Shown here: positions 1 through 64,000 of the stretch, in pieces
Position numbering within the stretch: position 1 is the first letter of the stretch
Layout of the letters: each line of letters starts with the position of its first letter
Source: Heterotrichella gracilis
Lineage: Eukaryota; Sar; Xanthophyceae; Tribonematales; Xanthonemataceae
Length of the DNA: 64,000 nucleotides
NCBI GenBank assembly: GCA_032358255.1
Contig: JAULBX010007218.1
Location: forward strand, 1-64,000
Direction: 5' to 3'
Program-made: the position numbers and the translations under genes
The notes under the pieces: model-generated
Told to the model about the DNA's origin: nothing
The model's input: the letters and a program-made list of their open reading frames with translations, nothing else
Database searches by the model: none

Positions 1-324
1 GCTGTGTCCATTAGCTCCTCGATCTCTAGCGGTTCCGGGCTGGGTGTCAGGACAGGTACGCCACAAGGCTGGCTTGCGCAACCGCGCTGGCATCAACCAA
101 TTTCCCCTGCCCACCACCTCCGGCCAACGTCTGTCCAATCGGCTGAAGCAGCTCTCCATGCATATGTTCAGTCGAATGCAGCCAGCTGCCACTGCTGCAT
201 CAGCTACATCAGCCCAGCCAGCTGTGTCTCCAGACGCACTGGCAACTGCACTGCAGGCTGCGGGTGAGATGCTGGGAGTTGCATCTGCTGGGCAGCGCCA
301 GCTGCAGCGCCACAGCAGCAGCAG

Positions 325-1002
325 TAGCAACAGCAGCAGCAGCCACAGCCAAAGCAGCTGTCAGCGGCACCTGTGCGCAGTGCAGGGCAGGGCGGCAAGG
401 AGATGTCAAAGGGTTGCCGCACATGCAGGGATGCGTGGCAGAAGTACGGGTGGCCTGTATTGAATCATGGCAAGGCTGGTGGCGCTAAGTGCTTCTACAT
501 GCAGGATGGTGCAGGGCGCCTTGCATTGGAGGCGGCCAACAGGCAGGCACGAGCTGCTGCTGAAGCTGTGATGCCTCAAGGTGAAGTGAGCAAGTGGATC
601 ACTTTCCTCACCGCACAGGTGCTGCCGCCGCCGCCGGCTTTACTCCCACTTGCCCAGACTGAAACGTCACAGGAGCGCTCAGCCAGAGCAGCAATTGAGG
701 GATCTCTTGTGAGGGCAGTGAGGCAGCTGTGGCCGCTGTACTAGCAGCATGGCAAGCGGTTTGCTGCCCATTTGAGCACACAGCAGCTGCCCCCAGAGGG
801 CACCGTGGGATCACCGCAGCAGCAGGTATATGTGGAGCGGTTGCAGTGGCATTGGCAGCATTTCCAGACTCGCCTGCATTTGGGCAAGTGGGCAGGGGGG
901 CAAGGGGAGGGGGAGAACATGGAGGCTGAGGCGGTGATTGAGGAGGTTGATGGCATGGAGGCTGAGGAGGAGATGGAGGAGGAGTTGGGCATGGGGGAGT
1001 AG
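325..1002 (+). pseudogene. Interrupted Gln-rich/acidic reading frame, unknown
   Basis: One frame runs from a CAG-rich (poly-Gln) stretch to a stop at 1000-1002. It is broken once inside by a TAG and preceded by another TAG within the CAG run. The readable parts hold a Cys/Trp/Lys-rich segment (GCRTCRDAWQKYGWPVLN), an Ala/Arg-rich helix, a Pro-rich linker, and, after the internal stop, a Trp/Gln segment ending in a very acidic tail (EEVDGMEAEEEMEEELGMGE). The same frame and a consistent composition on both sides of the stop suggest a decayed or partial gene rather than chance. I do not recognise the family. A short intron removing the stop is an alternative, but no convincing donor/acceptor pair was seen. 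The upstream part lies outside the window. Confidence 0.35.
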
Positions 1003-2815
1003 CTAGTATAGGGCTGCAAATTTTCCATAAATATTTGGACATTTATATTATTGGGTGACACTGCTCAGATTGAACCGATCAGATGTGGCCTTTCTAACTG
1101 GATTAGTGTGGACAATGTCATGGCATGTGAGTTATCGTAGCTGTTGAGTCAGGTTGAATGTTGCAATCTGCCACACCGGCAATTTGTGACACCATGCTTG
1201 TGGAGTTCCAATCGTTTGAAGTCAAACTCATGATAACCAACCATGGCATGTCGTACTATCTTGCGACGTTTTGCAACGTTTTGCTGCTTGAATATGGCTG
1301 CTTGAATGTGATTGATGCTGCTCGTTGTAAGATTTGGTGGTGACTTTACTTTTGTGCGCATGCATGCACACAGTAATGATTTTACCAACGGTGTAAAAAA
1401 TATAAAGCAATGGAGTTTAACCGGGTTCTTATTGATTCGTATAAAAACATTTAAATTTATTCACGTAAAATAAGCAATTTTCAGTTAGGGTTTTCAGTCC
1501 TGGTAGGGTTTACAATTTGCTTTAAATCCTAAATTTATTTTGTTTTTGGTCGAACGTTTAGGGTTCTGGGGAAACCCTCAGTAAGGGTTCTATAATTAAC
1601 CCTAACGTCACGTGTTAGGGTTTTGCTTGCCTTGCTGTAAATGATAATCCCCTTGAATTTGCTTCTTTGGGATCCCCGGACCGGAGTTAATTAGAATTAG
1701 AATTAGAATAATAATGTACCCGTCGCGGCTCAGAAAGCCATAGACTACACCCTGGGACAGGGGCAGCATCCCTGCAGCGGAGGTGTGCAGAGCAATGCGC
1801 GCTCACATGCAAAAACAACGGTTCGCAAGAAAAGAAAATGATCCCCGGAAAAAACAGTATAATGAGCCCGGGTTGGCTCCCTCATGACTGTCTCAAAATT
1901 CCTGTAAAATTCCTGTAATTAAGTAACAATCCCCCCCCCAAGTAAAACCCTAGGAGCAAAACCCTACTCAACCCCCATTAAAACCCAAATTTTTAAAAAC
2001 CACCCCCCAATTTTTAGCAACCTCAAAACTCTCCCAACACCCAAACTGCACACGGAGTTAATTACAAATTTAGTTAATTCGACCCCTAAGGGGCGCTGCG
2101 CGCCCAATGGGGATTGGTTAATTCAATGCGGTCCCAATGGGGATATAGAAATTTTGCCTGTTAGGGTTGATGTGCTGAGTTTACTGCTGGCTGAAACGTT
2201 TTTTGAAGTTCAGTGAAAGTGTCGTTCCCCGCGGGATAAGAGAAAAGTCCGACGTGGCAGCTCTCCTGCGTTCCCGGCGGAACTTCCCGCCACGCTTTCG
2301 ACCAAGCACAACCTTTGCCAAAGGCTTTGGTACTTTGTTTCCGAAACGGGAGCACTGCAGTAAACGTTCGTGCTTCACAAAATTACAAATCCAGGTTGCT
2401 GCAACAACCCCGTTTTTTGGTGCTACCGCACGCACAGCAGCCTTCTCCCACAATCTTGACCAGGGTTGCATTGATTGCAGTGCACCCTGCACCTTGCGCA
2501 GCCGAGTTCCTGCACCGAGCCCCCGTTTGCAAAGAGTTGGGAGTTATCAACGAGGGCAGTCACCTGCAGGTATTTCATGTTAGAGGAATAAAAACTTCAC
2601 TTACCCTTGCAAACATACTCTCCTCGCTCCTTGTCTGTCGATCCTCCGAAGTGGAGTTTACCCATCTGGTGTGCACTAGTCTTACAATCGTTTGGTTATT
2701 GACCGCTTGCTGCATACTGCATGTGCACATCCTTGCATATACTGCCTCTGATGCAACCTGGTTATGTGCAACCTTGTCACTGACAAGCATTTCTTCCACA
2801 GTTGCAGTTTACGCC
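1003..2815. other. Non-coding stretch, AT-richer, with telomere-like words
   Basis: No convincing gene. 1300-2160 is AT-richer than the rest of the window and contains scattered TTAGGGTTT/CCCTAA words (about 1484-1630), a short ATTAGAATTAGAATTAGAAT run near 1690 and homopolymeric C at about 1931. An open frame from about 2315 reads straight into the HNH gene's first exon. It includes a plausible donor (CAG|GTATTT near 2571) and acceptor (TTCCACAG near 2800), so a 5' UTR exon or an extra coding exon is possible. Confidence 0.4.
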
Positions 2816-4929
2816 ATGCCTCTGCAGCTGATCTACCTGGAGTGTGGTGGAGTCTGCCAAAAGTTTGTCGCACATAACGGGCGGCTAAATCCAACGGACA
2901 TCGCTGGCTTTTTTGGCTTGGAGGAGTCCTCCATGCTGCTGGAGGGGATGCGCCTGGCCACTGGGGCAGACGGGCTGTATCTTGCAAATTTGCTCGAGTT
3001 CCGCAAGGGAGGCACCGAGCAAGACCCCATCGCAGTGACAGGCACGCCTGTGTCTTCAAGTGAGCAAGTGGGAGTAGGGAGCACTCTGATACTGGAGTAG
3101 GGAGCACTCTGATACTGCTATTGCTTTCAAATTTGCAAGCAAACGCCTAGTGCATGGTTTTTTGTTTATGCCCAGCTTGTGCCTCCACCAGTGAAGGGGG
3201 CCTTGATGTTCTGCCAAAAATGCAACACAGCGGATTCCGCGTTTCCCTTTGTCGCCGCGTGGTTGTGACCTCAACGCTGTATTTGTTCCTCTGGTTCATT
3301 CAAGTCCACTTCACCTCACTGTGTTTGGCTGTTGATTTTGGGTCGTGGTTGGTTCTCCAGCACAACCTGCATCTGCAGAACTCTCAGAAGAACCTTGTTT
3401 CTGGAAAGTCTTCAAGGTGTTCAGGCCACGTTGCTGCACCACCAATTACAACTCCGCTGTACCAACGTTCAGCCCGCACTTGCTTGTCCTTTTCAGCAGG
3501 AGCGAAGGAAGACAATCTCGACGTTGTGAAGAGACTCGAAGGCCTCACAAGCGTGGTGGAGAAGCTTGTTCTGTGTGTGGAACCTTTGATGATTGCAAAG
3601 GTGAAGGAGTATGTTTTCCCCGGCAGCAGCTCCTCCAAGGCGGGCCCAAACCTGAAGGACGAGGTGACGTCGTACTACGGGGTCCCCGAAGAGTTCTGTA
3701 TGGTGACGGGCAAAAACCTGGCTGTCCGAGATGTGAAATGTGCGCACATCGTGCCCAAGAGCAAAGAAGACCAGGCAAAAGTCGATGTGGGCATCGAGAA
3801 TGTGCATGACCCCAGGAACGTGTTGCGCTGGAACACCGCAGTCGAACTGTGCTGGACCGCTGGAAGGATCTGCTTTTGCCGAGAGATCATTGCAGGTATG
3901 CTCCCATACAATGCTTGCAAGTGCACTCCTCTGCAAGGGTCTGCTTTAAGCGCCGGGTCTAGCTACGATGGTGCACTACAACAAACCTTCCTTCAACCCA
4001 ACCCGCACCTGCTACAAACCACACCAATAGTGGCACCTGGCACCCACCCCCAAAGCTTGTGACCTACACGAAATCAAGTTGTATCATACAGTCTAAACTC
4101 TCAAGCAGGGGCGAAGGGGAGCATATACCACCCCTCATCCCCCTACCCCATGGAACAGTGCTAGTTTGTGCTAGCTGCAGTTTTCAGTATATGCACAACT
4201 TTGGTGTAGCCGAACGCTATTATACTGTCAGTACGTCTTTTACAGCATGCTATCTAGGCAGGGTTGAAACCAAGTGAACGAACTTTGTGATCACCAAATA
4301 CTCACAGCCGTGTGGTTGGCTTGTGCCATTGTGGGTATGCCAAGCTACTGGCGCTGGAGAGGAGGCCGCACATTGACAGTTGTGCAAGCAATGCCAGTGG
4401 TCATGGCCTCTAACACTTTGTTGGTGGGGTGTGTGCAGGGGTGGAAGAATTCCTTCTCGTGGTTCTGGATGCACGCCTGCTGGACTGCAGACTCAGTGAG
4501 TACCCACATGCAAATTTGGCGGAAGCAACCAAGATTGCACTGGGGGCCATTAAGTGGGGCGACCTGCACAAGCAGCAAGGTCTGCAGTTTGGCAACGACA
4601 ACCGGCCATGGAGGCGTTGCTTGTCCTTCATGGCCAAGGCGGCCATCTTCTTCTGGACACATACAACAACCTCCAAGCACTGGCTACCTCAGGACGTGGA
4701 GCCCACCTCGCCGTCATTCTCCTATGGCAGTGACGGGGCACAGGCGGTATCCTTTGTCAAGGTGACGGGGTGGGATCTGCCGAAGAATGCCGACCCACCG
4801 GAGGATGGTCAGCACCTGGGCGAGGAGGAGGAACCCGCTGACAGCTGCTCGGGGCTCTCTGAGCACAGCCAGCTGCCATCAGAGGGTTCTTGGCCTGCAA
4901 CAGGAGGTGGGTGCTGCTACCTTGAATAA
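2816..4929 (+). CDS. HNH-type protein with Crinkler-like N-terminal head
   Basis: Three exons join with matching phases: about 2816-3060, 3491-3896 and 4439-4929. The N-terminal ~80 residues (from MPLQLIYLECGGVCQKF, then LNPTDIAGFFGLEES) resemble the small ubiquitin-like head of Crinkler (CRN/CR) proteins. After a linker (KEDNLDVVKRLEGL) comes an HNH-2-like core: CMVTGKN, then VKCAHIVPKSK, then DPRNVLRWNTAVELCWTAGRICF. AHIVP is the hallmark of the HNH nuclease motif. In the last block the usual histidine is not evident, as in some eukaryotic members where it reads 'E-x-aFD'. A tail rich in Glu/Ser ends at TAA 4927-4929. The family is known from fungi, oomycetes and some algae as secreted or nuclear effectors or transposon-linked proteins; the role here is inferred only. 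Start: first ATG after a good acceptor-like site. A donor-like site near 4905 (GGAG|GTGGGT) could join further exons. Confidence 0.6.
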
Positions 4930-5950
4930 GAAAATGAAGCCTGAACCGTACCCAGATCTGGGGGCAGGGGAGGGGGTTGGAGCCACACGTTATGTTACGT
5001 GGCAGCAGTGATGGCTTGCATTCTGCTGTAATCTCCCAACCATTTCCGCTGCATAGATTTTACAAAGCGCTAGCCACTGCCATGCGTAAATCATGTATAT
5101 GGCGATCAGAGTCCACCAGGCACTTGCAAACACATCCGTTGGCACTTGACAGCAGACATTTTCTCGTTGCCAGTGGTTCCTGAAGGGGTGGTGCCAGCAT
5201 TTGCAACATACGCCTGGCTCTGATGCCCCCCCCCCTGCCAAATCCACATGCAGGTGCAGGGCAAGCGGGGGGCGGGGGCAGTGGCGGGGACAGGGGCGGA
5301 GGCGGGGGCGGGGGCGGGGGCAGGGGCGCAGTCGGGGGGAGGGACGCGGGCGGGGCCAAGAATGGGCGCAAGAATAAGCGCAGCAAAAGGAGCAAGGGCG
5401 GGCACACGAATGCTACGCCACCGGACATCCGCCAAGGCCGGCCGCCAGGGTTGTAACAACACTAGGATCTGTGCGCCATAGCAGGTGGGTGATACTACCA
5501 TGAATATGAGACCTGAACGTTTGGTTAATCGTACCCAAATCTTGTGAGGATGGGGGGAAGGGGGGTTGGAGGCACCCGCCATGGCAGCAGTGCGCGATAG
5601 CATGCACCCGCCACGTGGCTTGCGTTCTGTTGCCAATCATTAATTTTATCATTGCCAGTGGTTAAGGTTGACTAGGTGCATGGCATTGGCTTTGACAATG
5701 CCATGCGTGGGTCATCTATGTGACGGCCACCGTCCACCAGGAGCTTGCAAACAAATAGTTTGATACTGCATACCATGCAATTTGCCCATTGCAAATGGTT
5801 CGTGATGGTGCCAGCATTTGGGACATGCGCCTGGCTCGGTTTTCACTCCCTTGCCAACTCCACATGCAGGTGCAGAGCCATCCATTGGCGCGGGTGTGCG
5901 CGGGGGGCAGTGGACAGGGGTGACGTCACAGGGGTGCGGCAACCGTCTTG
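4925..5950. repeat. Diverged tandem duplication (two copies, ~0.57-0.62 kb apart)
   Basis: 4926-5258 and 5499-5875 align over most of their length. 'gcctgaaccgtacccagatct' aligns with 'gacctgaacgt...cgtacccaaatctt'. The segment 'gtgccagcatttg.. acat.cgcctggctc' occurs at 5190 and 5809, and 'ccacatgcaggtgcag' at about 5243 and 5859. The offset grows from about 574 to 619 bp because of indels. In copy 1 a G-rich frame (5223-5456) ends in a basic KNGRKNKRSKRSKGG tail, which could be a terminal exon of the upstream HNH gene. The matching frame in copy 2 is not open. Confidence 0.7.
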
Positions 5951-6245
5951 CGCGCAAGTTCACCTACCAATCCGTCCGGGCGTTGTTTGACACGTTGGCT
6001 TGTTGCCGCAATGATGTAGTTTCCAGAGGCTCCCTGAAAAATTCGACTCCTTGGATTCGCGCTTCTGCTTTGTGCTGCGGTGGGTTCTCAGCTGTTTGTG
6101 TGGCGTTATTTATTTGACAGTTCTTGTTCTTTGTATACTTGTTTGGGTAGACTGTCTATCCAAGTCGGTGGGTCAGGTTGTGCAATGTGGTGCAGGCTTT
6201 GCCGCAAGTGCTTAGCGCACCAGAAGCCATGGCCGGAGGTGCTGC

Positions 6246-6490
6246 TTGCCGATCCACTCCGCCTTTGGAGCTGAAGGCGTGGAGGTTGTCAATATCCTGC
6301 CAGACGTGCTTGGCGCTCCAGCGACCGCCGTTCTGGAGGACGCAGCGCGGGCGCTCTCGTTGTTTCCATCCAGGAACAGCCAGGGGTTCCTGCCAAGCCT
6401 GGGATCCAGCCCCTCAAGCTCGGGTGGCAGCGGGACCACCAGCGCGCTGGGCAGGAGGGCTGAGGCTTCCAGCACAAGCTTGATGGGTAC
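6246..6490 (+). CDS. Possible exon of unknown gene
   Basis: An open frame with protein-like composition (EGVEVVNILPDVLGAPATAV, then DAARALSLFPSRNSQGFLPS), then Ser/Gly-rich sequence and a donor-like GGGTACC near 6486. The opposite strand is also open, so strand assignment is weak. No ATG starts the frame, so it would be an internal exon. No family recognised. It could be a remnant or part of a gene whose other exons cannot be seen. Confidence 0.25.
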
Positions 6491-6639
6491 CCTGGGACAC
6501 GCGCGACTGGCAAGGACTGGCAAGGGGTGGCAAGGGGTGTTTGGCAAGGGGTGGGTGCCGCGGAGGCAGCAGTTGCCATTCTGGGGCGGCATGGTTCCGT
6601 ATTTTCCTCCACCGTGCTGAAATGCAAGGTCTTTTGACT

Positions 6640-8011
6640 GATTTTGTGTGTGTATTGTGCCTATGGTGTGTGTTTTGTGCCTGGCAGTCACCTGTGCGCA
6701 TTTGCTTACATACTTTGTTTCTGACCCACTGATGGGATATTATGGGGGATAGCTTTTTGGCCTCCCATGAACATGCACTTTCCTTCACTGTGCCGAGTGC
6801 CACGGCGCCAGTTCACCCAATGGCAATCGCATAGCAGTGCTGGTTGTTGCCAGTGTTCATATGCAAAGCCTTGTGATGCGATTGCCATTAGTGAGCCACA
6901 GTCGGGCTACTGCACCATTTATAGGTAATACCTAGGTACAGCTGTATTGCCAGTGTGGAATGTGACACATGGCAGTGTGGCACTGCCCAGCATAGTGTGT
7001 GACTGAACTAGATTATCATCATGAGTTTTGCATGCATCAGTTTTACTTACGTGCATATGTTTGTTCCATATGCATGCATGTTTACTGAGCCAAATTAGCC
7101 AAGCCATTTAGATCATTTCAATCAAGCAGTTTCAATTAGTTTTTGCATATTACACTCCCACAGTTTCCTGCTGAAGTCAGTCACTCCCCCGACTGCCCAG
7201 CACTGCATTACCCCTTGTGCGTAGCACGTGTGCAAGGACTTTATTATATGAGACTACGTAGCACGTGTGCAAGGACTATAATAGGCTATGGGAACCTTCA
7301 CAGTCCTAGGGAACGACACCTCTCTTGGGAACTTTTACAGGGCTAGTGAACTTCAGCCGGCCTGGGAAGTTGTTTTCCAGTGCACTATATAAACTGTCTC
7401 TTGACTCTTAGCTCGCCCCCTCATTCTGCACTTTCTTGGCCCACCGTGGCAATATAATTTCCCCTGCGGCATACGCCGTCTGTAACAACTAATAGTTCCC
7501 AACAGTACCAGTCATGTGCTGGAAGTGACACTGCATGTCTCTGACATGTGGGGCCCAAACCTCTCCTGAGCTGGTTATACTTATGCACTGAAGTGGATTG
7601 CATTGCCAAAAATGCGCAAGTGCCATAAAGAGCCTGTTGGACATAAATGTAATAGAAAGAAAGAAAGAAAGAAAGGAAACGCCCACAGGGCATAGCCAGG
7701 CACAACACACACAACAGGGCGTATTGATATTATTGCCATTACGGGATTAGTTGGACATGACCATTGCCAGGCAGGTGATATCGCTAGTATTTGAGCGTTG
7801 GGCTCACAATATATATATAGCACTTGCGCATTTTTTTTGTTTGTGCTACGCACTGTCCATTTGGACGTGCTAGCATGTCACAGGCCACTGGCTCGCACTG
7901 CGGGCACAACAAGGGCACCGACCAGCCAGTCTGAGAACGGCTGGTCAAGCAGTTGCCATATGAGAGGATGGAGCTGCCGCTGCGCAGCCTGAAAGGAATT
8001 TTAATCTGCAT
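6640..8011. other. Gene-free stretch with short repeats
   Basis: No supported gene. It holds a 23-24 bp direct repeat (GTAGCACGTGTGCAAGGACT at about 7218 and 7258), a TATATAAA box-like word near 7386 with no recognised gene behind it, and a GAAA microsatellite at about 7651-7675. The last ~300 bp are the 3' flank of the minus-strand transporter gene. Confidence 0.5.
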
Positions 8012-11000
8012 TCAAGCCTTGGCAGCCTGCACGCTACTAGCTGTTGACCCCGTCAGCAGGGGCGCCACCAACCGCCGATGCAGTGCCATGCCACTCAGCA
8101 TTGCTGCCACAAAGGCCAGCACGGGTGGCTGAGGTGCAACCAGGTTGCCCAATGCTGGGCCTGGGCACATGCCACCTGGAAGGCCGGGGGGGGGGGGTGA
8201 GGGGGTCAATGAGTTGAACCCGCAGGTGGATGTGTTTGTATGTGGATGATGGGTGCAATGCATGGGTAGTGGGGAGCACATGCCACCTGTGCGCGTTAAC
8301 GCATGTGCCTGGTTTTTTACTCATATACTGAAAAAATAGGCAAAATAGGATAACAGCCTGCTCATGTTCAGGCGCCTTATGTATGATAAGTAGTGGATGA
8401 TCATGTTCCACAGTCTGCAGCTCTCACCTAGTCCCCAGCCTGCACCGAACAGCGCTCCACCCACCACCAGCGGCAGGTCGATCTCGCTCTTCTTGGGCAC
8501 CTCTATCATGCACCCCTGGCTCAGTGGACATTTACTGGCTGGGGCCCGAGTGGCGTAATGGAATCCCGGGGCAGCCACCAGGATCGCCCCAGCCATCACA
8601 AATGCAAGGGAGGCATCAAAGGTGGGGAGTAGGAGGGAGAGGAAAGCAGCCACCTTGGCTGGTTGGACCAGTCCGGAGATGCCCAGGCCGATTGCAAAGA
8701 TGAGACCAGTGGCCAGTTCGGTGGCTGACGCTGCCAGGGAGGGTGCAAGGGCTGCGGTGGGGCAGGGGGAAGGGGTTAGTATGTCACAATTGTTACATTG
8801 AGATTTGGTGAATAAATGGGAGATTCGTCCGGAGCCCACATTTAAATTTTATTAAAGAAACAAAATGTACACAGCTGCTGACATTCCCGTGCAATCGGCA
8901 TGTGCATCATCATGATCATGACATATCCCAGGTGATTGGCATGTGCGCTAGCTCGCACAATCTATCGCACGTGATTGGCATGTGCAATCTCTCTCCTGGC
9001 TACAAATCACAACCATAATCCCAATATTATTCCCACGATCCCCACCTGCAGTCCCCACCAGCGCCCCTCCTGCCCCCACAGCCGCCGCCACCAGCCACCG
9101 ATAGGGCTCCCACCCCCCCGCCCCTCCCAGTGCCCCTACGTATGTGGCTACGGTCCCCACCGCCCCCAACCCCCCCAGCACCGCCTGCGCTGTGTGTGCC
9201 AGGTGGGCGGTGATGATGGCAGCGGGGAAGAAAATGGCCCTGGGGGGTGAGGAGGGGGGGGGGCGGCGGTCACATTTTGTTGAAGATTGGACGAGCTCTA
9301 GCAATATCAATGTTGCTGCCCCGTGGACATTATTTGGCAGCTAAAGAAAAAGTAAAACGGGACCTACTTCTATAAACATAGGAAAATAGCCTGACATGCA
9401 TCTTTCATTCTTACATACTGATTGCAAATCAGGGCCTGCAAGTGATAGGGCATCTGGCTTAGGGTTTCCAGCCATGCACTCGGGGTTCCAGACCAGCCTG
9501 CGCTAGGACAAGCTGGTTGGGGTAATCTTGCATTGCTTAGGGTCCGAAGTCGCATTGTGTTAGGGAGTTTTGGCTCATGTATACACCAGACTGCACCAGG
9601 ACAGCAGTGCTAGGACCAGATTACATGTGCTAGGGTGTCGTGTCTTCAGATTTTCCACTCGTGTGTACCCTGGGCTGCACCAGGAAGCAGTGCCAGGGCC
9701 GGCATACATGTGCTAGGGTAATTTACAAGTGCCAGGGTTTACAGCCACGTGCTAGGGTAATTTACAAGTGCCAGGGTTTACAGCCACGTGCTAGGGTTTT
9801 CTGCTCACGTGTACACCAAGCTGCGCATGGAAAGCCTAGCCAGGCCACACACCCCATGGCCCGAGGTGCATCCGCCACCCAAGCAGGCTCCAAACCCTAC
9901 GAGGGTCCCGGCGGCCACCGCTCGTGACAGGGAGTAGGTGGGTGGCAGCGCCTGCGGGCAGCACGGGGTGGCAGTGTGAGGAAGCGGAGGGGGGGTAGCG
10001 CAGGGTAGTGGGGTGTTTGTGCACGGTACTGGGCATGGAGTGCAACTGTGCAGCAATGCGTTGGAGAGGGGTGTTGAATACACATGCTTCTGGGCTGGGC
10101 GCGGGAGTGCATTAAGGTCACATGGAGACCGGGGAGGGTGCACTCTATGGGACCACATCGAGGCCGGGTGCATATGCGGGGTCATGTGGGAACAGGAATG
10201 CATTTATATATGCACACGTAAAATATACGCATCCCGCACGAAAGCAAGATTAGCAGTCAACCCCCATACATGGCGCAGGCAGGTCTGTCCTAGAGGGAGG
10301 ATGCTTGACTTGTGCCAGGGCATGTCTGGAATTTCAATAACATGCCAGGGATTAAAAAGCATGCCAGGGATTTGGGGGGTTACACTACCTGGAAAGTACC
10401 GGGGAGAAGTTTGAGCAACAGAAGTGCCCCCGCCGCAAACCCTGCCAGCCACTGCAGCCTCCATGTGTCGGTCTGCCCCTGCACCAGGCCCCCAACTATA
10501 CCAGACACCCCCAAAACCCTGCATACACACACACGCATGGTGACACACTATCTCGTACATACAATGGAAATTATGCAAATCAGCGTCACATCTCCCCCAC
10601 GCGTCCATCTACCCACAGCTCACCTCCCCACCTCCCTTCACACACCAACTCACTCCCGTGCTTGTTCCCGCTGCTCCATTTGTACCCCCTCACCCGTTTA
10701 CCAACTTCCCACCTATGGCTTAGCCTCCCGCTGTGCAAGCCCCCACTCCCACGCTTCCCTGGGTCCGGAAATCCCCACCTTGTGTTATAAATCCTCTTAA
10801 GACCACCGCCATTTGGATTACCAAATCCTCCTCCCCACTATACCCCCACCCCCACCCCCACCCTCGATCACCAACCCCCCGTCCCCACCTTCCATTGTAC
10901 ACCACCCTGAGGGCTGCCGCCAGTCCTATGAGCACCCCCCCAGTTAGGGCCAGCTGGGGGGTGAAGTGGAGGGTGGTGGAGGAGGCTGCGGTGGGGGGAA

Positions 11001-11260
11001 GGGGGCACAAGGTCATGCTAGGGTTTTGTAAGGGTATTGCAAGGGTTTCCACAGCTATCTAGCTATAGGGTTTGCGTGAGCAATCCTGCTAGGGCGTTGC
11101 AAGGGTACATATGAGTCAATAGTATACAACTGTAGGTAATAGCGCATGTTTGTGGGCTTGTCTCAACGTTGGGGGTGTGCAACAGGCATGCCCTGCGCCG
11201 GGCAACCCATTCCGCACCTGCAACCGCTTGCGCCAAGCTTGCCGCCGTCTGTTGATCCAT
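8012..11260 (-). CDS. YeeE/YedE (TsuA-type) sulfur-compound transporter
   Basis: Seven exons with consistent GT-AG sites and phases: 11218-11260, 10889-10985, 10389-10518, 9809-9951, 9046-9239, 8428-8751 and 8012-8175. They give 364 residues from ATG ([13 protein letters not shown]) to TGA. The product is almost wholly hydrophobic, with about nine to ten membrane segments. It carries the family marks [16 protein letters not shown], then [20 protein letters not shown] (Cys-bearing pore loop), then [14 protein letters not shown] and [20 protein letters not shown], then [17 protein letters not shown]. The internal pseudo-repeat is typical of Sulf_transp/DUF6691 proteins. Bacterial TsuA (YeeE) takes up thiosulfate through a line of conserved cysteines. 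The same substrate is inferred here, and the membrane is unknown. Family length is about 350, so this looks complete. The gene structure argues that it is resident and not bacterial contamination. Confidence 0.9.
9470..9830. repeat. 39-bp tandem repeat and decayed splice-junction copies in intron
   Basis: Inside intron 4 of the YeeE gene a 39-bp unit beginning TGCTAGGGTAATTTACAAGT starts at 9711 and 9750, with a third partial unit at 9789. Further away, segments resembling the exon-4 3' end and its donor (plus strand GCTCACGTGTACACCAAGCTGCG at 9803) recur in weaker form near 9655, 9573 and about 9478. The intron therefore looks like a decayed array of the exon boundary. Confidence 0.7.
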
Positions 11261-12966
11261 GCGCGTCCTCCTACCAAAGCCCTTCCCTTGCGACAAAGAT
11301 CTGCTCTGTTCTGGCCGCAAAGAGCTGCCTAGAAAAGGCCGGAGCCGTTTAAGCGCCCTATACGACGCAGTCCAATTTGGGTTACTCCCAGGTCAGGGTT
11401 TGGAGATCTCAAGCAGTGACAAGCAGCGCCGACGCGCATATATACCCACCTTGTGTGGGGTGTTGGGAGGGTCGTCGACGCGGCGCTTGTGCGCTGTGGT
11501 GGTCTGAGCGCTTCTGCGCGGGGAGAACGTATAAAAGACCAGGTGTGACTGGCCTGTAGGAGGGTACCGTGGGTATGCATATTCGACTAGGGCTTGCCAA
11601 CAGTTGCTGTAGGCTGTGTCTACTACAGTTAATGTGTTTCACACACCCAGTGTGCTAGAAGAGCTAGATACGTATGGTTAGTATGGCTAGTATCCTAACC
11701 ATGTATGGCATGTCACCGCCGAAATGGTATTGCGCTGTTGCGAGTACGTGACAACTTGAAAGCTGTTAAAGTGAAATAGGTTGTTTATTCAGTATGGCCT
11801 AGCGGGGTGGTGTTGGGGCTGTTCTAGTTGCCGCAATTGCTAAAAGCAGCGGGTTTTTTGCAGGCGGAGTGCATTCCCGCCGAACGGCAATCCGGTGTAC
11901 CGCCGATCCGCTGGTCCGCTGGTGGTGGTCGGCGGTGGTGGTGGTGGTGGTGGTGGTCGGCTGCGGTGGTGGTGGTCGGCGGTGGCCACCTCCTGCAGGG
12001 GGAGGACAATACTGGCTGGTCCCCCCACATTCCACCCATCATGTGTACCGGTAGGTTGATGCAACCATGGGATAGAGCAAAGCAAAGTAGACATCTCAAG
12101 GCCAGCCTGTCATTATAGCACCCCATTGCCCGTTGCATGCCCAAGCCTGCCAGGCTACCCTAGCTACGGGACACAGCAATTCCCCACTTGGGAGTTCCAA
12201 ATGTTTAAGGTGCAGCAAGCTTGCAACAGGCAGCTATTCTTGCATTGTATGTATCGTACGTACAACCGCATGTCCAAGTAAGTAATCACTGCTCAGCATT
12301 TATTTTCTTTTCAGACACATGACTAAGACAGGTGACAGATCGAGAAAGAATTGCAAGGGGTTGAAAAAAGGTCTGCTTATGGCAGACTCTCAGGAGCTAA
12401 AAATTGTGACCTACTTGCACACCAGCCAGAATATGTACGTAATGTGGAATTTACAAAAATGGCACCCACAAATTGAACTTGCTGCCCAGCTTGCAGCAAC
12501 AGGAAATGGACACAATAAAAAGTAGCGATTAGAGAAATGGCGCTAGATCACAATCAACTTGACAAGAAGCGCATAATGAAGCAGTCACTGATTGGTATAT
12601 CACAAACACACTAGCTGATCTCGGTCCTGCAAGCACTGCTTGCTTGCTTTTACTGAATTCTTGACAAAATTGCCCTTGAACTTGGGCATGCTGGTCACAC
12701 AGGTACACCCATAGTCTCTCTATCTAGCTGATCATGTGATATGTGCACAAACTTACCAGCTTGTTGTGGTCCAGCCTGCGGCCTCAAAAGTCGCCACGGC
12801 AAGCAATGGCATGGATCTGCAGACCTAGTGGAAATGCAGGCAGTATAATGCAATGGCACCAATTGCACTGTCCCACGTGTGCGCCCCCCTCCAAAAAACC
12901 CTAAGCTTGCAACACCCGAAGAAAAACACCTGACATTGATATAGGCAGAAAAAGGGTATCGCCACC
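11261..12966. other. Gene-free stretch with GGT microsatellite
   Basis: Between the YeeE start and the 3' end of the G8 gene. It should hold the YeeE promoter (just above 11260). A GGT/CCA microsatellite at about 11921-11985 creates spurious long frames on both strands. 12180-12700 is AT-richer and has no supported coding potential. No RNA gene was recognised. Confidence 0.5.
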
Positions 12967-15900
12967 CTACGCAAGGGTTGCCACACCATCTGTCAGCACT
13001 GGCGCCTTCACTATGGAATTCCCTGCAGGGGCAGAGCTTGAGTTCACCCACAGTCGGTACCCACCCACCGCCACCAACCCATTCCCCTCCGGCACCCGCC
13101 CCTCCGTGTACCTAAACCCTACGTCTAGGGTATTGTTCAGAAACTGGGTTGTGGTGATATTGCTCCCCCTGGGGAAGGCACCCAGCGCCACTCTGAAATT
13201 AGAAAATGTGCTGCCAATGCTGTTCATGCTGGTGGCGTCACCGTTCACCTTGAACGCCCCTATGACCGAATTGGGGGAGGGCAATACCCTGAAATTGCAC
13301 CCATTAAATGTGAACTTCCCCCCGTGCAGCGTCATCAGTCCATTTCCCGATTGCGCATAATGCACCGTCGACAATTTCTGGATGACCTGGCCATTAGATC
13401 CCTGGGCCGAGGAGTAGGCAAATTCCATCCCCGTCCGAAAGGACCCCTGCGCAGAGTTGTTGACAAATGTGGCGGGGTAGGAGGGGCCCCCCAGGTCCTT
13501 GTAATATTTCCCCACGATAAGTGGATTCCCTCCTCCCACGATTGTTGGGAAGGGGCGCACGCCAGTGAAGTCCGCGTGCACAAAGAGCTGATAGGCGGCG
13601 AAGCTGAATACGCCCTGCACGATATGGGGGAGAGTGGGGTCAGGAAGGGTTTACGGTTTTAGGATTTAAGACGCAAGGCCACAATGTAGCAACGTAAACT
13701 CAATCAAGGGCACCGCACTGCCTTGTATGGCCACAATCCCCACTTGGGACCATAAACCCCAAATACCACACCCAAAAAGACCCTAATTATCCCAAAATTC
13801 CAACAGTTAATACGTAAAACCCTAGGATCCACAACTTACCCTCGCCAGGTTGTTGCGGATAACAGGCACCGCGCTGCGCGCCCACACCCCCGCCCCCCCA
13901 AAGCCCATGTCGGTGCCGGCTGCACTCGCAAACCTGCCGTCGTCACCCCCCCCCATGCCTCCCCCCACCCCTATGACCAGGTTGCCCTCCACCACCCCAG
14001 TGTTGGTCTCATCCTCAAGGGAGATGCAGGCGCCTGGGGAATACAGGGGATGGGAGGGGGTTGGGAAAATACAATTAAATTCCCCACCACCCCTGTGTTG
14101 GTTTTGACCTCAAGGGAGATGCAGGCGCGTGGGGGAAAACAGGGGAGGGAAGGGGTTTGGCAAAATTCCAATGACTGTTACAGTACACATATGCAGCCTG
14201 TCTTTGAGCAGAGTCACGGGTTGCCAAGGAGAATTGAGGCCAGAGGAGAGAGTAAGAGGTTGTCAGTGCCAGCGACAGAGTCTTCTGGTTATTTTGTTGC
14301 TTTATGCACAGCTGGTTAGATTGTGGCTTAATGCACAGCTAGCTTGTGATCCTCACGAGGCAGTTTACTGCTGCAACGATACCATGAGTACATTGGCAAG
14401 GGAGATAAGATAATGATAGTCCTATTATTATCTTATTCCCTTGACATTGGTCACCAACCCCCCTCCTCTTGCTCCCCACCATAATATTGTTCCTCATCTC
14501 CCTGTAATGCAATATTGTCACCCATCCAGGAAAAAACCTACAATAAAGACTGCATCCCAGCGCACCTCTTGCCCCTACCACCACATTGTCCCTTATCTCC
14601 CCATGACCGTCATGTAATACTATCCCCCATCGCTGCAGCAAGGTCTCCTCTGATGCCAGCGAGCTGGGATACACTGCCACTCGCTCCACCAAATTGGGGG
14701 TCCGGCACCTGTGCAAAATGGTGCAGTTTTTGTTGCAATTCCCAGTACGAGAAATGTCTAGGACCCTAAACTGGATTCGAACTTTACTCGTACTTAAGTA
14801 AACTACAATTTATAAATTTTGATTGCAATTACAAGAGTAAAGTTCAATCTTCGCTACGAAGTGATATAACAATTGCGACAATTACAATCCCAAATCGCAA
14901 TAACAGCTCCATGCATGGGTATGGAAGCATGCATTGCACATATCCTCACCGTAGCAAGAATGAGCGATCCAAATCCACCGCAAACACTGGAAAGGCATGG
15001 CACTAGTTACAGTACTCCACCTCACCTGTGCAGGTGCAGCGCGTATCTGCCTGTGGGGTTTGACCCTACCGCCACCACCCCGCATGTGGGTGTGAGGGTG
15101 GTGGTGTTGAGGAGGTTCACGGTGCTGCGACCAAAATCCACCACCTCAATGTCTTGGACGGTGGCGCCCCCGCCAGAGACCATAAAGTGGGGCCTGTGGT
15201 GGGGGGGAGGTGGGGGTTTGTGGTGAGAACCCTGCTGTGGGGTGTTGGACAGCCACAGGACATCTCCCCCTCCCTCTACACACGCACCTCCCCAACACCA
15301 TCCACCCTTTCAACACACCAGGACCACCATCACCACCCACCTGGTCGCCCTTGTGAGCGCACCTCCCACCATCTGCACGCTGCGCGTTAGCATCCCCACC
15401 ACCCCATCGTCGTGGCTGAAGCGGAGGGGGGAGTGGAGGTCTACTCGACTGCCTGCCACCCCCGCCACCCGCACGTACTCGGTTTGGGTTTGGGACACGT
15501 TGTAGGTGAAAGACCAATGGGAGATGTCCATGCCTGGAGGGTGAGGTTGGGAGGTTGGGGTGGAAGGGGGAAGGGGAGCAGAAATCGTTTCTCAACCATA
15601 TTCTCATCATAGAACCGTGCATATGAGTATGTGTGGGGGTTTGGGAGAGGGCAGGGGTATTGCAGATTTTGTCCGGACTCGAGATTGAGGGCTCAGTGGA
15701 AGACATACATGCCAGTGGGGTTGACGGACAATGTGTACGTTGATTATGGGATCATCTGTGCAGCATTTTATTAAACTGAATCTATAAAATGCGCGGCAGT
15801 CAGCGGCACTGCGGCAGAATGATCAGCAGGTTTCCCAATAAATCTGATACAAACTCCCCGCACCTCTCCTGCTGTCCCAAAGCACCAACAAATCCCCAGG

Positions 15901-18900
15901 CTGGTAGCACTCATCTGCCCCCGTCACATTTATGTAACTCCTCCCCTGGACCAGCGCCAGGCCAAACAGCTTCAAGCAGGAGGAAACCCTAGGGCCGCCC
16001 TGGATGGAAACCCTAGCAGGGTCATAGGCCACGAAGCCATTGAGCTGCTGGGTAGGGTCTTCTAGGGTATTGATGGGGAAGCCCGGGAACTGGAGAGTGT
16101 GGGTGGGAGGTGGGGAGGCGGTGGGGGAGGGGGGAGGGATGTCAAATGTGGCATTGGTCCAGATTTGCAGGGTGCCCACCTGCGCAGGTACGCAACTACT
16201 GTTCAGTGGAAATCGGTGCAGGCCGCAGCATTTCTTGGTCATATTTACTCGGTTCCAAATACATGAATGTTTGTACGCCGTGCGGCACCAGCCAGACTAT
16301 TATTCTGCTTGCCAAGCTTTAAGGTGGAGTGAATCAAGTGCAATTGTTTGCAACATTCACATGACTACTCTTCCTGCGGCAGCCCTCATCGTTGCAACAA
16401 TCACATATGCTCAACTGCTCCCCCTGCCCTCATCGCACCCTTCCTGGGGCCCATACCTTAAGGCAGGTGGCAATTTTGTCCGAGAATTTTATCCCCCCTA
16501 GCACCACCAGGCACCTCAAATATGCCCCCGACGCACACCAGTCATACACCAACCCCACCCCGACAGGTACCACAACGCAGCTGCCGTTTGGCAGCAAGGG
16601 GGCAACCTGCAACAATACAAGAAAACATTTTAAATCAACTAAAATAGTCATCCGCAAATGTACCTTTTTCATACAGGGGTAAATTCCGTCGGTTCATCAT
16701 TCTCCTAACCATGATTTGCGCACGGCTTACATGCAACGAAATCGAACACCATATCCTTACATTCAGGCTTATAATCCTTACATTCAGGCTTGTAATTGCT
16801 GCATTGTATGTAGCTTTTCAAAAGTAGATTATCCTACCATAGTTCTCTGTTTTGATTGACCGACCTGTGACCAAGCTGCTCCTGGCCGCACCACCATCCA
16901 GTCCGCTGTCTCGGCCAGGTTGGGGGCGCAGAGGGTGCCGGTGGTGTCACGGGTGGGGATGCGGGTGCCGGAAATCCAGGTGGGGGACAGGGACACAACC
17001 TGATGTTGGTGGGGAAGGCTGTTAGTGACTTGCACATCCGCTGACACGCTCCTACTGAAGCCCGCGATGGTGGAAGTGCATTGCTCGATATTGCAGCCAT
17101 TACCTTACATGCGTGAAAGCTACACCCCACCATGAACACTGGCCCGCACCATAAACACGACAACCCAAAAACACAGTGCCCTGCAGGGCCTCACCAGGCT
17201 GTTTGTAACTTGCACAACGGCTGACACGCTCCTGTTGAACCCCCCGACGGTGGTGCTGTACTGAACCACATATCGACCCTTGGTGGGTGGGAGGGTGCCG
17301 TTGGTGACCCGGCTGCTTGGGCTGCTTAGGGTAATGGTAGGGTTTGCAGGGCTGGCCTGGGACCAGGAACCGCTGCCATCCGCTGCAGCAAGGGAGAAAT
17401 GATGATTCGTGATTGGTGTGGGAGGGGTGGGGTGTGGCTGTGATCACAATCAATCGATTCGTTGCAAGCCGTGTGGGTAGGTTTGAGCAGCCTGTGATAA
17501 TGGTGGGTGTCCATTTTTTATGAATCACTTGGTGGATGACATGTGGCAGGTGCGTTTGCCACCAGTAATCTAGTCTCCAAAACCCTACAGCCAAAACCCC
17601 AAACTGCCTCACCTTCCCCTCCTGCAACCAGCGCCTCAAATCGAACCGTCCCCCCTGGCACCCCATACGCGGGGTACCCAATATACAGGGGGGCGGGGCT
17701 GACAAGTTGAAGGTACTGTGGCGCTGCCAGGTGGCAGATAGTGATGTTTTTCTGTGTGGTGAGTTGGCCGTCGCTGACAGTTACCCTAAGGGTGTAGTTG
17801 CCATGGGGGGCATTGGAGTCAAATGATGCGTAGGTGGTGGGGGCGGAGGGTGTGGACAGCTGGACGGTGCCCTGCCAGGCCTGCGGGTGGGTGGGTGGGC
17901 GGGAAAATAAGGGGGGGAGAGGGATTTTTGTGTCCATGCATGCTCATCATGCCATAACTGATCCAGTCATGGTTACACTGCGATCACTGATTTAGTCATG
18001 ACTACTACGCCATCGCTCAAGTCACATCGTGTGATCACTGAGCAATTCACAGTCACCATGTGATCCATCGACACTGGGACAGGTAAGTATTGCATAAGAC
18101 CCTCCAAGCCACTACCAGGAGCATGCTAGCATTCCTCCACACCAAACCCATCAACAAAACCCTCCATTAGGATATGGGCCCAATCAACACGCACGGCATC
18201 GGGTCCCCCTAGCCACTGCCACGAGTAAGTTAGCACCCCTGGTAGGGGCAGCCCATCATCGCTTGCATTGGCAGACAGCTTAATGATGCCGCTGCGAGCG
18301 ACCGAGAGGGCAGGGGGCGCGGCCACGGTGGGGGCGGTATTGGGCATCGAACCCAGGACCTGCAGAAGGCGGTCAGGGTATTAAATTGGATGGTGCAAGG
18401 AAATATGTGTTAAGGATTTACATTCCTGGTTAAGGGTTGAAGGTGGAGGGGTGAGGACCATCACGGTGCGGGATGCAGCCCCGGCCATAAAATCGAACCC
18501 AGGACTAGCTGGTGTATGGGTCCGAATGAAACCAACATGGATGTGGGCTGAGGTGTTATTAGGACAGTGCCAGCCACGTTGGGGATCAAATGCAGGCACT
18601 GTAGGGGCAGGAGTAGGGTTTAGGGTTCAGGGTTTATAAACCCTACACGCATCCAGGTTCACCTTGATGCGTCGCACTTGGCAGCTGTTCTGGGCGCCTG
18701 AGGTGCAGCTGGGGCAGAAGGTGAACTGCTCGTTGTAGTGCAGCCGGTCCAGTGTCCAGTTCTTGCCATCGCAGTTCCGGTTTGCGTTGTCCAGCAGATG
18801 GCCAAGGGGGATGATCACGGTCTGCCAGGCGGGGGTAACCTCCCTGGTGGGGACAAAGGAATGGATAGTGGAAGTAGTCTTTAATTTATATCTAAATGGG

Positions 18901-20113
18901 CACCGTATGGATGCACTGCATAGGTGCGCTGGAAGGTGAGGTGTCGAAGAAAAGTCATGCACACTCTCGCGCCCCCACTATTCCATGATAAAGGAATTTT
19001 AAGACGTATTCAGGCTTTCTCAACTGTTTCCTCCCACTAAATTATGATGAAGCGTGACAAATATGCATGAAAACATCATGAAGAATAAAAGGTAAAACTA
19101 AAATATCAGATAAATCTGCTCAAATAAATATATCTATTTTTTTTGCTACATGCCTATGAGTTTGCCTGTTATTTTCGCTACCTGAGGGGGGTGTAAGTGG
19201 CCAAGGGAAGGATTGCGCTGGAGAGCGTGGCGGGCGTGGCGCACCCATAGTTGCAGCACCGGTTCACGCTCAGGGTGATAGGGCAGGAGGGGCTGGCCTG
19301 ACTGCCACGAATGTCAAAAGAAATGGCTGCCCAGGTCTTCAGCTCACCTGCATGGTTCCAGCACCCAGTGAGGACTAAAACCGAGCAGGGCCAATGATGA
19401 ATACTAGCAGCAGGCTGAGTCGCACCCTGTGTGTTCCACCTTACCCTGCTACCATTCTGTATGGAGATGCTGTGGTTCAATTTGCGGCTATTAAACAGCA
19501 GACCAAATGCGTGGCCAATTGGCCCATGGTGGTTAGGTCAACAGGCAGAACAGGCAGAGCCATTTGTCATGCCGGTAAAAAATGGAATTGACTCTGGTAC
19601 ACCACGCAAAATCCAAACATCCACACATATACACTGTACTGACCAGCTTGATACAGCACCTGGTCTCTATGGGTTGCCAGGACCCCGGCCAATTGCCTTC
19701 ACCACCCGCCCGCATCGGTCATGCCACTGTCAATCTTTTACTGCTGCGTGGACGTTGGGACACCAACGGTTCCTCACACATTCTGACACTCACATGTAAC
19801 GATTTTATCAAGGTGGGTGTCACTGTGTTGTCACTGGGTTGCCAGGACACCTACCAATTGCCTGGGAGAGGCACCCTCCGTTGAGCACGAGGGAGGAGCT
19901 GTGCCACGGGTCAGGGGTGGCTTGGAGGTAGCTAAAACCCTGAGGGTCCGACACCTGCGCCGCGTAGTTGAAGCAGGTGGAGCTGTTGAGTCCCGCGTCG
20001 CTGTACACCCACATATCGGCAGGGCTAGCCTGCTGCAGGGCTCGCGCCATGGCCGACCCAGTGCCCAGTAGTGTGGGCAGGAGGGCCAACACCAGGCGAT
20101 GAACCATAGCCAT
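12967..20113 (-). CDS. Large secreted PKD-G8-parallel beta-helix protein
   Basis: About fifteen exons read as one product. It opens with a signal peptide (MAMVHRLVLALLPTLLGTGS). A CBM-like jelly-roll region follows: WVYSDAGLNSSTC, later WAAISFDIRG, WQTVIIPLGHLLDNANRNC and WTLDRLHYNEQFTFCPSC. PKD/cadherin-like modules come next: NTAPTVAAPPALSV, SANASDDGLPLPGVLTYSWQ, then GNYTLRVTVSDGQLTTQ, and a second at VTNGTLPPTKGRYVVQYST. After that is a G8-like domain (about 16.6-16.2 kb: CVVVPVGVGLVYDW, LRCLVVLGGIKFSDK, GTLQIW) and finally a right-handed beta-helix with a GRYALHLH block near 15.05 kb, the CEMIP/TMEM2/PKHD1-type signature, ending at a stop at 12967. Many NxS/T sites and cysteines fit an extracellular or wall role, probably carbohydrate binding or cleavage by analogy to CEMIP/TMEM2. 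Individual exon borders are approximate, and a two-gene model cannot be excluded. Confidence 0.75.
17000..17260. repeat. Exon-boundary copy in intron of G8 gene
   Basis: About 17022-17070 repeats about 17195-17245 (shared GCTGACACGCTCCT flanked by similar sequence: ACTTGCACA.CCGCTGACACGCTCCT.. TGAA.CCC..CGA.GGTGG). The 17.2-kb copy is in frame with the PKD-like exon (GGFNRSVSAVVQVTNSL). The 17.03-kb copy lies next to the following exon and looks like its duplicate. Confidence 0.65.
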
Positions 20114-20197
20114 CTCAAGGAAGCTGCTGTTAGCTTGAGAGCTGGGTGGTGTGGACCGGGTCCATTAAGGGTTTGAGCCACAAAACAGAGCCGGTGC

Positions 20198-20629
20198 CTA
20201 GTGGTCTTCTCTGCAGCGGTTGTTGGAGTGGCGATGCAGTGCCACTGCCGTGCGACAACAGCTGGCTACGGCATTGCAGAAATAAAGTCCCTGAACACGA
20301 CTGTTGCACTGTAGTCGTTTCACGTCAACCCAAAGCATCGAGCAATCAACCCTCGAGTCGAGGCGTCTGCTGAATGTTTGGAAGGGCAGCTGCCTGCCCG
20401 CGTCCACGTGACATGAAATGCAGCACTCCGAAAGGCCAGCAGTCTGCCGGTTGGTATCATCAAAGCATAGAGCATTCAAGTAGGCTTGTACCGTCTCTGC
20501 ATCTTTCAGCTGCCGGAGGTTGTGTTGAAGCGATGTACTGTTGGCAGCAGCAAACCCACGCAAGGTGCAATTACGAGGGCGCATGGTGATATACTCGGTT
20601 GCTGGTTCATACCAGCCTAAAAACACCAT
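20198..20629 (-). CDS. Hypothetical Cys-rich single-exon frame
   Basis: ATG at 20629 opens 143 codons: MVFLGWYEPATEYITMRPRN, then LKDAETVQAYLNALCFDDTN and CCISCHVDAGRQLPFQTFSR. The first two thirds look protein-like, and the last third is Cys/Arg-rich and may be read past a real boundary. It lies just upstream of the G8 gene start on the same strand, so it may be a small gene or an unrecognised upstream exon. No family recognised. Confidence 0.3.
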   Translation of the reverse strand: MVFLGWYEPATEYITMRPRNCTLRGFAAANSTSLQHNLRQLKDAETVQAYLNALCFDDTNRQTAGLSECCISCHVDAGRQLPFQTFSRRLDSRVDCSMLWVDVKRLQCNSRVQGLYFCNAVASCCRTAVALHRHSNNRCREDH

Positions 20630-20774
20630 TTAAATGCCAATCACTTTGGTCATGTGGTGCTGTGGGAACAGGCCAGTGGTTGGCATCCAGCTCGGGAGAC
20701 AACCTAGTAGAGACACATCCTACCTAACTTCTTCTAAATCTTATATCACACACCTGACACCCAGTCATCCCCAT

Positions 20775-21245
20775 CTCCGCCCGGCGGCCCGTGCTCTCAG
20801 CGCCACTAGCTGCGCCTAAGCTCCTGACACACGGCTCACGTAAACCATCACCCATCCAGCAGCCCTCCAGTGGAAAAACAGCTCATTCTACCCCCTAGCC
20901 GAGCCCAAAAGGAAGCATGCAGCGCCACTTCTGGGCATAAGCAACATCTGCGCCTCCGCAACACACCCACTCTATCAAGCATTCAGCGCCCCCCCCGGCC
21001 ATTGGCCCCAGAGCCCCCAGCTGTTCTTCACCTCTTGCCGCATTGGCTTGCATAGACAGCATCCACCCAGGGCCGCCTCCAATGGCAAACAACACTTGCT
21101 GCCTCCCAAACCAAGCCCAAAAAGCATGATCACCAGCTGCCCCACACAACACACACGCCTGTCACCCATGCAGCGCCGCCTCTGTCATTGCCCTCAACGC
21201 CACCAGCTGCGCCTCTACCTCCTTGCGCACCGCGACAGGTACATC
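20775..21245. repeat. Decayed tandem copies of the borealin last exon
   Basis: The 3' end of the borealin reading frame (plus strand CAGCGCCGCCTCTGTCATTGCCCTCAACGCC... from about 21173) is followed further downstream of the gene by diverged versions at about 20983-21057 (CAGCGCC...GGCCATTGGCCCCAGAGCCCCC), about 20921 (CAGCGCCACTTCTGGGCATAA) and about 20795 (CAGCGCCACTAGCTGCGCCT). Spacing is roughly 60-190 bp. These copies lie outside the gene, so the duplication process is not confined to introns. Confidence 0.55.
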
Positions 21246-23346
21246 GCGCAGACCACCTGACCCACCAAGCTCGATCTGGCGACCATCTACACGATGCGCA
21301 CAAGGGGGAGTCAATACAGCAGCCCAGCCTTCAACCCTCTGTGGCAATCTGCAATCATGATGACAATGGCGACTGCCAGTCTGGCTGTACTGCTGGAACC
21401 CATGGGGATACATACCAATGCCGCGGTGCAGACTGCATCATTACAGTGCATTGCCAGCGTGGAATGCAACGCGTGTGGTGTGCGTGCATGGCCCTGCTTA
21501 CCCTCTGTGGTAATGACGATGGCGTGGGTCTGGCCAGTGGCGGCGGCGGCGCGGCTTCCTGCAGCGGGCACAGCACACATTCTTGGATCACAGGTGCCCA
21601 AACAAGAATATCCAGCAAACCCTAAACCCTGCCAGTCTGGCTGTACTACTGCACACAAGTGACATGGCACCACACCCACCTGCCCTCCGCCGCTGCACAA
21701 TGGTTGTGGCCACGCCCGTCCCGCCGAACGCCGCCGCGCTGAAGGGCGTAGCCTGCACCGCGCCGCCGCGCACAGCCGGGGTGCTCAGCACGGGCTGGCG
21801 GGTGGAGGGGTCCAGGTCACACACGCCCAGTGGAGAACCTGGAGGTGTGGGGGGGAAATGGTGGTGCATGGGGTGGTGGTGCGGGCTGCGGAGGCTGTGC
21901 GGGTGGGGGTGGTGCATGCGGTGGTGGTGTGTGGGTGGCAGTCCAGATCGCATGTGCGGCAAACCTGCGTGGGTGGGGCAGGGGGCCACCAACCACCAGT
22001 GGGAGCATCAATCATCGATAATTATTGGATGAAGCAGGGTGTATGTGGCATTTTGCGGCACCTGCATGCCACAGTCATAGATATTGGAAATGCACTGCCC
22101 CACCATGCACCCAGCCAACCGCCAGCTTACAGTTATAGTAATTTTCAAGCCACCAGCGCACCGTGTATGGAATAGATGACCTCCCCTGCTGTGGGCACCC
22201 TCCCCCTCCCCTTGTTGCTTGCGTCCCCCAGGGCGGTGGGGGGTGCGGCAGCTGGGGTGGTCAGGGCAAACCGCTTGGGGCCTGCTGTGGCGGGCTCCTC
22301 CAAGGCACCTGCACGTAATGCAGGGTGCCTGCTGAGAATTTGATGGCTATGGGTCAGCACAGCGGGTGAGGTGGTGGCACTGGGGAAGCGACCCCCTGCC
22401 TGCATGAGGTCCTGGACCCATGATGGCACATGCTCTGTGCCACTCGGTGGCCAATGGCAAATGCCATTTGGCAGATCAGGCCAATTTAATCGAAATTTTC
22501 ATTGGGAATAATTCCGTGGGGCCGCTGAACCTGACTGGCAGGCAGAATTTGCACAGCATGCCCTTTTACAACAGCCTAGGACGCACGTCAGTGACCCAAT
22601 GACCTCCCACATATTCATGGTGCCCTGGGCCATGCCACAAACCTGCAGCTGCACGCTTCCTGGTGGTGCGCATGGCGGTGGCGGGCTCAGCGGTCCTGCC
22701 CCGCCGAGTGGTGCGAGCCACTGTGCCCTGGCTGGCCACCACTGCCTTGCCCTGGATGGCCTCCAGGTTTGGCATGATGCTGTGCAGCGCCACCGCCAGC
22801 ATGTCACCCGCGTACACCTGCTGGAACTCCTTGAAGGGCATGTCCTTGATCTGCGCGGTGCAGAGTGTGGATGGCCCAAAGCCAAAAATAAGGGCAGGTA
22901 TGGGCACAGGGTGTAGCACTTCAGAGCACAACAGGAATTGGTGTGAGGTGAGTGGGATGCCGGGCAGTGGTGAGTGCTTTCCACAGTAGCATGAGTGCTT
23001 ACCTGCTTTGGAGCATGATTGCTTACCTGCTTTGGTATGCTGATCATCTGCAGCTTTGCCTGCATCTTGAGCTGCTGTATAAAGTCCCGTGCCATGTGGA
23101 GGATGCTGGAGGCGCGCTCCTCAACTGCCAGGGCACAGGTTGGTCAGAAAATGGAAAATACCACCGTCCTATTGTCTTGCTGCATTGAGAACCCAAAGAA
23201 TAACCCGAAGACTTGTTACCTTCCCTGTCCAGCGCATCCAACTGCTGCTGGACATGGTCTGGGAGCTGTTGCGTGGAGGTGCTGCAGGGTTTCTCCTGTG
23301 GCTCCTCCTCTGATATGGGTGCTAGGACCTTCCGTTTACGTGCCAT
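21162..23346 (-). CDS. Borealin-like chromosomal passenger complex subunit
   Basis: Seven exons with matched phases (23220-23346, 23027-23124, 22643-22850, about 22162-22398, then about 21.83, 21.58 and 21.28 kb) encode about 280 residues. Basic N-terminus MARKRKVLAPISEEE. An alpha-helical coiled region (VEERASSILHMARDF, QLKMQAKLQMISIPKQ) leads to IKDMPFKEFQQVYAGD, as in the Nbl1/borealin segment that binds survivin and INCENP. A Ser/Thr/Lys-Arg-rich linker (TVARTTRRGR, TTRKRAAA) follows. The C-terminal dimerisation-like domain reads TAGEVIYSIHGSPLG, TPFSAAAFGGTGVA, HAIVITTEDGRQIEL, and ends DVPVAVRKEVEAQLVALRAM. This order is that of borealin/Dasra. The role is targeting Aurora B at inner centromeres in mitosis (family knowledge). 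The ATG at 23346 precedes the first good exon. No direct functional evidence here. Confidence 0.8.
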
Positions 23347-23572
23347 GTTTTCTGGGCCTGCAGGCTGGTGACACTCTTAGGGCAGGTATTGCACCAAAAG
23401 GATCTGTGTAGGTGGTGTTGCTAGCCAACGCTACACCCATGGGTCTGCATGTATCGCAGTAGCAAAAAGGGCCATGGCTGTCACACAACGGGTTTCAAGG
23501 CAAGTCCATTTGGGGCAGGAGAATAAGAGCTATCTTGCTACAGCTCGAGGCCTTTATGTGGTTGTAACATAC

Positions 23573-23757
23573 CTGTTGAGAAGCACACAGCCGGTCAACT
23601 GTTCCAATAGCTGTCGCTGATACGGTGAGGACGACAGCTAGGATGTTACAAATCCCTTTCCCAAACTCCAAGAACGGTTCAAAAGCCTGTAGTGCGGTTG
23701 TGCCACCACCTCCTTGCTTGACCAGACTACCGTAGAAGGCCAAAGTCAAACCCAGGC
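23573..23757 (-). CDS. Possible exon of a small membrane protein
   Basis: Between an acceptor-like TGCTTAG and a donor-like CAG|GTATGT the minus strand reads LGLTLAFYGSLVKQGGGG, then FEPFLEFGKGICNILAVVLT and VSATAIGTVDRLCASQQ: two hydrophobic stretches around a Gly-rich turn. Flanking exons could not be found. Unknown function. It resembles in style, not clearly in sequence, the four-pass protein at 60.5-61.6 kb. Confidence 0.3.
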
Positions 23758-24413
23758 TAAGCACGGAACATAGCACAGGCAGTTAGAAATGGAGGTTATG
23801 ATGGCACACAAACATTGATTCACAGGGCTAAAAGCATCAAGGTACGTCTCGTTAACGAGTCGTCACTTCCCATCTTTTTCATTTTCGTTTGACCCAGGCC
23901 GGCGGCACGCGGCGGTCCGCCGTAGCATGCTCCAATGATTTATGTTGGGTTTCCAATGTTTGGCTTGGAACCACAACCCCAGATTCTTATCTCATGACTC
24001 ATAGCTCTGTTACGGGGTGTTTAAAGTTGAGTAAATTGGCTTCGCATAGAAGTTGGGTTAATTGTGTTGCTTCGGCACTCGAGGATTCCACACTAACGCA
24101 GCAGAAGGTAAGCAGAAAGCCTTGCTATCAGACGATATGGAAACAGCGTGTGAGTGCATATTGACAACCCTTCCACTATCTCGCTGCCTATTGTTTCAGG
24201 CTGACTTTGTCATGCCGCGTTGAAAAATAGGCTATCTTTGACATCAAAGGGCACACTCACTAAGTTCCTGTGCATGATCGCATGCTATGTACCATACCAC
24301 CGTATCCACAACGTTAAAGGTGTAAAGTTTATGCACCACAAAGTCACACAAGTGCAGTGATCTAGCTTGGCTATGAATTTACCCGTTAATCAAACCATTA
24401 AAATCCATTCCAG

Positions 24414-24754
24414 CCACGTTTGACATCGACATCGGAAGCAACCGTAGTCACCATGAACGTTGTTGGGTCAATGGGCACCCACCGTTCAGTATTACGCACC
24501 CTACTTTGCCATCACGCAATGCGCCACTTTGTGGCCTTAGTGTGGACCCACAGGATGGTGTTATTGGACGCACTCGCAAGAGAATTCCACTGGGCAGCTC
24601 ACTAGTTCACAAGATGGAAAGTAGCATACTTTACCATAACAAATGGGGCGTTATGGTACAAGTGCCTACAGAATTTGAAATGGGCACAGCAGCAGTCGAG
24701 CCTGGTAGGGTAGAACGGGGTTTTGCACGCACACAGGCTCTGACCCACCCTTGA
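24414..24754 (+). CDS. Possible terminal exon of unknown gene
   Basis: After an acceptor-like TTCCAG the plus strand is open for about 113 codons to a stop at 24752-24754 (TFDIDIGSNRSHHERCWVNG, then PQDGVIGRTRKRIPLGSSLV, then WGVMVQVPTEFEMG). A possible upstream exon at about 23889-24108 (GCLKLSKLASHRSWVN, ending in AAG|GTAAGC) could precede it. No ATG and no recognised family, so weak. Convergent with the minus-strand frame at 24.8-25.3 kb. Confidence 0.25.
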
Positions 24755-24814
24755 CTGAACTGGTGAAAGACATCTGGTGTCAAGGGTCTGCGAGTGCTGC
24801 AGACAGCTAGGCTT

Positions 24815-25333
24815 TTATGATGGGGGTGGGCTGCTGGCATCGCCTAGTTGCCTGCTTAAACAAGGCTGAAGCAAGTGGATAAGCATATACATCCTGTTTA
24901 TGCTGTGCTTCTGCATCAAGTAGTCCTGGTCCTCTTCGCACAGACCACTCAGTGCCTCCAGGCACGGCTGGGGGCCTGTGGATAGCGAGCCATAGTCCCT
25001 CCAACGAGGACAACGGTAGCGCTTGAAGTCTCTCGCGAAAGAGGCTTGTGGCACCGTGCTTGAGTGCACGAGGGTGCCATCCTGGTGTGGGTTGATAGGC
25101 GATTCGCATGCATGCATAAGCACTGGACGTTTGCCACACGCAAACCTCAAAGGCGAAACCACACTGGCGTGTTCCACCAGGGAAACGTACTTTGCTCCCT
25201 CGAGGTCTGCCTGCGCCAGCAGAGCCCGGCTTCGGCCCTCTCCGCGTGTTGGTGCTTCCGTAGTACACTGGCTGTCTGTGCCTGGCTGACGTCCAGGTGG
25301 CTCGCGCATCGCTGGTGACAACAGGCTGCTCAT
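24815..25333 (-). CDS. Hypothetical protein, 172 codons
   Basis: ATG at 25333 opens an uninterrupted frame: MSSLLSPAMREPPGRQPG, later LEGAKYVSLVEHASVVS, then LEALSGLCEEDQDYLMQK and MYMLIHLLQPCLSRQLGD. The second half has plausible helical composition. A longer frame on the same strand (24807-25406) overlaps it almost fully but is rich in Arg/Gly/Trp and looks like a shadow. No family recognised and no intron seen. Confidence 0.35.
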   Translation of the reverse strand: MSSLLSPAMREPPGRQPGTDSQCTTEAPTRGEGRSRALLAQADLEGAKYVSLVEHASVVSPLRFACGKRPVLMHACESPINPHQDGTLVHSSTVPQASFARDFKRYRCPRWRDYGSLSTGPQPCLEALSGLCEEDQDYLMQKHSINRMYMLIHLLQPCLSRQLGDASSPPPS

Positions 25334-26120
25334 GGCTAGTCGCGTCGCTGCTCATGGCGTTGATTTTACCAAAAGGTGGACACCGGGCTAGTTTTATGCC
25401 CGTCACAGTGGGCGGAGTGCTGTTATAAGGTGCTTTACGACCAGGACAGGCAGGACGACCTTGCCCACCTTTTTTAAACGTTTGAACTCAAACCCTGCAA
25501 ACCTGCCACCTGGCGAACGGGGCCACCTGGCGGAGCTCCCGTCAAGTGGTAAATACAGTGATGACCATGCCCCAAAGCTTCAGAACGCTTTGCACAACCT
25601 TGTATACACAGCGGTAACCCATGCCTCGTGCACGTATACGCCAGCCGGAATGCCTCAGGCACGGCATGCATGATTTCGTAATGCATTACCCGTTCGTAAC
25701 CCGGGTAATACAATGCATGCATATACCTAGCTCCCAAAAGGCATGTGAAACAGCGAGTCACGAAGTGTGGTGACCGTCGTTCCCATTTCGTTAGCTTGCG
25801 CAGGCAGCTATACCGTTTCTTGTTTGTCAGAAGCACCATACAGGCCAGCAAGTAAAAACCCAAACCTCATATTTAGAGGGCACAAAGTTTGATTTGGGAT
25901 CCAACTCAGCCACTTTCACCCTCCGTTGGTGCCCACCCGCGTACATTTCCTCCCCAGCCATCCCTGCCAATACCCCTCCCTGGCATCGAGGGAGGCACGG
26001 GTGACATGGCGTGCCACAGCCCCCCACCTCCAGTAGCGGCGTTGCAACCCTAAGGCCAGGGTTCAGAGCAGAGACCAGCAGCTCCAAATTGGTCACCTGG
26101 TATTTTCTCCGCCCCCCCCC
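25334..26120. other. Gene-free stretch
   Basis: Only short frames without ATG or with unlikely composition. It should carry the strumpellin promoter. A poly-C tract (about 26111-26120) directly abuts the chosen start codon. Confidence 0.4.
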
Positions 26121-29100
26121 ATGCTTGAGGCGGGCAGCCGAGGAGGGCCTCTGAGCCCCAGGGCCCCCCGCAGCGAGGCGGGCAGGTCAGAGTTCCACTC
26201 GGTGCACAGGCTGCACCACACCTACCACGAGCTGGCCAGCGGGCCTCTAGAGGAGCTCACGCAGCTGGTACGCATGCACTGCACTGCCATACCTCGCGCA
26301 TGGTCGTTACCCTAGCTAGGTACCCCTCTCTGTTTGTGAGGTTTCACTGGTGGGAATCCACCTAGTGTTATGGTTCAAGAGTGTGGAGGGGGGTTGGGTG
26401 ATCCAAGTGCACATGCTGCACCACAGCTACACGAGCTTGCCAACGGGCCCCTGGAGGAGCTCACGCAGCTGGTACGCATGCACTGCACTGCCATACCTCG
26501 CGCATGGGCTTCACCCTAGGCGTGGTGATTTTGTGCATAGGGGCAATGGGGGCAGTGGCGAAGCGGAACTAGCCGGTACAACTGCGTGCACCTGTACATA
26601 CCTGGCAAGGGTGTTTCTGTGCCCGTCTTTCCGGCAACCCCCCTTTAAACCCTCCAAACCCCCCAAACCCCAAGGCACCCACGCTTCACTCCAAGCACCC
26701 CCCTCGCCCCTGCACCCACCTCACCCACCCCTCCTCCCACACACCCAGGTTGGCAGGGGCAATGTGCTCCTTGCAGAGCTGCAGCAGCTAGGCAACCTGC
26801 TGCCACCTGTCATAGCCCAGCCAGATGCAACCTACGCACCAATACTACATGACCTTAGGTAGGTAGATCCAGTAGGTTGTGACATTGTGGCACACCCATA
26901 CCAGGCCCTGAGGGCCCTCAAGAAGTCATGCACACCCATGCGCCATATTCCATGCCCATCCCGTGCGCCATGCCCACATTCATGCCCATACTGCTTGGCA
27001 CAGCAGCGCAAGAATGCCAAGGATTGTCTACAACTAATGCGCAAACTACCCACATCCATACCCATGCCCAAGTGCCATCTTCCACCCCTCCCCACCCCTC
27101 CTCCCCATCCCCAGGTATCTGAAGGACCCCGCCTCACACGAGCGCAAGGTGGAGGCGAGCCCAAGGCTGCAGGCGCTGGATGACGCGTTCCGGGAGGTAG
27201 GGGAAGCACCCTAGGGGAGGGTTTTAAGGTTTTGCGGGCGGGCATTCTTGCATGGGCACAAGGTGGAGGCCAGCCAAGGGCATTGGTCCCAGCCCCTGGC
27301 ATCCGCCAATGCCCTAAGGTAGGGTCACTGGGTGGCATGCATGGACGGTGAATAGCAATTTTGCATTTGTGACCCACGGAGATGCAAGGTTCTGGCCCTT
27401 TGGGCTATCTGTCTGTGCATTGCGCATCACCCCATACCCCCCTTGTCCCGGATCCACTTCCCCTGCATATGTGCTTTGTTGTCCCACTCCTGTTGACCAC
27501 TTGCCACCGCGCTTCACCACCACTTCCCCTTGCCGCAGATCCACTTCCCCTTCCTTGAGCAGCTGTATGGCCTGCTTGAGTCGCTGGTGGTGTACCACGC
27601 GAACCTCACCACATGCCTGGAGGGGCTCATGAGCCAGGGGCAGCCGCACTGCACGCTGGAGACGCTGCTGTCGGTAGGGTTTGGGCTAGGGTTTGGTTAG
27701 AATGGGTTTCATGGGTGTAGTATCCACTTGGGGCTGTGATGAGGGTTTCACGTGCATGCTGGAGACGCTGCTGTCGGTAGGGATTGGGCTAGGCTTTGGT
27801 TAGGGTTTTGCGAGGATTGGGAACCTGTGCATTGTGGGTGCACAGGGCTAAACCCTTCCGTATGGTGTATAGCAACTCAGGCCTGTCACAAAACCCTTGC
27901 GCAGGGTCCCGAGGGCAAGCAGCTTCTGGTTGAGGCCTTGAGCCTGGTTGGTGTGCTGCTGCTGGTGCTGGACAGGCTGGTGGAGGGGGGGGCAAGGGAG
28001 CGGGCGGTGGTGGCATACTACAGATACAGGTAGGGGTGGGTGGGGTGGGGGGTTACTAGAGATGCAGGAGGGGGATGGAGGTGACTGCCACCATGGTGGT
28101 TTTGGCGGTGGTGGTGGAGGTGGTGGGGTGTCCAACAGGCATGGAATTGGTTGAAAGGGTACAGTCAAGCGTTTCATATTGACCTCATCATCACGCATGT
28201 AGGGTGGGAAGGGTCTCCTATGAGGGTATTTCCTTAGGTTTTATGTTGTGTGCAGGGGTGGCGCCCAGGCGGCTGGCGCCCACATCTACTCTGTCATCAA
28301 GCTGTGCAGGGCCACGGGGTACCGCAAGGGGGACAAGAGGTTCCCGGCAGGTGGGGAGGGAAACCCTAAACCCTGAGCATAACAACCCTTTCCAGGCTAC
28401 CTGAGCAGTATATAGCGTGACTGCTCCTCTTGAGGCCGGGGTTTCTGCAGCCATCCCAGTGCTCAAATCAAACGATCTTGTTGCCAATCCCACCCCTTGA
28501 CATTGCATCATGGAAAATAAGTCAATCTTTGATACCGTTCATACCATCAGCACCCCTGCCTCCACCCCTCCCCCACCCCCCAGGCTACCCTGACCAGTAC
28601 CTTGCACGCCTGCCCCTGCCTGAGGCAGTGGTCTCCGCTGCCATCTCTGTGCTCAAGTCCGACGATGTGTACAACCACACGCCGCACTACCCGCGGCCGG
28701 AGCACAGGACCGCCGCGCTGGCGCTGCAGGCAAGGCGCATTGCCAAATTTGATTTGATGGAAAAAGAATAATATTGTATGTGACATGTATGTGACATATT
28801 ACCACAGGTCTAGGGGCTGCAGGCAAGGCGGATTACAGTAAAAATGACACAGCTGTTGGTTATTTACACTTTGTGGTTTTGCTGGAATGTTGGTTAACCA
28901 CACTTCATAGATCTTTGTAGATCTGCTGGAGTGCTGTTATTCATAGCCACACTGCATATACCTACATCATTTTTTTAAAGTTCCCACCTCCTGCCGCAGG
29001 CCTCCCACCTGTACGTGGTGCTGTTTTTCCTCCCCAGCGTGCTCCACCGCGACCTCCCCCTGATGAGGACCCTGGTGGAGCGGCATTTCTGCGACACATG

Positions 29101-32100
29101 GGTCCTCTCATGGGCCCCGGGGTGCATTGCTGACCTGGCGGTGGACTGGGATAGGTACAAGGTGAGGAAGGGAGGGGAATCAATGCAAGGAAGCCTGTAA
29201 TTCAGCGACAGATATTCATGCATGTCTGGGGTCCAAGATGTGGTCCAGAAAATTATGCTCCTGGCTGAGGGGTTGTGCAGGAAATCTTGTACGGTCCCTC
29301 CCACACATATTATCAAACACCCATGTACCAACTCATTCCTTTCACCCACAACCACGTCCATGCCTTCCACACCACTATTACCATCACCACCCATGCATTG
29401 CCCCCACTACCCCCAACCCCCACACCACCACCACCACTCCTCACCGCAGGCCGCCCGCGCCGCCCTCTCAGACGCCCTCAGCGCCCCCCGCATGTCCCAC
29501 CTGGCGCTGGCGCATGCAGCAGCGGTGCCGCGGCTGCGCGGTGGTGTGGGGGGTTACATGGTGGAGGGGGCGCTCAAGGAGGGGTGCCTGCTGGAGGTGG
29601 GTGGGGGGTGGGGGGTGGAATGGATGACAGAGTGCCCTGCTGGGGGTGGGGGGTGTGTTATGTTGTGTGTTCTTTCAAAATCTGACGAGGTGTTGCTTCT
29701 ACACTGCTGCCATGCCACCAGCTATCCTATTGTCCTTCAATCTGTTCCTGCCACCCTTCAGGAGTCGGAGGACGTGGTGTGCCTGCTGCGTGACTGCAAC
29801 GTGGCCCTGCGCTGGCTGCTGCTGCACTCGGGTGCCTGCCGCAGGCGCCTGGGTGCTGGTCTGACTGCCAAGCTGCCCCCTCCGGATGAGGTGCTGGGGC
29901 TGTTGCTGGACACCGCACAGCTGGAGGCGGAGGTAAACCCTAACCCTAAACCCTTAATCCTTAACCCTGATGCTGGACACGGCACAGCTGGAGGCGGAGG
30001 TGTGCTGTACTCTAAACCTTCAACCCCGAACCTTCAACAGCATGATGAGTTGAGTGCATGTTTTCTCCAGTGAGGTGGGTGGGGAGCGGGATGGATGTGG
30101 TCTCATGGCGGGAGGTGTGCTGCGCTCCCACAGGAGCACCCGCAAAGACCCGCTGCATCCCCTGCTTTACCCTCTGCAAAGGCCTCGTGTATCCCCTGCT
30201 TTCTCATCCAACCTCCCCTCACTTCCCCCCAGGTGCGGCGCGTGTGGGGCGTGATCACAGACAACAAGCCCGAGCGGTGGCGGGCAGGGAGGGAGGCGGC
30301 ACTCCGCTGCCTGGCGGACCTGGCGGAGGCATTTGGTGGAGGCGGGAGGGGCAGCGGTGGTGGGGGCGTTGGGGCGGGTGGTGGTGGTGGTGGCGGCAGC
30401 TGGCGTGACGACAACCTGAGGGTGTGGTTCAGGCACATCGCGCAGCAGGTGGGGCCATAGCACCCTAATCGAACCCCTGCCCTGATCTCTACCTCTACCT
30501 TACCTCATTCCAAGGCCCGTCCATTGCGCGCCGCCTGGGCCAGCCGATGAACATGCTGTGTGAAGCCCACCGCCACCCGTACGTTCAACCCTCTTGCGCC
30601 CCCCGCAGGCGTATTTTATACTATAGTATAAAATACAACCCACCATCACCATCACCACCATTGCCACTAGGCATCTAATATTGATTCACTCTCGTCCATA
30701 GGTGTCTGGTGTAGAGCTAGGCCACGGCCCCTCCAGTGCCCGCCGTCTGCGGCAGCTGGTGAACGTGCTGTGCGAAGCGCAGCGCCACCCAGCGGTAGAG
30801 GGCAGCCCGGGGGCAGGGGCGGCGCTGGGGAGGGCGGTGGGTGCCATGGCGGGCATGATGCGGCTGGGGGCAATGGGGTGGGTGGCGGTGGTGGTGGGGT
30901 GGGGTGGGGTGGTGTAATGTTGGGAAGGTGGTGGTGAGCTCTGGCTGTGTAGAATATTATTTTCGATAAGCCCAACTATATCTTCCACCACGCTCTAGGC
31001 ATTCAATCATGCTCGCTCAATAACCTAAACCCTAAACCGTATCCAAAGGCCTAAACCTCTTTCCACACAAGCCACAAAGCCTAAGAAAGCCCTATCCCCT
31101 TTTCTGCCACTCTAACCACACTTCTGCCGGGCCCACACACCACAAACCCTGCCACAGCCTCTCAAATCCATCCACCCACTTTTCATGCAGTGAGGAGCTG
31201 ATGAGCACGCTGGCTGTGCTGTGCGAGTTTGGGTATGGGTGGGCGGTGGTGTCCCGCTACACGCGCCGCCTGCAGGCTAGGGTTCGGGAAAACCCTAACG
31301 CCATCATGAAGCTGCGCGCGCTTTTCCTCAAGATGCAGAGCCTGATGGAGGTCCCGCTGCTGAGGATAGCACAGGCGGGAGGGGGGGAGCTGTACAAGGT
31401 GGGTGCAAAAGGGGGGAAGCGGACCGGTGGGGCTAGGGATATGGTAGGATGTCCAGGGCTGATGGGTGTGGGCAAACGCTGCAATTGGGATTGAGGTTTG
31501 GGTGGGGTGCAGAGGGCGCGATGGAGCTGGACTGGGGCTTTGTAGGGTTCCGGCGCTGGATGTCAGTGCGGAGCACTCTGCAGGGTTGCGCAGGAAATGT
31601 GGCACCTTTTACCCGCACCACCAGTTACAGCTACACTTACCCACACCACCACTTCCCACCACCTTCCCACACCTGCTAGCATCCACCACCCCCCGCAGGT
31701 GTCCTGCTTCTACAGCGGGGAGCTGCTGTGGTATGTGCGGCGGGTGCTTGCGGTGGTGCCTGACTGCCTGTTTGAGGGGATGGACAAGCTGGTGGAGGCG
31801 CATGCAAGGGGAATAAAGGTGGGTGAGGCGTGGTGGTGGTGGTGTGTGGGTGTGGGGTGTGTCTGTGGGGGGTACAAGCCAGGGAGTTGCATGCAAGTGG
31901 TATCAGGGTGTTTGTGCGTGAGGTGGGGTGGTTGTCAAAATGACCATTGTGAGGAGCGATAGTAAGCAGGTGGAGGCACATGCTAGTGGGGTTGAGGCAG
32001 TTGTGGGGTTGAGGCACTTGTAAGGATGGTGTTGTTTTCACCTCTGCATCCTGAGCCCATCCTTGACCTCCATTTTCCCCCCAGGACCTGCCCTCCCGGC

Positions 32101-35100
32101 TTGATAAGAGCAGCCTGCGTGACTGGGCGCAGCTTGAGGAGCGCGCTGAGCTGGCGCACCACATACACAGGATATCGGCGTTTGCCCAGGGGAGCATGGC
32201 CATAGAGAGGTAAAGGGGTCTGCGTTGCTTGTGGAGGCAGGCCCAGGTCACATGCTTGGGATCCTTATGCGGAACCATTACCACTCAACACTACAAGTCA
32301 AAATTCTTGGCCAACACCCTACAGCCTGACTACGTAGGGCCGCCATGGGCATCATTCGAGCTTGAGCCCCACAACCTGCTGGCACAGGGCATACCAGAAA
32401 CCCTCAATCTCAATGCAGAACCCTAAACCCTAAATTCAACACCCCACAGGACCTTCATGGGCATCATCCAGCTCGACCCCCGCAAGCTGCTGGAGGATGG
32501 CATGCAAGAATCCCTAAACCCTACACCCCAATTTAAAACCCTAAACACGATTAAAACCCTAAACCCTAAACCCTAAACCCGCAGGACCTTCATGGGCATC
32601 ATCGAGCTGGATCCCCGCAAGCTGCTGGAGGAGGGCATGCGAGAAAAGCTGACGCAGCGCATTCGGGCGGCCTGCGATTCCCTCCTCTCCGCATTCTCGC
32701 ATGAGGCACCGCCCCTGGTGATAGGGGCCACCACCGGAGCGTCCCTGTCCCCATTTCTCATGGCGCATTTCCCAACTGGGGGGCAAGGGGAGGTGCCAGG
32801 TGAGAACCGTTTTCTTCTTGTTGCGGTATCACAATGTGCTGTGATATTGTAATATAATCCTCCCTGAGAAGAGAGGCAAAAGATTCTCGTTGCCACCCTC
32901 AAAATAGAGTTTTGCGTGACTGCAGCCCTTGGATTTCCACCATCTACAGTCTTTTCCACATCCCAAGCTAGGGTTTTCTGGCATGTGTAGGGCGGGATGA
33001 GCTCGAATCAGCGCTGCAATCGGCCGGGGCCCATTTGGCGGGCTTGGATCGATCCCTAGCCCATGTGCAGGACTATGTGCGCATGCATGGCCTGTCTGGG
33101 TGGCAAGGGGGGTACAGGGTTGTGCTGGGGAGGGCGCTGGCTCTCGAGCTGCGCAGGGTGAGGAAGGGGATGAAGGCTAAAGGGGAGGGGAGCGACAGGG
33201 GGGGCGCGGGCGGGGTGCAGGTGGGTGTGGAGTGGGTGGGGGGGGATGCGCAATGAGATTCTGTGAAGGCTTTGACGTTTTGTGCGACCGGTTGCTGTTT
33301 AGGGGTCCAAAAGTTTTGCAATCTGTTGATATTGGCTTTCGACGGTGCATTCAAAATCCTTTTTTCCATATGGACCTTTGTGTATGGGCCCCATGACCTT
33401 TGCCGTCCCTGCCGCACAGGACGACGACAGCCGGGGCACATTTCTGGGTGCCCTGGCCGGGGAAATGCTGAGGTTATCCCACCCCCTGCGCACAAGTTAC
33501 AGCCCCGCATGTGGCGGGTGGGTGGATGGCGAGGGCAATGAGACCCTTACCCTCCCCGCATTCCGCACATTGTTTGCCTCCCTGGGTGCCCCGGCGGTGG
33601 TGGCTCTGGATAGGCTCATGGCCTGTCGAATTGCACAGGTAAGTAGGGTTTTGGATTGGGGTTCATGCTGAGGTGGAACTGCTGGCGCTGGTTGTACAAG
33701 GCTAAATGCTGATGTGGCTGTTTTGCTTGTAACTGTGTGAAGTCCACTACAGTTGTATGATACAACTTGTATCTCATGCAAAAGAGTGTGCAAATGCGCT
33801 CATCCCGCTCCTTTTCCACCGAGGCCTACAAATGCACTTTTCTGACTCAGGATTTGTGAATCCTCAAGGACGCCCATCTTAAATGCATTTTTTAACCATT
33901 TTTTTAATCCCAGGGACTCCACCTCCTGTTTACCACCCACCTGAACAGCGCATCCGCCATAGCGCTGCCAGGGGGGCAAGGGGGTCTATCGGGGGCTGAG
34001 GAAGGGGAGGGGGACCAGTGGGCGGCGGCGGTGTCTGCTGCGGGTGGGCGGGGGCTGGCTGGTGTGGTGGGTGTGGTGGCGGCGGTGGGCCAGGGGTTGC
34101 TGTTGCGACGACACCTGGCGCTGGAGCTGCAGACTGCATGCAGGTGGGGGAGGGGGGGTGGGGGGATTATGGGAAAGGTTTCATGGGAAGTGAACTGAAG
34201 TCATGGGTATGTTCCCTGCAATGAAATACTGGATCATGAAAGGATGTGACGTTCGCATCCATACTTTGAAATTTACTTCGGCTGCACACGATCATTGTAG
34301 TTGTCTACCAAGTGTGCACAGGCTTTAAAAGCAGCGCAGGCTGGCGGACTGCCTCGAAAGTGCATTAACAAGTGAGAATAAAGCGTATCATTTCCCCGCT
34401 GCATGGCCACGGAAATAAGTACTGAACAATAATGTAATGATAATAATGCGTGTTCACATTGCATACCCCCCTCCCTCCCACGCGCACAGGCTTGAGGGCA
34501 GTGGCCAGCTAGCTGACTGCCTGGTGGGTGTGAAGGCAAGCATGGAATTTGACTCGGATGGGTGGGGGGAGGGGGGCGTGGGGGGCATGGGCCAGCTGGC
34601 AGACATGATGGAGGGAGCAGGTGGGGTGAACATGAAGTCCTTAAACAGGTCATTTGGTCAGTAAATACAGTACGAATCATTGTAATTACTAAGCATGCCA
34701 TTGTCCTCTGATCCCATGTACATCCTTGTGCTTTCGTATCATTCCTTGTGTTTGTCAGTTACATGCGTTCCTGAAGTTAAGAGATTTATCCATGGGAGTT
34801 TGTGAATGCCATTCTCGCACAGCTTACGCCATCCAGATTCTGCCTTGCACACCACCACCAGCAGCACCATCACCCTCCCCTCCACCTCGCAGGCCTCTCC
34901 GACCCCGCCACCACCCCCTACACCGCCACCCCCCACCCCCCACCCGCCGCCATCGCCTCCCTCCTGTTCCTGGCCACCCTTCAGGCCATCCCCCACCTCA
35001 CCACCCACCCCACCACCGGTGCACTCCAGCGCCTGCCGCGAAGGGAGGGGGCGGATGTGGGTGCGCTGGTTGAGGGGCTGGCGCTGGTGGTGCGACAGGG

Positions 35101-35831
35101 GGGGCCCGGCTGCGCATCGGTGGGTGGAGGTTGCAATTTACCAATTTAGGGTTTAGGGTTTTGGGTGATGCGCTGCGGTGAGGAACAAGTGGCATCAGCC
35201 AATACACATGTCATTGACCTACCCAGGGCAGCATGGAGTGTATATACATTGACACTGACTCCACAGGGCACTCACGATGAGCCAAGGGTGGGGGGCTGCC
35301 CTGGGTAGGTTGCTCCCTGTGAGCCAACCTGAATATTATCAATAGAAAGGTTTTTGTACAAAACCTAAAAAGCTCTCTGCCTACAGGCTTGAAGTTTCTG
35401 TTCCTGGGTTGGCTGGTACCTGCCTGGAATTTAGAAAAGGAAATCATCTCTTTGTATTCGCTTTAAACTACAATGTAAAATGGTGTCCACAGAAACCCTC
35501 TTTGGCTTTGCAGGCGTGGCTGTCGTGGGTGTGCCGCTACCTGACCACCTACCTGTCAGCGGCCACAGGAGCGGTGGCGGTAGGGGTGCGGGCTGCCGGC
35601 CTGGAGGTGGCCCTGCCTGCAAGCTGTGGGGTGATGCTGGGGCTGATGGGGAGGGTGGTGGCGGCTGCGGGGGTGACGCGGCGGCTGGTGGCGCGCCACG
35701 TGGCGCCGGGGCTGATGGACATGTGGGGGGGGGTGGCGGAGGGGGGGGGGGGTGATGGGCGCATGCAGGGAGGACAGTGGGGCACGGTCTGGGGAAGGGG
35801 AAGAGGAAGGAGGCTTGGAGAGAGGGCTTGA
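26121..35831 (+). CDS. WASHC5: Strumpellin, WASH complex subunit 5
   Basis: About twenty exons give roughly 1,100 residues that follow human strumpellin (1,159 aa) from near its start to near its end. Marks in order: LVGRGNVLLAELQQLGNLLP (26.75 kb), FPFLEQLYGLLESLVVYH (27.55 kb), GPEGKQLLVEALSLVGVLLL and ARERAVVAYYRYR (27.95 kb), SVIKLCRATGYRKGDKRFP, SDDVYNHTPHYPRPEHRTAA (28.66 kb), CLLRDCNVALRWLLLHSG (29.78 kb), VWGVITDNKPERW, NAIMKLRALFLKMQSLMEVP (31.3 kb), FYSGELLWYVRRVLAVVP (31.7 kb), LPSRLDKSSLRDWAQLEE (32.1 kb), FMGIIELDPRKLLEEGM (32.6 kb), LDRSLAHVQDYVRMHGL (33.05 kb), and a C-terminal VTRRLVARHVAPGLMDMW (35.68 kb). Strumpellin is the large helical scaffold of the WASH complex, which activates Arp2/3 on endosomes. 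Some exons (33.9, 34.5 kb) are poorly conserved and Gly-rich. The start is the first ATG of the upstream exon (MLEAGSRGG), and exactly where conserved sequence begins is uncertain. Introns are full of exon-boundary copies. Confidence 0.9.
26211..26507. repeat. 93-bp copy of exon-1 end plus donor in strumpellin intron 1
   Basis: 26211-26303 (from CTGCACCACACCTACCACG through the donor CTG|GTACGCATGC to CTCGCGCATGG) is repeated at 26415-26507 with roughly 90% identity, 204 bp downstream, inside intron 1. The first 23 bases past the donor are identical, so the copy includes intronic sequence. Confidence 0.85.
28392..28671. repeat. Acceptor plus exon 5' end copied upstream in strumpellin intron
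   Basis: 28392-28475 (CCAGGCTACCTGAGCAGTAT, then GGTTTCTGCAGCCATCCCAGTGCTCAAATCAAACGATC) matches the true exon from 28581 (CAGGCTACCCTGACCAGTACC...GGTCTCCGCTGCCATCTCTGTGCTCAAGTCCGACGATG). The upstream copy is no longer open; the true exon carries the conserved LPLPEAVVSAAISVLKSDDV. Confidence 0.75.
30514..30792. repeat. Exon copy in strumpellin intron (30.5 vs 30.7 kb)
   Basis: 30514-30580 (GGCCCGTCCATTGCGCGCCG, ...ATGAACATGCTGTGTGAAGCCCACCGCCACCC) matches 30726-30792 (GGCCCCTCCAGTGCCCGCCG, ...GTGAACGTGCTGTGCGAAGCGCAGCGCCACCC), 212 bp apart. The downstream one is the coding exon (SARRLRQLVNVLCEAQRHP). Confidence 0.75.
32344..32643. repeat. Three copies of an exon start separated by CCCTAAA repeats
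   Basis: The strumpellin exon beginning ACC TTC ATG GGC ATC ATC (from 32585) is preceded by a close copy at 32450-32508 with its own CCCCACAG acceptor, and by a more diverged copy at about 32344-32398. Between copies two and three lies the best interstitial telomere-like run of the window (about 32512-32581: CCCTAAACCC units, three nearly perfect in a row, directly before the CGCAG acceptor). Confidence 0.85.
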
Positions 35832-36731
35832 GTGGCATTGTCCCCAGTCAATCATCGAGTTGCGATGTGTGGGCCCAAGGGTCCACACTGTGGTCCACTG
35901 TTTAGGGTTTAGGGTGTGGGCCATACCGTATGGTACACCAAGCCAAGTAATGGGGAAACGCAGTCATTGTTAACTGGAATTAGTGCAAAAGAGTACTAGC
36001 TACGATTGCAGTACCGTACAATACTGGCAGGTGCATTTTGAAACGCTATTTTCCTCACTCAAGTGTACTGCGGCCGTTTGAAACGCTACTCTCCTCACTC
36101 AACTTCACTGCGTCGTTGCGAGCCATAACCGTGGTCTGCAGGACTGCCTCCCGCACTCAGGCTGCATCCGTCTACAATGTGGGAAGCAGTCCCTCAACCA
36201 ACGATTATGGCTGGCAACGCCCCAGTGAAGTTGAGTGGGGAGAGTAGCGTTTGCTTTGCAAAATGCACACCTCATGAGCTCTGATCAGAATAGCAGGAAA
36301 TCTGGATATTACACCATTTATGTCACATGTAGCGAGGCTTGCAAGCCATTTGGTCACAACGGGTGAGCAGTAACGGGGTTCAAATGATCTAGCTGAATCA
36401 ACATTGGGCATGTATTACATTTACTAAACAAAATACTTATGAACTAGGACTTGTTCAAATCTATTTGCATTCGTAAAACTCAGTCATTGACAAATGCCAG
36501 CTATATGGACATCTGTTTGACGCTTGATAGCAACCTATAGGTGCAAACCGTGTAGCAAAACAGTGATTATCCGATATATTATTAGGATACCTAATCCTGC
36601 GTTTACCTAAATCCCAGAGATTCAGTCTAGACGTTGCAAAAGAAGAGTCAAATGTTCAACTAATTTTGAAAAATCGAATATGGTACAACTGCGGTGGATT
36701 CCAACGCGATCGAGCAAATGTCGACATAGAT
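35832..36731. other. Convergent intergenic region
   Basis: Lies between the 3' ends of strumpellin (+) and the prolyl hydroxylase (-). It contains the 172-bp foldback described separately and an extra partial copy of its end at about 36039-36074 (GAAACGCTATTTTCCTCACTCAA). The rest is AT-richer with no supported gene. Confidence 0.5.
36081..36252. repeat. Near-complete 172-bp foldback (hairpin locus or MITE-like)
   Basis: The outer 30 bases AAACGCTACTCTCCTCACTC... (36081-36110) are the reverse complement of 36223-36252 with one mismatch. Complementarity continues inward with scattered mismatches: AGCCATAACCGTGG against the complement of ...AACGATTATGGCT, then GGACTGCCTCCC against the complement of GGGAAGCAGTCC. 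This leaves a loop of only about 10-15 bases near 36161-36173. Transcribed, it would form a stem of about 80 bp. This may be a microRNA-type precursor or a foldback MITE; target-site duplications are not evident. Confidence 0.75.
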
Positions 36732-39700
36732 CTAGAGCTGGTCATCCTCCAGCGACAGGTACCCAGCTGATAGCCTGTTTCTGGTCCTGCATGAGCTGTC
36801 CTCGGGTGCGCACACCTCGCAGCGGTTGCAGCTCTTGCGGCAGGTGCCCAGGCTGAAGTTGTCACCTACGGGGGAGGAAGAGGGGGAAAGGGATTGAGGT
36901 GCGGAAAACTGGGGTTGGAGATCGAGAATGGCGATGAATTGCCTGTGCCCTGGGTTGTGTGGGTGTGGGTGTGGGTGGGGGTGTCGACACCCCCTCCTGA
37001 TCAGAGGTAGGGCAAGGGAGGTGTTGAGTGCGTGAGCGGATTGAATGCGGCATTGCGGATTAGGTTGGCAATTGGATATGGGGGTGAAATTCCTGTTTAT
37101 GCATTGGATCCAATTCCATTTTGGGAAGCTAATGGGATTCCCGATCAGTCACATCTCCCATCTCAACTCCCATCCAAATCCCTATAGGGTTGAAATATCC
37201 AAAACCCTACCCAAAACCCTATCTAATACCCTAGGGTAGGCTACTTGGCTACTCACCCGTCATAAACTGCTCGTTGTGCACGCACTCCCCCTTGTCTGCC
37301 CACTCAGGACACTTGTCGTCCAAATCCTCACAATCCTCGGGCAGGTGGCCCGCAAGCTCATCGGCGATGGGTGCGCCAAAGGTCTCTGGCCGGAATGGCG
37401 TGGTGTGAATCCACTTGATGCCCACCCACTTGGTGCCCTTGAGGATGGGGCATGCTGTGTGCATGGCGTGCATGTCGTGGCTGCCGTCGGGGGTGAGCGA
37501 GTAGAACACCAGGGCCATGCCTGCGGGGAGATTTGGTTTTTTTAAGCAAATTCTTCTGCAGTTTGTTTCATGAATTACAGAAAAAAGAAATGCTGCTGGA
37601 TTGCTTTGCCAAAATGTGCAGGAATGAACTCGTGGCACGTCCTTTGCGTAAACACAAGTACGAAACCTAGGTTGCTGGATCACTGGATCACGGTATGCAG
37701 ATGCTACGTAGCCACCTACCCTTCTTAGGCTTTGCCGCCACATGGCCATACGCGCACTCCGACAGCCCCGACCCGTATTGCTCCCCTAGCTGCGGGTTGA
37801 TCCACTCGCTGCCGTCTGGGAAGGCAGTCTCCCCCCCCTCCTCCACATCGTTGAGGTACATGAGCACCGTGGCCAGGCGGGGTGAGTCAGCATCCAGGCT
37901 GTCCATGTGCTTGCCGTACTTCTGGAAGTAGCCGTAGCGCAGCACCTGGGGGAAGGGGTAGGAGTTGGCTACAGTCGCGCTGATTGCGGGATTGCAAATT
38001 GCAGTGCAGTGCATTGGCGCAGGCGATACATACGACCCTTCGAGTCACGCCGATTGTGGCATTGCTGTGCGCATTGGCGCAGGGCAACGCATACAACCCT
38101 AGCCTAGGGTTTTCCAGCACTGGCCCCTGCCATCTGATTTGTTGGGTTGAGGTCAGCGCCCTCCTCTGCCCCTAGGGTGAAGATCAAGGGTCCCCCACCT
38201 GCAAGTCCTCCTGGTGCGTGGCATTTAGGTGCACCCATGGAGCCACCCACTCCTTGTTCTCATGATCGTGGGATCCATGCATGTTTCTTGGTCGTAAGCC
38301 CCACACCCTAATCCTAAACCCGTATCCCTACCTGCATGTCCTCCTGGTGCGTGGCATTGAGGTGCACCCACGAGGCCACCCGCTCCTCGATCTCTGAGAT
38401 GGTGCTGTCGTGCTGGCGCCCCAGGAAGGTACCGTAGCTGGTGCGGTAGTTGTCAACCACACTCTGCCCGTGCTCACCCACAACAGTGGACCGCTTCATC
38501 TGCGGGTGGGTAGTGGGGGTACTACTGTGAGCGCGTGGTGTGGTTGGACTTGTGCTGCTGTCTTGTGCTTGCCAAGTCATGAGGTGAATCCATGGAGGCT
38601 ACTCTTGAGGTTGTCGGCGTGGCATTGGGGTGAAATGGTCATTGCATTGAACACGGCAGCTGATACAAGGGGAAATTGTGTGCATATAGGTGGTGCACTC
38701 AAGTCCCCTGCCTGGAGAGCGGAAACGCAGGCACTTAACATGAAGGCTGTAAACCAAAACCAGTGGGGATGGAATAGGACTTCGGCCCTGAACCCTAAAC
38801 CATTTGCCAAAACTGCACAATGTGTCATTTCCTCACCCTTGGCTTCGCAGTCTCGATGATGTGGTCGCATTCCTCATCTGACAAGAAATTGTGGTACAGG
38901 TAGACCCGCGGCTTGTAGGACACCAGCTCCACCCACCGCTCCTTGTCGCCCAACCCTCGTTCTGTGCCATAGTTCGGCTTGTCTGCCAAATACCCGCTCT
39001 GCGACAACCCAACAGCAAGTGAGGGTCGGCATGTGTGTCGGGTTGGAATTGAGGTGGCGCAGTTTGGGTTTGGAGGCAGTGGGATGTGGTGTTGCTTCCT
39101 GCTTTGGTGTGCAACGTGCAAGCCTTGAAGTATACTGTGATTGATATTGAATGTTACGCGCAGAATTTGTATTGCAAGACAACTATGAAGTTGCCACTTG
39201 CTGCACGCATGCAAGGGTGTAGTCCTGAGCTGTAGCGGGTCACAAGGCTCACCAGTCGTTTTTGTATGTCCACAGTCTTCTTGGTCTTGATAGTAGGCGC
39301 GCCATTGAGCTTGTCAGTGTCTGAGAAGTCTATGTGGGCGCCTGCAGGGGAACCCCAAACAAGGATTTCAGCACCAACCAATTAGCCAAGTGAAGGAACC
39401 CCTCACCTCCCAAGACCGCCATATGACAGGGGTTGGTGCAGGAAGTACTCTATCTGTGAAGGTATGCCTTTAAATTTTATTCAGCACTTCAGTTTCAGCC
39501 TGTGGTGTTCTAGCCAATTAAGCGGCCAAGACAGTAAGTGCAGTGAGGTACGGCTGCGATATTGAAGATGTTGACCAAGGTGGGTTGGCTACGGGCTGCG
39601 CTTCAAAGTTATACATATACTTGCAGGTCCCAAATGAGAGTTCGACTGAATTTCCCCTAACAGTAGGCTAAGCACCAGGACAAGGCAGGCACACACCACG

Positions 39701-39785
39701 TTGGAGGCAAGTACCCACACAACCCACCGAGAGTCGCTGCCACGTGCACAGCCAGCAACAATACTGCAAGCTGAAATCGCCTCAT
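36732..39785 (-). CDS. Prolyl 4-hydroxylase with C-terminal ShKT module
   Basis: Seven exons with good splice sites (39.71-39.79, 39.25-39.34, 38.84-39.0, about 38335-38500, 37720-37945, 37259-37520 and 36732-36865). An N-terminal hydrophobic signal ([20 protein letters not shown]) targets the ER lumen. The catalytic 2-oxoglutarate/Fe(II) dioxygenase fold follows: [67 protein letters not shown] with the H-x-D iron ligands, and [19 protein letters not shown]. The distal ligand region is [20 protein letters not shown], with His and the 2-OG-binding Lys. The tail [17 protein letters not shown]...[13 protein letters not shown] is an ShKT domain, common in algal and plant P4Hs. It hydroxylates prolines in Hyp-rich glycoproteins (family knowledge). 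An in-frame ATG at 39812 ([11 protein letters not shown]) is an alternative start. Confidence 0.92.
38200..38405. repeat. Exon/donor copy in P4H intron
   Basis: About 38199-38260 (CCTGCAAGTCCTCCTGGTGC, then GTGGCATTTAGGTGCACCCATGGAGCCACCCACTCC) repeats 38334-38395 (CCTGCATGTCCTCCTGGTGC, then GTGGCATTGAGGTGCACCCACGAGGCCACCCGCTCC). The second is the coding exon ([17 protein letters not shown]) and the first lies within the following intron, 135 bp away, with its donor complement (ACCTGC) kept. Confidence 0.85.
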
Positions 39786-40829
39786 ATCTGATGTGTGCTT
39801 TGCCATAAGAGGTGGCGCGTCAATTGGGTTCAGGGCCCTGATCGGCTGGGGGCCAGCTGGGTCCGCGCGCCTCAAGTAATGGGGGGGGCAACGCAGCCCA
39901 ATTTGCCAAACCTACACCCGCGGAATAGGGCTGGGTGCTAAATAAGGCCTGGAAAATGTCTGTATGGACGTTGCCCAAGTCTGGTCGTCAGGTTGCTGAA
40001 AGGGGTTGCCAACGCAGGTGTGCACCGCATGCGGGAGGCATGTATGGCTAATTCAACAAGGCAGCAGAGTCAACAGCGAGAATGCGCGTGATGCTGGTGG
40101 GTAGTAGATGCTTCCGCGGGCACAGTCAGTAAGGACGCCTAGCGTGGTGGTCTTCTAAAGTAGGTCAAGTTGCCTGACGATGCGACGTAGCCTCGCGGAT
40201 CCCAGTGACGTCGCCCGCTATCAAGGGGTACATGCAAAGGTGATGCAGCTGTAACGGGGCGCGCTTCCCCATCAGGGTTGATCAGGGGTAGTAGATTAAT
40301 TGGCCGACATCGGGATGAATCCAAATGTTTTGAATTGTGATAATGACAGCAAATGACAGACCAGGCTTCATGCATGCACAACCCTTTGTTCAATGCAAAG
40401 AGGTCTTGTCTATCTGCTATCCGACACTGCTTGGTGCTTATGCGACGCAAAGGCCCGCTCGTTCTCGTGAATACACATTCACGCTCCCGTATCCTATCGT
40501 GCAGTGTACCCAATTGGGCGACTACAAGACGAAAAACACACCACCGCTTGCGTGATAGTTGCTGAACGCGACTACAGCGCTAAACGTTTAACGGGTTAAG
40601 ACTTTCGTTGACTTTGCAGCCATCTAAAGCACGGTGGGTTATTGCAGCAAACATGATAGTCTCACAACACCAAGGATGACCCTGGATGGCTCCAATACGC
40701 CACTACTCCCTCAGCCACAGACCCTCCCTACTGTCCTTGGACAACATACTGCAGTAGCCTCCACCTGGCGATGAATATGCCCAGCCATGCGTTGCAACGT
40801 GACCAAGGCATCGGCTCCTAGGCAGCCTC
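39786..40829. other. Divergent intergenic region of P4H and TRAIP
   Basis: About 1 kb between two divergent starts, so it should hold both promoters. No convincing TATA box or gene. Frames here are short and mutually overlapping. Confidence 0.45.
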
Positions 40830-43800
40830 ATGGGTGGGGGGTACTGTGCAATATGCCTCACGGGGGACGAAGACGACCGACCCTGGACGGCAATCACGTC
40901 CTGTGGGCACGTCTTCCATGCAGAATGTCTCAACATGAGCTTGTGCCATAAGAAGAAATGCCCCAACTGCAGGGTACGTGCTCATATGCATGCATATGCA
41001 TCTGTCAGTGTATGACACAAGCAGTTCAGTAAGTACAGCCAGTCTTAATAATCAGCTCCATACTGGCACTCCTTTGATTATTTGTCAGTCTGACATCGTG
41101 TACCTCTGTAATGATACATATATGTATGTATCGACATATTTGCTCACTGTGTAAGCAAGTTGCTTCCCTTTCCCTGAACCCACTTGGTTTGGCAGGTCAA
41201 TGTCAAGTCGCAACTCAAGCTATTCTTGCAAAGGAAGCCTGCAGATGGTGGTGCAGCTCCCTCCCCCTCTGACAGCGTCCCTCGGAGGACATACGAAGCG
41301 CAGAAGGAACAGGTAAAACAAGGTTTAGGGTTTGAGTTCAGTGTCCGCAGTGCATGGCAGGGCACTTTGGCTCTCCACATTCAGAGGGTGTGAAGCAAGC
41401 CATTGAGCATTTGTTTTCTAAATTTGTTTTTTTAATTATTAATTTTGGTATAGTGAAACAGATGGCTCTGGGAGCTTTTGCACGGTGGTGTCATGAGAGT
41501 GGGCATATGGTCGTGGATGCGAAACCAGTGCCCATAATACCTTGCCCAAGAGCGCACCCCGCAACGCGCCTGGAAAAGATCAGGCTGCGTACTTGCTTTT
41601 TAATTTCATTAGCCCAGCATGGTTGTAGTTCCAGCAGAACAGCCTGATACAACCTCATTTAACTGAGACTTTAAACCCTAAACCCTAACAACTGGCAGCC
41701 AGGACTTACACATGCTTGCTGTTCAGGCTGATCGACTCAAGGTGCAGCTGGATGCAGCCGAGGCTCAAGTAGAGGCACAGGCAGTAGACAACAGCTCACT
41801 GTGCACGCGCATCGAGCAACTCGAGAAACAGTGAGTGCAGGCTGCTACCCTACACAACCCTCACCACACCCACACCCACACAACCCACAGAGCCAATGCA
41901 ACCCACGGCAGTCCATCCCAGCACAGTGCAGGCATCGACCCATGGGGGATCCATTCATTGCCAGCACTAGCGATTTGTGTTGGACAGGCTTGCATGGCGT
42001 GTGGGCACCGTCAATGTATGCATCCATCCGGGCGCACGCATGTAACTTTACCAGTATTGTATTGATTGGCAGCAATATCACAAACCCTAAATCCTAAACC
42101 CTATCCGCAGGTTGTCTGATGTGCGAGCCGCCAAGCACTCTTTGAAGCGCGAGGCCGCTGCCGCCAAGGCTGAGGCAGAGCAGCTTGGCAAGGATATGCG
42201 CAAGCTCAGGGCGCAGCTGGTGGAGGAGACAAACCAGAACGTGAGTAGGATTCTAGGGTTTTATGGTTTAGGGTTTCTTGGAACGGCAAATTGCGTTGGT
42301 TTACGCAGTCCAGCGGTGCCGCCAGGTGTACGTACTGATTACAATTTTAATGCTACCTGCTGTGCAAGATTTAGGCGCAGGTGGTGGAGGTGGTTAAATC
42401 AAAATGTGAGTAGGGTCTAGGAACTCAGCGTTAGGTGAACCTCTCAGCTGGTGGAGGGTAGCAACCAGTATGTAGGCTCATGCATAACGCAGTCTAGTTG
42501 AGCACCGTGGGGGTGCCACTATCGATGACGAATTGCAATTCGACAAGGACGCACTCCGTCTTACCCTGAGCCCTTAGGACCCTTTCGTGCCTCGCAGGTT
42601 GTTGACCGGGGACGGCTGCAGCTCCAGATCGCCACGCTGAAGAGCGAGTGCCAGGGCCTCAAGGTGCAGGTGGACAGGAGCCTCAACGGGGCGGAGCTGG
42701 CGGAGCTGGCAGAACTAGGGGTAGGGCTGAAGCTAGGGTTTATTGCTACGCTTTGATGGGAAGAGCATGTGGACAGGGGGTTCAACGGGGCGCACCTGGC
42801 ATAAGTGGGGGCTGGGTTGGGTTAGGATTTCCCCCTCGCCAGTGCAGGGCACATGGACATCATCATGACAAATGGGTAAAAGCCAACCTTCCACCATGGC
42901 TGACCCCATTGTACCCAATCCCCAGGCCCGCGACCAGCAGTTCCTAGTGCATGGCCTGGCGCAGCGCAACCTTGAGTACCGGCAGCTGGGCAACCGCCTG
43001 TACCTGGCTGAGACCGAGGCCAGGAGGGAGCGCGAGAGGGCGGACAAAGCAGGGGAGGAACTGAAGCAGGCGCAGCGCAGGCTGGCAGAGGTGGAGGTGG
43101 GTGAGGGGTTGTTATAAGGGGATGAAAGTAAGATAGTAACAATATGCTAATCTGGCATACTGCTGGAACGCATGTACAGAAAGTGAAGGACAAAACTGGA
43201 CGTACTGTACAAGGGAATATACGTTTAGATACTCGGGAAAATTTTGCCCATGCCTGCCCATGCATTGATAAAGAGAACTTTATTACATCCCCCCTGTCCT
43301 ACCTCTTGTGTGTGCTTTTTCCCGCAGGCCACGTGTGCCCATCTGCAGCGCCAGGTGTCGTCTGAGGGGGGTGCGCAGCCAAGGGGAGGGGGGGGCATGG
43401 GCCCGGGCAAGGGGAGGACGCTACCGCCAGGGAGGGGAGGCGTGCTGGGGATGTCGGATGAGGAGGATGACGAAATGGTAATGATTGCACAACCGACCAC
43501 ACACAAAATAATGTAGCTAGTAATAATTACATGACTAATCGCTGGTAAATTGAAAGACCCAGTCTGTTCATCACATTGCATGTAGGCAGTGACTTTTATC
43601 ATATATTGTATTTTATATGGTAGTTGATCAAAATGATTTATCATCAATGCCATTTGCCACCCGTACAGGTCATCCGCCCCAGATCAGTGGTACCCACCCC
43701 GGGGACGGCACACCCGCTACCGGGGACCAGCAACAAGGGCGGCGTCAACAAGGAAAACCTCGCCCCACTCCCCCATCGACCCCGCCCCACCGGGGCCGCC

Positions 43801-45770
43801 ACAGCCCCCGCCAAGCGCCCCCACCCCTCCTCCAATGCTGGAATTGCCGGGGTGGGAGGGGCACATTTCCAAGATTCTGTTGGAGGCACCCCCTGGTTGG
43901 ATGGCGCAGGGGCAAATGTCTTTGTTAACAGCGAGGATGCGGGGCTTTTGATTGGGAGCGATGATGCCACGATCGAGTTCGATGACCCAATGATCGAGAG
44001 CGATCGACCGCGACGCATGGATGCGATCGGTGGCGGTCCCCCGCCCACCCACCCACCTGGGAACCCCTTTGCCAAGCGGCACAAGGGGGAGGAAATGGGT
44101 GGTGGAGATGGGGAAGGGGATGTTGCTGACCTGCTGCTATTGGCTGCTGAGGCGGGTCTGCCAGGTGGCGATCCGGGGGGTAGTCAAGCTGCAAACACGC
44201 CACGTGTGAGCCAGAATGAGGCTTCCCAGCCCAGCTCCCAGCATCTGCAGGGCATACATTGGACTGGTCAGCACCAGGTAAAGCGTCTCCACCCCCTATT
44301 GGGCGGTTAAGAACGTGGGTACCCAATATGGCTGCACGCATGTACCTTGTTTCCTAAACGGGTATATACATTCCAGCCATGTGGCTCCATCGTAGATTGT
44401 CATGTGGCCGTTCTGCGGCCCCTCCTGCATGTGTATTGCCATGTGTGGCATGTGCCCCACTTGTCTCCTCATTTAGCCGTGCATTGGCCTTCGTCTTGGA
44501 TTACTCCCTTCCCTACTTACAGGACTGCCTCTTGGACTTGCTCAATAGTAACTCACCCTCCTTGTGTGTGGTGCGCAGGCTGGGGTGGCGCCAGGTGGCA
44601 GGGCGTGGGGACAGGGGCAAGGCACGGGAGGCAGCCAGGGGGGTTCGCAGGCATCCCAGGGTGCGGGCGCTGCTGGTAGGTAGCAAGGAATGGGGGAGGA
44701 GATAGCGCAGACCAACGTGCCTGGGGAGGCTATTGATTGCACATTGATTTGGGGGGGGGTCATGGGGCAAACAGACTCGCTGTGGGGAAAGGGATGCCAA
44801 ATTTAGTGAGTATCACTGCTGGCTGGCCCTGGTCGGTAATTAGACCCTCCTAAGTCAATCTTTCCCAAGAGTTTTCTGCTCTCCAGGGTGTTTCACATGG
44901 CTAAATGTAGGGCTTCTTTGTGGCGTGCAGCCCCTGCCTGGACAAGTTCCGCCACTGCCCGATCCGCTGCGGCGCAGCAGCCCTCCTTCATGCGGCGCCA
45001 GGGGGGCGGAGAATCAAGCCAGGGGGAGTACATTAAGCAGGGCGCGGACGGCAGGGGGGGCCGCATGACGGTGCTCAACCCTGGGTGGGGACAGGGGCTG
45101 GTCACTGCAGCACTGGTAAGCGGGGTTGGTGGTGTGGGGATTGCACATTATGGATGTTACGTGGGGACTGCTTGCAGGGACGTTGCACCGCACCCTAAAC
45201 CCTGCCCGGGAATCATCCACAAACCTGGCCATGGTAATTGATGGCAGTTGCCATCCTGCTTGACCATGTGTGCATGCACATCCTTGGCAGCTGATATCCC
45301 CCACCCTTCTCACTCAAATTCGCCCTCCACCCTGTCCCCCTCTCCACTCCCCCCACCTCACCACCCCCCACCATGTGCCTGCAGCCCACCCAGAGCCTGA
45401 GCACCCATCATGAAGTTTGAATTACAGCATCTTAGCCATGTTAACCCCCGAGTCATCCCATACCCTGCACTGTGAGCCACCATGACCATGGTGGATGATA
45501 ACAGTACTCACCCTACACTCGTCCTGCTCTTCATGCATTGCACAACCCTGCTAACCCCCTCACCTCACCAGCCCCACCTCGCCACCCCTGTGCCTGCAGC
45601 CCACACAGAGCCTCAGCACCCAGGTCCGGCACAGGGCGGCGGCAGCGGCGGGGGGTGGGGTCAAGGGGTGGGGACCGGGGCGGCCGCACAAGGGGGCAGG
45701 TGGTGGGGCCCAAGGGGGGGGCAAGACAGTCACTATGAAGCACTTCTTTTCTGCGGCGCCCAAGAAATGA
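40830..45770 (+). CDS. TRAIP: TRAIP-type RING E3 ligase with C-terminal PIP-like motif
   Basis: ATG at 40830 opens a RING-H2 finger: CAICLTGDEDDRPW, CGHVFHAECLNMS, KKKCPNCRV (C-x2-C...C-x-H-x2-H...C-x2-C). Exons at 40830-40973, 41196-41312, about 41.73-41.83, 42.11-42.24, 42.6-42.72, 42.93-43.1 and 43.33-43.48 encode a long coiled coil (ADRLKVQLDAAEAQVEAQ, KREAAAAKAEAEQLGKDM, NRLYLAETEARRERERADKA). Then come an acidic/Pro-rich region (SDEEDDEMVI), low-complexity exons, a YIKQGADGRGGRMTVLN block shared with plant TRAIP-like proteins, and the end KTVTMKHFFSAAPKK. The last fits the PIP-box pattern (Met, then Phe-Phe) with Thr in place of Gln. TRAIP ubiquitinates the CMG helicase at stalled or converging forks and binds PCNA through such a tail. 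Phases of the last three exons (44.58, 44.93, 45.6 kb) were checked and agree. Confidence 0.85.
45371..45640. repeat. Acceptor plus last-exon start of TRAIP copied upstream
   Basis: About 45371-45402 (ATGTGCCTGCAGCCCACCC, then AGAGCCTGAGCACCCA) repeats 45589-45620 (CTGTGCCTGCAGCCCACAC, then AGAGCCTCAGCACCCA). The preceding C/A-rich tract is also similar. The upstream copy runs into a stop after a few codons, so use of its acceptor would remove the PIP-like tail. Confidence 0.75.
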
Positions 45771-46708
45771 GCCTGGTGGGGGCCCTTTTCTGAGGTGGTG
45801 TGCACCCAAATTTTGAGCCCATTTCTGAGCTAGGTCAGCCCGATTTTTTTTCACGCATTTGTCATTGGGACAGCACTGCACTTGATGGAAGGTTGGCGGT
45901 TGGTTATGGTTTTGGGTCCCAGTGGGCATCCATTGCGACAACTTGTCTCCTCCAATGCTACATGAATCGTTAGTTTAGTTTACGGTTGGTCGTTCGGTCT
46001 GGGACTAGTTTGCTTCGAGCTGAAATGTGCTCCATGAATTCATCAACCCTGACGGGTACAGCTCAGCACAGTGGTGGCCTCTCCTCGTGTATCGTTACAC
46101 TGATGCATGATGGTGGCACTGCACCGCAAGCGCATGCCTTGCTACTGTAAGGTTTTCTTTCAAATCGGGAAACATATTGATAATATGTTGCATCCCATAG
46201 CAACCCAGCTCCTCCAATTCAAACCAATCACAGATGAATCAGAGCTTGGAACCTAACCGCTGCTGATCTCAAGAGCTGTAACCGATTCCTGCTGATCACA
46301 AAGTCTGAACCAACCGCCACAGACTGCCGAGGCTCTGCAGCTGCAGCTGTGTTGAACCGTCACCCCTCACCCCACTGGCTCCGCCCATGCCAACATGGGC
46401 AGCCTTGACCCCCTCACAATTTGAACCAATCAATGCTGAACCAGCCTGAATCAACCCCTGCAGACTGTCTGACCTGTATTCACTGCCCACCGCAGTCACC
46501 CCCTCCCCTCCAACCCCTCCAAACCCCCAGGGCCCTGGCAAGCATGGGCTCCAGCGCACCCTGCAGCTCCCCAAACTCAACCCAATGACAGCGGATCCAG
46601 GTACCTTGCATTCCAGATCCAACAGCCTGCATCCTCCACACCCTCCGCTCCCCCCTCGGTGTGTAGTGTTCAGGCCCTTTCGCCACTGTTTGATACACCC
46701 CATCCCCC
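45771..46708. other. Convergent intergenic region with UTP15 terminal-exon copy
   Basis: Between the 3' ends of TRAIP (+) and UTP15 (-). 46529-46575 (CCAGGGCCCTGGCAAGCATGG, ...GCTCCAGCGCACCCTGCAGCTCCCC) is a diverged copy of the UTP15 last exon at about 46722-46770 (CAAGCGCCCCCGCCAACATGG, ...GCTCCAGCGCCCCCTGCAGCTCCCC). Several 'GAACCAATCA/GAACCAACCG' words repeat at about 46218-46450. No gene supported. Confidence 0.5.
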
Positions 46709-49700
46709 CTAGATCGGCCCAAGCGCCCCCGCCAACATGGGCTCCAGCGCCCCCTGCAGCTCCCCCAGCACCCCCTGCAGCGCCACCTCCTCCACCACCC
46801 GATCCCGCAGCACCTCCAGGAGCGCATCCACCTCACGGGAGGCCCCCACCACCCCCCCGTACATGTCCAACACCCGGTGCGCCACCGCCGCCAGCTGGCG
46901 CGAGTGGCGGGGTTCGGTGATGTGCTTGGCGGTGTGGGTGAGGACGGGCAGGAGGGCGGTTGCGGTTCGGCCCGAGAGGGCGGAGTTGAGGCCCCCCCGC
47001 GTGGAGAGCTCTTGGAGGAGCGCGGCGATGGTGGGGGGCCTGCGGGTTGTGGGTGGGGGGCGGTGGGTGAGAAGGGCAGCGGGGCTTGTGGTGCGGCGCG
47101 GTGGGTGGATGGGTCGGGAGGTGGATAGGGAATAGAGGTATTGCCGTACGTGCATTGCTCGTCTGCATGTCAGCATTTCTGCTAATAAAGAGCCACCCTG
47201 CCAATCATCTGGGGGTACCATGCTTTCTACTGAGGTGAGCGATAGGGCCGTGCATTGCTTCTAAAGCACTCGTACAAACGCTAAGACCCTCAACCCTCAG
47301 AACCATCAATCTAAAACCTGAACCCACACCGTAGAACCCCACCTGTGTGTCTCCAGCGCCGCATCCAGGGCCTCCCGGTACTTGAACTGCCTGAGCAAGC
47401 GGTCGTAGGGGGCCAAATGCACCCGCCGCTGCCGCGCAATGCGGTGGTCGGATTCCGCGGCCTTTGCATTTTGGCCCCGCAGGAAATACCGGTAATTTTG
47501 CCTCGTCATATGGGGCTGTGAGGTGCCCCCCGCTTCAGATGTGGAGGGGCCCTTTGGGAGCGCCCGGCGCCGAAACGCCACATTTGCGTTCCCCATCCCC
47601 ACTGCCAGGGATTGGCAGTCTGGGGATAGTCCCAGGGAGGTGATGGGGGCGCCAAAATCTGTGATGTGGGTGAGCTTGAAGGTCTCAAGGTCATATACCT
47701 GGGGCGCAAAGGGGTGGAGGTATTGGCGGAATAATCAGCTGTGATCAGCATGTAATCAGATGTGATCGGCATGTGATCAGCTCGCATGTCAAACTCCCTC
47801 GCCACCACGCTGCTCCAAAAATGACTAATCATTCATTGCAGGTGATCAGCTGATCCCAGATCATCAGTAACGTATCATCACCTGTGCCACTGTCACATAA
47901 ATAGCCCCCACAAACCCCCACACAAACCCCATCCCCACCCACCTTAACATGCCCATCCAGCGACCCAGACAGCAGCCGAAGCGCAGCCTCCGCACCCCCC
48001 GCAGCCACAGCCGCCACCCCCACACAGGTCACTGTCTTCTGATGGCTGGTCAACCGGGCCACCAGCCGCCCCCCCCCAACCACATCCCAAATGCACACAT
48101 TTGTGCCCCCCGCGGTGGCAAGCAGGGAGCCCGAGGGGAGGAACGCCATTGCTTCAACGGGGGCGCCGTGGTCTAGGCACATGACTTGGGACTTGCCCCG
48201 CACGTCCCAGAGCCGCACAGTGTGGTCGTAGCTGCCTGTGAAAACAAGGGAAAGCAGGGTTGAGAGGGTTTTGCTTACAGATTTTCAGTGCCTTCGCAGA
48301 GTTTTCTGCACTGCATGTTTTCTCATATTCACTTCGTCAATGATAACCAAGTGTATACATAGCATAGAGTACATACACTGCACTATGCAGGGGGGATATC
48401 CTCCGGGATTTGGCACCCGCCGCCGTGGGGTTTCCCTCGTAAGGGTGCGGCGGCCGGTGGCATTTCCATGACCCGGGGGCGGGCGGCGCCTGCACGCGGG
48501 ACCGCGGCGGCGCCCATTCTTGGCTGTTGCGTGGTTATGACTCAAACTCGCCCCACACGCCCAAAGGCGCAACGGGGCGCGATCTTAAGACCAACGCGGG
48601 TGGTATTTGTGTGTGCTCTTGTGCGGGGTGGGTGTGTGCGTATGCGTGGGTGAGGAGGTGTGCATTGTGACTGAAAGTGGTGCACCCAACCTCGTGCAGA
48701 GAATGTGTCGTGCCTAACCACATGCAGAGAGGGTGCCTCACTCCCAGATTGGAGGTTTAGGATTTTCCATGTCCCCTCTGGTCCAGGTTTAGGGTTTGAG
48801 GGTTAAGTATTTAGGGTTTCTCTCCACCTGTGGCCCACGTATCTCCGCTGGTGGGTGATGGCGCCGCCGCCCGCACATAGTCCGTGTGCCCAGTCAGCCG
48901 CGTGGCCTGGCTGCCTAGGGTGACATCCCACAGGCGGACCTGGGAAAGGGGAGGAGGGATGATAAGTACGTACGAAGACTAGTGGGTATGTGGGTGAATG
49001 GGTGTGTGCACTGAGTTTGAATCCACCATGGCCCTGCCAGCTGAAGGCGTACCCACACCAGCCACCCTGACACCTCACCCCTGCAGGGTCCACCACACCC
49101 CGCTGCATCACACGCACCCCCTCACAACACAGCCCACCACACGCTTACAAGCACACGCACCCACAAACCCCCGCCCTCTGCCATCTCACCGTTGCGTCAT
49201 CGCTCCCCGACAGCACATGCACCCTGTCCTGTGCAAAGTGCGCCACGTGGGTTGGCCGCTTGTGCCCCTTGAACTGGCGCAGCACTGAGCGGCTGCCCAC
49301 ATCAAACACCTGCGGGGTTGGGGGGTAAGGGGGATGCAATTTGGGGGGTGAAATGTTGGGCAGAGGCAGGCTGGGATGGCCAGCAAGTAAGGCTTAGGCC
49401 AAGGCTCTCAGAATTTACCACAGGCGACCCATCAGGACAATGGATCAGCAGTAAATATAACTCCTGCGTTGCGCTGCCTGGCGTCGCATGTGTGTTGCAT
49501 TCCTGACTGCCATGCTGACTGCAATGCTGGATGCTTGTATCTCAGTGTTTAGCAGGTTTTGTGCCAGGGTTATTGAATGCGTTGCACAGGTTTGCAAGGG
49601 TTTGCCCCAGAATTTCCCCCGGCTCACCTGCACCATCCCGTTGTCCCCCCCTGCCACCAGCAGCTTGCCATCCCCTCTGAAGCTGCCGCAGCGAGCCACA

Positions 49701-50628
49701 TCCTTGAACCGCGTGATCTGCTTCACCATCACACCAGTCCGCACATCGTAGATGAGCACCTGCACAAGGGAAGAGGGTGGCGGTGACGGAAACCCTAGGG
49801 TAATTCCCACAAGGTACCTGCACAGAACATACATGAACGCGAGACCAACAAAATGGTATACATCGTGGCAACACAGGCCTGCTTGGACTAATGCGACGCT
49901 GCCCACCAATCTGCCTAACTTGTTGGAAGACAAGCAAACCCACCACTGGGGGTTGGAAGTACTACGGTGTGGCCATGGAAACACAAGGCATGGTACTACA
50001 CGTGCAGTCAATTGTTCTGTGTTCACCACTACCCCCGCTGAGCTTGTCACCTTATAAGCTTTATTATTCCACGCATACCAGCCACCAAGGCCAGATCAGC
50101 AATCAAGCTTGCACAAGCATGCGCCACTCAGTCCTGTCCTGGCATTGTTTGTACCATTTTTTAATGTGCCTATGAGGTTTAGGTTCATGCTTACCCTTGT
50201 TGAGCTTGTGACTGCCACCAGGTGGGGCGACACGGGGTTGAAGTCCACGTGGGTCACGGGGCCAACCTGGGGGGGCACAAGGGGGGTGATGGGGGTCAGA
50301 GGGGTGGGCGGTGGGGTGGCGATCAACATTGGTAGGTGGTGCAGGGCGGCGAAAAAATTATAAGTACGGTAATAACAATTATATGTGTGCGTGGACTTGA
50401 CAGAAACAAATGCCTGGTGTTGTGCTGTTGGTATGCACATCACAAGACCGCATAAGAATTGTGATTAAGACTTAGGGTTGAGGGTTTTCGTGCGTGCCGC
50501 CTCACCTGCTTGATGAGGCTTGCGGGCCTGAACCTGCGCCAGTATTTGGCCTCTGCGGTCTCCCTTAGGGTTCTGGGAGGGTACTGCTGCGGCTGGAGCT
50601 TGAGGTATTCCGCAGGCTCATACTCCAT
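46709..50628 (-). CDS. UTP15: UTP15, U3 snoRNP / SSU processome WD40 protein
   Basis: ATG at 50628 (MEYEPAEYLKLQPQQYPPRT) and a stop at 46709. Exons follow at about 50.51-50.63, 50.2-50.27, 49.63-49.76, 49.19-49.31, 48.83-48.94, 47.94-48.24, 47.35-47.70 and 46.71-47.03 kb. The N-terminal basic helix (AEAKYWRRFRPASLIKQ) leads into WD40 blades: PVTHVDFNPVSPHLVAVTSS, VLIYDVRTGVMVKQITRFKD, VRLWDVTLGSQATRLTGHTD, SYDHTVRLWDVRGKSQVM, CIWDVVGGGRLVARLTSHQK and RLLSGSLDGHVKVYDLETFK. The C-terminal UTP15_C helical domain follows: YDRLLRQFKYREALDAALET, RPPTIAALLQELSTRGGLN, and LEVLRDRVVEEVALQGVLGE. UTP15 is part of the t-UTP/UTP-A subcomplex that binds pre-rRNA first in nucleolar 18S processing. Length of about 510 residues suits the family. 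Confidence 0.93.
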
Positions 50629-51586
50629 GGCTGCTCAGGTGGGTGGGTGCCTGGTGCCACTGCCCAATGGGATCGAACTCAGGAACCTGCACCCTGGTTG
50701 GGTATACAGGGCTGGCTATCCTGTCGTTGAGGTGATGGTTTTCTATTCCAGGAGAGCCTAAAGTGGGCTAGAACCCGCAGTGTGCTTGGCTGTTGACTGT
50801 TTGCTCCTCGACTGCCAGCCACCGCCACCACGATGGGTTGGGGAGGTGGGTCAGGTCACCATCGCCGCCGCTGCACCCGCCTCCAGAGCCGTTGCTGCAG
50901 GTGAAGACGCCACGACTGGGACGGTTCCCCTGCCGATGTGCTGCGCCACTAAGCTTGCTAGGTGGGCCCGGGCGATGCTTGTAGGGCGCCCACTACAGGT
51001 GCAACTCCCTGACGGGTTGCAGACGGTAGGTCAAGGGTTAGATGCTCGCCTCAAGGAGTGAGAAGGATTTTCGTGACAAGGGACTTTGTTGGTACTCGAG
51101 CGGAAAGGCGCTTGTACGGAAACGGAATGGAGGCGGTCACTTTATGCATGCATGCATATGCAGCCGTCAAAGTGGTGCGCAGCCGGCAAACTGCGCGTGG
51201 CTATATCCCCTGTAAACGGTTACACAGCAGTACTGTGAGGTTTGAACGAAGTGGGGCACTGATTGGGGGGTATACGCTCTCTGTTGGTCTACATATGAGC
51301 CATTTTGGAAGGCTGCTGCTGGCACAGGCAATGTTACCTCCCCGCAAAACTTGACAATGTTACACCCATTTCTCCCTAGCTACTCGCTGGGTGTTTGAAC
51401 AAAGTTTGGCACACGAGAACAGGCCGACCACCTCTGCGGCGCCCAAATCTGTGGATGCTTTGCACATCGGGTGATGCAGCAGTTCCGAGGGCTATCATAT
51501 TGGGTGTCAAAACTCAGCACTTGGGTTTCTTCTTCAATTTTTCTCACATGCCGTGCCCACCTGCATGCCCACTTTCGTAACAGCTG
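50629..51586. other. Divergent intergenic region of UTP15 and channel gene
   Basis: About 1 kb between divergent start codons, presumably both promoters. Open frames (for example 50780-51061) lack family resemblance. A run of alternating ATGCATGCATATGCA occurs at about 51146. No motif could be assigned with confidence. Confidence 0.45.
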
Positions 51587-54500
51587 ATGGGTTCGATGAA
51601 CTCTCAAACGCTGCCTACCTTATCCAGTACCCTTCTGGGTCCTCCTTGTATGAGACACTGGCAGACAAGACAAAGCCATGGTGGTACAGCAAAGCACACC
51701 CACCTGCAATGTGGGCACCATTCGAATGCCATGTGGAGCAGGACTCGTTCAACTGGGAGGAAAAGGGTGTTGAGAGGGGTATGGGCGGCTGCGGATGGTT
51801 CGCGGGATGGCGATGGAGAAGAGAAGAACGAGAATGAGATGAGCCAGGAGGAAGTTGAGGACCCACTTCTGTCGTACAAGAGGTGGGGGAGTTTTCGCAT
51901 ATGGCATGCATGCATCAATGCATGCAGGCTGTTTGACTGTTTCTGGGGCAAGGCACGAAAGGACCTGCAGTAGAAGGTTTATTATGTGTATGTGTTTGGG
52001 AAAGACTATGAATCTCCCTGGGATCAACGGCACTCCAGAGCCATGGTAGGCACCCACTACCTGTGCCCTTGTGATTCCAAGCCTTTCACCACCAAACCTC
52101 CTCATCTTCGCGTCGCTCAGAGTGTACAACCTCTGTCAAGGCCTTTCAAGGGGTCAACCGTGTACCCTCCACAGCACACACAGCGCAACAGAACCCGCGA
52201 CCTGCCCCCAAGGCCCTAAACCCCAACCTAAACCCTACACTAGCAAACCCAGTACTGCAAACGTTTAGTTGCACCACGCAGTGCGCACCTGCGCACGCTG
52301 CATACCCTTCATACCTGGTGCTTTGAATTTGGACATGTACTGAGGTCAGGGCTTATGGATTATTGTTTGGTGAACAAAGCCTGCCGCCAATTATATCGCT
52401 GTTATAATTGAATAACTTGCCCACCCTCCCGCACTAGTTATACACTTGAACTTTTACCCCTTGTTTCCCTTGTGCAGGGAGTCTGGCCCCACCGCCTTGG
52501 AGGAAAGCAAGGGGTACAGGCGGCGCCCCCTATGGTGGCTAGGCCAGGGTCCCGGGGACGTGCGGGAGGCGCAGCGGGGATTGAAAAGAAATGTGAGTGA
52601 GTGTGGATTGGAAGCCTGGATTAGGAAAGGCATTTCTGGCATGCACCAACATGGCGCACCAACATGGGACCGCCTTTTTGCGGAATGAGTCAAATCAGGG
52701 CTTAGGGTTTTGCATGGCGGACACTCGTCCCTGAAAGTTGTCTATTGCGTTACCAATGCACCAACCTGAACCCTAACGCACGGAAAACAAACCTAAGCAC
52801 CAAGAAGGTTGGGTGGTACCGCTCCTGGCCGTGCAGTGGTTCCAACGGGGTTAGGGGATAGGGTTTCGATGGGCCACGCAAGCTTGGGATTGGGCCAGCT
52901 TTGGTCAGGATGCACATGAACTCGTTGTGTGGAGCGCCATGGATTCACTTTTGATCTCTCTTCCCCACCGTCGCAGGATTTCATGGGTTGGGCGCTATAC
53001 CAGTACTACAACTGGCGGAGGGGTACGGTCAGCGATCTCGCGCTCATTGCGGGTGCCAACGCCCTGCTGCTGGTGGGGTGGGCGGCTGTGCAGCGGGGGC
53101 TGGTGGGGGCCACCCAGGTTGCAGGGGATGGGGAGGTGGTGGTGGGGGGTCCGCTGGCGGAGTGGTGGCAGAGCCTGTACTCGGTGGGTGGGTGGTTGGG
53201 CGGAGGGAGGTGGGGGTGAAGATTGCGTTGGTGTTGCAATAACGATGCATTCTGAGGGGTTGCGTGGCATTCCCGTCCCTGAGGGGTTCGATTGACAGAT
53301 TTGACAATTTCCTTGCCTTGTCAGAATGCCTTGGCGGTTTGTGACATCCCCACTGAACACTCGTGGCATTTCCTTGAACAAATTTGTGGCAACCCATCTG
53401 CAGGTGCTTGTGCTGTCGTTCGGTGAGAACTTCCCCGACCAGGCCACGTCATTCCCCTCCCAGGTGTTCAGCGTCATTACCGCGGGCATGGGACTGGCGA
53501 CATTCGCAATCATACTGGCGCTGGTGGAGCAGGTGGGGGGCATTATTAGGGTTTAGGGTTTAGCTACTACTGGCATGGGCCTGGCAACATTCGCAACCAT
53601 ACTGGCGCTGGTGGAACAGGTGGGGGGACCACGTTAGGGTTTAGGATCTAGCTTCCCCTAGGTGTTCAGCGTCATCACTGCAGGCGTGGGCCTGGCAGCA
53701 TTCGCAATCATACTGGCGCTGGTGGAGCAGTTGGGAAGAGAACCTAGACCCTTGGGTGTGTTGGACGAGGATAGTCACCCAAGGCACGGGCCTTGCAATA
53801 TTGGTGGTCATCCTGGCGATGGTGTGGCAAGCGTGGGGTGCCCCCCTTCATTCTAGCCCTAAGCCCGCTTTGCATCCCCCGTATTGCCCCCTGCAATGCC
53901 TGGATTTGATCTAGTAAAATCAGAGCTGTCGACCCTAAACCTAAAACCCTAGGCCAGTGCAGGTGGTCCTTGAGGTGATTGCGAAGAATTCCCATATCTC
54001 ATTCCCCTAAACCCTAAACCCTAAACATGTACCGTTTCACCCTTGCAGGTGGTCCTTGAGGTGATTGAGAAGAATGTTGAGCGGGGCAGCCCTGTGTATG
54101 AGGAGGGGCACATACTGGTGCTGGCCTGGGGCAACTGCAGGTGAGCAAACCCTAGCCTAGGGTATAGAGGCAGGGTGAGGGTTTGGCTTGCTGATGTCAA
54201 ACCCTGTGGAAGCGCACATACGGTACTGCAGTGGTGCTGGGCTGGGGCAATTGCAGGTGAGCAAACCCTAGCATAGGGTATAGAGGCAGGGTGAGAGTTT
54301 AGCTTTTAGAGGTCAAACCCTGTACAGAGGCAAATGCTGGGGTTGGGTTGGCAGGATTGGGTGTAGCAGCAGGTGTATGGTTAAGAAGCAGCAATGGTAC
54401 CATAAATCCATAGATAAGTAATTCCAAATCCTGCACCAGCTGACGACACTGACACACGCTTTCATGATTTAGATCGGGGTTTCCATTGCAGGCGCGATGT

Positions 54501-57500
54501 GATCATGATGTTCCGGATCCTGCGGCAGCTGATTGCAACCACTGATCCCACCCATTGATCATTTCTGATCGCAGTTTGGTGATCGCAGGCGCGACGTGAT
54601 CATGATGTCCCGCATACTGCAGCATCTGACTGCAGCCACTGATCACACCTATTGATCATTTCTGATCGCGGTTTTGTAATCGCAGGCGCGACGTGATTAT
54701 GATGTTCCGCATCCTGCAGCAGCTGTGCCTTGCGTACCGGGGCCAGGGGGGGCGCGTCATGGTCATCATGAGCAACATCGAGAAGACATCGCTGGAGGCC
54801 AACTTTGCGCAGGGGCTACCTGAGGCGCAGCGGTTCGGGTCAACGTGAGGGAAAACTCAAACCCTGAACACCTGAGCTGACTATGAACCATGGAACTTGA
54901 ACCCTGAGCTTGAGTGTAGACCCAGCTCTCTGTGGGTGCCTGCAAAAAAAAAGGAATGTCCCTTCCCCTAATGAAAATCCCCTTGTTATCTTCCACCCCA
55001 CGCACTCTATTCCCCCCCTTGCGTGTGTCCCCTCACACCCTGCATTACATCCCCCCAGGATTGTGTTCCGCCAGGGCTGCCCCTTGATTGTTGAGAGCTT
55101 GCGCTATGTGAGTGCGGGAGTGGCGGCAACTACCATCGTCATATCAGACGGGTCAAGGGGAGCGATTGATGCAGACGCACAGGTGGGAGGGGGGGAGGGG
55201 GCATTCATGTGGTAGGCAGGCTCTGTAGTCCTACTGGAGCAAGGTTTCTTTGTTTATGTGCATGGTTGAGGTAATGGCGCGGAGTTTTGTGCTGTTGCCT
55301 TGCATATGTATATCGCATGATCACACGCCATCACATTGCATTTGGAACAGTTGTGTGTGTTCCATGCTGTAGCGGAACCGCCTTGCCAAAAGGACCAAAT
55401 GTGGGACATCTGTGTGTATCCCATGCAGGCCATTCGGTGTGCTGTCCTACTGGACGAGCTTGACGCTCCCCCCCCGGGCACCCCAGACCACCGAAAGGGC
55501 AAAATCATTGTGGAAATCAGGGACCAGGAGGCCGTGGAAATGCTCAAGGTGCGCACCCACCTTAGCACTCACTGGAATGTGGCCTTTTTGGTTTTGCATC
55601 ATATGCAGTTGCTGTGGTTCTAAAGGCGCGGGGTATCTTGTGCCATGACTTACCTGTGCCACTCAATTTGGAGAGGTTTAAATAAAACCCTGCCCACCAC
55701 CCTATTCTTGTCTGTTTCACCTGGCTTTCCCTCCCCGCAGTTCACCTGCTCCCCGCGCATCATCCCCCTGCCCACCAACACAGCCAACGCGGGCCGCCTG
55801 GCCAGGTTTGTGGGCAACCCCATGCTCAGCGCAGTCAACCAGCTCATTTTCAACTTTGAGTCGAGCGCACAGGGCTACGTGGTGCAGTTCCCTGAGCTAA
55901 ATGTGAGTAAAACGCTGGGCCGTTTGAAGCCCTACAAAACCCACAAAATTCCCGAACAAGACCTATGCAGTCCACCCATCTCATAGTTTGCTGTCAATAT
56001 AGCAAAGCGCTACATGGTGCAATTCTTAGAGCTGGAGGGGAGTGAACCCTGAGTGCTTTCTGCCAACTTCGGGCAAATCCTGCACAAAACCCTCTCCAAA
56101 CCCTTGGTGCAGGGGGTGCGCTTCAGGAACGTCCGCCTATATTTCCGATGCTCGGTCTTCAACACCTTTTTCAGTCCACCACTCCCCGTGCGATAATATG
56201 CGCTTTGTCTGGGCAAAACCCGTCAATGAACCCTTGGCGCACACCCTTCAAAACCCTACTAAACCCTACACAAACCCTCCATAATCCGTTGGCGCAGGGC
56301 GTGCGGTTCAAGCACGTGCCTCTCTACTTCCCTGAAGCGGTGGTGCTGGGTGTTTTCAACACCAGGAAGCAGCAAAGCCAAGCGGTGATGCCGCCCGGCT
56401 ACATGATGGGGCCACAGGATTACCTCATCGTCATGCGCCCCTCCTGGTACACCCCCCAGGAGTTCAAGCCCCTGGCAAAGCCTGTGAAGGCGGATGCAGG
56501 TACAGTGCTGTACTGGGTGTGCTACATGATGCTTTGAAGCAGTAGCCCAAAAGTCATTGTGTGGTCTCGTTGATAACAGCGAATGTTGGTGCATGTGCTC
56601 GTTATGTCGGCTACACCAAAAACCTTTTCAAATGCCTTGGGCTCGTTAGATTTACTGCATAGACTGAACGGAGTGCGCCTGTTCATACATGATGGAGTCC
56701 ATGTACCCTGCTTAATAACCAGGTATATCACTTGCCTTACTTCCCTCTTGCAGGCGATTGGGACTTTTCTGATTTCCATATACGGCGCCTGCGGGGCATG
56801 CCTGCGCTGTCCGGCAGCCAGCTGGTGGAGAGCCTGGACCCAGAAGCGGGCAACAGGCGGGTATACGGGTCAATCACTGAGGTGGGTGAGGGGGGCCTGT
56901 GTGGTGCAAATATTGTATTCAGCGGGGCACGCTATCACTTTGTGGGCCACATCTTCAGGTTTGGCAGCGCCATGGCATGCCTGTCTCTGTCAGGTAGACA
57001 GCTTCATAGAGGCATGCCATGTTGACCATCCCATCCACCCTCCTCCCTCCCCACACCACCCACCCACCCACCACCCCACCTGCAGGAGTGCCTGGGCGCC
57101 TACGCGCAGTACCTCCTCCCATCCCACCTTGCACGATCCAATTCCCCCTTACCGGGGGCTGAGTGCCTGCTTGTGGCTGGGTGGGGCGAGCAGTCCTTCA
57201 TGGTGGAGCTGCTGAAAGAGCTGGATCATGGGGAGAACAGGCTGGCGGAAGGGTCGGAGATCATGTTTTTGAATGAGCATGAGGCAGGTGGGTGGCAGTG
57301 GTGGGGTGGGGTGGGGTGGATGCATGCAACCACCGCGGATGCCCGCAGCACGGCGACCTGCGCACCAGATAGGATCACCTCAAATGTATGGTAAACCATT
57401 CCCCGCTGTCTTCTCCAAACCCTCGTGTGCCTCCCCTGCCGACCTGCGCACACAAAACCTTGAAAATAATAATGTAAATTTTAGAACAAATGCATTTCCA

Positions 57501-59373
57501 ACAATTTTCTCTTGTTGTGTTCATCTTAATGCCACTACCTGCCCCCGCAGCCACCACCCTGACCCCGGCCCTGACCTGCGCCGGGGTCCACAACATCAGG
57601 ACCACCCTGGTGCGCGGGGATCCCCGCTGCGCCGCGCACCTTCGCACCAAAGTGGACTTGTCGCGCTACACCAGCGTGATCGTGCTGTGCGACATGCTGT
57701 GGATGGACCCCGATGACAACGCCAACAACGGGATCAACGCCATCCAGGAGCTGAACGACATGCTGCGACTGGATAGTTTGATCATGCGGGTGCACCTCAA
57801 CGTGCGCAAGGTCATGCAGGTGAGGGGGGTGTTGAGTGTTCTGGTGGGGGGTGGGGGAGGGTGTGGATGTGGGTGGGGTTGTGGAAATGTGGGTGTCGGT
57901 GTGGGTGTGCTAGGGTAGATTAGGAGTGTAAGGGTGTGGGGTGGGGTGGGTGTTGGGGAAGGGTGCTGATGGTGCGGGAGCTCCTCAACGTGCGCAAGGT
58001 CATGCAGGTGAGGGGGTTACTTTTGTGGGGGTAGGGGGAAAGGTCTTCAATCCTTGCAACAGTCTGCTCAATACTCATTAAGGTCTCCATCCATTTTGAT
58101 TGAACGTGTTCATCTATGCCCCACACCCTTTCCTGTTTTCAAAACTGGACATCCAGTAATTGGACATCCATAATTGAAATGACAATGGTTGAAGAATGTT
58201 TGAAACAAGGCGCCCTGCTGTGATGCCTGCAGGAGCAGGGCCTTCCCGCCAAGAACCTTGTGTGTGAGCGGCTGAGCTACGAGGGAACCACTCGCTACGA
58301 GGACGCATCACGCCTCCCCCTCAAGGTCACAACCAACTTCATAGGCTATGCGGCAAAGATGCTGGCGCAGGTAACATTGGTTCAAACTACATGCAGTTCA
58401 GTGAGATTACTATGTTCCTGGATGATCTTCCCTGGGAGGGACCCTAGTTGACCCCTATCTCCTCATAGCAGGCAGGTTGCCTACACCCCATGGCCCTGCT
58501 GTCAAAATCCCATTCGACCCTAGCCCCCTGCCAAACCTCTTGTCATCCTATTCCCCCTCCCCTGCAGGTTGCCTACAACCCCATGGTCCTGCTCCCCCTG
58601 CAGCAGATGCTTCGCGACAACCTGTTTGAGATCCTGGACATGGCGCTGTTCTGTGACGAGCACCAGGTGCTGACCTGGTGGCAGCTGCAGGTGAGGGGGC
58701 GAGAAACCCTGTGGTAGGGTTGTAAAAAACCCTGTGGTAGGGCTGTTGGATCCTATCTTCAGTGAGAGCACCAGGTGGCAGGTGCACGTAAGTGGGTGGG
58801 ACAGCGCTGTGGCAGGGTTTAAAAACCTAGAGCTTACAAGCGTTACAGGTGCCAAAGTATGTCCTAGCCCACTTTCCAATAGCTTGGTGGGCTAAATCGT
58901 GTAAGGGTTCTGTTTAGGGGTCGCCCACCGATTCTTTACCCTATATCACCCTTTTCCTTTCAGGTGCGTGCCCAGTCTGTGGGCATGGTGCTGGTGGGAT
59001 ACCTTGAGCTGCTGTATACACCCTAGACCCTAAACCCTGCTCCCCATACCCTGTACCCCACATAGTATACCTTATTCCCCCCCGATTTTGTCAGGTGCGC
59101 GCCCAGTCCGTGGGCATGGTGCTGGTGGGATTCCTGGAGCTGCCCCAGAGCAGGGACCAGGGGGTGGAGGTGGTGATCAACCCGCGAGGGGAGGAGTGGC
59201 GGTCCCAGGGGCACGTGTGGAACCGCGGGGATGGGAGGATGCTGGCGCTGCTGCTGTCAGCCAGGGAGGAAGAGGCACCCCAGTCGGTGCCCCTGCTGAA
59301 TGGGGGGAGTTGGGAGGAAGGGTTGGAGCGGGCGGGGGTGGTGGGCGGGGCGGGGGAGGGGGTAGCGCGGTGA
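51587..59373 (+). CDS. CASTOR/POLLUX (DMI1/SYM8)-like ion channel
   Basis: Phase-consistent exons 51587-51882, 52478-52592, 52977-53183, about 53404-53532, 54049-54140, 54686-54844 and onward to 59373. The N-terminus (MGSMNSQTLPTLSSTLLG) is Ser/Thr/Arg-rich and acid-poor, possibly a plastid presequence; an acidic stretch follows (GEEKNENEMSQEEVED). Membrane segments: LALIAGANALLLVGWAAV and VFSVITAGMGLATFAIILAL, with a pore-like loop LSFGENFPDQATSF between them. The cytosolic RCK/TrkA-N-like part reads VVLEVIEKNVERG, HILVLAWGNCRRDVIMMF, GRVMVIMSNIEKTSLEANF, VFRQGCPLIVESLRYVSAG, RCAVLLDELDAPP, GKIIVEIRDQEAVEML, VRFKHVPLYFPEAVVLGVF, a second AECLLVAGWGEQSFMVELLK unit, and DLSRYTSVIVLCDMLWMDPD. 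In plants these channels sit in the nuclear envelope and support Ca2+ signalling, but in algae the role is open. The Gly-rich tail is unconserved. Introns contain many splice-junction copies. Confidence 0.88.
53462..53830. repeat. Four tandem copies of a membrane-segment exon
   Basis: The block GTGTTCAGCGTCATTACCGCGGGCATGGGACTGG...GCGCTGGTGGAGCAG (53463-53532, coding VFSVITAGMGLATFAIILAL) recurs at about 53560-53621 (partial), 53662-53730 (nearly complete, with a CCCCTAG acceptor-like site and still open), and in decayed form at about 53758-53826. Intervals are about 87, 111 and 95 bp. TTTAGGG words separate the first three. Confidence 0.85.
54116..54325. repeat. Exon end plus donor duplicated, 116 bp apart
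   Basis: From TGGTGCTGG(C/G)CTGGGGCAA.TGCAG through the donor GTGAGCAAACCCTAGC and on through TAGGGTATAGAGGCAGGGTGAG to GTCAAACCCTG, the sequence at 54116-54206 is repeated at 54232-54320 at roughly 90% identity. The first copy is the real exon end (HILVLAWGNC), and the second is a complete decoy exon end with a perfect donor. Confidence 0.85.
54492..54735. repeat. 97-bp tandem array of acceptor plus exon start (three copies)
   Basis: Exon starts GCGCGA.GTGAT.ATGATGTTCC at 54492, 54589 and 54686 are exactly 97 bp apart. Each is preceded by its own acceptor (TTGCAG, ATCGCAG, ATCGCAG) and, for the last two, by ATTGATCATTTCTGATCGC. Only the third copy continues into conserved channel sequence (LRQLCLAYRGQGG). 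Copies one and two meet stops after about 20 codons. Confidence 0.92.
56100..56370. repeat. Exon start copy in channel intron
   Basis: About 56100-56168 (TTGGTGCAGGGGGTGCGCTTC...GTCTTCAACACC) repeats 56289-56365 (TTGGCGCAGGGCGTGCGGTTC...GTTTTCAACACC), about 189 bp apart. The second is the coding exon (VRFKHVPLYFPEAVVLGVF). A nearby segment at about 56010-56035 also echoes the previous exon's end (GCTA.(G/A)TGGTGCA.TTC). Confidence 0.75.
58961..59150. repeat. Acceptor plus last-exon start of channel gene, two copies
   Basis: CAGGTGCG(T/C)GCCCAGTC(T/C)GTGGGCATGG...TGCTGGTGGGAT(A/T)CCT(T/G)GAGCTGC occurs at 58961-59019 and 59092-59142, 131 bp apart. The first copy runs into TAG after LLYTP and is followed by CCCTAGACCCTAAACCC. 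The second continues to the gene end. Splicing to the first acceptor would yield a shortened protein. Confidence 0.9.
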
Positions 59374-60461
59374 GCGATGGTGGGGCGAGGGAGGAGGGGG
59401 AGGGTGCAATGGTCGGTGGAAAATTTTGTTGGGTACATAACAGCTTGAGGGTGACGATCATAGTATGGAGTTTAAACGGGACGTGAGGAATATAAACAGG
59501 GCTTCCATTTTTGTATACATTTGCATTGTCAAATTTGTAATAGAGTACTTACAGGCACACGCTGTTTTACCAGTGACTTCTCCTTTTATTACATGTACAA
59601 CACACTCGTGTGTGACTTTTGACAGTGTGTCACAAGTTGCCAGACGGTTTTGACAAATATGAAAGTACATCTGGACTCAAGCATAAGCAGCTTATGGCTC
59701 GCGATTGGCCTGCGGTGTTGGTGTGCACTAATCTTTTCCTGTAGAGTATGGGCTCACAAATATCTTGGGGCCTTGTAAATTTCCAGGGCTCACAAATATC
59801 TTGGGGGATTTACAAGGGCTCACACCTTGGGGCCATGTAATTCAGCAACAGGCTTGCGTTCAATTTGCGTTGAATGTGTGCATAACAGTAACAGTTTATT
59901 CCAACCTTGCAATGTCCAATGCGGGAAATTATGCAGCCGGACTGCATCATACATGCAATTGTTAACATCCTGTCCTTTTGTTCCATAGCCTACCAGCGTG
60001 GCCAATTATATTGTGCCAGCAGTGCCGGCATTACATGGTCTGGCATGACTTCAAACAGGCACCGTGCCTGTTATGGCATACCAGGGCATACCCCAATGTT
60101 GACTGGCTCATACTACATATGCCCTTGCATGCATGCTGACTCAGGACCATTTTGAAAATGGTCTTGAGTCATATGATACAGTGCAAGCGCCCCTTAGTAA
60201 CCACTTAGCAACATGAAGGGAATGCAAAGCATTCGGGGCATTGCGATGCGCCATGCTGCTTGTGGACGAACAGAAGCATTCATTCAATGAAGACGTCATT
60301 TAGTTCAAGAGTTGCTGCAACAAGGCCGGCCCCTTCCAAAGCGCTGAACCTATGCCACACTGCTGTGCAGCAGGCCATGCAAAGAGGATGCCCTACTCCC
60401 TTTGTGCACCAGCTCAGAACCACGCATAAAGCTGTAACAGTTGCAGCAGACAGCGCCATCA
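59374..60461. other. Gene-free region with short tandem repeat and palindrome
   Basis: 3' flank shared by the channel (+) and four-pass protein (-) genes. GGGCTCACAAATATCTTGGGG recurs at about 59749 and 59786, with a shorter version at 59816. A palindrome at 60138-60170 has arms GACTCAGGACCATTTT and AAAATGGTCTTGAGTC (one mismatch) around a single base. It could be a transcript-end hairpin or a small cruciform. No gene supported. Confidence 0.55.
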
Positions 60462-61571
60462 CTACAACACACTGGACAGCGGCATTGAGCCATACGGTTT
60501 CAGAGCGTCTCTTGAATTATACTGCGACGGGCCGCCCTTGGCTTCCTCCCTGAACCCCATCGCCGATTCAGGTGGCCTCGTGGCATGCATCCGTCCTTCC
60601 CTCCTCCTCTGCAGCAGCTGCTGCGCGCCCCCCGCCACTGCCGCCAGCCACTGCACCAGCGCCAGGCTGAACTGTGCCCACTCCATGGCCCAGACTGCGT
60701 CGCGGGAGCTCTTGGCTGGCAGGGTGTACCACCCCCACACCTGCAAAACATTGACAATTGACAGATGTCTCCATTTTTCACGAGATGTAGTGCTATCAGC
60801 TAGACCTGGTATATTAGAAAGGGGCGCTGGTACGAGCCTTCTGAGAAAATCCCCTAGCACGAAATCCACTAGTGATGCCAAACGCGCCACTGTTCTCCTG
60901 CCGAGCAAGAAAACTGTGTTTACAAGTAAACTGTACAAAATCTTACCGAGTTGGCATCCCTGGCACTGTCCATGAGCACATCCGCTCCGATGCCCCACTT
61001 GACAGCTTGCAGGGCAGAGAGAAAGAACACAAGCACCCACCACGGTGCCCCACAAGGCAGGACCTGTAGCAACAAAAAACATGAGGTCATCACTGAGTGG
61101 GTAACTTGAATCTCACAAAGCCACGGTTAGTCTGGCAACCTATGGACACCCATCTCAGATAGAGGAGTGCTCGTGTGCATTGCAGGGCCTGTTTGTGCAC
61201 ATGTAATGCATATTGACCCTGATATTCAGTACATAAAGTCAACCCACCGCAGATAGGAGTGTGCCCAGGGCAAAGAAAATTCCCAGGCCTGCCACCACAT
61301 AGGTGTAGTCGCACAGGGTGCCAGTGTTTTGGATGAACTCGCCATAGGAGTACACTCCCGATCCCACGGAAACAGCTGGGAACACGTCGTTCAGGTGCAG
61401 GTTGTTGGTCCCGAGTAGGCACTGCACCTGCTTGGTGCCCCTGCGAGTGCTGTTCCAGGGGGCAGTGGGGGGCAGCACCGGGGCTTCAAAGGTCTGTTCG
61501 CTGAGGTCCACAGCAACGACAATAAAGGTCACTATGGCGAGGGTTTTCTGTGGGCGGCGGAGGTGCCACAT
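60462..61571 (-). CDS. Four-pass membrane protein of unknown function
   Basis: Three exons, all phase 0: 61248-61571, 60947-61063 and 60462-60740, giving 239 residues. ATG at 61571 (MWHLRRPQKTLAIVTFIVVA) starts with a short basic head and a first hydrophobic segment. A loop of about 65 residues follows with two Cys and an NST site (APWNSTRRGTKQVQC, LNDVFPAVSVGSGVYSYGEF). Then come three more membrane segments: YTYVVAGLGIFFALGTLLSA, WWVLVFFLSALQAVKWG and FSLALVQWLAAVAGGAQQLL. A hydrophilic C-terminal tail follows. The topology (long first loop, four passes) recalls tetraspan/MARVEL-type proteins, but no specific family motif is visible. Confidence 0.75.
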
Positions 61572-62982
61572 TCAGCCTGTAGTGACGCTGTGCAGGTCGA
61601 TGAGGGGCTGACACATGCATGCATGCATGCATATGCGTATGGGCGTCATCGCCAGTGTCGTATCGACATTCGTGCCATGGTAACCCTCAAACACCTATGC
61701 AACGCCTGTGTCGTCAGCCAGAACCAGTACCAAGCGCACACTGTTGCATATTAGCTGTTAATTTCGACTGAGTTTGTTTGTTGGCCATGCGTGCCCCGCG
61801 GAACGGAACTAGGGTGGACGAGGCATGCCACTGATGCTATTATGATACATTGCACTCGCATACCTCGCCAAGCCTGGTTCGATGGAGTAAGCCGGGGATT
61901 TTTGGGGGTTTAGAGACCGAAAAAGGAGGAAGTGGAGTATACAGTGCTTTCAAAGTTGGTCCAAGAACCTCGCACACCCTGGCCAAACCACCCACCAGAC
62001 CACAGGAAGCCAGGAGCACCATGCTCTGAAGTGCGCCGAAGTTTGGACCCATCTTTGCCCTCTTTCTGGGCTTCGCCACTCCTGTGGGTTGCAAAGTATG
62101 AAATACCAGGTGTTGTTGGCCAAGTCAACGGACTGTGTCGGTGTCCTTTAGCAAGGCAGTGCAGTAGCATGGGTGCTGAAGGCAGGTGGAACACAGTTCA
62201 CAGTGTCGAGGGCACCACTGGCCAGGGTCATAGGCGTTAAATATCTTGGACACCATCTTACACAAGCTGTGAGCGTCTAGCCAACCAGGATACTTCCATG
62301 TACACGGTTTGGTATGCTGTGCATTATTCATGAATCCCACATGCTACGCACATGGAGGGCAACGCTGGGAAAATCGGTGACGTGCCCTTGGAGGCTGTTC
62401 CGCATGGCCCTCAAAAACCCTAGGGGCCCTCGTAAGGGTTTTGCCTGCTGCTGCAGCTATCTCAGAACCAAAAGCTTTAAACTGCATATATTGGAATTTG
62501 GAAACATGTTTAAGAACGTTGAGGAACCCTCATCAGCTTGCCGCAGTGCCACGGCAGTGCCGATTTGGCCTGTATGCTGAGACCCAACCTCTGCAGCAAT
62601 GCAATTCTGACACTAGAACATGCCTAACGGCTTCCCAATCCGCACGCCATCGTGCAATTCGCAACAATACAATCCACCTTGAGGCAACTCACAACGGATC
62701 AAATTTGAATGCCTACATTGTCTTGCTGTGCAATCCATTGCCAGCTTGGAATTGGATCCAACTGTTCAAACTGGTGACAGAGAAAAGGAATTTGTACAAC
62801 ACCAATTGGCTGCATGCACCAAACATAAGAAACGAAAGCACCAACAGCATCATGGGGACAGGAAAACAAACTGACGTGAACCAGGTCTTGGTCAGCACCA
62901 GGCCCACATGCGTACGGGACCCGGTCCTCCTTACAGGCTGAGCCTTTGCGTGCCCTCCTACATTGAAGGGCCTTCCCCCCCT
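61572..62982. other. Gene-free region
   Basis: Contains an ATGC microsatellite at 61614-61633 and short open frames, most without ATG. A minus-strand 84-codon frame (61840-62094) has plausible composition but no ATG and no splice context. It presumably includes the promoter of the four-pass protein gene. Confidence 0.45.
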
Positions 62983-64000
62983 TCACTGCCCACTCGGTCC
63001 ATCAAGGGACTGGGCACACTGAGCCACGCGCTGCTTAGCTTGCTCCCTAAGGGCATTGGCCAGGGCTGAAAAGTGTGCGGGGCCGCAGGGGCGCGACGGT
63101 CGCCGGGCGCATGGGCACGGCACCCTACAGCGCGTGTCCACAGCCGTGCGCATGGCCACTTCCATTGGCAGCCAGTTGCGCACATCCACCACCACCTCAC
63201 CGGTGCAGGGCAGCCACTGGTGCATGCGCTGCAGGGGGGTGGCAAGGGCTTGCAACAGCGGGAGCTCACCACGGGCTGTGAGGTGGGAGCCAATCCATGG
63301 GGTTTCGAGCTCGACGTAAAACCCTTTGGAGGCAAGCACAATAGCCTCCGGCAGCTCCAGAGCCCACACCGTCCCATTGTCCTGCTCCAAACAGACCTCT
63401 AGATTGGACATCAAGTGGAGGCCAGGTGGGAGGGGCCTGTACCCCTGCCACTGGCCAGACATGGACAGATACGTGAGCGATGTGAGGGCTGCCAGGGACG
63501 CAGCCATGCTCCAGAAAGAAACCCTGCTCCTAGGGTCAGCCGCCATACTGTCGACGCACTCTAGGCGGCGCAGGTTGGTCAACAGCTGTAGGCCGTCCAG
63601 CATCCCCAGGAGGGGCATCCCTGCCACCGAGTGCGTTTGCAGCCTCGTGAGGTGCTGCAACGCAGTCAAGGGGGCAACTCCATGCGAGGCGTCGGGGTCA
63701 AAACCGACCAGCTCCAGGCTGCGCAGCTGTGGCAGGCGATCACACTCTGCCAGGTTGACCGGGCCATATCCTGGGCTACCGCGCAGGCACAGGTGGAGGA
63801 GGGAGGGGCTGTGCTGCACAGGTATGCAAAACAGCTCCGACGCAGCGAATTTGGAGACCCAATCAAGGGCAATGCTCAGGCTGGTGAGGCGCGTGAGATC
63901 CGAGAGGTGCCGCGGGCATGGCAGGCCCCGCAGATGCAGGCGCTCAAGCCCAGTGAGACCCTCTAGGGTTTGGGCGATGGCGCGGTAACAGCTCCAGTCA
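62983..64000 (-). CDS. Leucine-rich-repeat protein, C-terminal part (5' partial)
   Basis: The minus strand is open from the window edge to TGA at 62983-62985 (about 339 codons) without introns. It shows irregular LRRs of about 24 residues: LEGLTGLERLHLRGL, LTRLTSLSIALDW, SPSLLHLCLRGSPG, LPQLRSLELVGFD, LTALQHLTRLQTHSV, LQLLTNLRRLECVDS, LAALTSLTYLSMSGQW, LHLMSNLEVCLEQ. A non-repeat C-terminal region follows (ELPEAIVLASKGFYVELETP, VVVDVRNWLPMEVAM) and a Cys/Arg-rich patch. Such LxxLxxLxL repeats mediate protein binding; the partner is unknown. The N-terminus lies beyond 64000. Confidence 0.85.
   Translation of the reverse strand, partial: DWSCYRAIAQTLEGLTGLERLHLRGLPCPRHLSDLTRLTSLSIALDWVSKFAASELFCIPVQHSPSLLHLCLRGSPGYGPVNLAECDRLPQLRSLELVGFDPDASHGVAPLTALQHLTRLQTHSVAGMPLLGMLDGLQLLTNLRRLECVDSMAADPRSRVSFWSMAASLAALTSLTYLSMSGQWQGYRPLPPGLHLMSNLEVCLEQDNGTVWALELPEAIVLASKGFYVELETPWIGSHLTARGELPLLQALATPLQRMHQWLPCTGEVVVDVRNWLPMEVAMRTAVDTRCRVPCPCARRPSRPCGPAHFSALANALREQAKQRVAQCAQSLDGPSGQ

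Follow-up and report, generated by a model that had tools for sequence, protein, structure and literature searches.

The window is a 64-kb stretch of Heterotrichella gracilis DNA (GC content 55%) and carries nine predicted gene models. A sequence-only reading of it had named several genes, of which WASHC5 is confirmed: in a Pfam scan of four of the nine window models its product matches Strumpellin (E = 9e-222). P4H, TRAIP, CASTOR-like, and G8 are kept here as labels of that reading. The scan also located DUF6691 in one window protein, plus β-helix matches under the curated cut-off; the G8 gene gave β-helix matches only, all of them sub-threshold, and the predicted P4H-like and CASTOR-like proteins had no Pfam match at E ≤ 0.01. 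Eight chosen models among the 32 outside the window all matched Pfam families (e.g. HSP90, ammonium transporter, and RCC1); several of the scanned models were incomplete. A protein search returned zero matches at E ≤ 0.001 among 7988 scored candidates, one viral-contig scan returned zero matches, and a PDB search with WASHC5 returned two matches, both glycine-linker.

We analyzed 18 loci totaling 229 kb, the window included, and 5 held-out loci (50 kb) that were annotated with a frozen gene model. These 23 loci amount to 279 kb, or 0.4% of the 68.5-Mb, 903-contig assembly. Twenty extra stretches (193 kb) were drawn first; three of them (L002, L014, and L018) look like Bacteroidota when judged by their proteins rather than by a family search and were excluded from all algal counts, which reduced the near pairs defined below from 104 to 100. 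All models, exons, and junctions are predictions of a splice-aware gene finder trained on the same data. It returned 41 genes with CAG/GTGAGT-like donors and GCAG/G-like acceptors. A first annotation was superseded by a second, and 24 predicted exons were deleted as copies of their neighbors (0 in the held-out set). We refer to introns of 80–1200 bp with both flanking exons of at least 40 nt as confident (n = 246 in the 18 loci and n = 48 in the held-out loci).

Direct copies at predicted splice junctions

We call two direct repeats a near pair if they lie within 600 bp of each other at E ≤ 1e-3. Comparison of the window with itself revealed 24 of them and 0 inverted near repeats at the same threshold, and five dinucleotide shuffles of the window contained no near direct repeat even at E ≤ 10. 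The window offsets range from 67 to 247 bp, the sole exception being a 504-bp low-complexity pair (Table 1). There are 100 near pairs in the 18 loci and 43 in the held-out loci, 143 in total, and at least one is present in 14 of 18 and in 5 of 5 loci, respectively. Direct outnumber inverted near pairs by 104 to 2 in the first survey and by 43 to 0 in the held-out loci. The offset is mostly 60–220 bp (119/143 pairs). Long introns (350 bp or more) have 34 of their 35 exon-edge copies no farther away than 220 bp, compared with 39% predicted by uniform placement.

Table 1. Direct copies in the window, with genes and junctions as predicted
Position	Strand	Feature	Offset (bp)	Identity
13989..14166	-	G8 gene, near-tandem repeat; one copy across predicted acceptor	95	86%
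17016..17253	-	G8 gene, exon edge, copy in intron	180	84%
26202..26519	+	WASHC5 exon end and donor (26202-26315, donor after 26267), intronic copy 26407-26519; spacer 91 bp	205	91%
27650..27803	+	WASHC5 donor junction copy; copied intron part telomere-like (TAGGGTTTGGGCTAGGGTTT)	103	94%
28392..28666	+	WASHC5 acceptor and exon start, copy in upstream intron	188	76%
29900..30001	+	WASHC5 donor junction copy; spacer 29935-29966 telomere-like (CCCTAAA)	67	94%
30510..30790	+	Exon-internal segment 30722-30790, copy in upstream intron	212	81%
32316..32646	+	WASHC5 acceptor and exon start, two upstream copies; CCCTAAA-rich DNA between	247, 136	
38193..38394	-	P4H gene, donor junction copy; telomere-like words in spacer	133	87%
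45336..45622	+	TRAIP region, copy across predicted acceptor (exact site differs between two annotations)	219	81%
46525..46765	.	Direct repeat; models of both strands conflict, junction relation uncertain	193	85%
53452..53735	+	CASTOR-like gene, one donor junction in three copies, TTAGGGTTTAGGG between	87, 201	
53958..54075	+	CASTOR-like gene, acceptor and 27 nt exon, upstream copy; CCCTAAA tract 54005-54026 in spacer	86	97%
54116..54323	+	CASTOR-like gene, donor junction, near-tandem copy	116	90%
54422..54725	+	CASTOR-like gene, acceptor and exon start array; final copy is the predicted exon	unit ~89-97	
56075..56331	+	CASTOR-like gene, acceptor junction copy, decayed	186	75%
57779..58016	+	CASTOR-like gene, donor junction copy	188	92%
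58472..58593	+	CASTOR-like gene, acceptor junction copy, begins at GCAG	92	93%
58673..58825	+	CASTOR-like gene, donor junction copy, decayed	97	79%
58960..59143	+	CASTOR-like gene, acceptor junction copy; telomere-like words in spacer	131	92%

The sequence-only reading had described introns carrying copies of the exon boundary they abut. Such junction copies are real in the stretches it named and occur beyond the window, with one exception: its copies in YeeE could not be recovered, as the region concerned (~8–12 kb) holds no near pair at E ≤ 1e-3. A perfect 39-bp tandem repeat at 9710–9797 is the only repeat seen in this YeeE-like part. The copies it called near-identical turn out to be 91% identical at 26.2 kb, 87% at 53.7 kb, 90% at 54.1 kb, and 81% at 54.5 kb (87% matches by TRF). 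Its extension to nearly all genes is roughly borne out when loci are counted (14/18 and 5/5) but not when introns are: a junction-region copy is present at either end of 66/246 introns in the 18 loci and 25/48 in the held-out loci.

One copy lies across a predicted junction in 71 of 100 pairs from the 18 loci and in 27 of 43 held-out pairs. Taking 110 bp on each side of every junction, we find this region copied into its own intron for 38 of 246 donors and 44 of 246 acceptors, compared with ~2.5 of 246 expected per end (~1%) from a mismatched-intron control. The donor copies comprise 22 that span the junction, 8 with exon only, and 8 with intron only; the corresponding acceptor numbers are 26, 8, and 10. 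The held-out loci give 14/48 donors and 16/48 acceptors versus 1.1% in the control. Copies holding at least 12 nt of exon are present in 51/246 introns (20/48 held-out), and exon edges are copied into the abutting intron in 51 of 680 cases versus 8 of 3258 for introns one to three positions away.

Ordinary tandem duplication by slippage or unequal exchange would be spread evenly, and it might leave a similar pattern if exon-internal copies were purged and the repeat unit eroded down to the constrained exon edge; we regard this explanation as unlikely, although it merits serious weight. Because exon-internal duplications are lost, surviving pairs are expected to favor introns, and we therefore used a selection-aware null in which each pair is placed randomly and kept only if the added DNA avoids exons (pairs spanning at least 500 bp are omitted, and some pairs are non-independent owing to arrays). 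Among young pairs (at least 90% identity), 24 of 31 span a junction versus 35% of genic null placements (p = 1.3e-6), and 0 of 31 are intergenic versus 41% under the null (p = 9e-8). The junction excess thus remains after allowing for selection, and the copies do not show the even spread without junction enrichment that would have spoken against the sequence-only reading. At 85% identity or more, 43 of 61 pairs span a junction and 0 of 61 are intergenic; wholly intergenic pairs (7/100) are of lower identity. As one of their copies is constrained, young junction pairs may in fact be older than intron pairs with the same identity. This constraint on the exon copy could raise the expected junction share but leaves the empty intergenic class unexplained. 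A shift test on the first annotation placed 68/100 pairs at junctions versus 36.4 ± 6.2 expected. Copies at junction centers (43/492) exceed those at intergenic points (4/290, p = 7e-6); the comparison with intron middles (7/138, limited to the 138 of 246 introns of at least 260 bp) points in the same direction and is not significant (p = 0.21).

The anatomy of the pairs bears on the same alternative. The aligned part covers 0.75 of the offset or more for 34/143 pairs, which are compatible with tandem duplication, and less than that for 109/143, some of which are non-adjacent array copies. The term tandem used in the sequence-only reading therefore suits these 34 pairs, but not the majority, whose copies enclose a spacer that has hardly any similarity to the two flanks and in many cases resembles telomere repeats. 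We rejected simple tandem duplication as the general case, as the aligned length is mostly far under the offset and the flanks barely match. In a flank test covering 71/100 pairs, the flank predicted to match by tandem duplication scored 0.03 versus -0.06 and 0.04 versus -0.06 per base (pair versus control), with 3/24 and 2/29 pairs exceeding the control 95th percentile. This weak homology persists on the intron-side flank, as old tandem duplications would leave it. When array copies are counted too, the 61 exon-edge hits have shorter spacers where the copies are longer (rho -0.51), as tandem duplication would have it; for pairs of at least 85% identity with a spacer there is no such correlation (rho 0.04). 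Small tandem duplications are common (PMC8355091). In several young pairs, however, the copied intron bases match as well as the exon bases do, after which homology ends sharply (25 of 27 copied intron bases match in the pair at 27650), and erosion alone can therefore not make those spacers. The exon-only copy at 30510..30790 is likewise unaccounted for by plain tandem duplication.

Differences between exons and their copies fall on codon positions 1, 2, and 3 in 79, 114, and 226 cases (~1090 sites each), and the copies decay mostly as non-coding DNA does. We considered whether diverged haplotypes or strains had been wrongly joined head to tail by the assembler, which seems very improbable to us. 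Such joins would keep exon copies similar while introns differ, certain copies diverge chiefly at third codon positions, the pooled third-position share of 54% is somewhat high, and the assembly is indeed mixed, with 3 of the 20 first-sampled contigs being Bacteroidota-like. Yet the 193 of 419 differences at codon positions 1 and 2 are many for two coding copies, pair identities span 66% to 97% with arrays of at least three copies, no N is found in the window or in any of the 26 loci, and an assembly search with 26200–26560 returned itself alone. RNA-mediated copying, i.e. retrocopies of spliced exons, has next to no probability in our view: many copies do consist of exon edges, but intronic copies across a spliced exon-exon junction were found at only 2 of 359 junctions, and many copies contain genomic intron bases, such as the 48 at 26268–26315 (45/48 matching). 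The sequence-only reading was thus right to point to such intronic bases and to dismiss retrocopies, and the recurrent, DNA-level process it proposed, leaving copies of abutting junctions at graded ages, is supported.

Telomere-like DNA in introns and spacers

Among all octamers of the window, words of a TTTAGGG repeat show the strongest over-representation. In green algae, (TTTAGGG)n is described as the ancestral telomere repeat (PMC8226300). We located 133 TTTAGGG/CCCTAAA tracts of at least 10 nt in the 229 kb, of which 113 are intronic, 14 intergenic, and 6 in predicted exons. Per 10 kb they reach a density of 10.4 for introns, 2.35 for intergenic sequence, and 1.0 for exons (p = 6e-10), compared with 12.1, 4.8, and 0 in the held-out loci (p = 0.02), corresponding to intron/intergenic ratios of 4.4 and 2.5. 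Intronic tracts occur in both orientations (64 versus 49) and lie at a median distance of 38 nt from a splice site, versus 75 nt if they were uniformly placed. With telomere bases masked, 43 of the 113 intronic tracts have direct repeats on their flanks, compared with 9.8% for control points; the held-out intronic tracts give 7 of 28 versus 10% (p = 0.02), and held-out tracts of at least 14 nt give 4/17 versus 11%, which is not significant (p = 0.12). Intergenic tracts (10 nt or longer) showed no such association (1/11).

The spacers between copies are enriched in the same words. Omitting redundant array pairs and spacers shorter than 15 or longer than 200 nt, here and in the outer-flank comparisons below, and taking the expectation from 500 draws of intron segments of the same loci, we find telomere-like words in 19 of 33 spacers of pairs with at least 85% identity (5.2 expected, 0/500 draws) and in 21 of 45 at 80% or more (6.8 expected, 0/500). 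In the held-out loci the counts are 6 of 15 at 85% (2.5 expected, 14/500) and 9 of 22 at 80% (3.7 expected, 5/500). Some spacers are almost entirely repeat (L005 4512–4535 and L010 6407–6446). Two spacers are strongly AT-rich (GC 0.19–0.20).

These spacers, the excess of telomere words, and the direct repeats around tracts would all fit insertion of telomeric repeats at staggered breaks, in which telomerase or captured telomere fragments would be the driver and the direct repeats would be long target-site duplications. There is mammalian precedent, with duplication at 6/130 rodent and 4/25 primate loci (PMC2246262). Several observations nevertheless make this account improbable to us. A telomere word is missing from 14 of 33 spacers (85% identity) and from 13 of 22 held-out spacers (80%), and outer intronic flanks are almost as telomere-rich as spacers (7.7% versus 9.7%; paired p = 0.049, and p = 0.21 with exonic copies that lack telomere words). 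When whole introns are permuted inside their locus, the link proves weak, with the observed density reached in 341/5000 and the observed count in 582/5000 cases, and tract orientation agrees between spacer and outer flank in 6 of 10. The polarity predicted by telomerase extension of 3' overhangs is seen in 9 cases and reversed in 22. Telomere content and copies correlate across loci (rho 0.67), and the telomere link is partly regional.

Proposed break repair and intron growth

Our favored explanation, with about an even chance of being right, is that breaks close to exon edges are repaired time and again in an error-prone way that leaves a direct copy, usually together with filler. Genes would suffer such breaks or paired nicks repeatedly, for the most part within or close to exon-intron junctions, and error-prone joining would duplicate ~20–110 bp of adjacent DNA, comprising exon edge, splice site, and some intron, in direct orientation. 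Filler would usually be placed between the copies, often of the TTTAGGG/CCCTAAA telomere type. Because splicing at the original site removes the extra copy from the transcript, an intronic copy would persist and decay, and the intron would gain roughly 60–220 bp per event. The proposal gives no reason why junctions would be preferred over intron interiors and intergenic DNA. Within this proposal, the break, the way in which it is repaired (fill-in or local templating), and the origin of the filler are inferred. Exon-only copies make up 6 of 61 pairs at 85% identity or more versus 0.7 expected and suggest local templating rather than fill-in alone. A start no more than 8 nt upstream of the exon is seen for 12 of 34 acceptor-type versus 3 of 29 donor copies (p = 0.04); acceptor copies with a full acceptor tract would perhaps be spliced and lost. 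A bolder version of the break-repair proposal, in which junctions would be hotspots of structure-driven breakage whose repair adds telomere-derived filler and a direct junction copy, forming a standing genome-wide engine that lengthens introns and seeds decoy sites, is offered tentatively, as one that we doubt more than we believe.

In human and mouse cells, fill-in of 3' overhangs by CST-Pol α-primase followed by NHEJ yields small tandem duplications, and CST-Pol α also fills in telomere ends (PMC8355091). Duplications of this type depend on CST, 53BP1, and Shieldin. These duplications and the algal copies have direct orientation and short range in common, and both are break-derived in the respective model. 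The mammalian duplications are adjacent, whereas the algal pairs mostly contain a spacer (109/143; the other 34/143 would fit) and are clustered at junctions. That a CST-type repair operates in Heterotrichella gracilis would be a guess.

Telomeric insertions during double-strand break repair, some with target duplication, have been reported for rodents, primates, and horse (PMC2246262 and PMC7215372). Mammalian interstitial telomeric sequences and those of the alga are alike in placing telomere-type repeats at internal sites. Target duplication concerns the few rodent and primate loci given above, compared with 43/113 flanked intronic tracts in the alga, and human interstitial telomeric sequences are found in introns at a random rate (31%), in contrast to the 4.4-fold (held-out 2.5-fold) density of algal introns over intergenic DNA.

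Intron growth and origin are a long-open question, on which the idea of break repair has drawn largely on isolated examples. Readable traces of varied age are present here in a fifth to half of confident introns, and the process could therefore be dated and compared between strains. The junction focus beyond selection suggests that gene damage depends on gene structure, and through the excess of telomere-like repeats the evolution of introns would be linked to the machinery of telomeres or of end repair. Introners are intron-generating transposons. They share with the alga a genome-wide effect on introns (PMC12730881). No Introner-like dispersed family is seen in the window, where distant matches at E ≤ 1e-3 number 2 direct and 4 inverted. 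In a literature search that left most subscription papers outside, no title or abstract among the matches listed dealt with pervasive intronic junction copies that carry telomere-like filler.

Known mechanisms of intron gain include tandem genomic duplication and double-strand break repair, as described for Daphnia, Drosophila, and others (PMC3443670 and PMC2891723). The likeness to the alga lies in direct repeats near splice sites and in break repair, which for the alga is a proposal; the difference is that the alga appears to lengthen existing introns, with the new-intron signature showing no clear excess. The sequence-only reading had suggested that introns might also be created by duplication of splice junctions. 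This would correspond to tandem genomic duplication of AGGT-bearing exon segments, and we find it hardly likely. One candidate in L012 has 20 of 23 bases in common between exon end and intron end, in register. In-register donor/acceptor similarity exceeds the null 99th percentile in 10/392 introns against ~4 expected, and the strongest case is in our reading a decoy donor located where a predicted gene ends (any-register scores were discarded, as their windows overlapped in short introns).

The lengthening of introns, which that reading also proposed, is supported in both data sets: introns with an exonic copy have a median length of 375 bp compared with 263 bp without (51 versus 195 introns, p = 1e-6), and the held-out medians are 330 and 282 bp (20 versus 28, p = 0.018). 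In the first annotation repeat-touching introns were shorter (203 versus 259 bp), because copies called as exons split introns. The copies also leave decoy splice sites, as anticipated. Of the decoys scored, 19 of 21 at donors and 20 of 26 at acceptors lie above 0, with mean site scores of 4.6 versus 5.7 (decoy versus real) for donors and 3.2 versus 7.3 for acceptors.

Variation among loci and AT-rich spacers

Intronic copies of the abutting exon edges and telomere-like words both vary strongly between the sampled stretches of the assembly (L005, L008 and L021 versus L009, L016 and L007), and the two are correlated across loci with at least five introns (rho = 0.67). The DNA between repeat copies has a GC content of 0.19–0.20 in two stretches, L008 and L022, in host loci of 54–55% GC, and these AT-rich spacers could represent filler of organelle origin.

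Bacterial contigs in the assembly

Three sampled contigs (L002 on C1, L014 on C100 and L018 on C180) have a GC content of 0.33–0.40 and carry long ORFs, which in our reading are Bacteroidota-like. Bacterial contigs thus seem to be present in the assembly.

The CASTOR-like gene and other repeats in the window

A Pfam scan of the predicted CASTOR-like protein returned no match at E ≤ 0.01, and the name is therefore that of the sequence-only reading alone. The window also contains a perfect tandem repeat and a longer direct repeat, the latter omitted from our short-range repeat counts because its spacing exceeds the counted range.

Coordinates of spacers, repeats and the CASTOR-like gene
Feature	Location	Details
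AT-rich spacer	L008 6635-6681	
AT-rich spacer	L022 9878-9931	
CASTOR-like gene	window 50187-59373	
~185-bp direct repeat	window 5075-5262 and 5696-5878	73.5% identity, copies 621 bp apart
39-bp tandem repeat	window 9710-9797	2.3 copies, contains CTAGGGTAA; YeeE-like gene region
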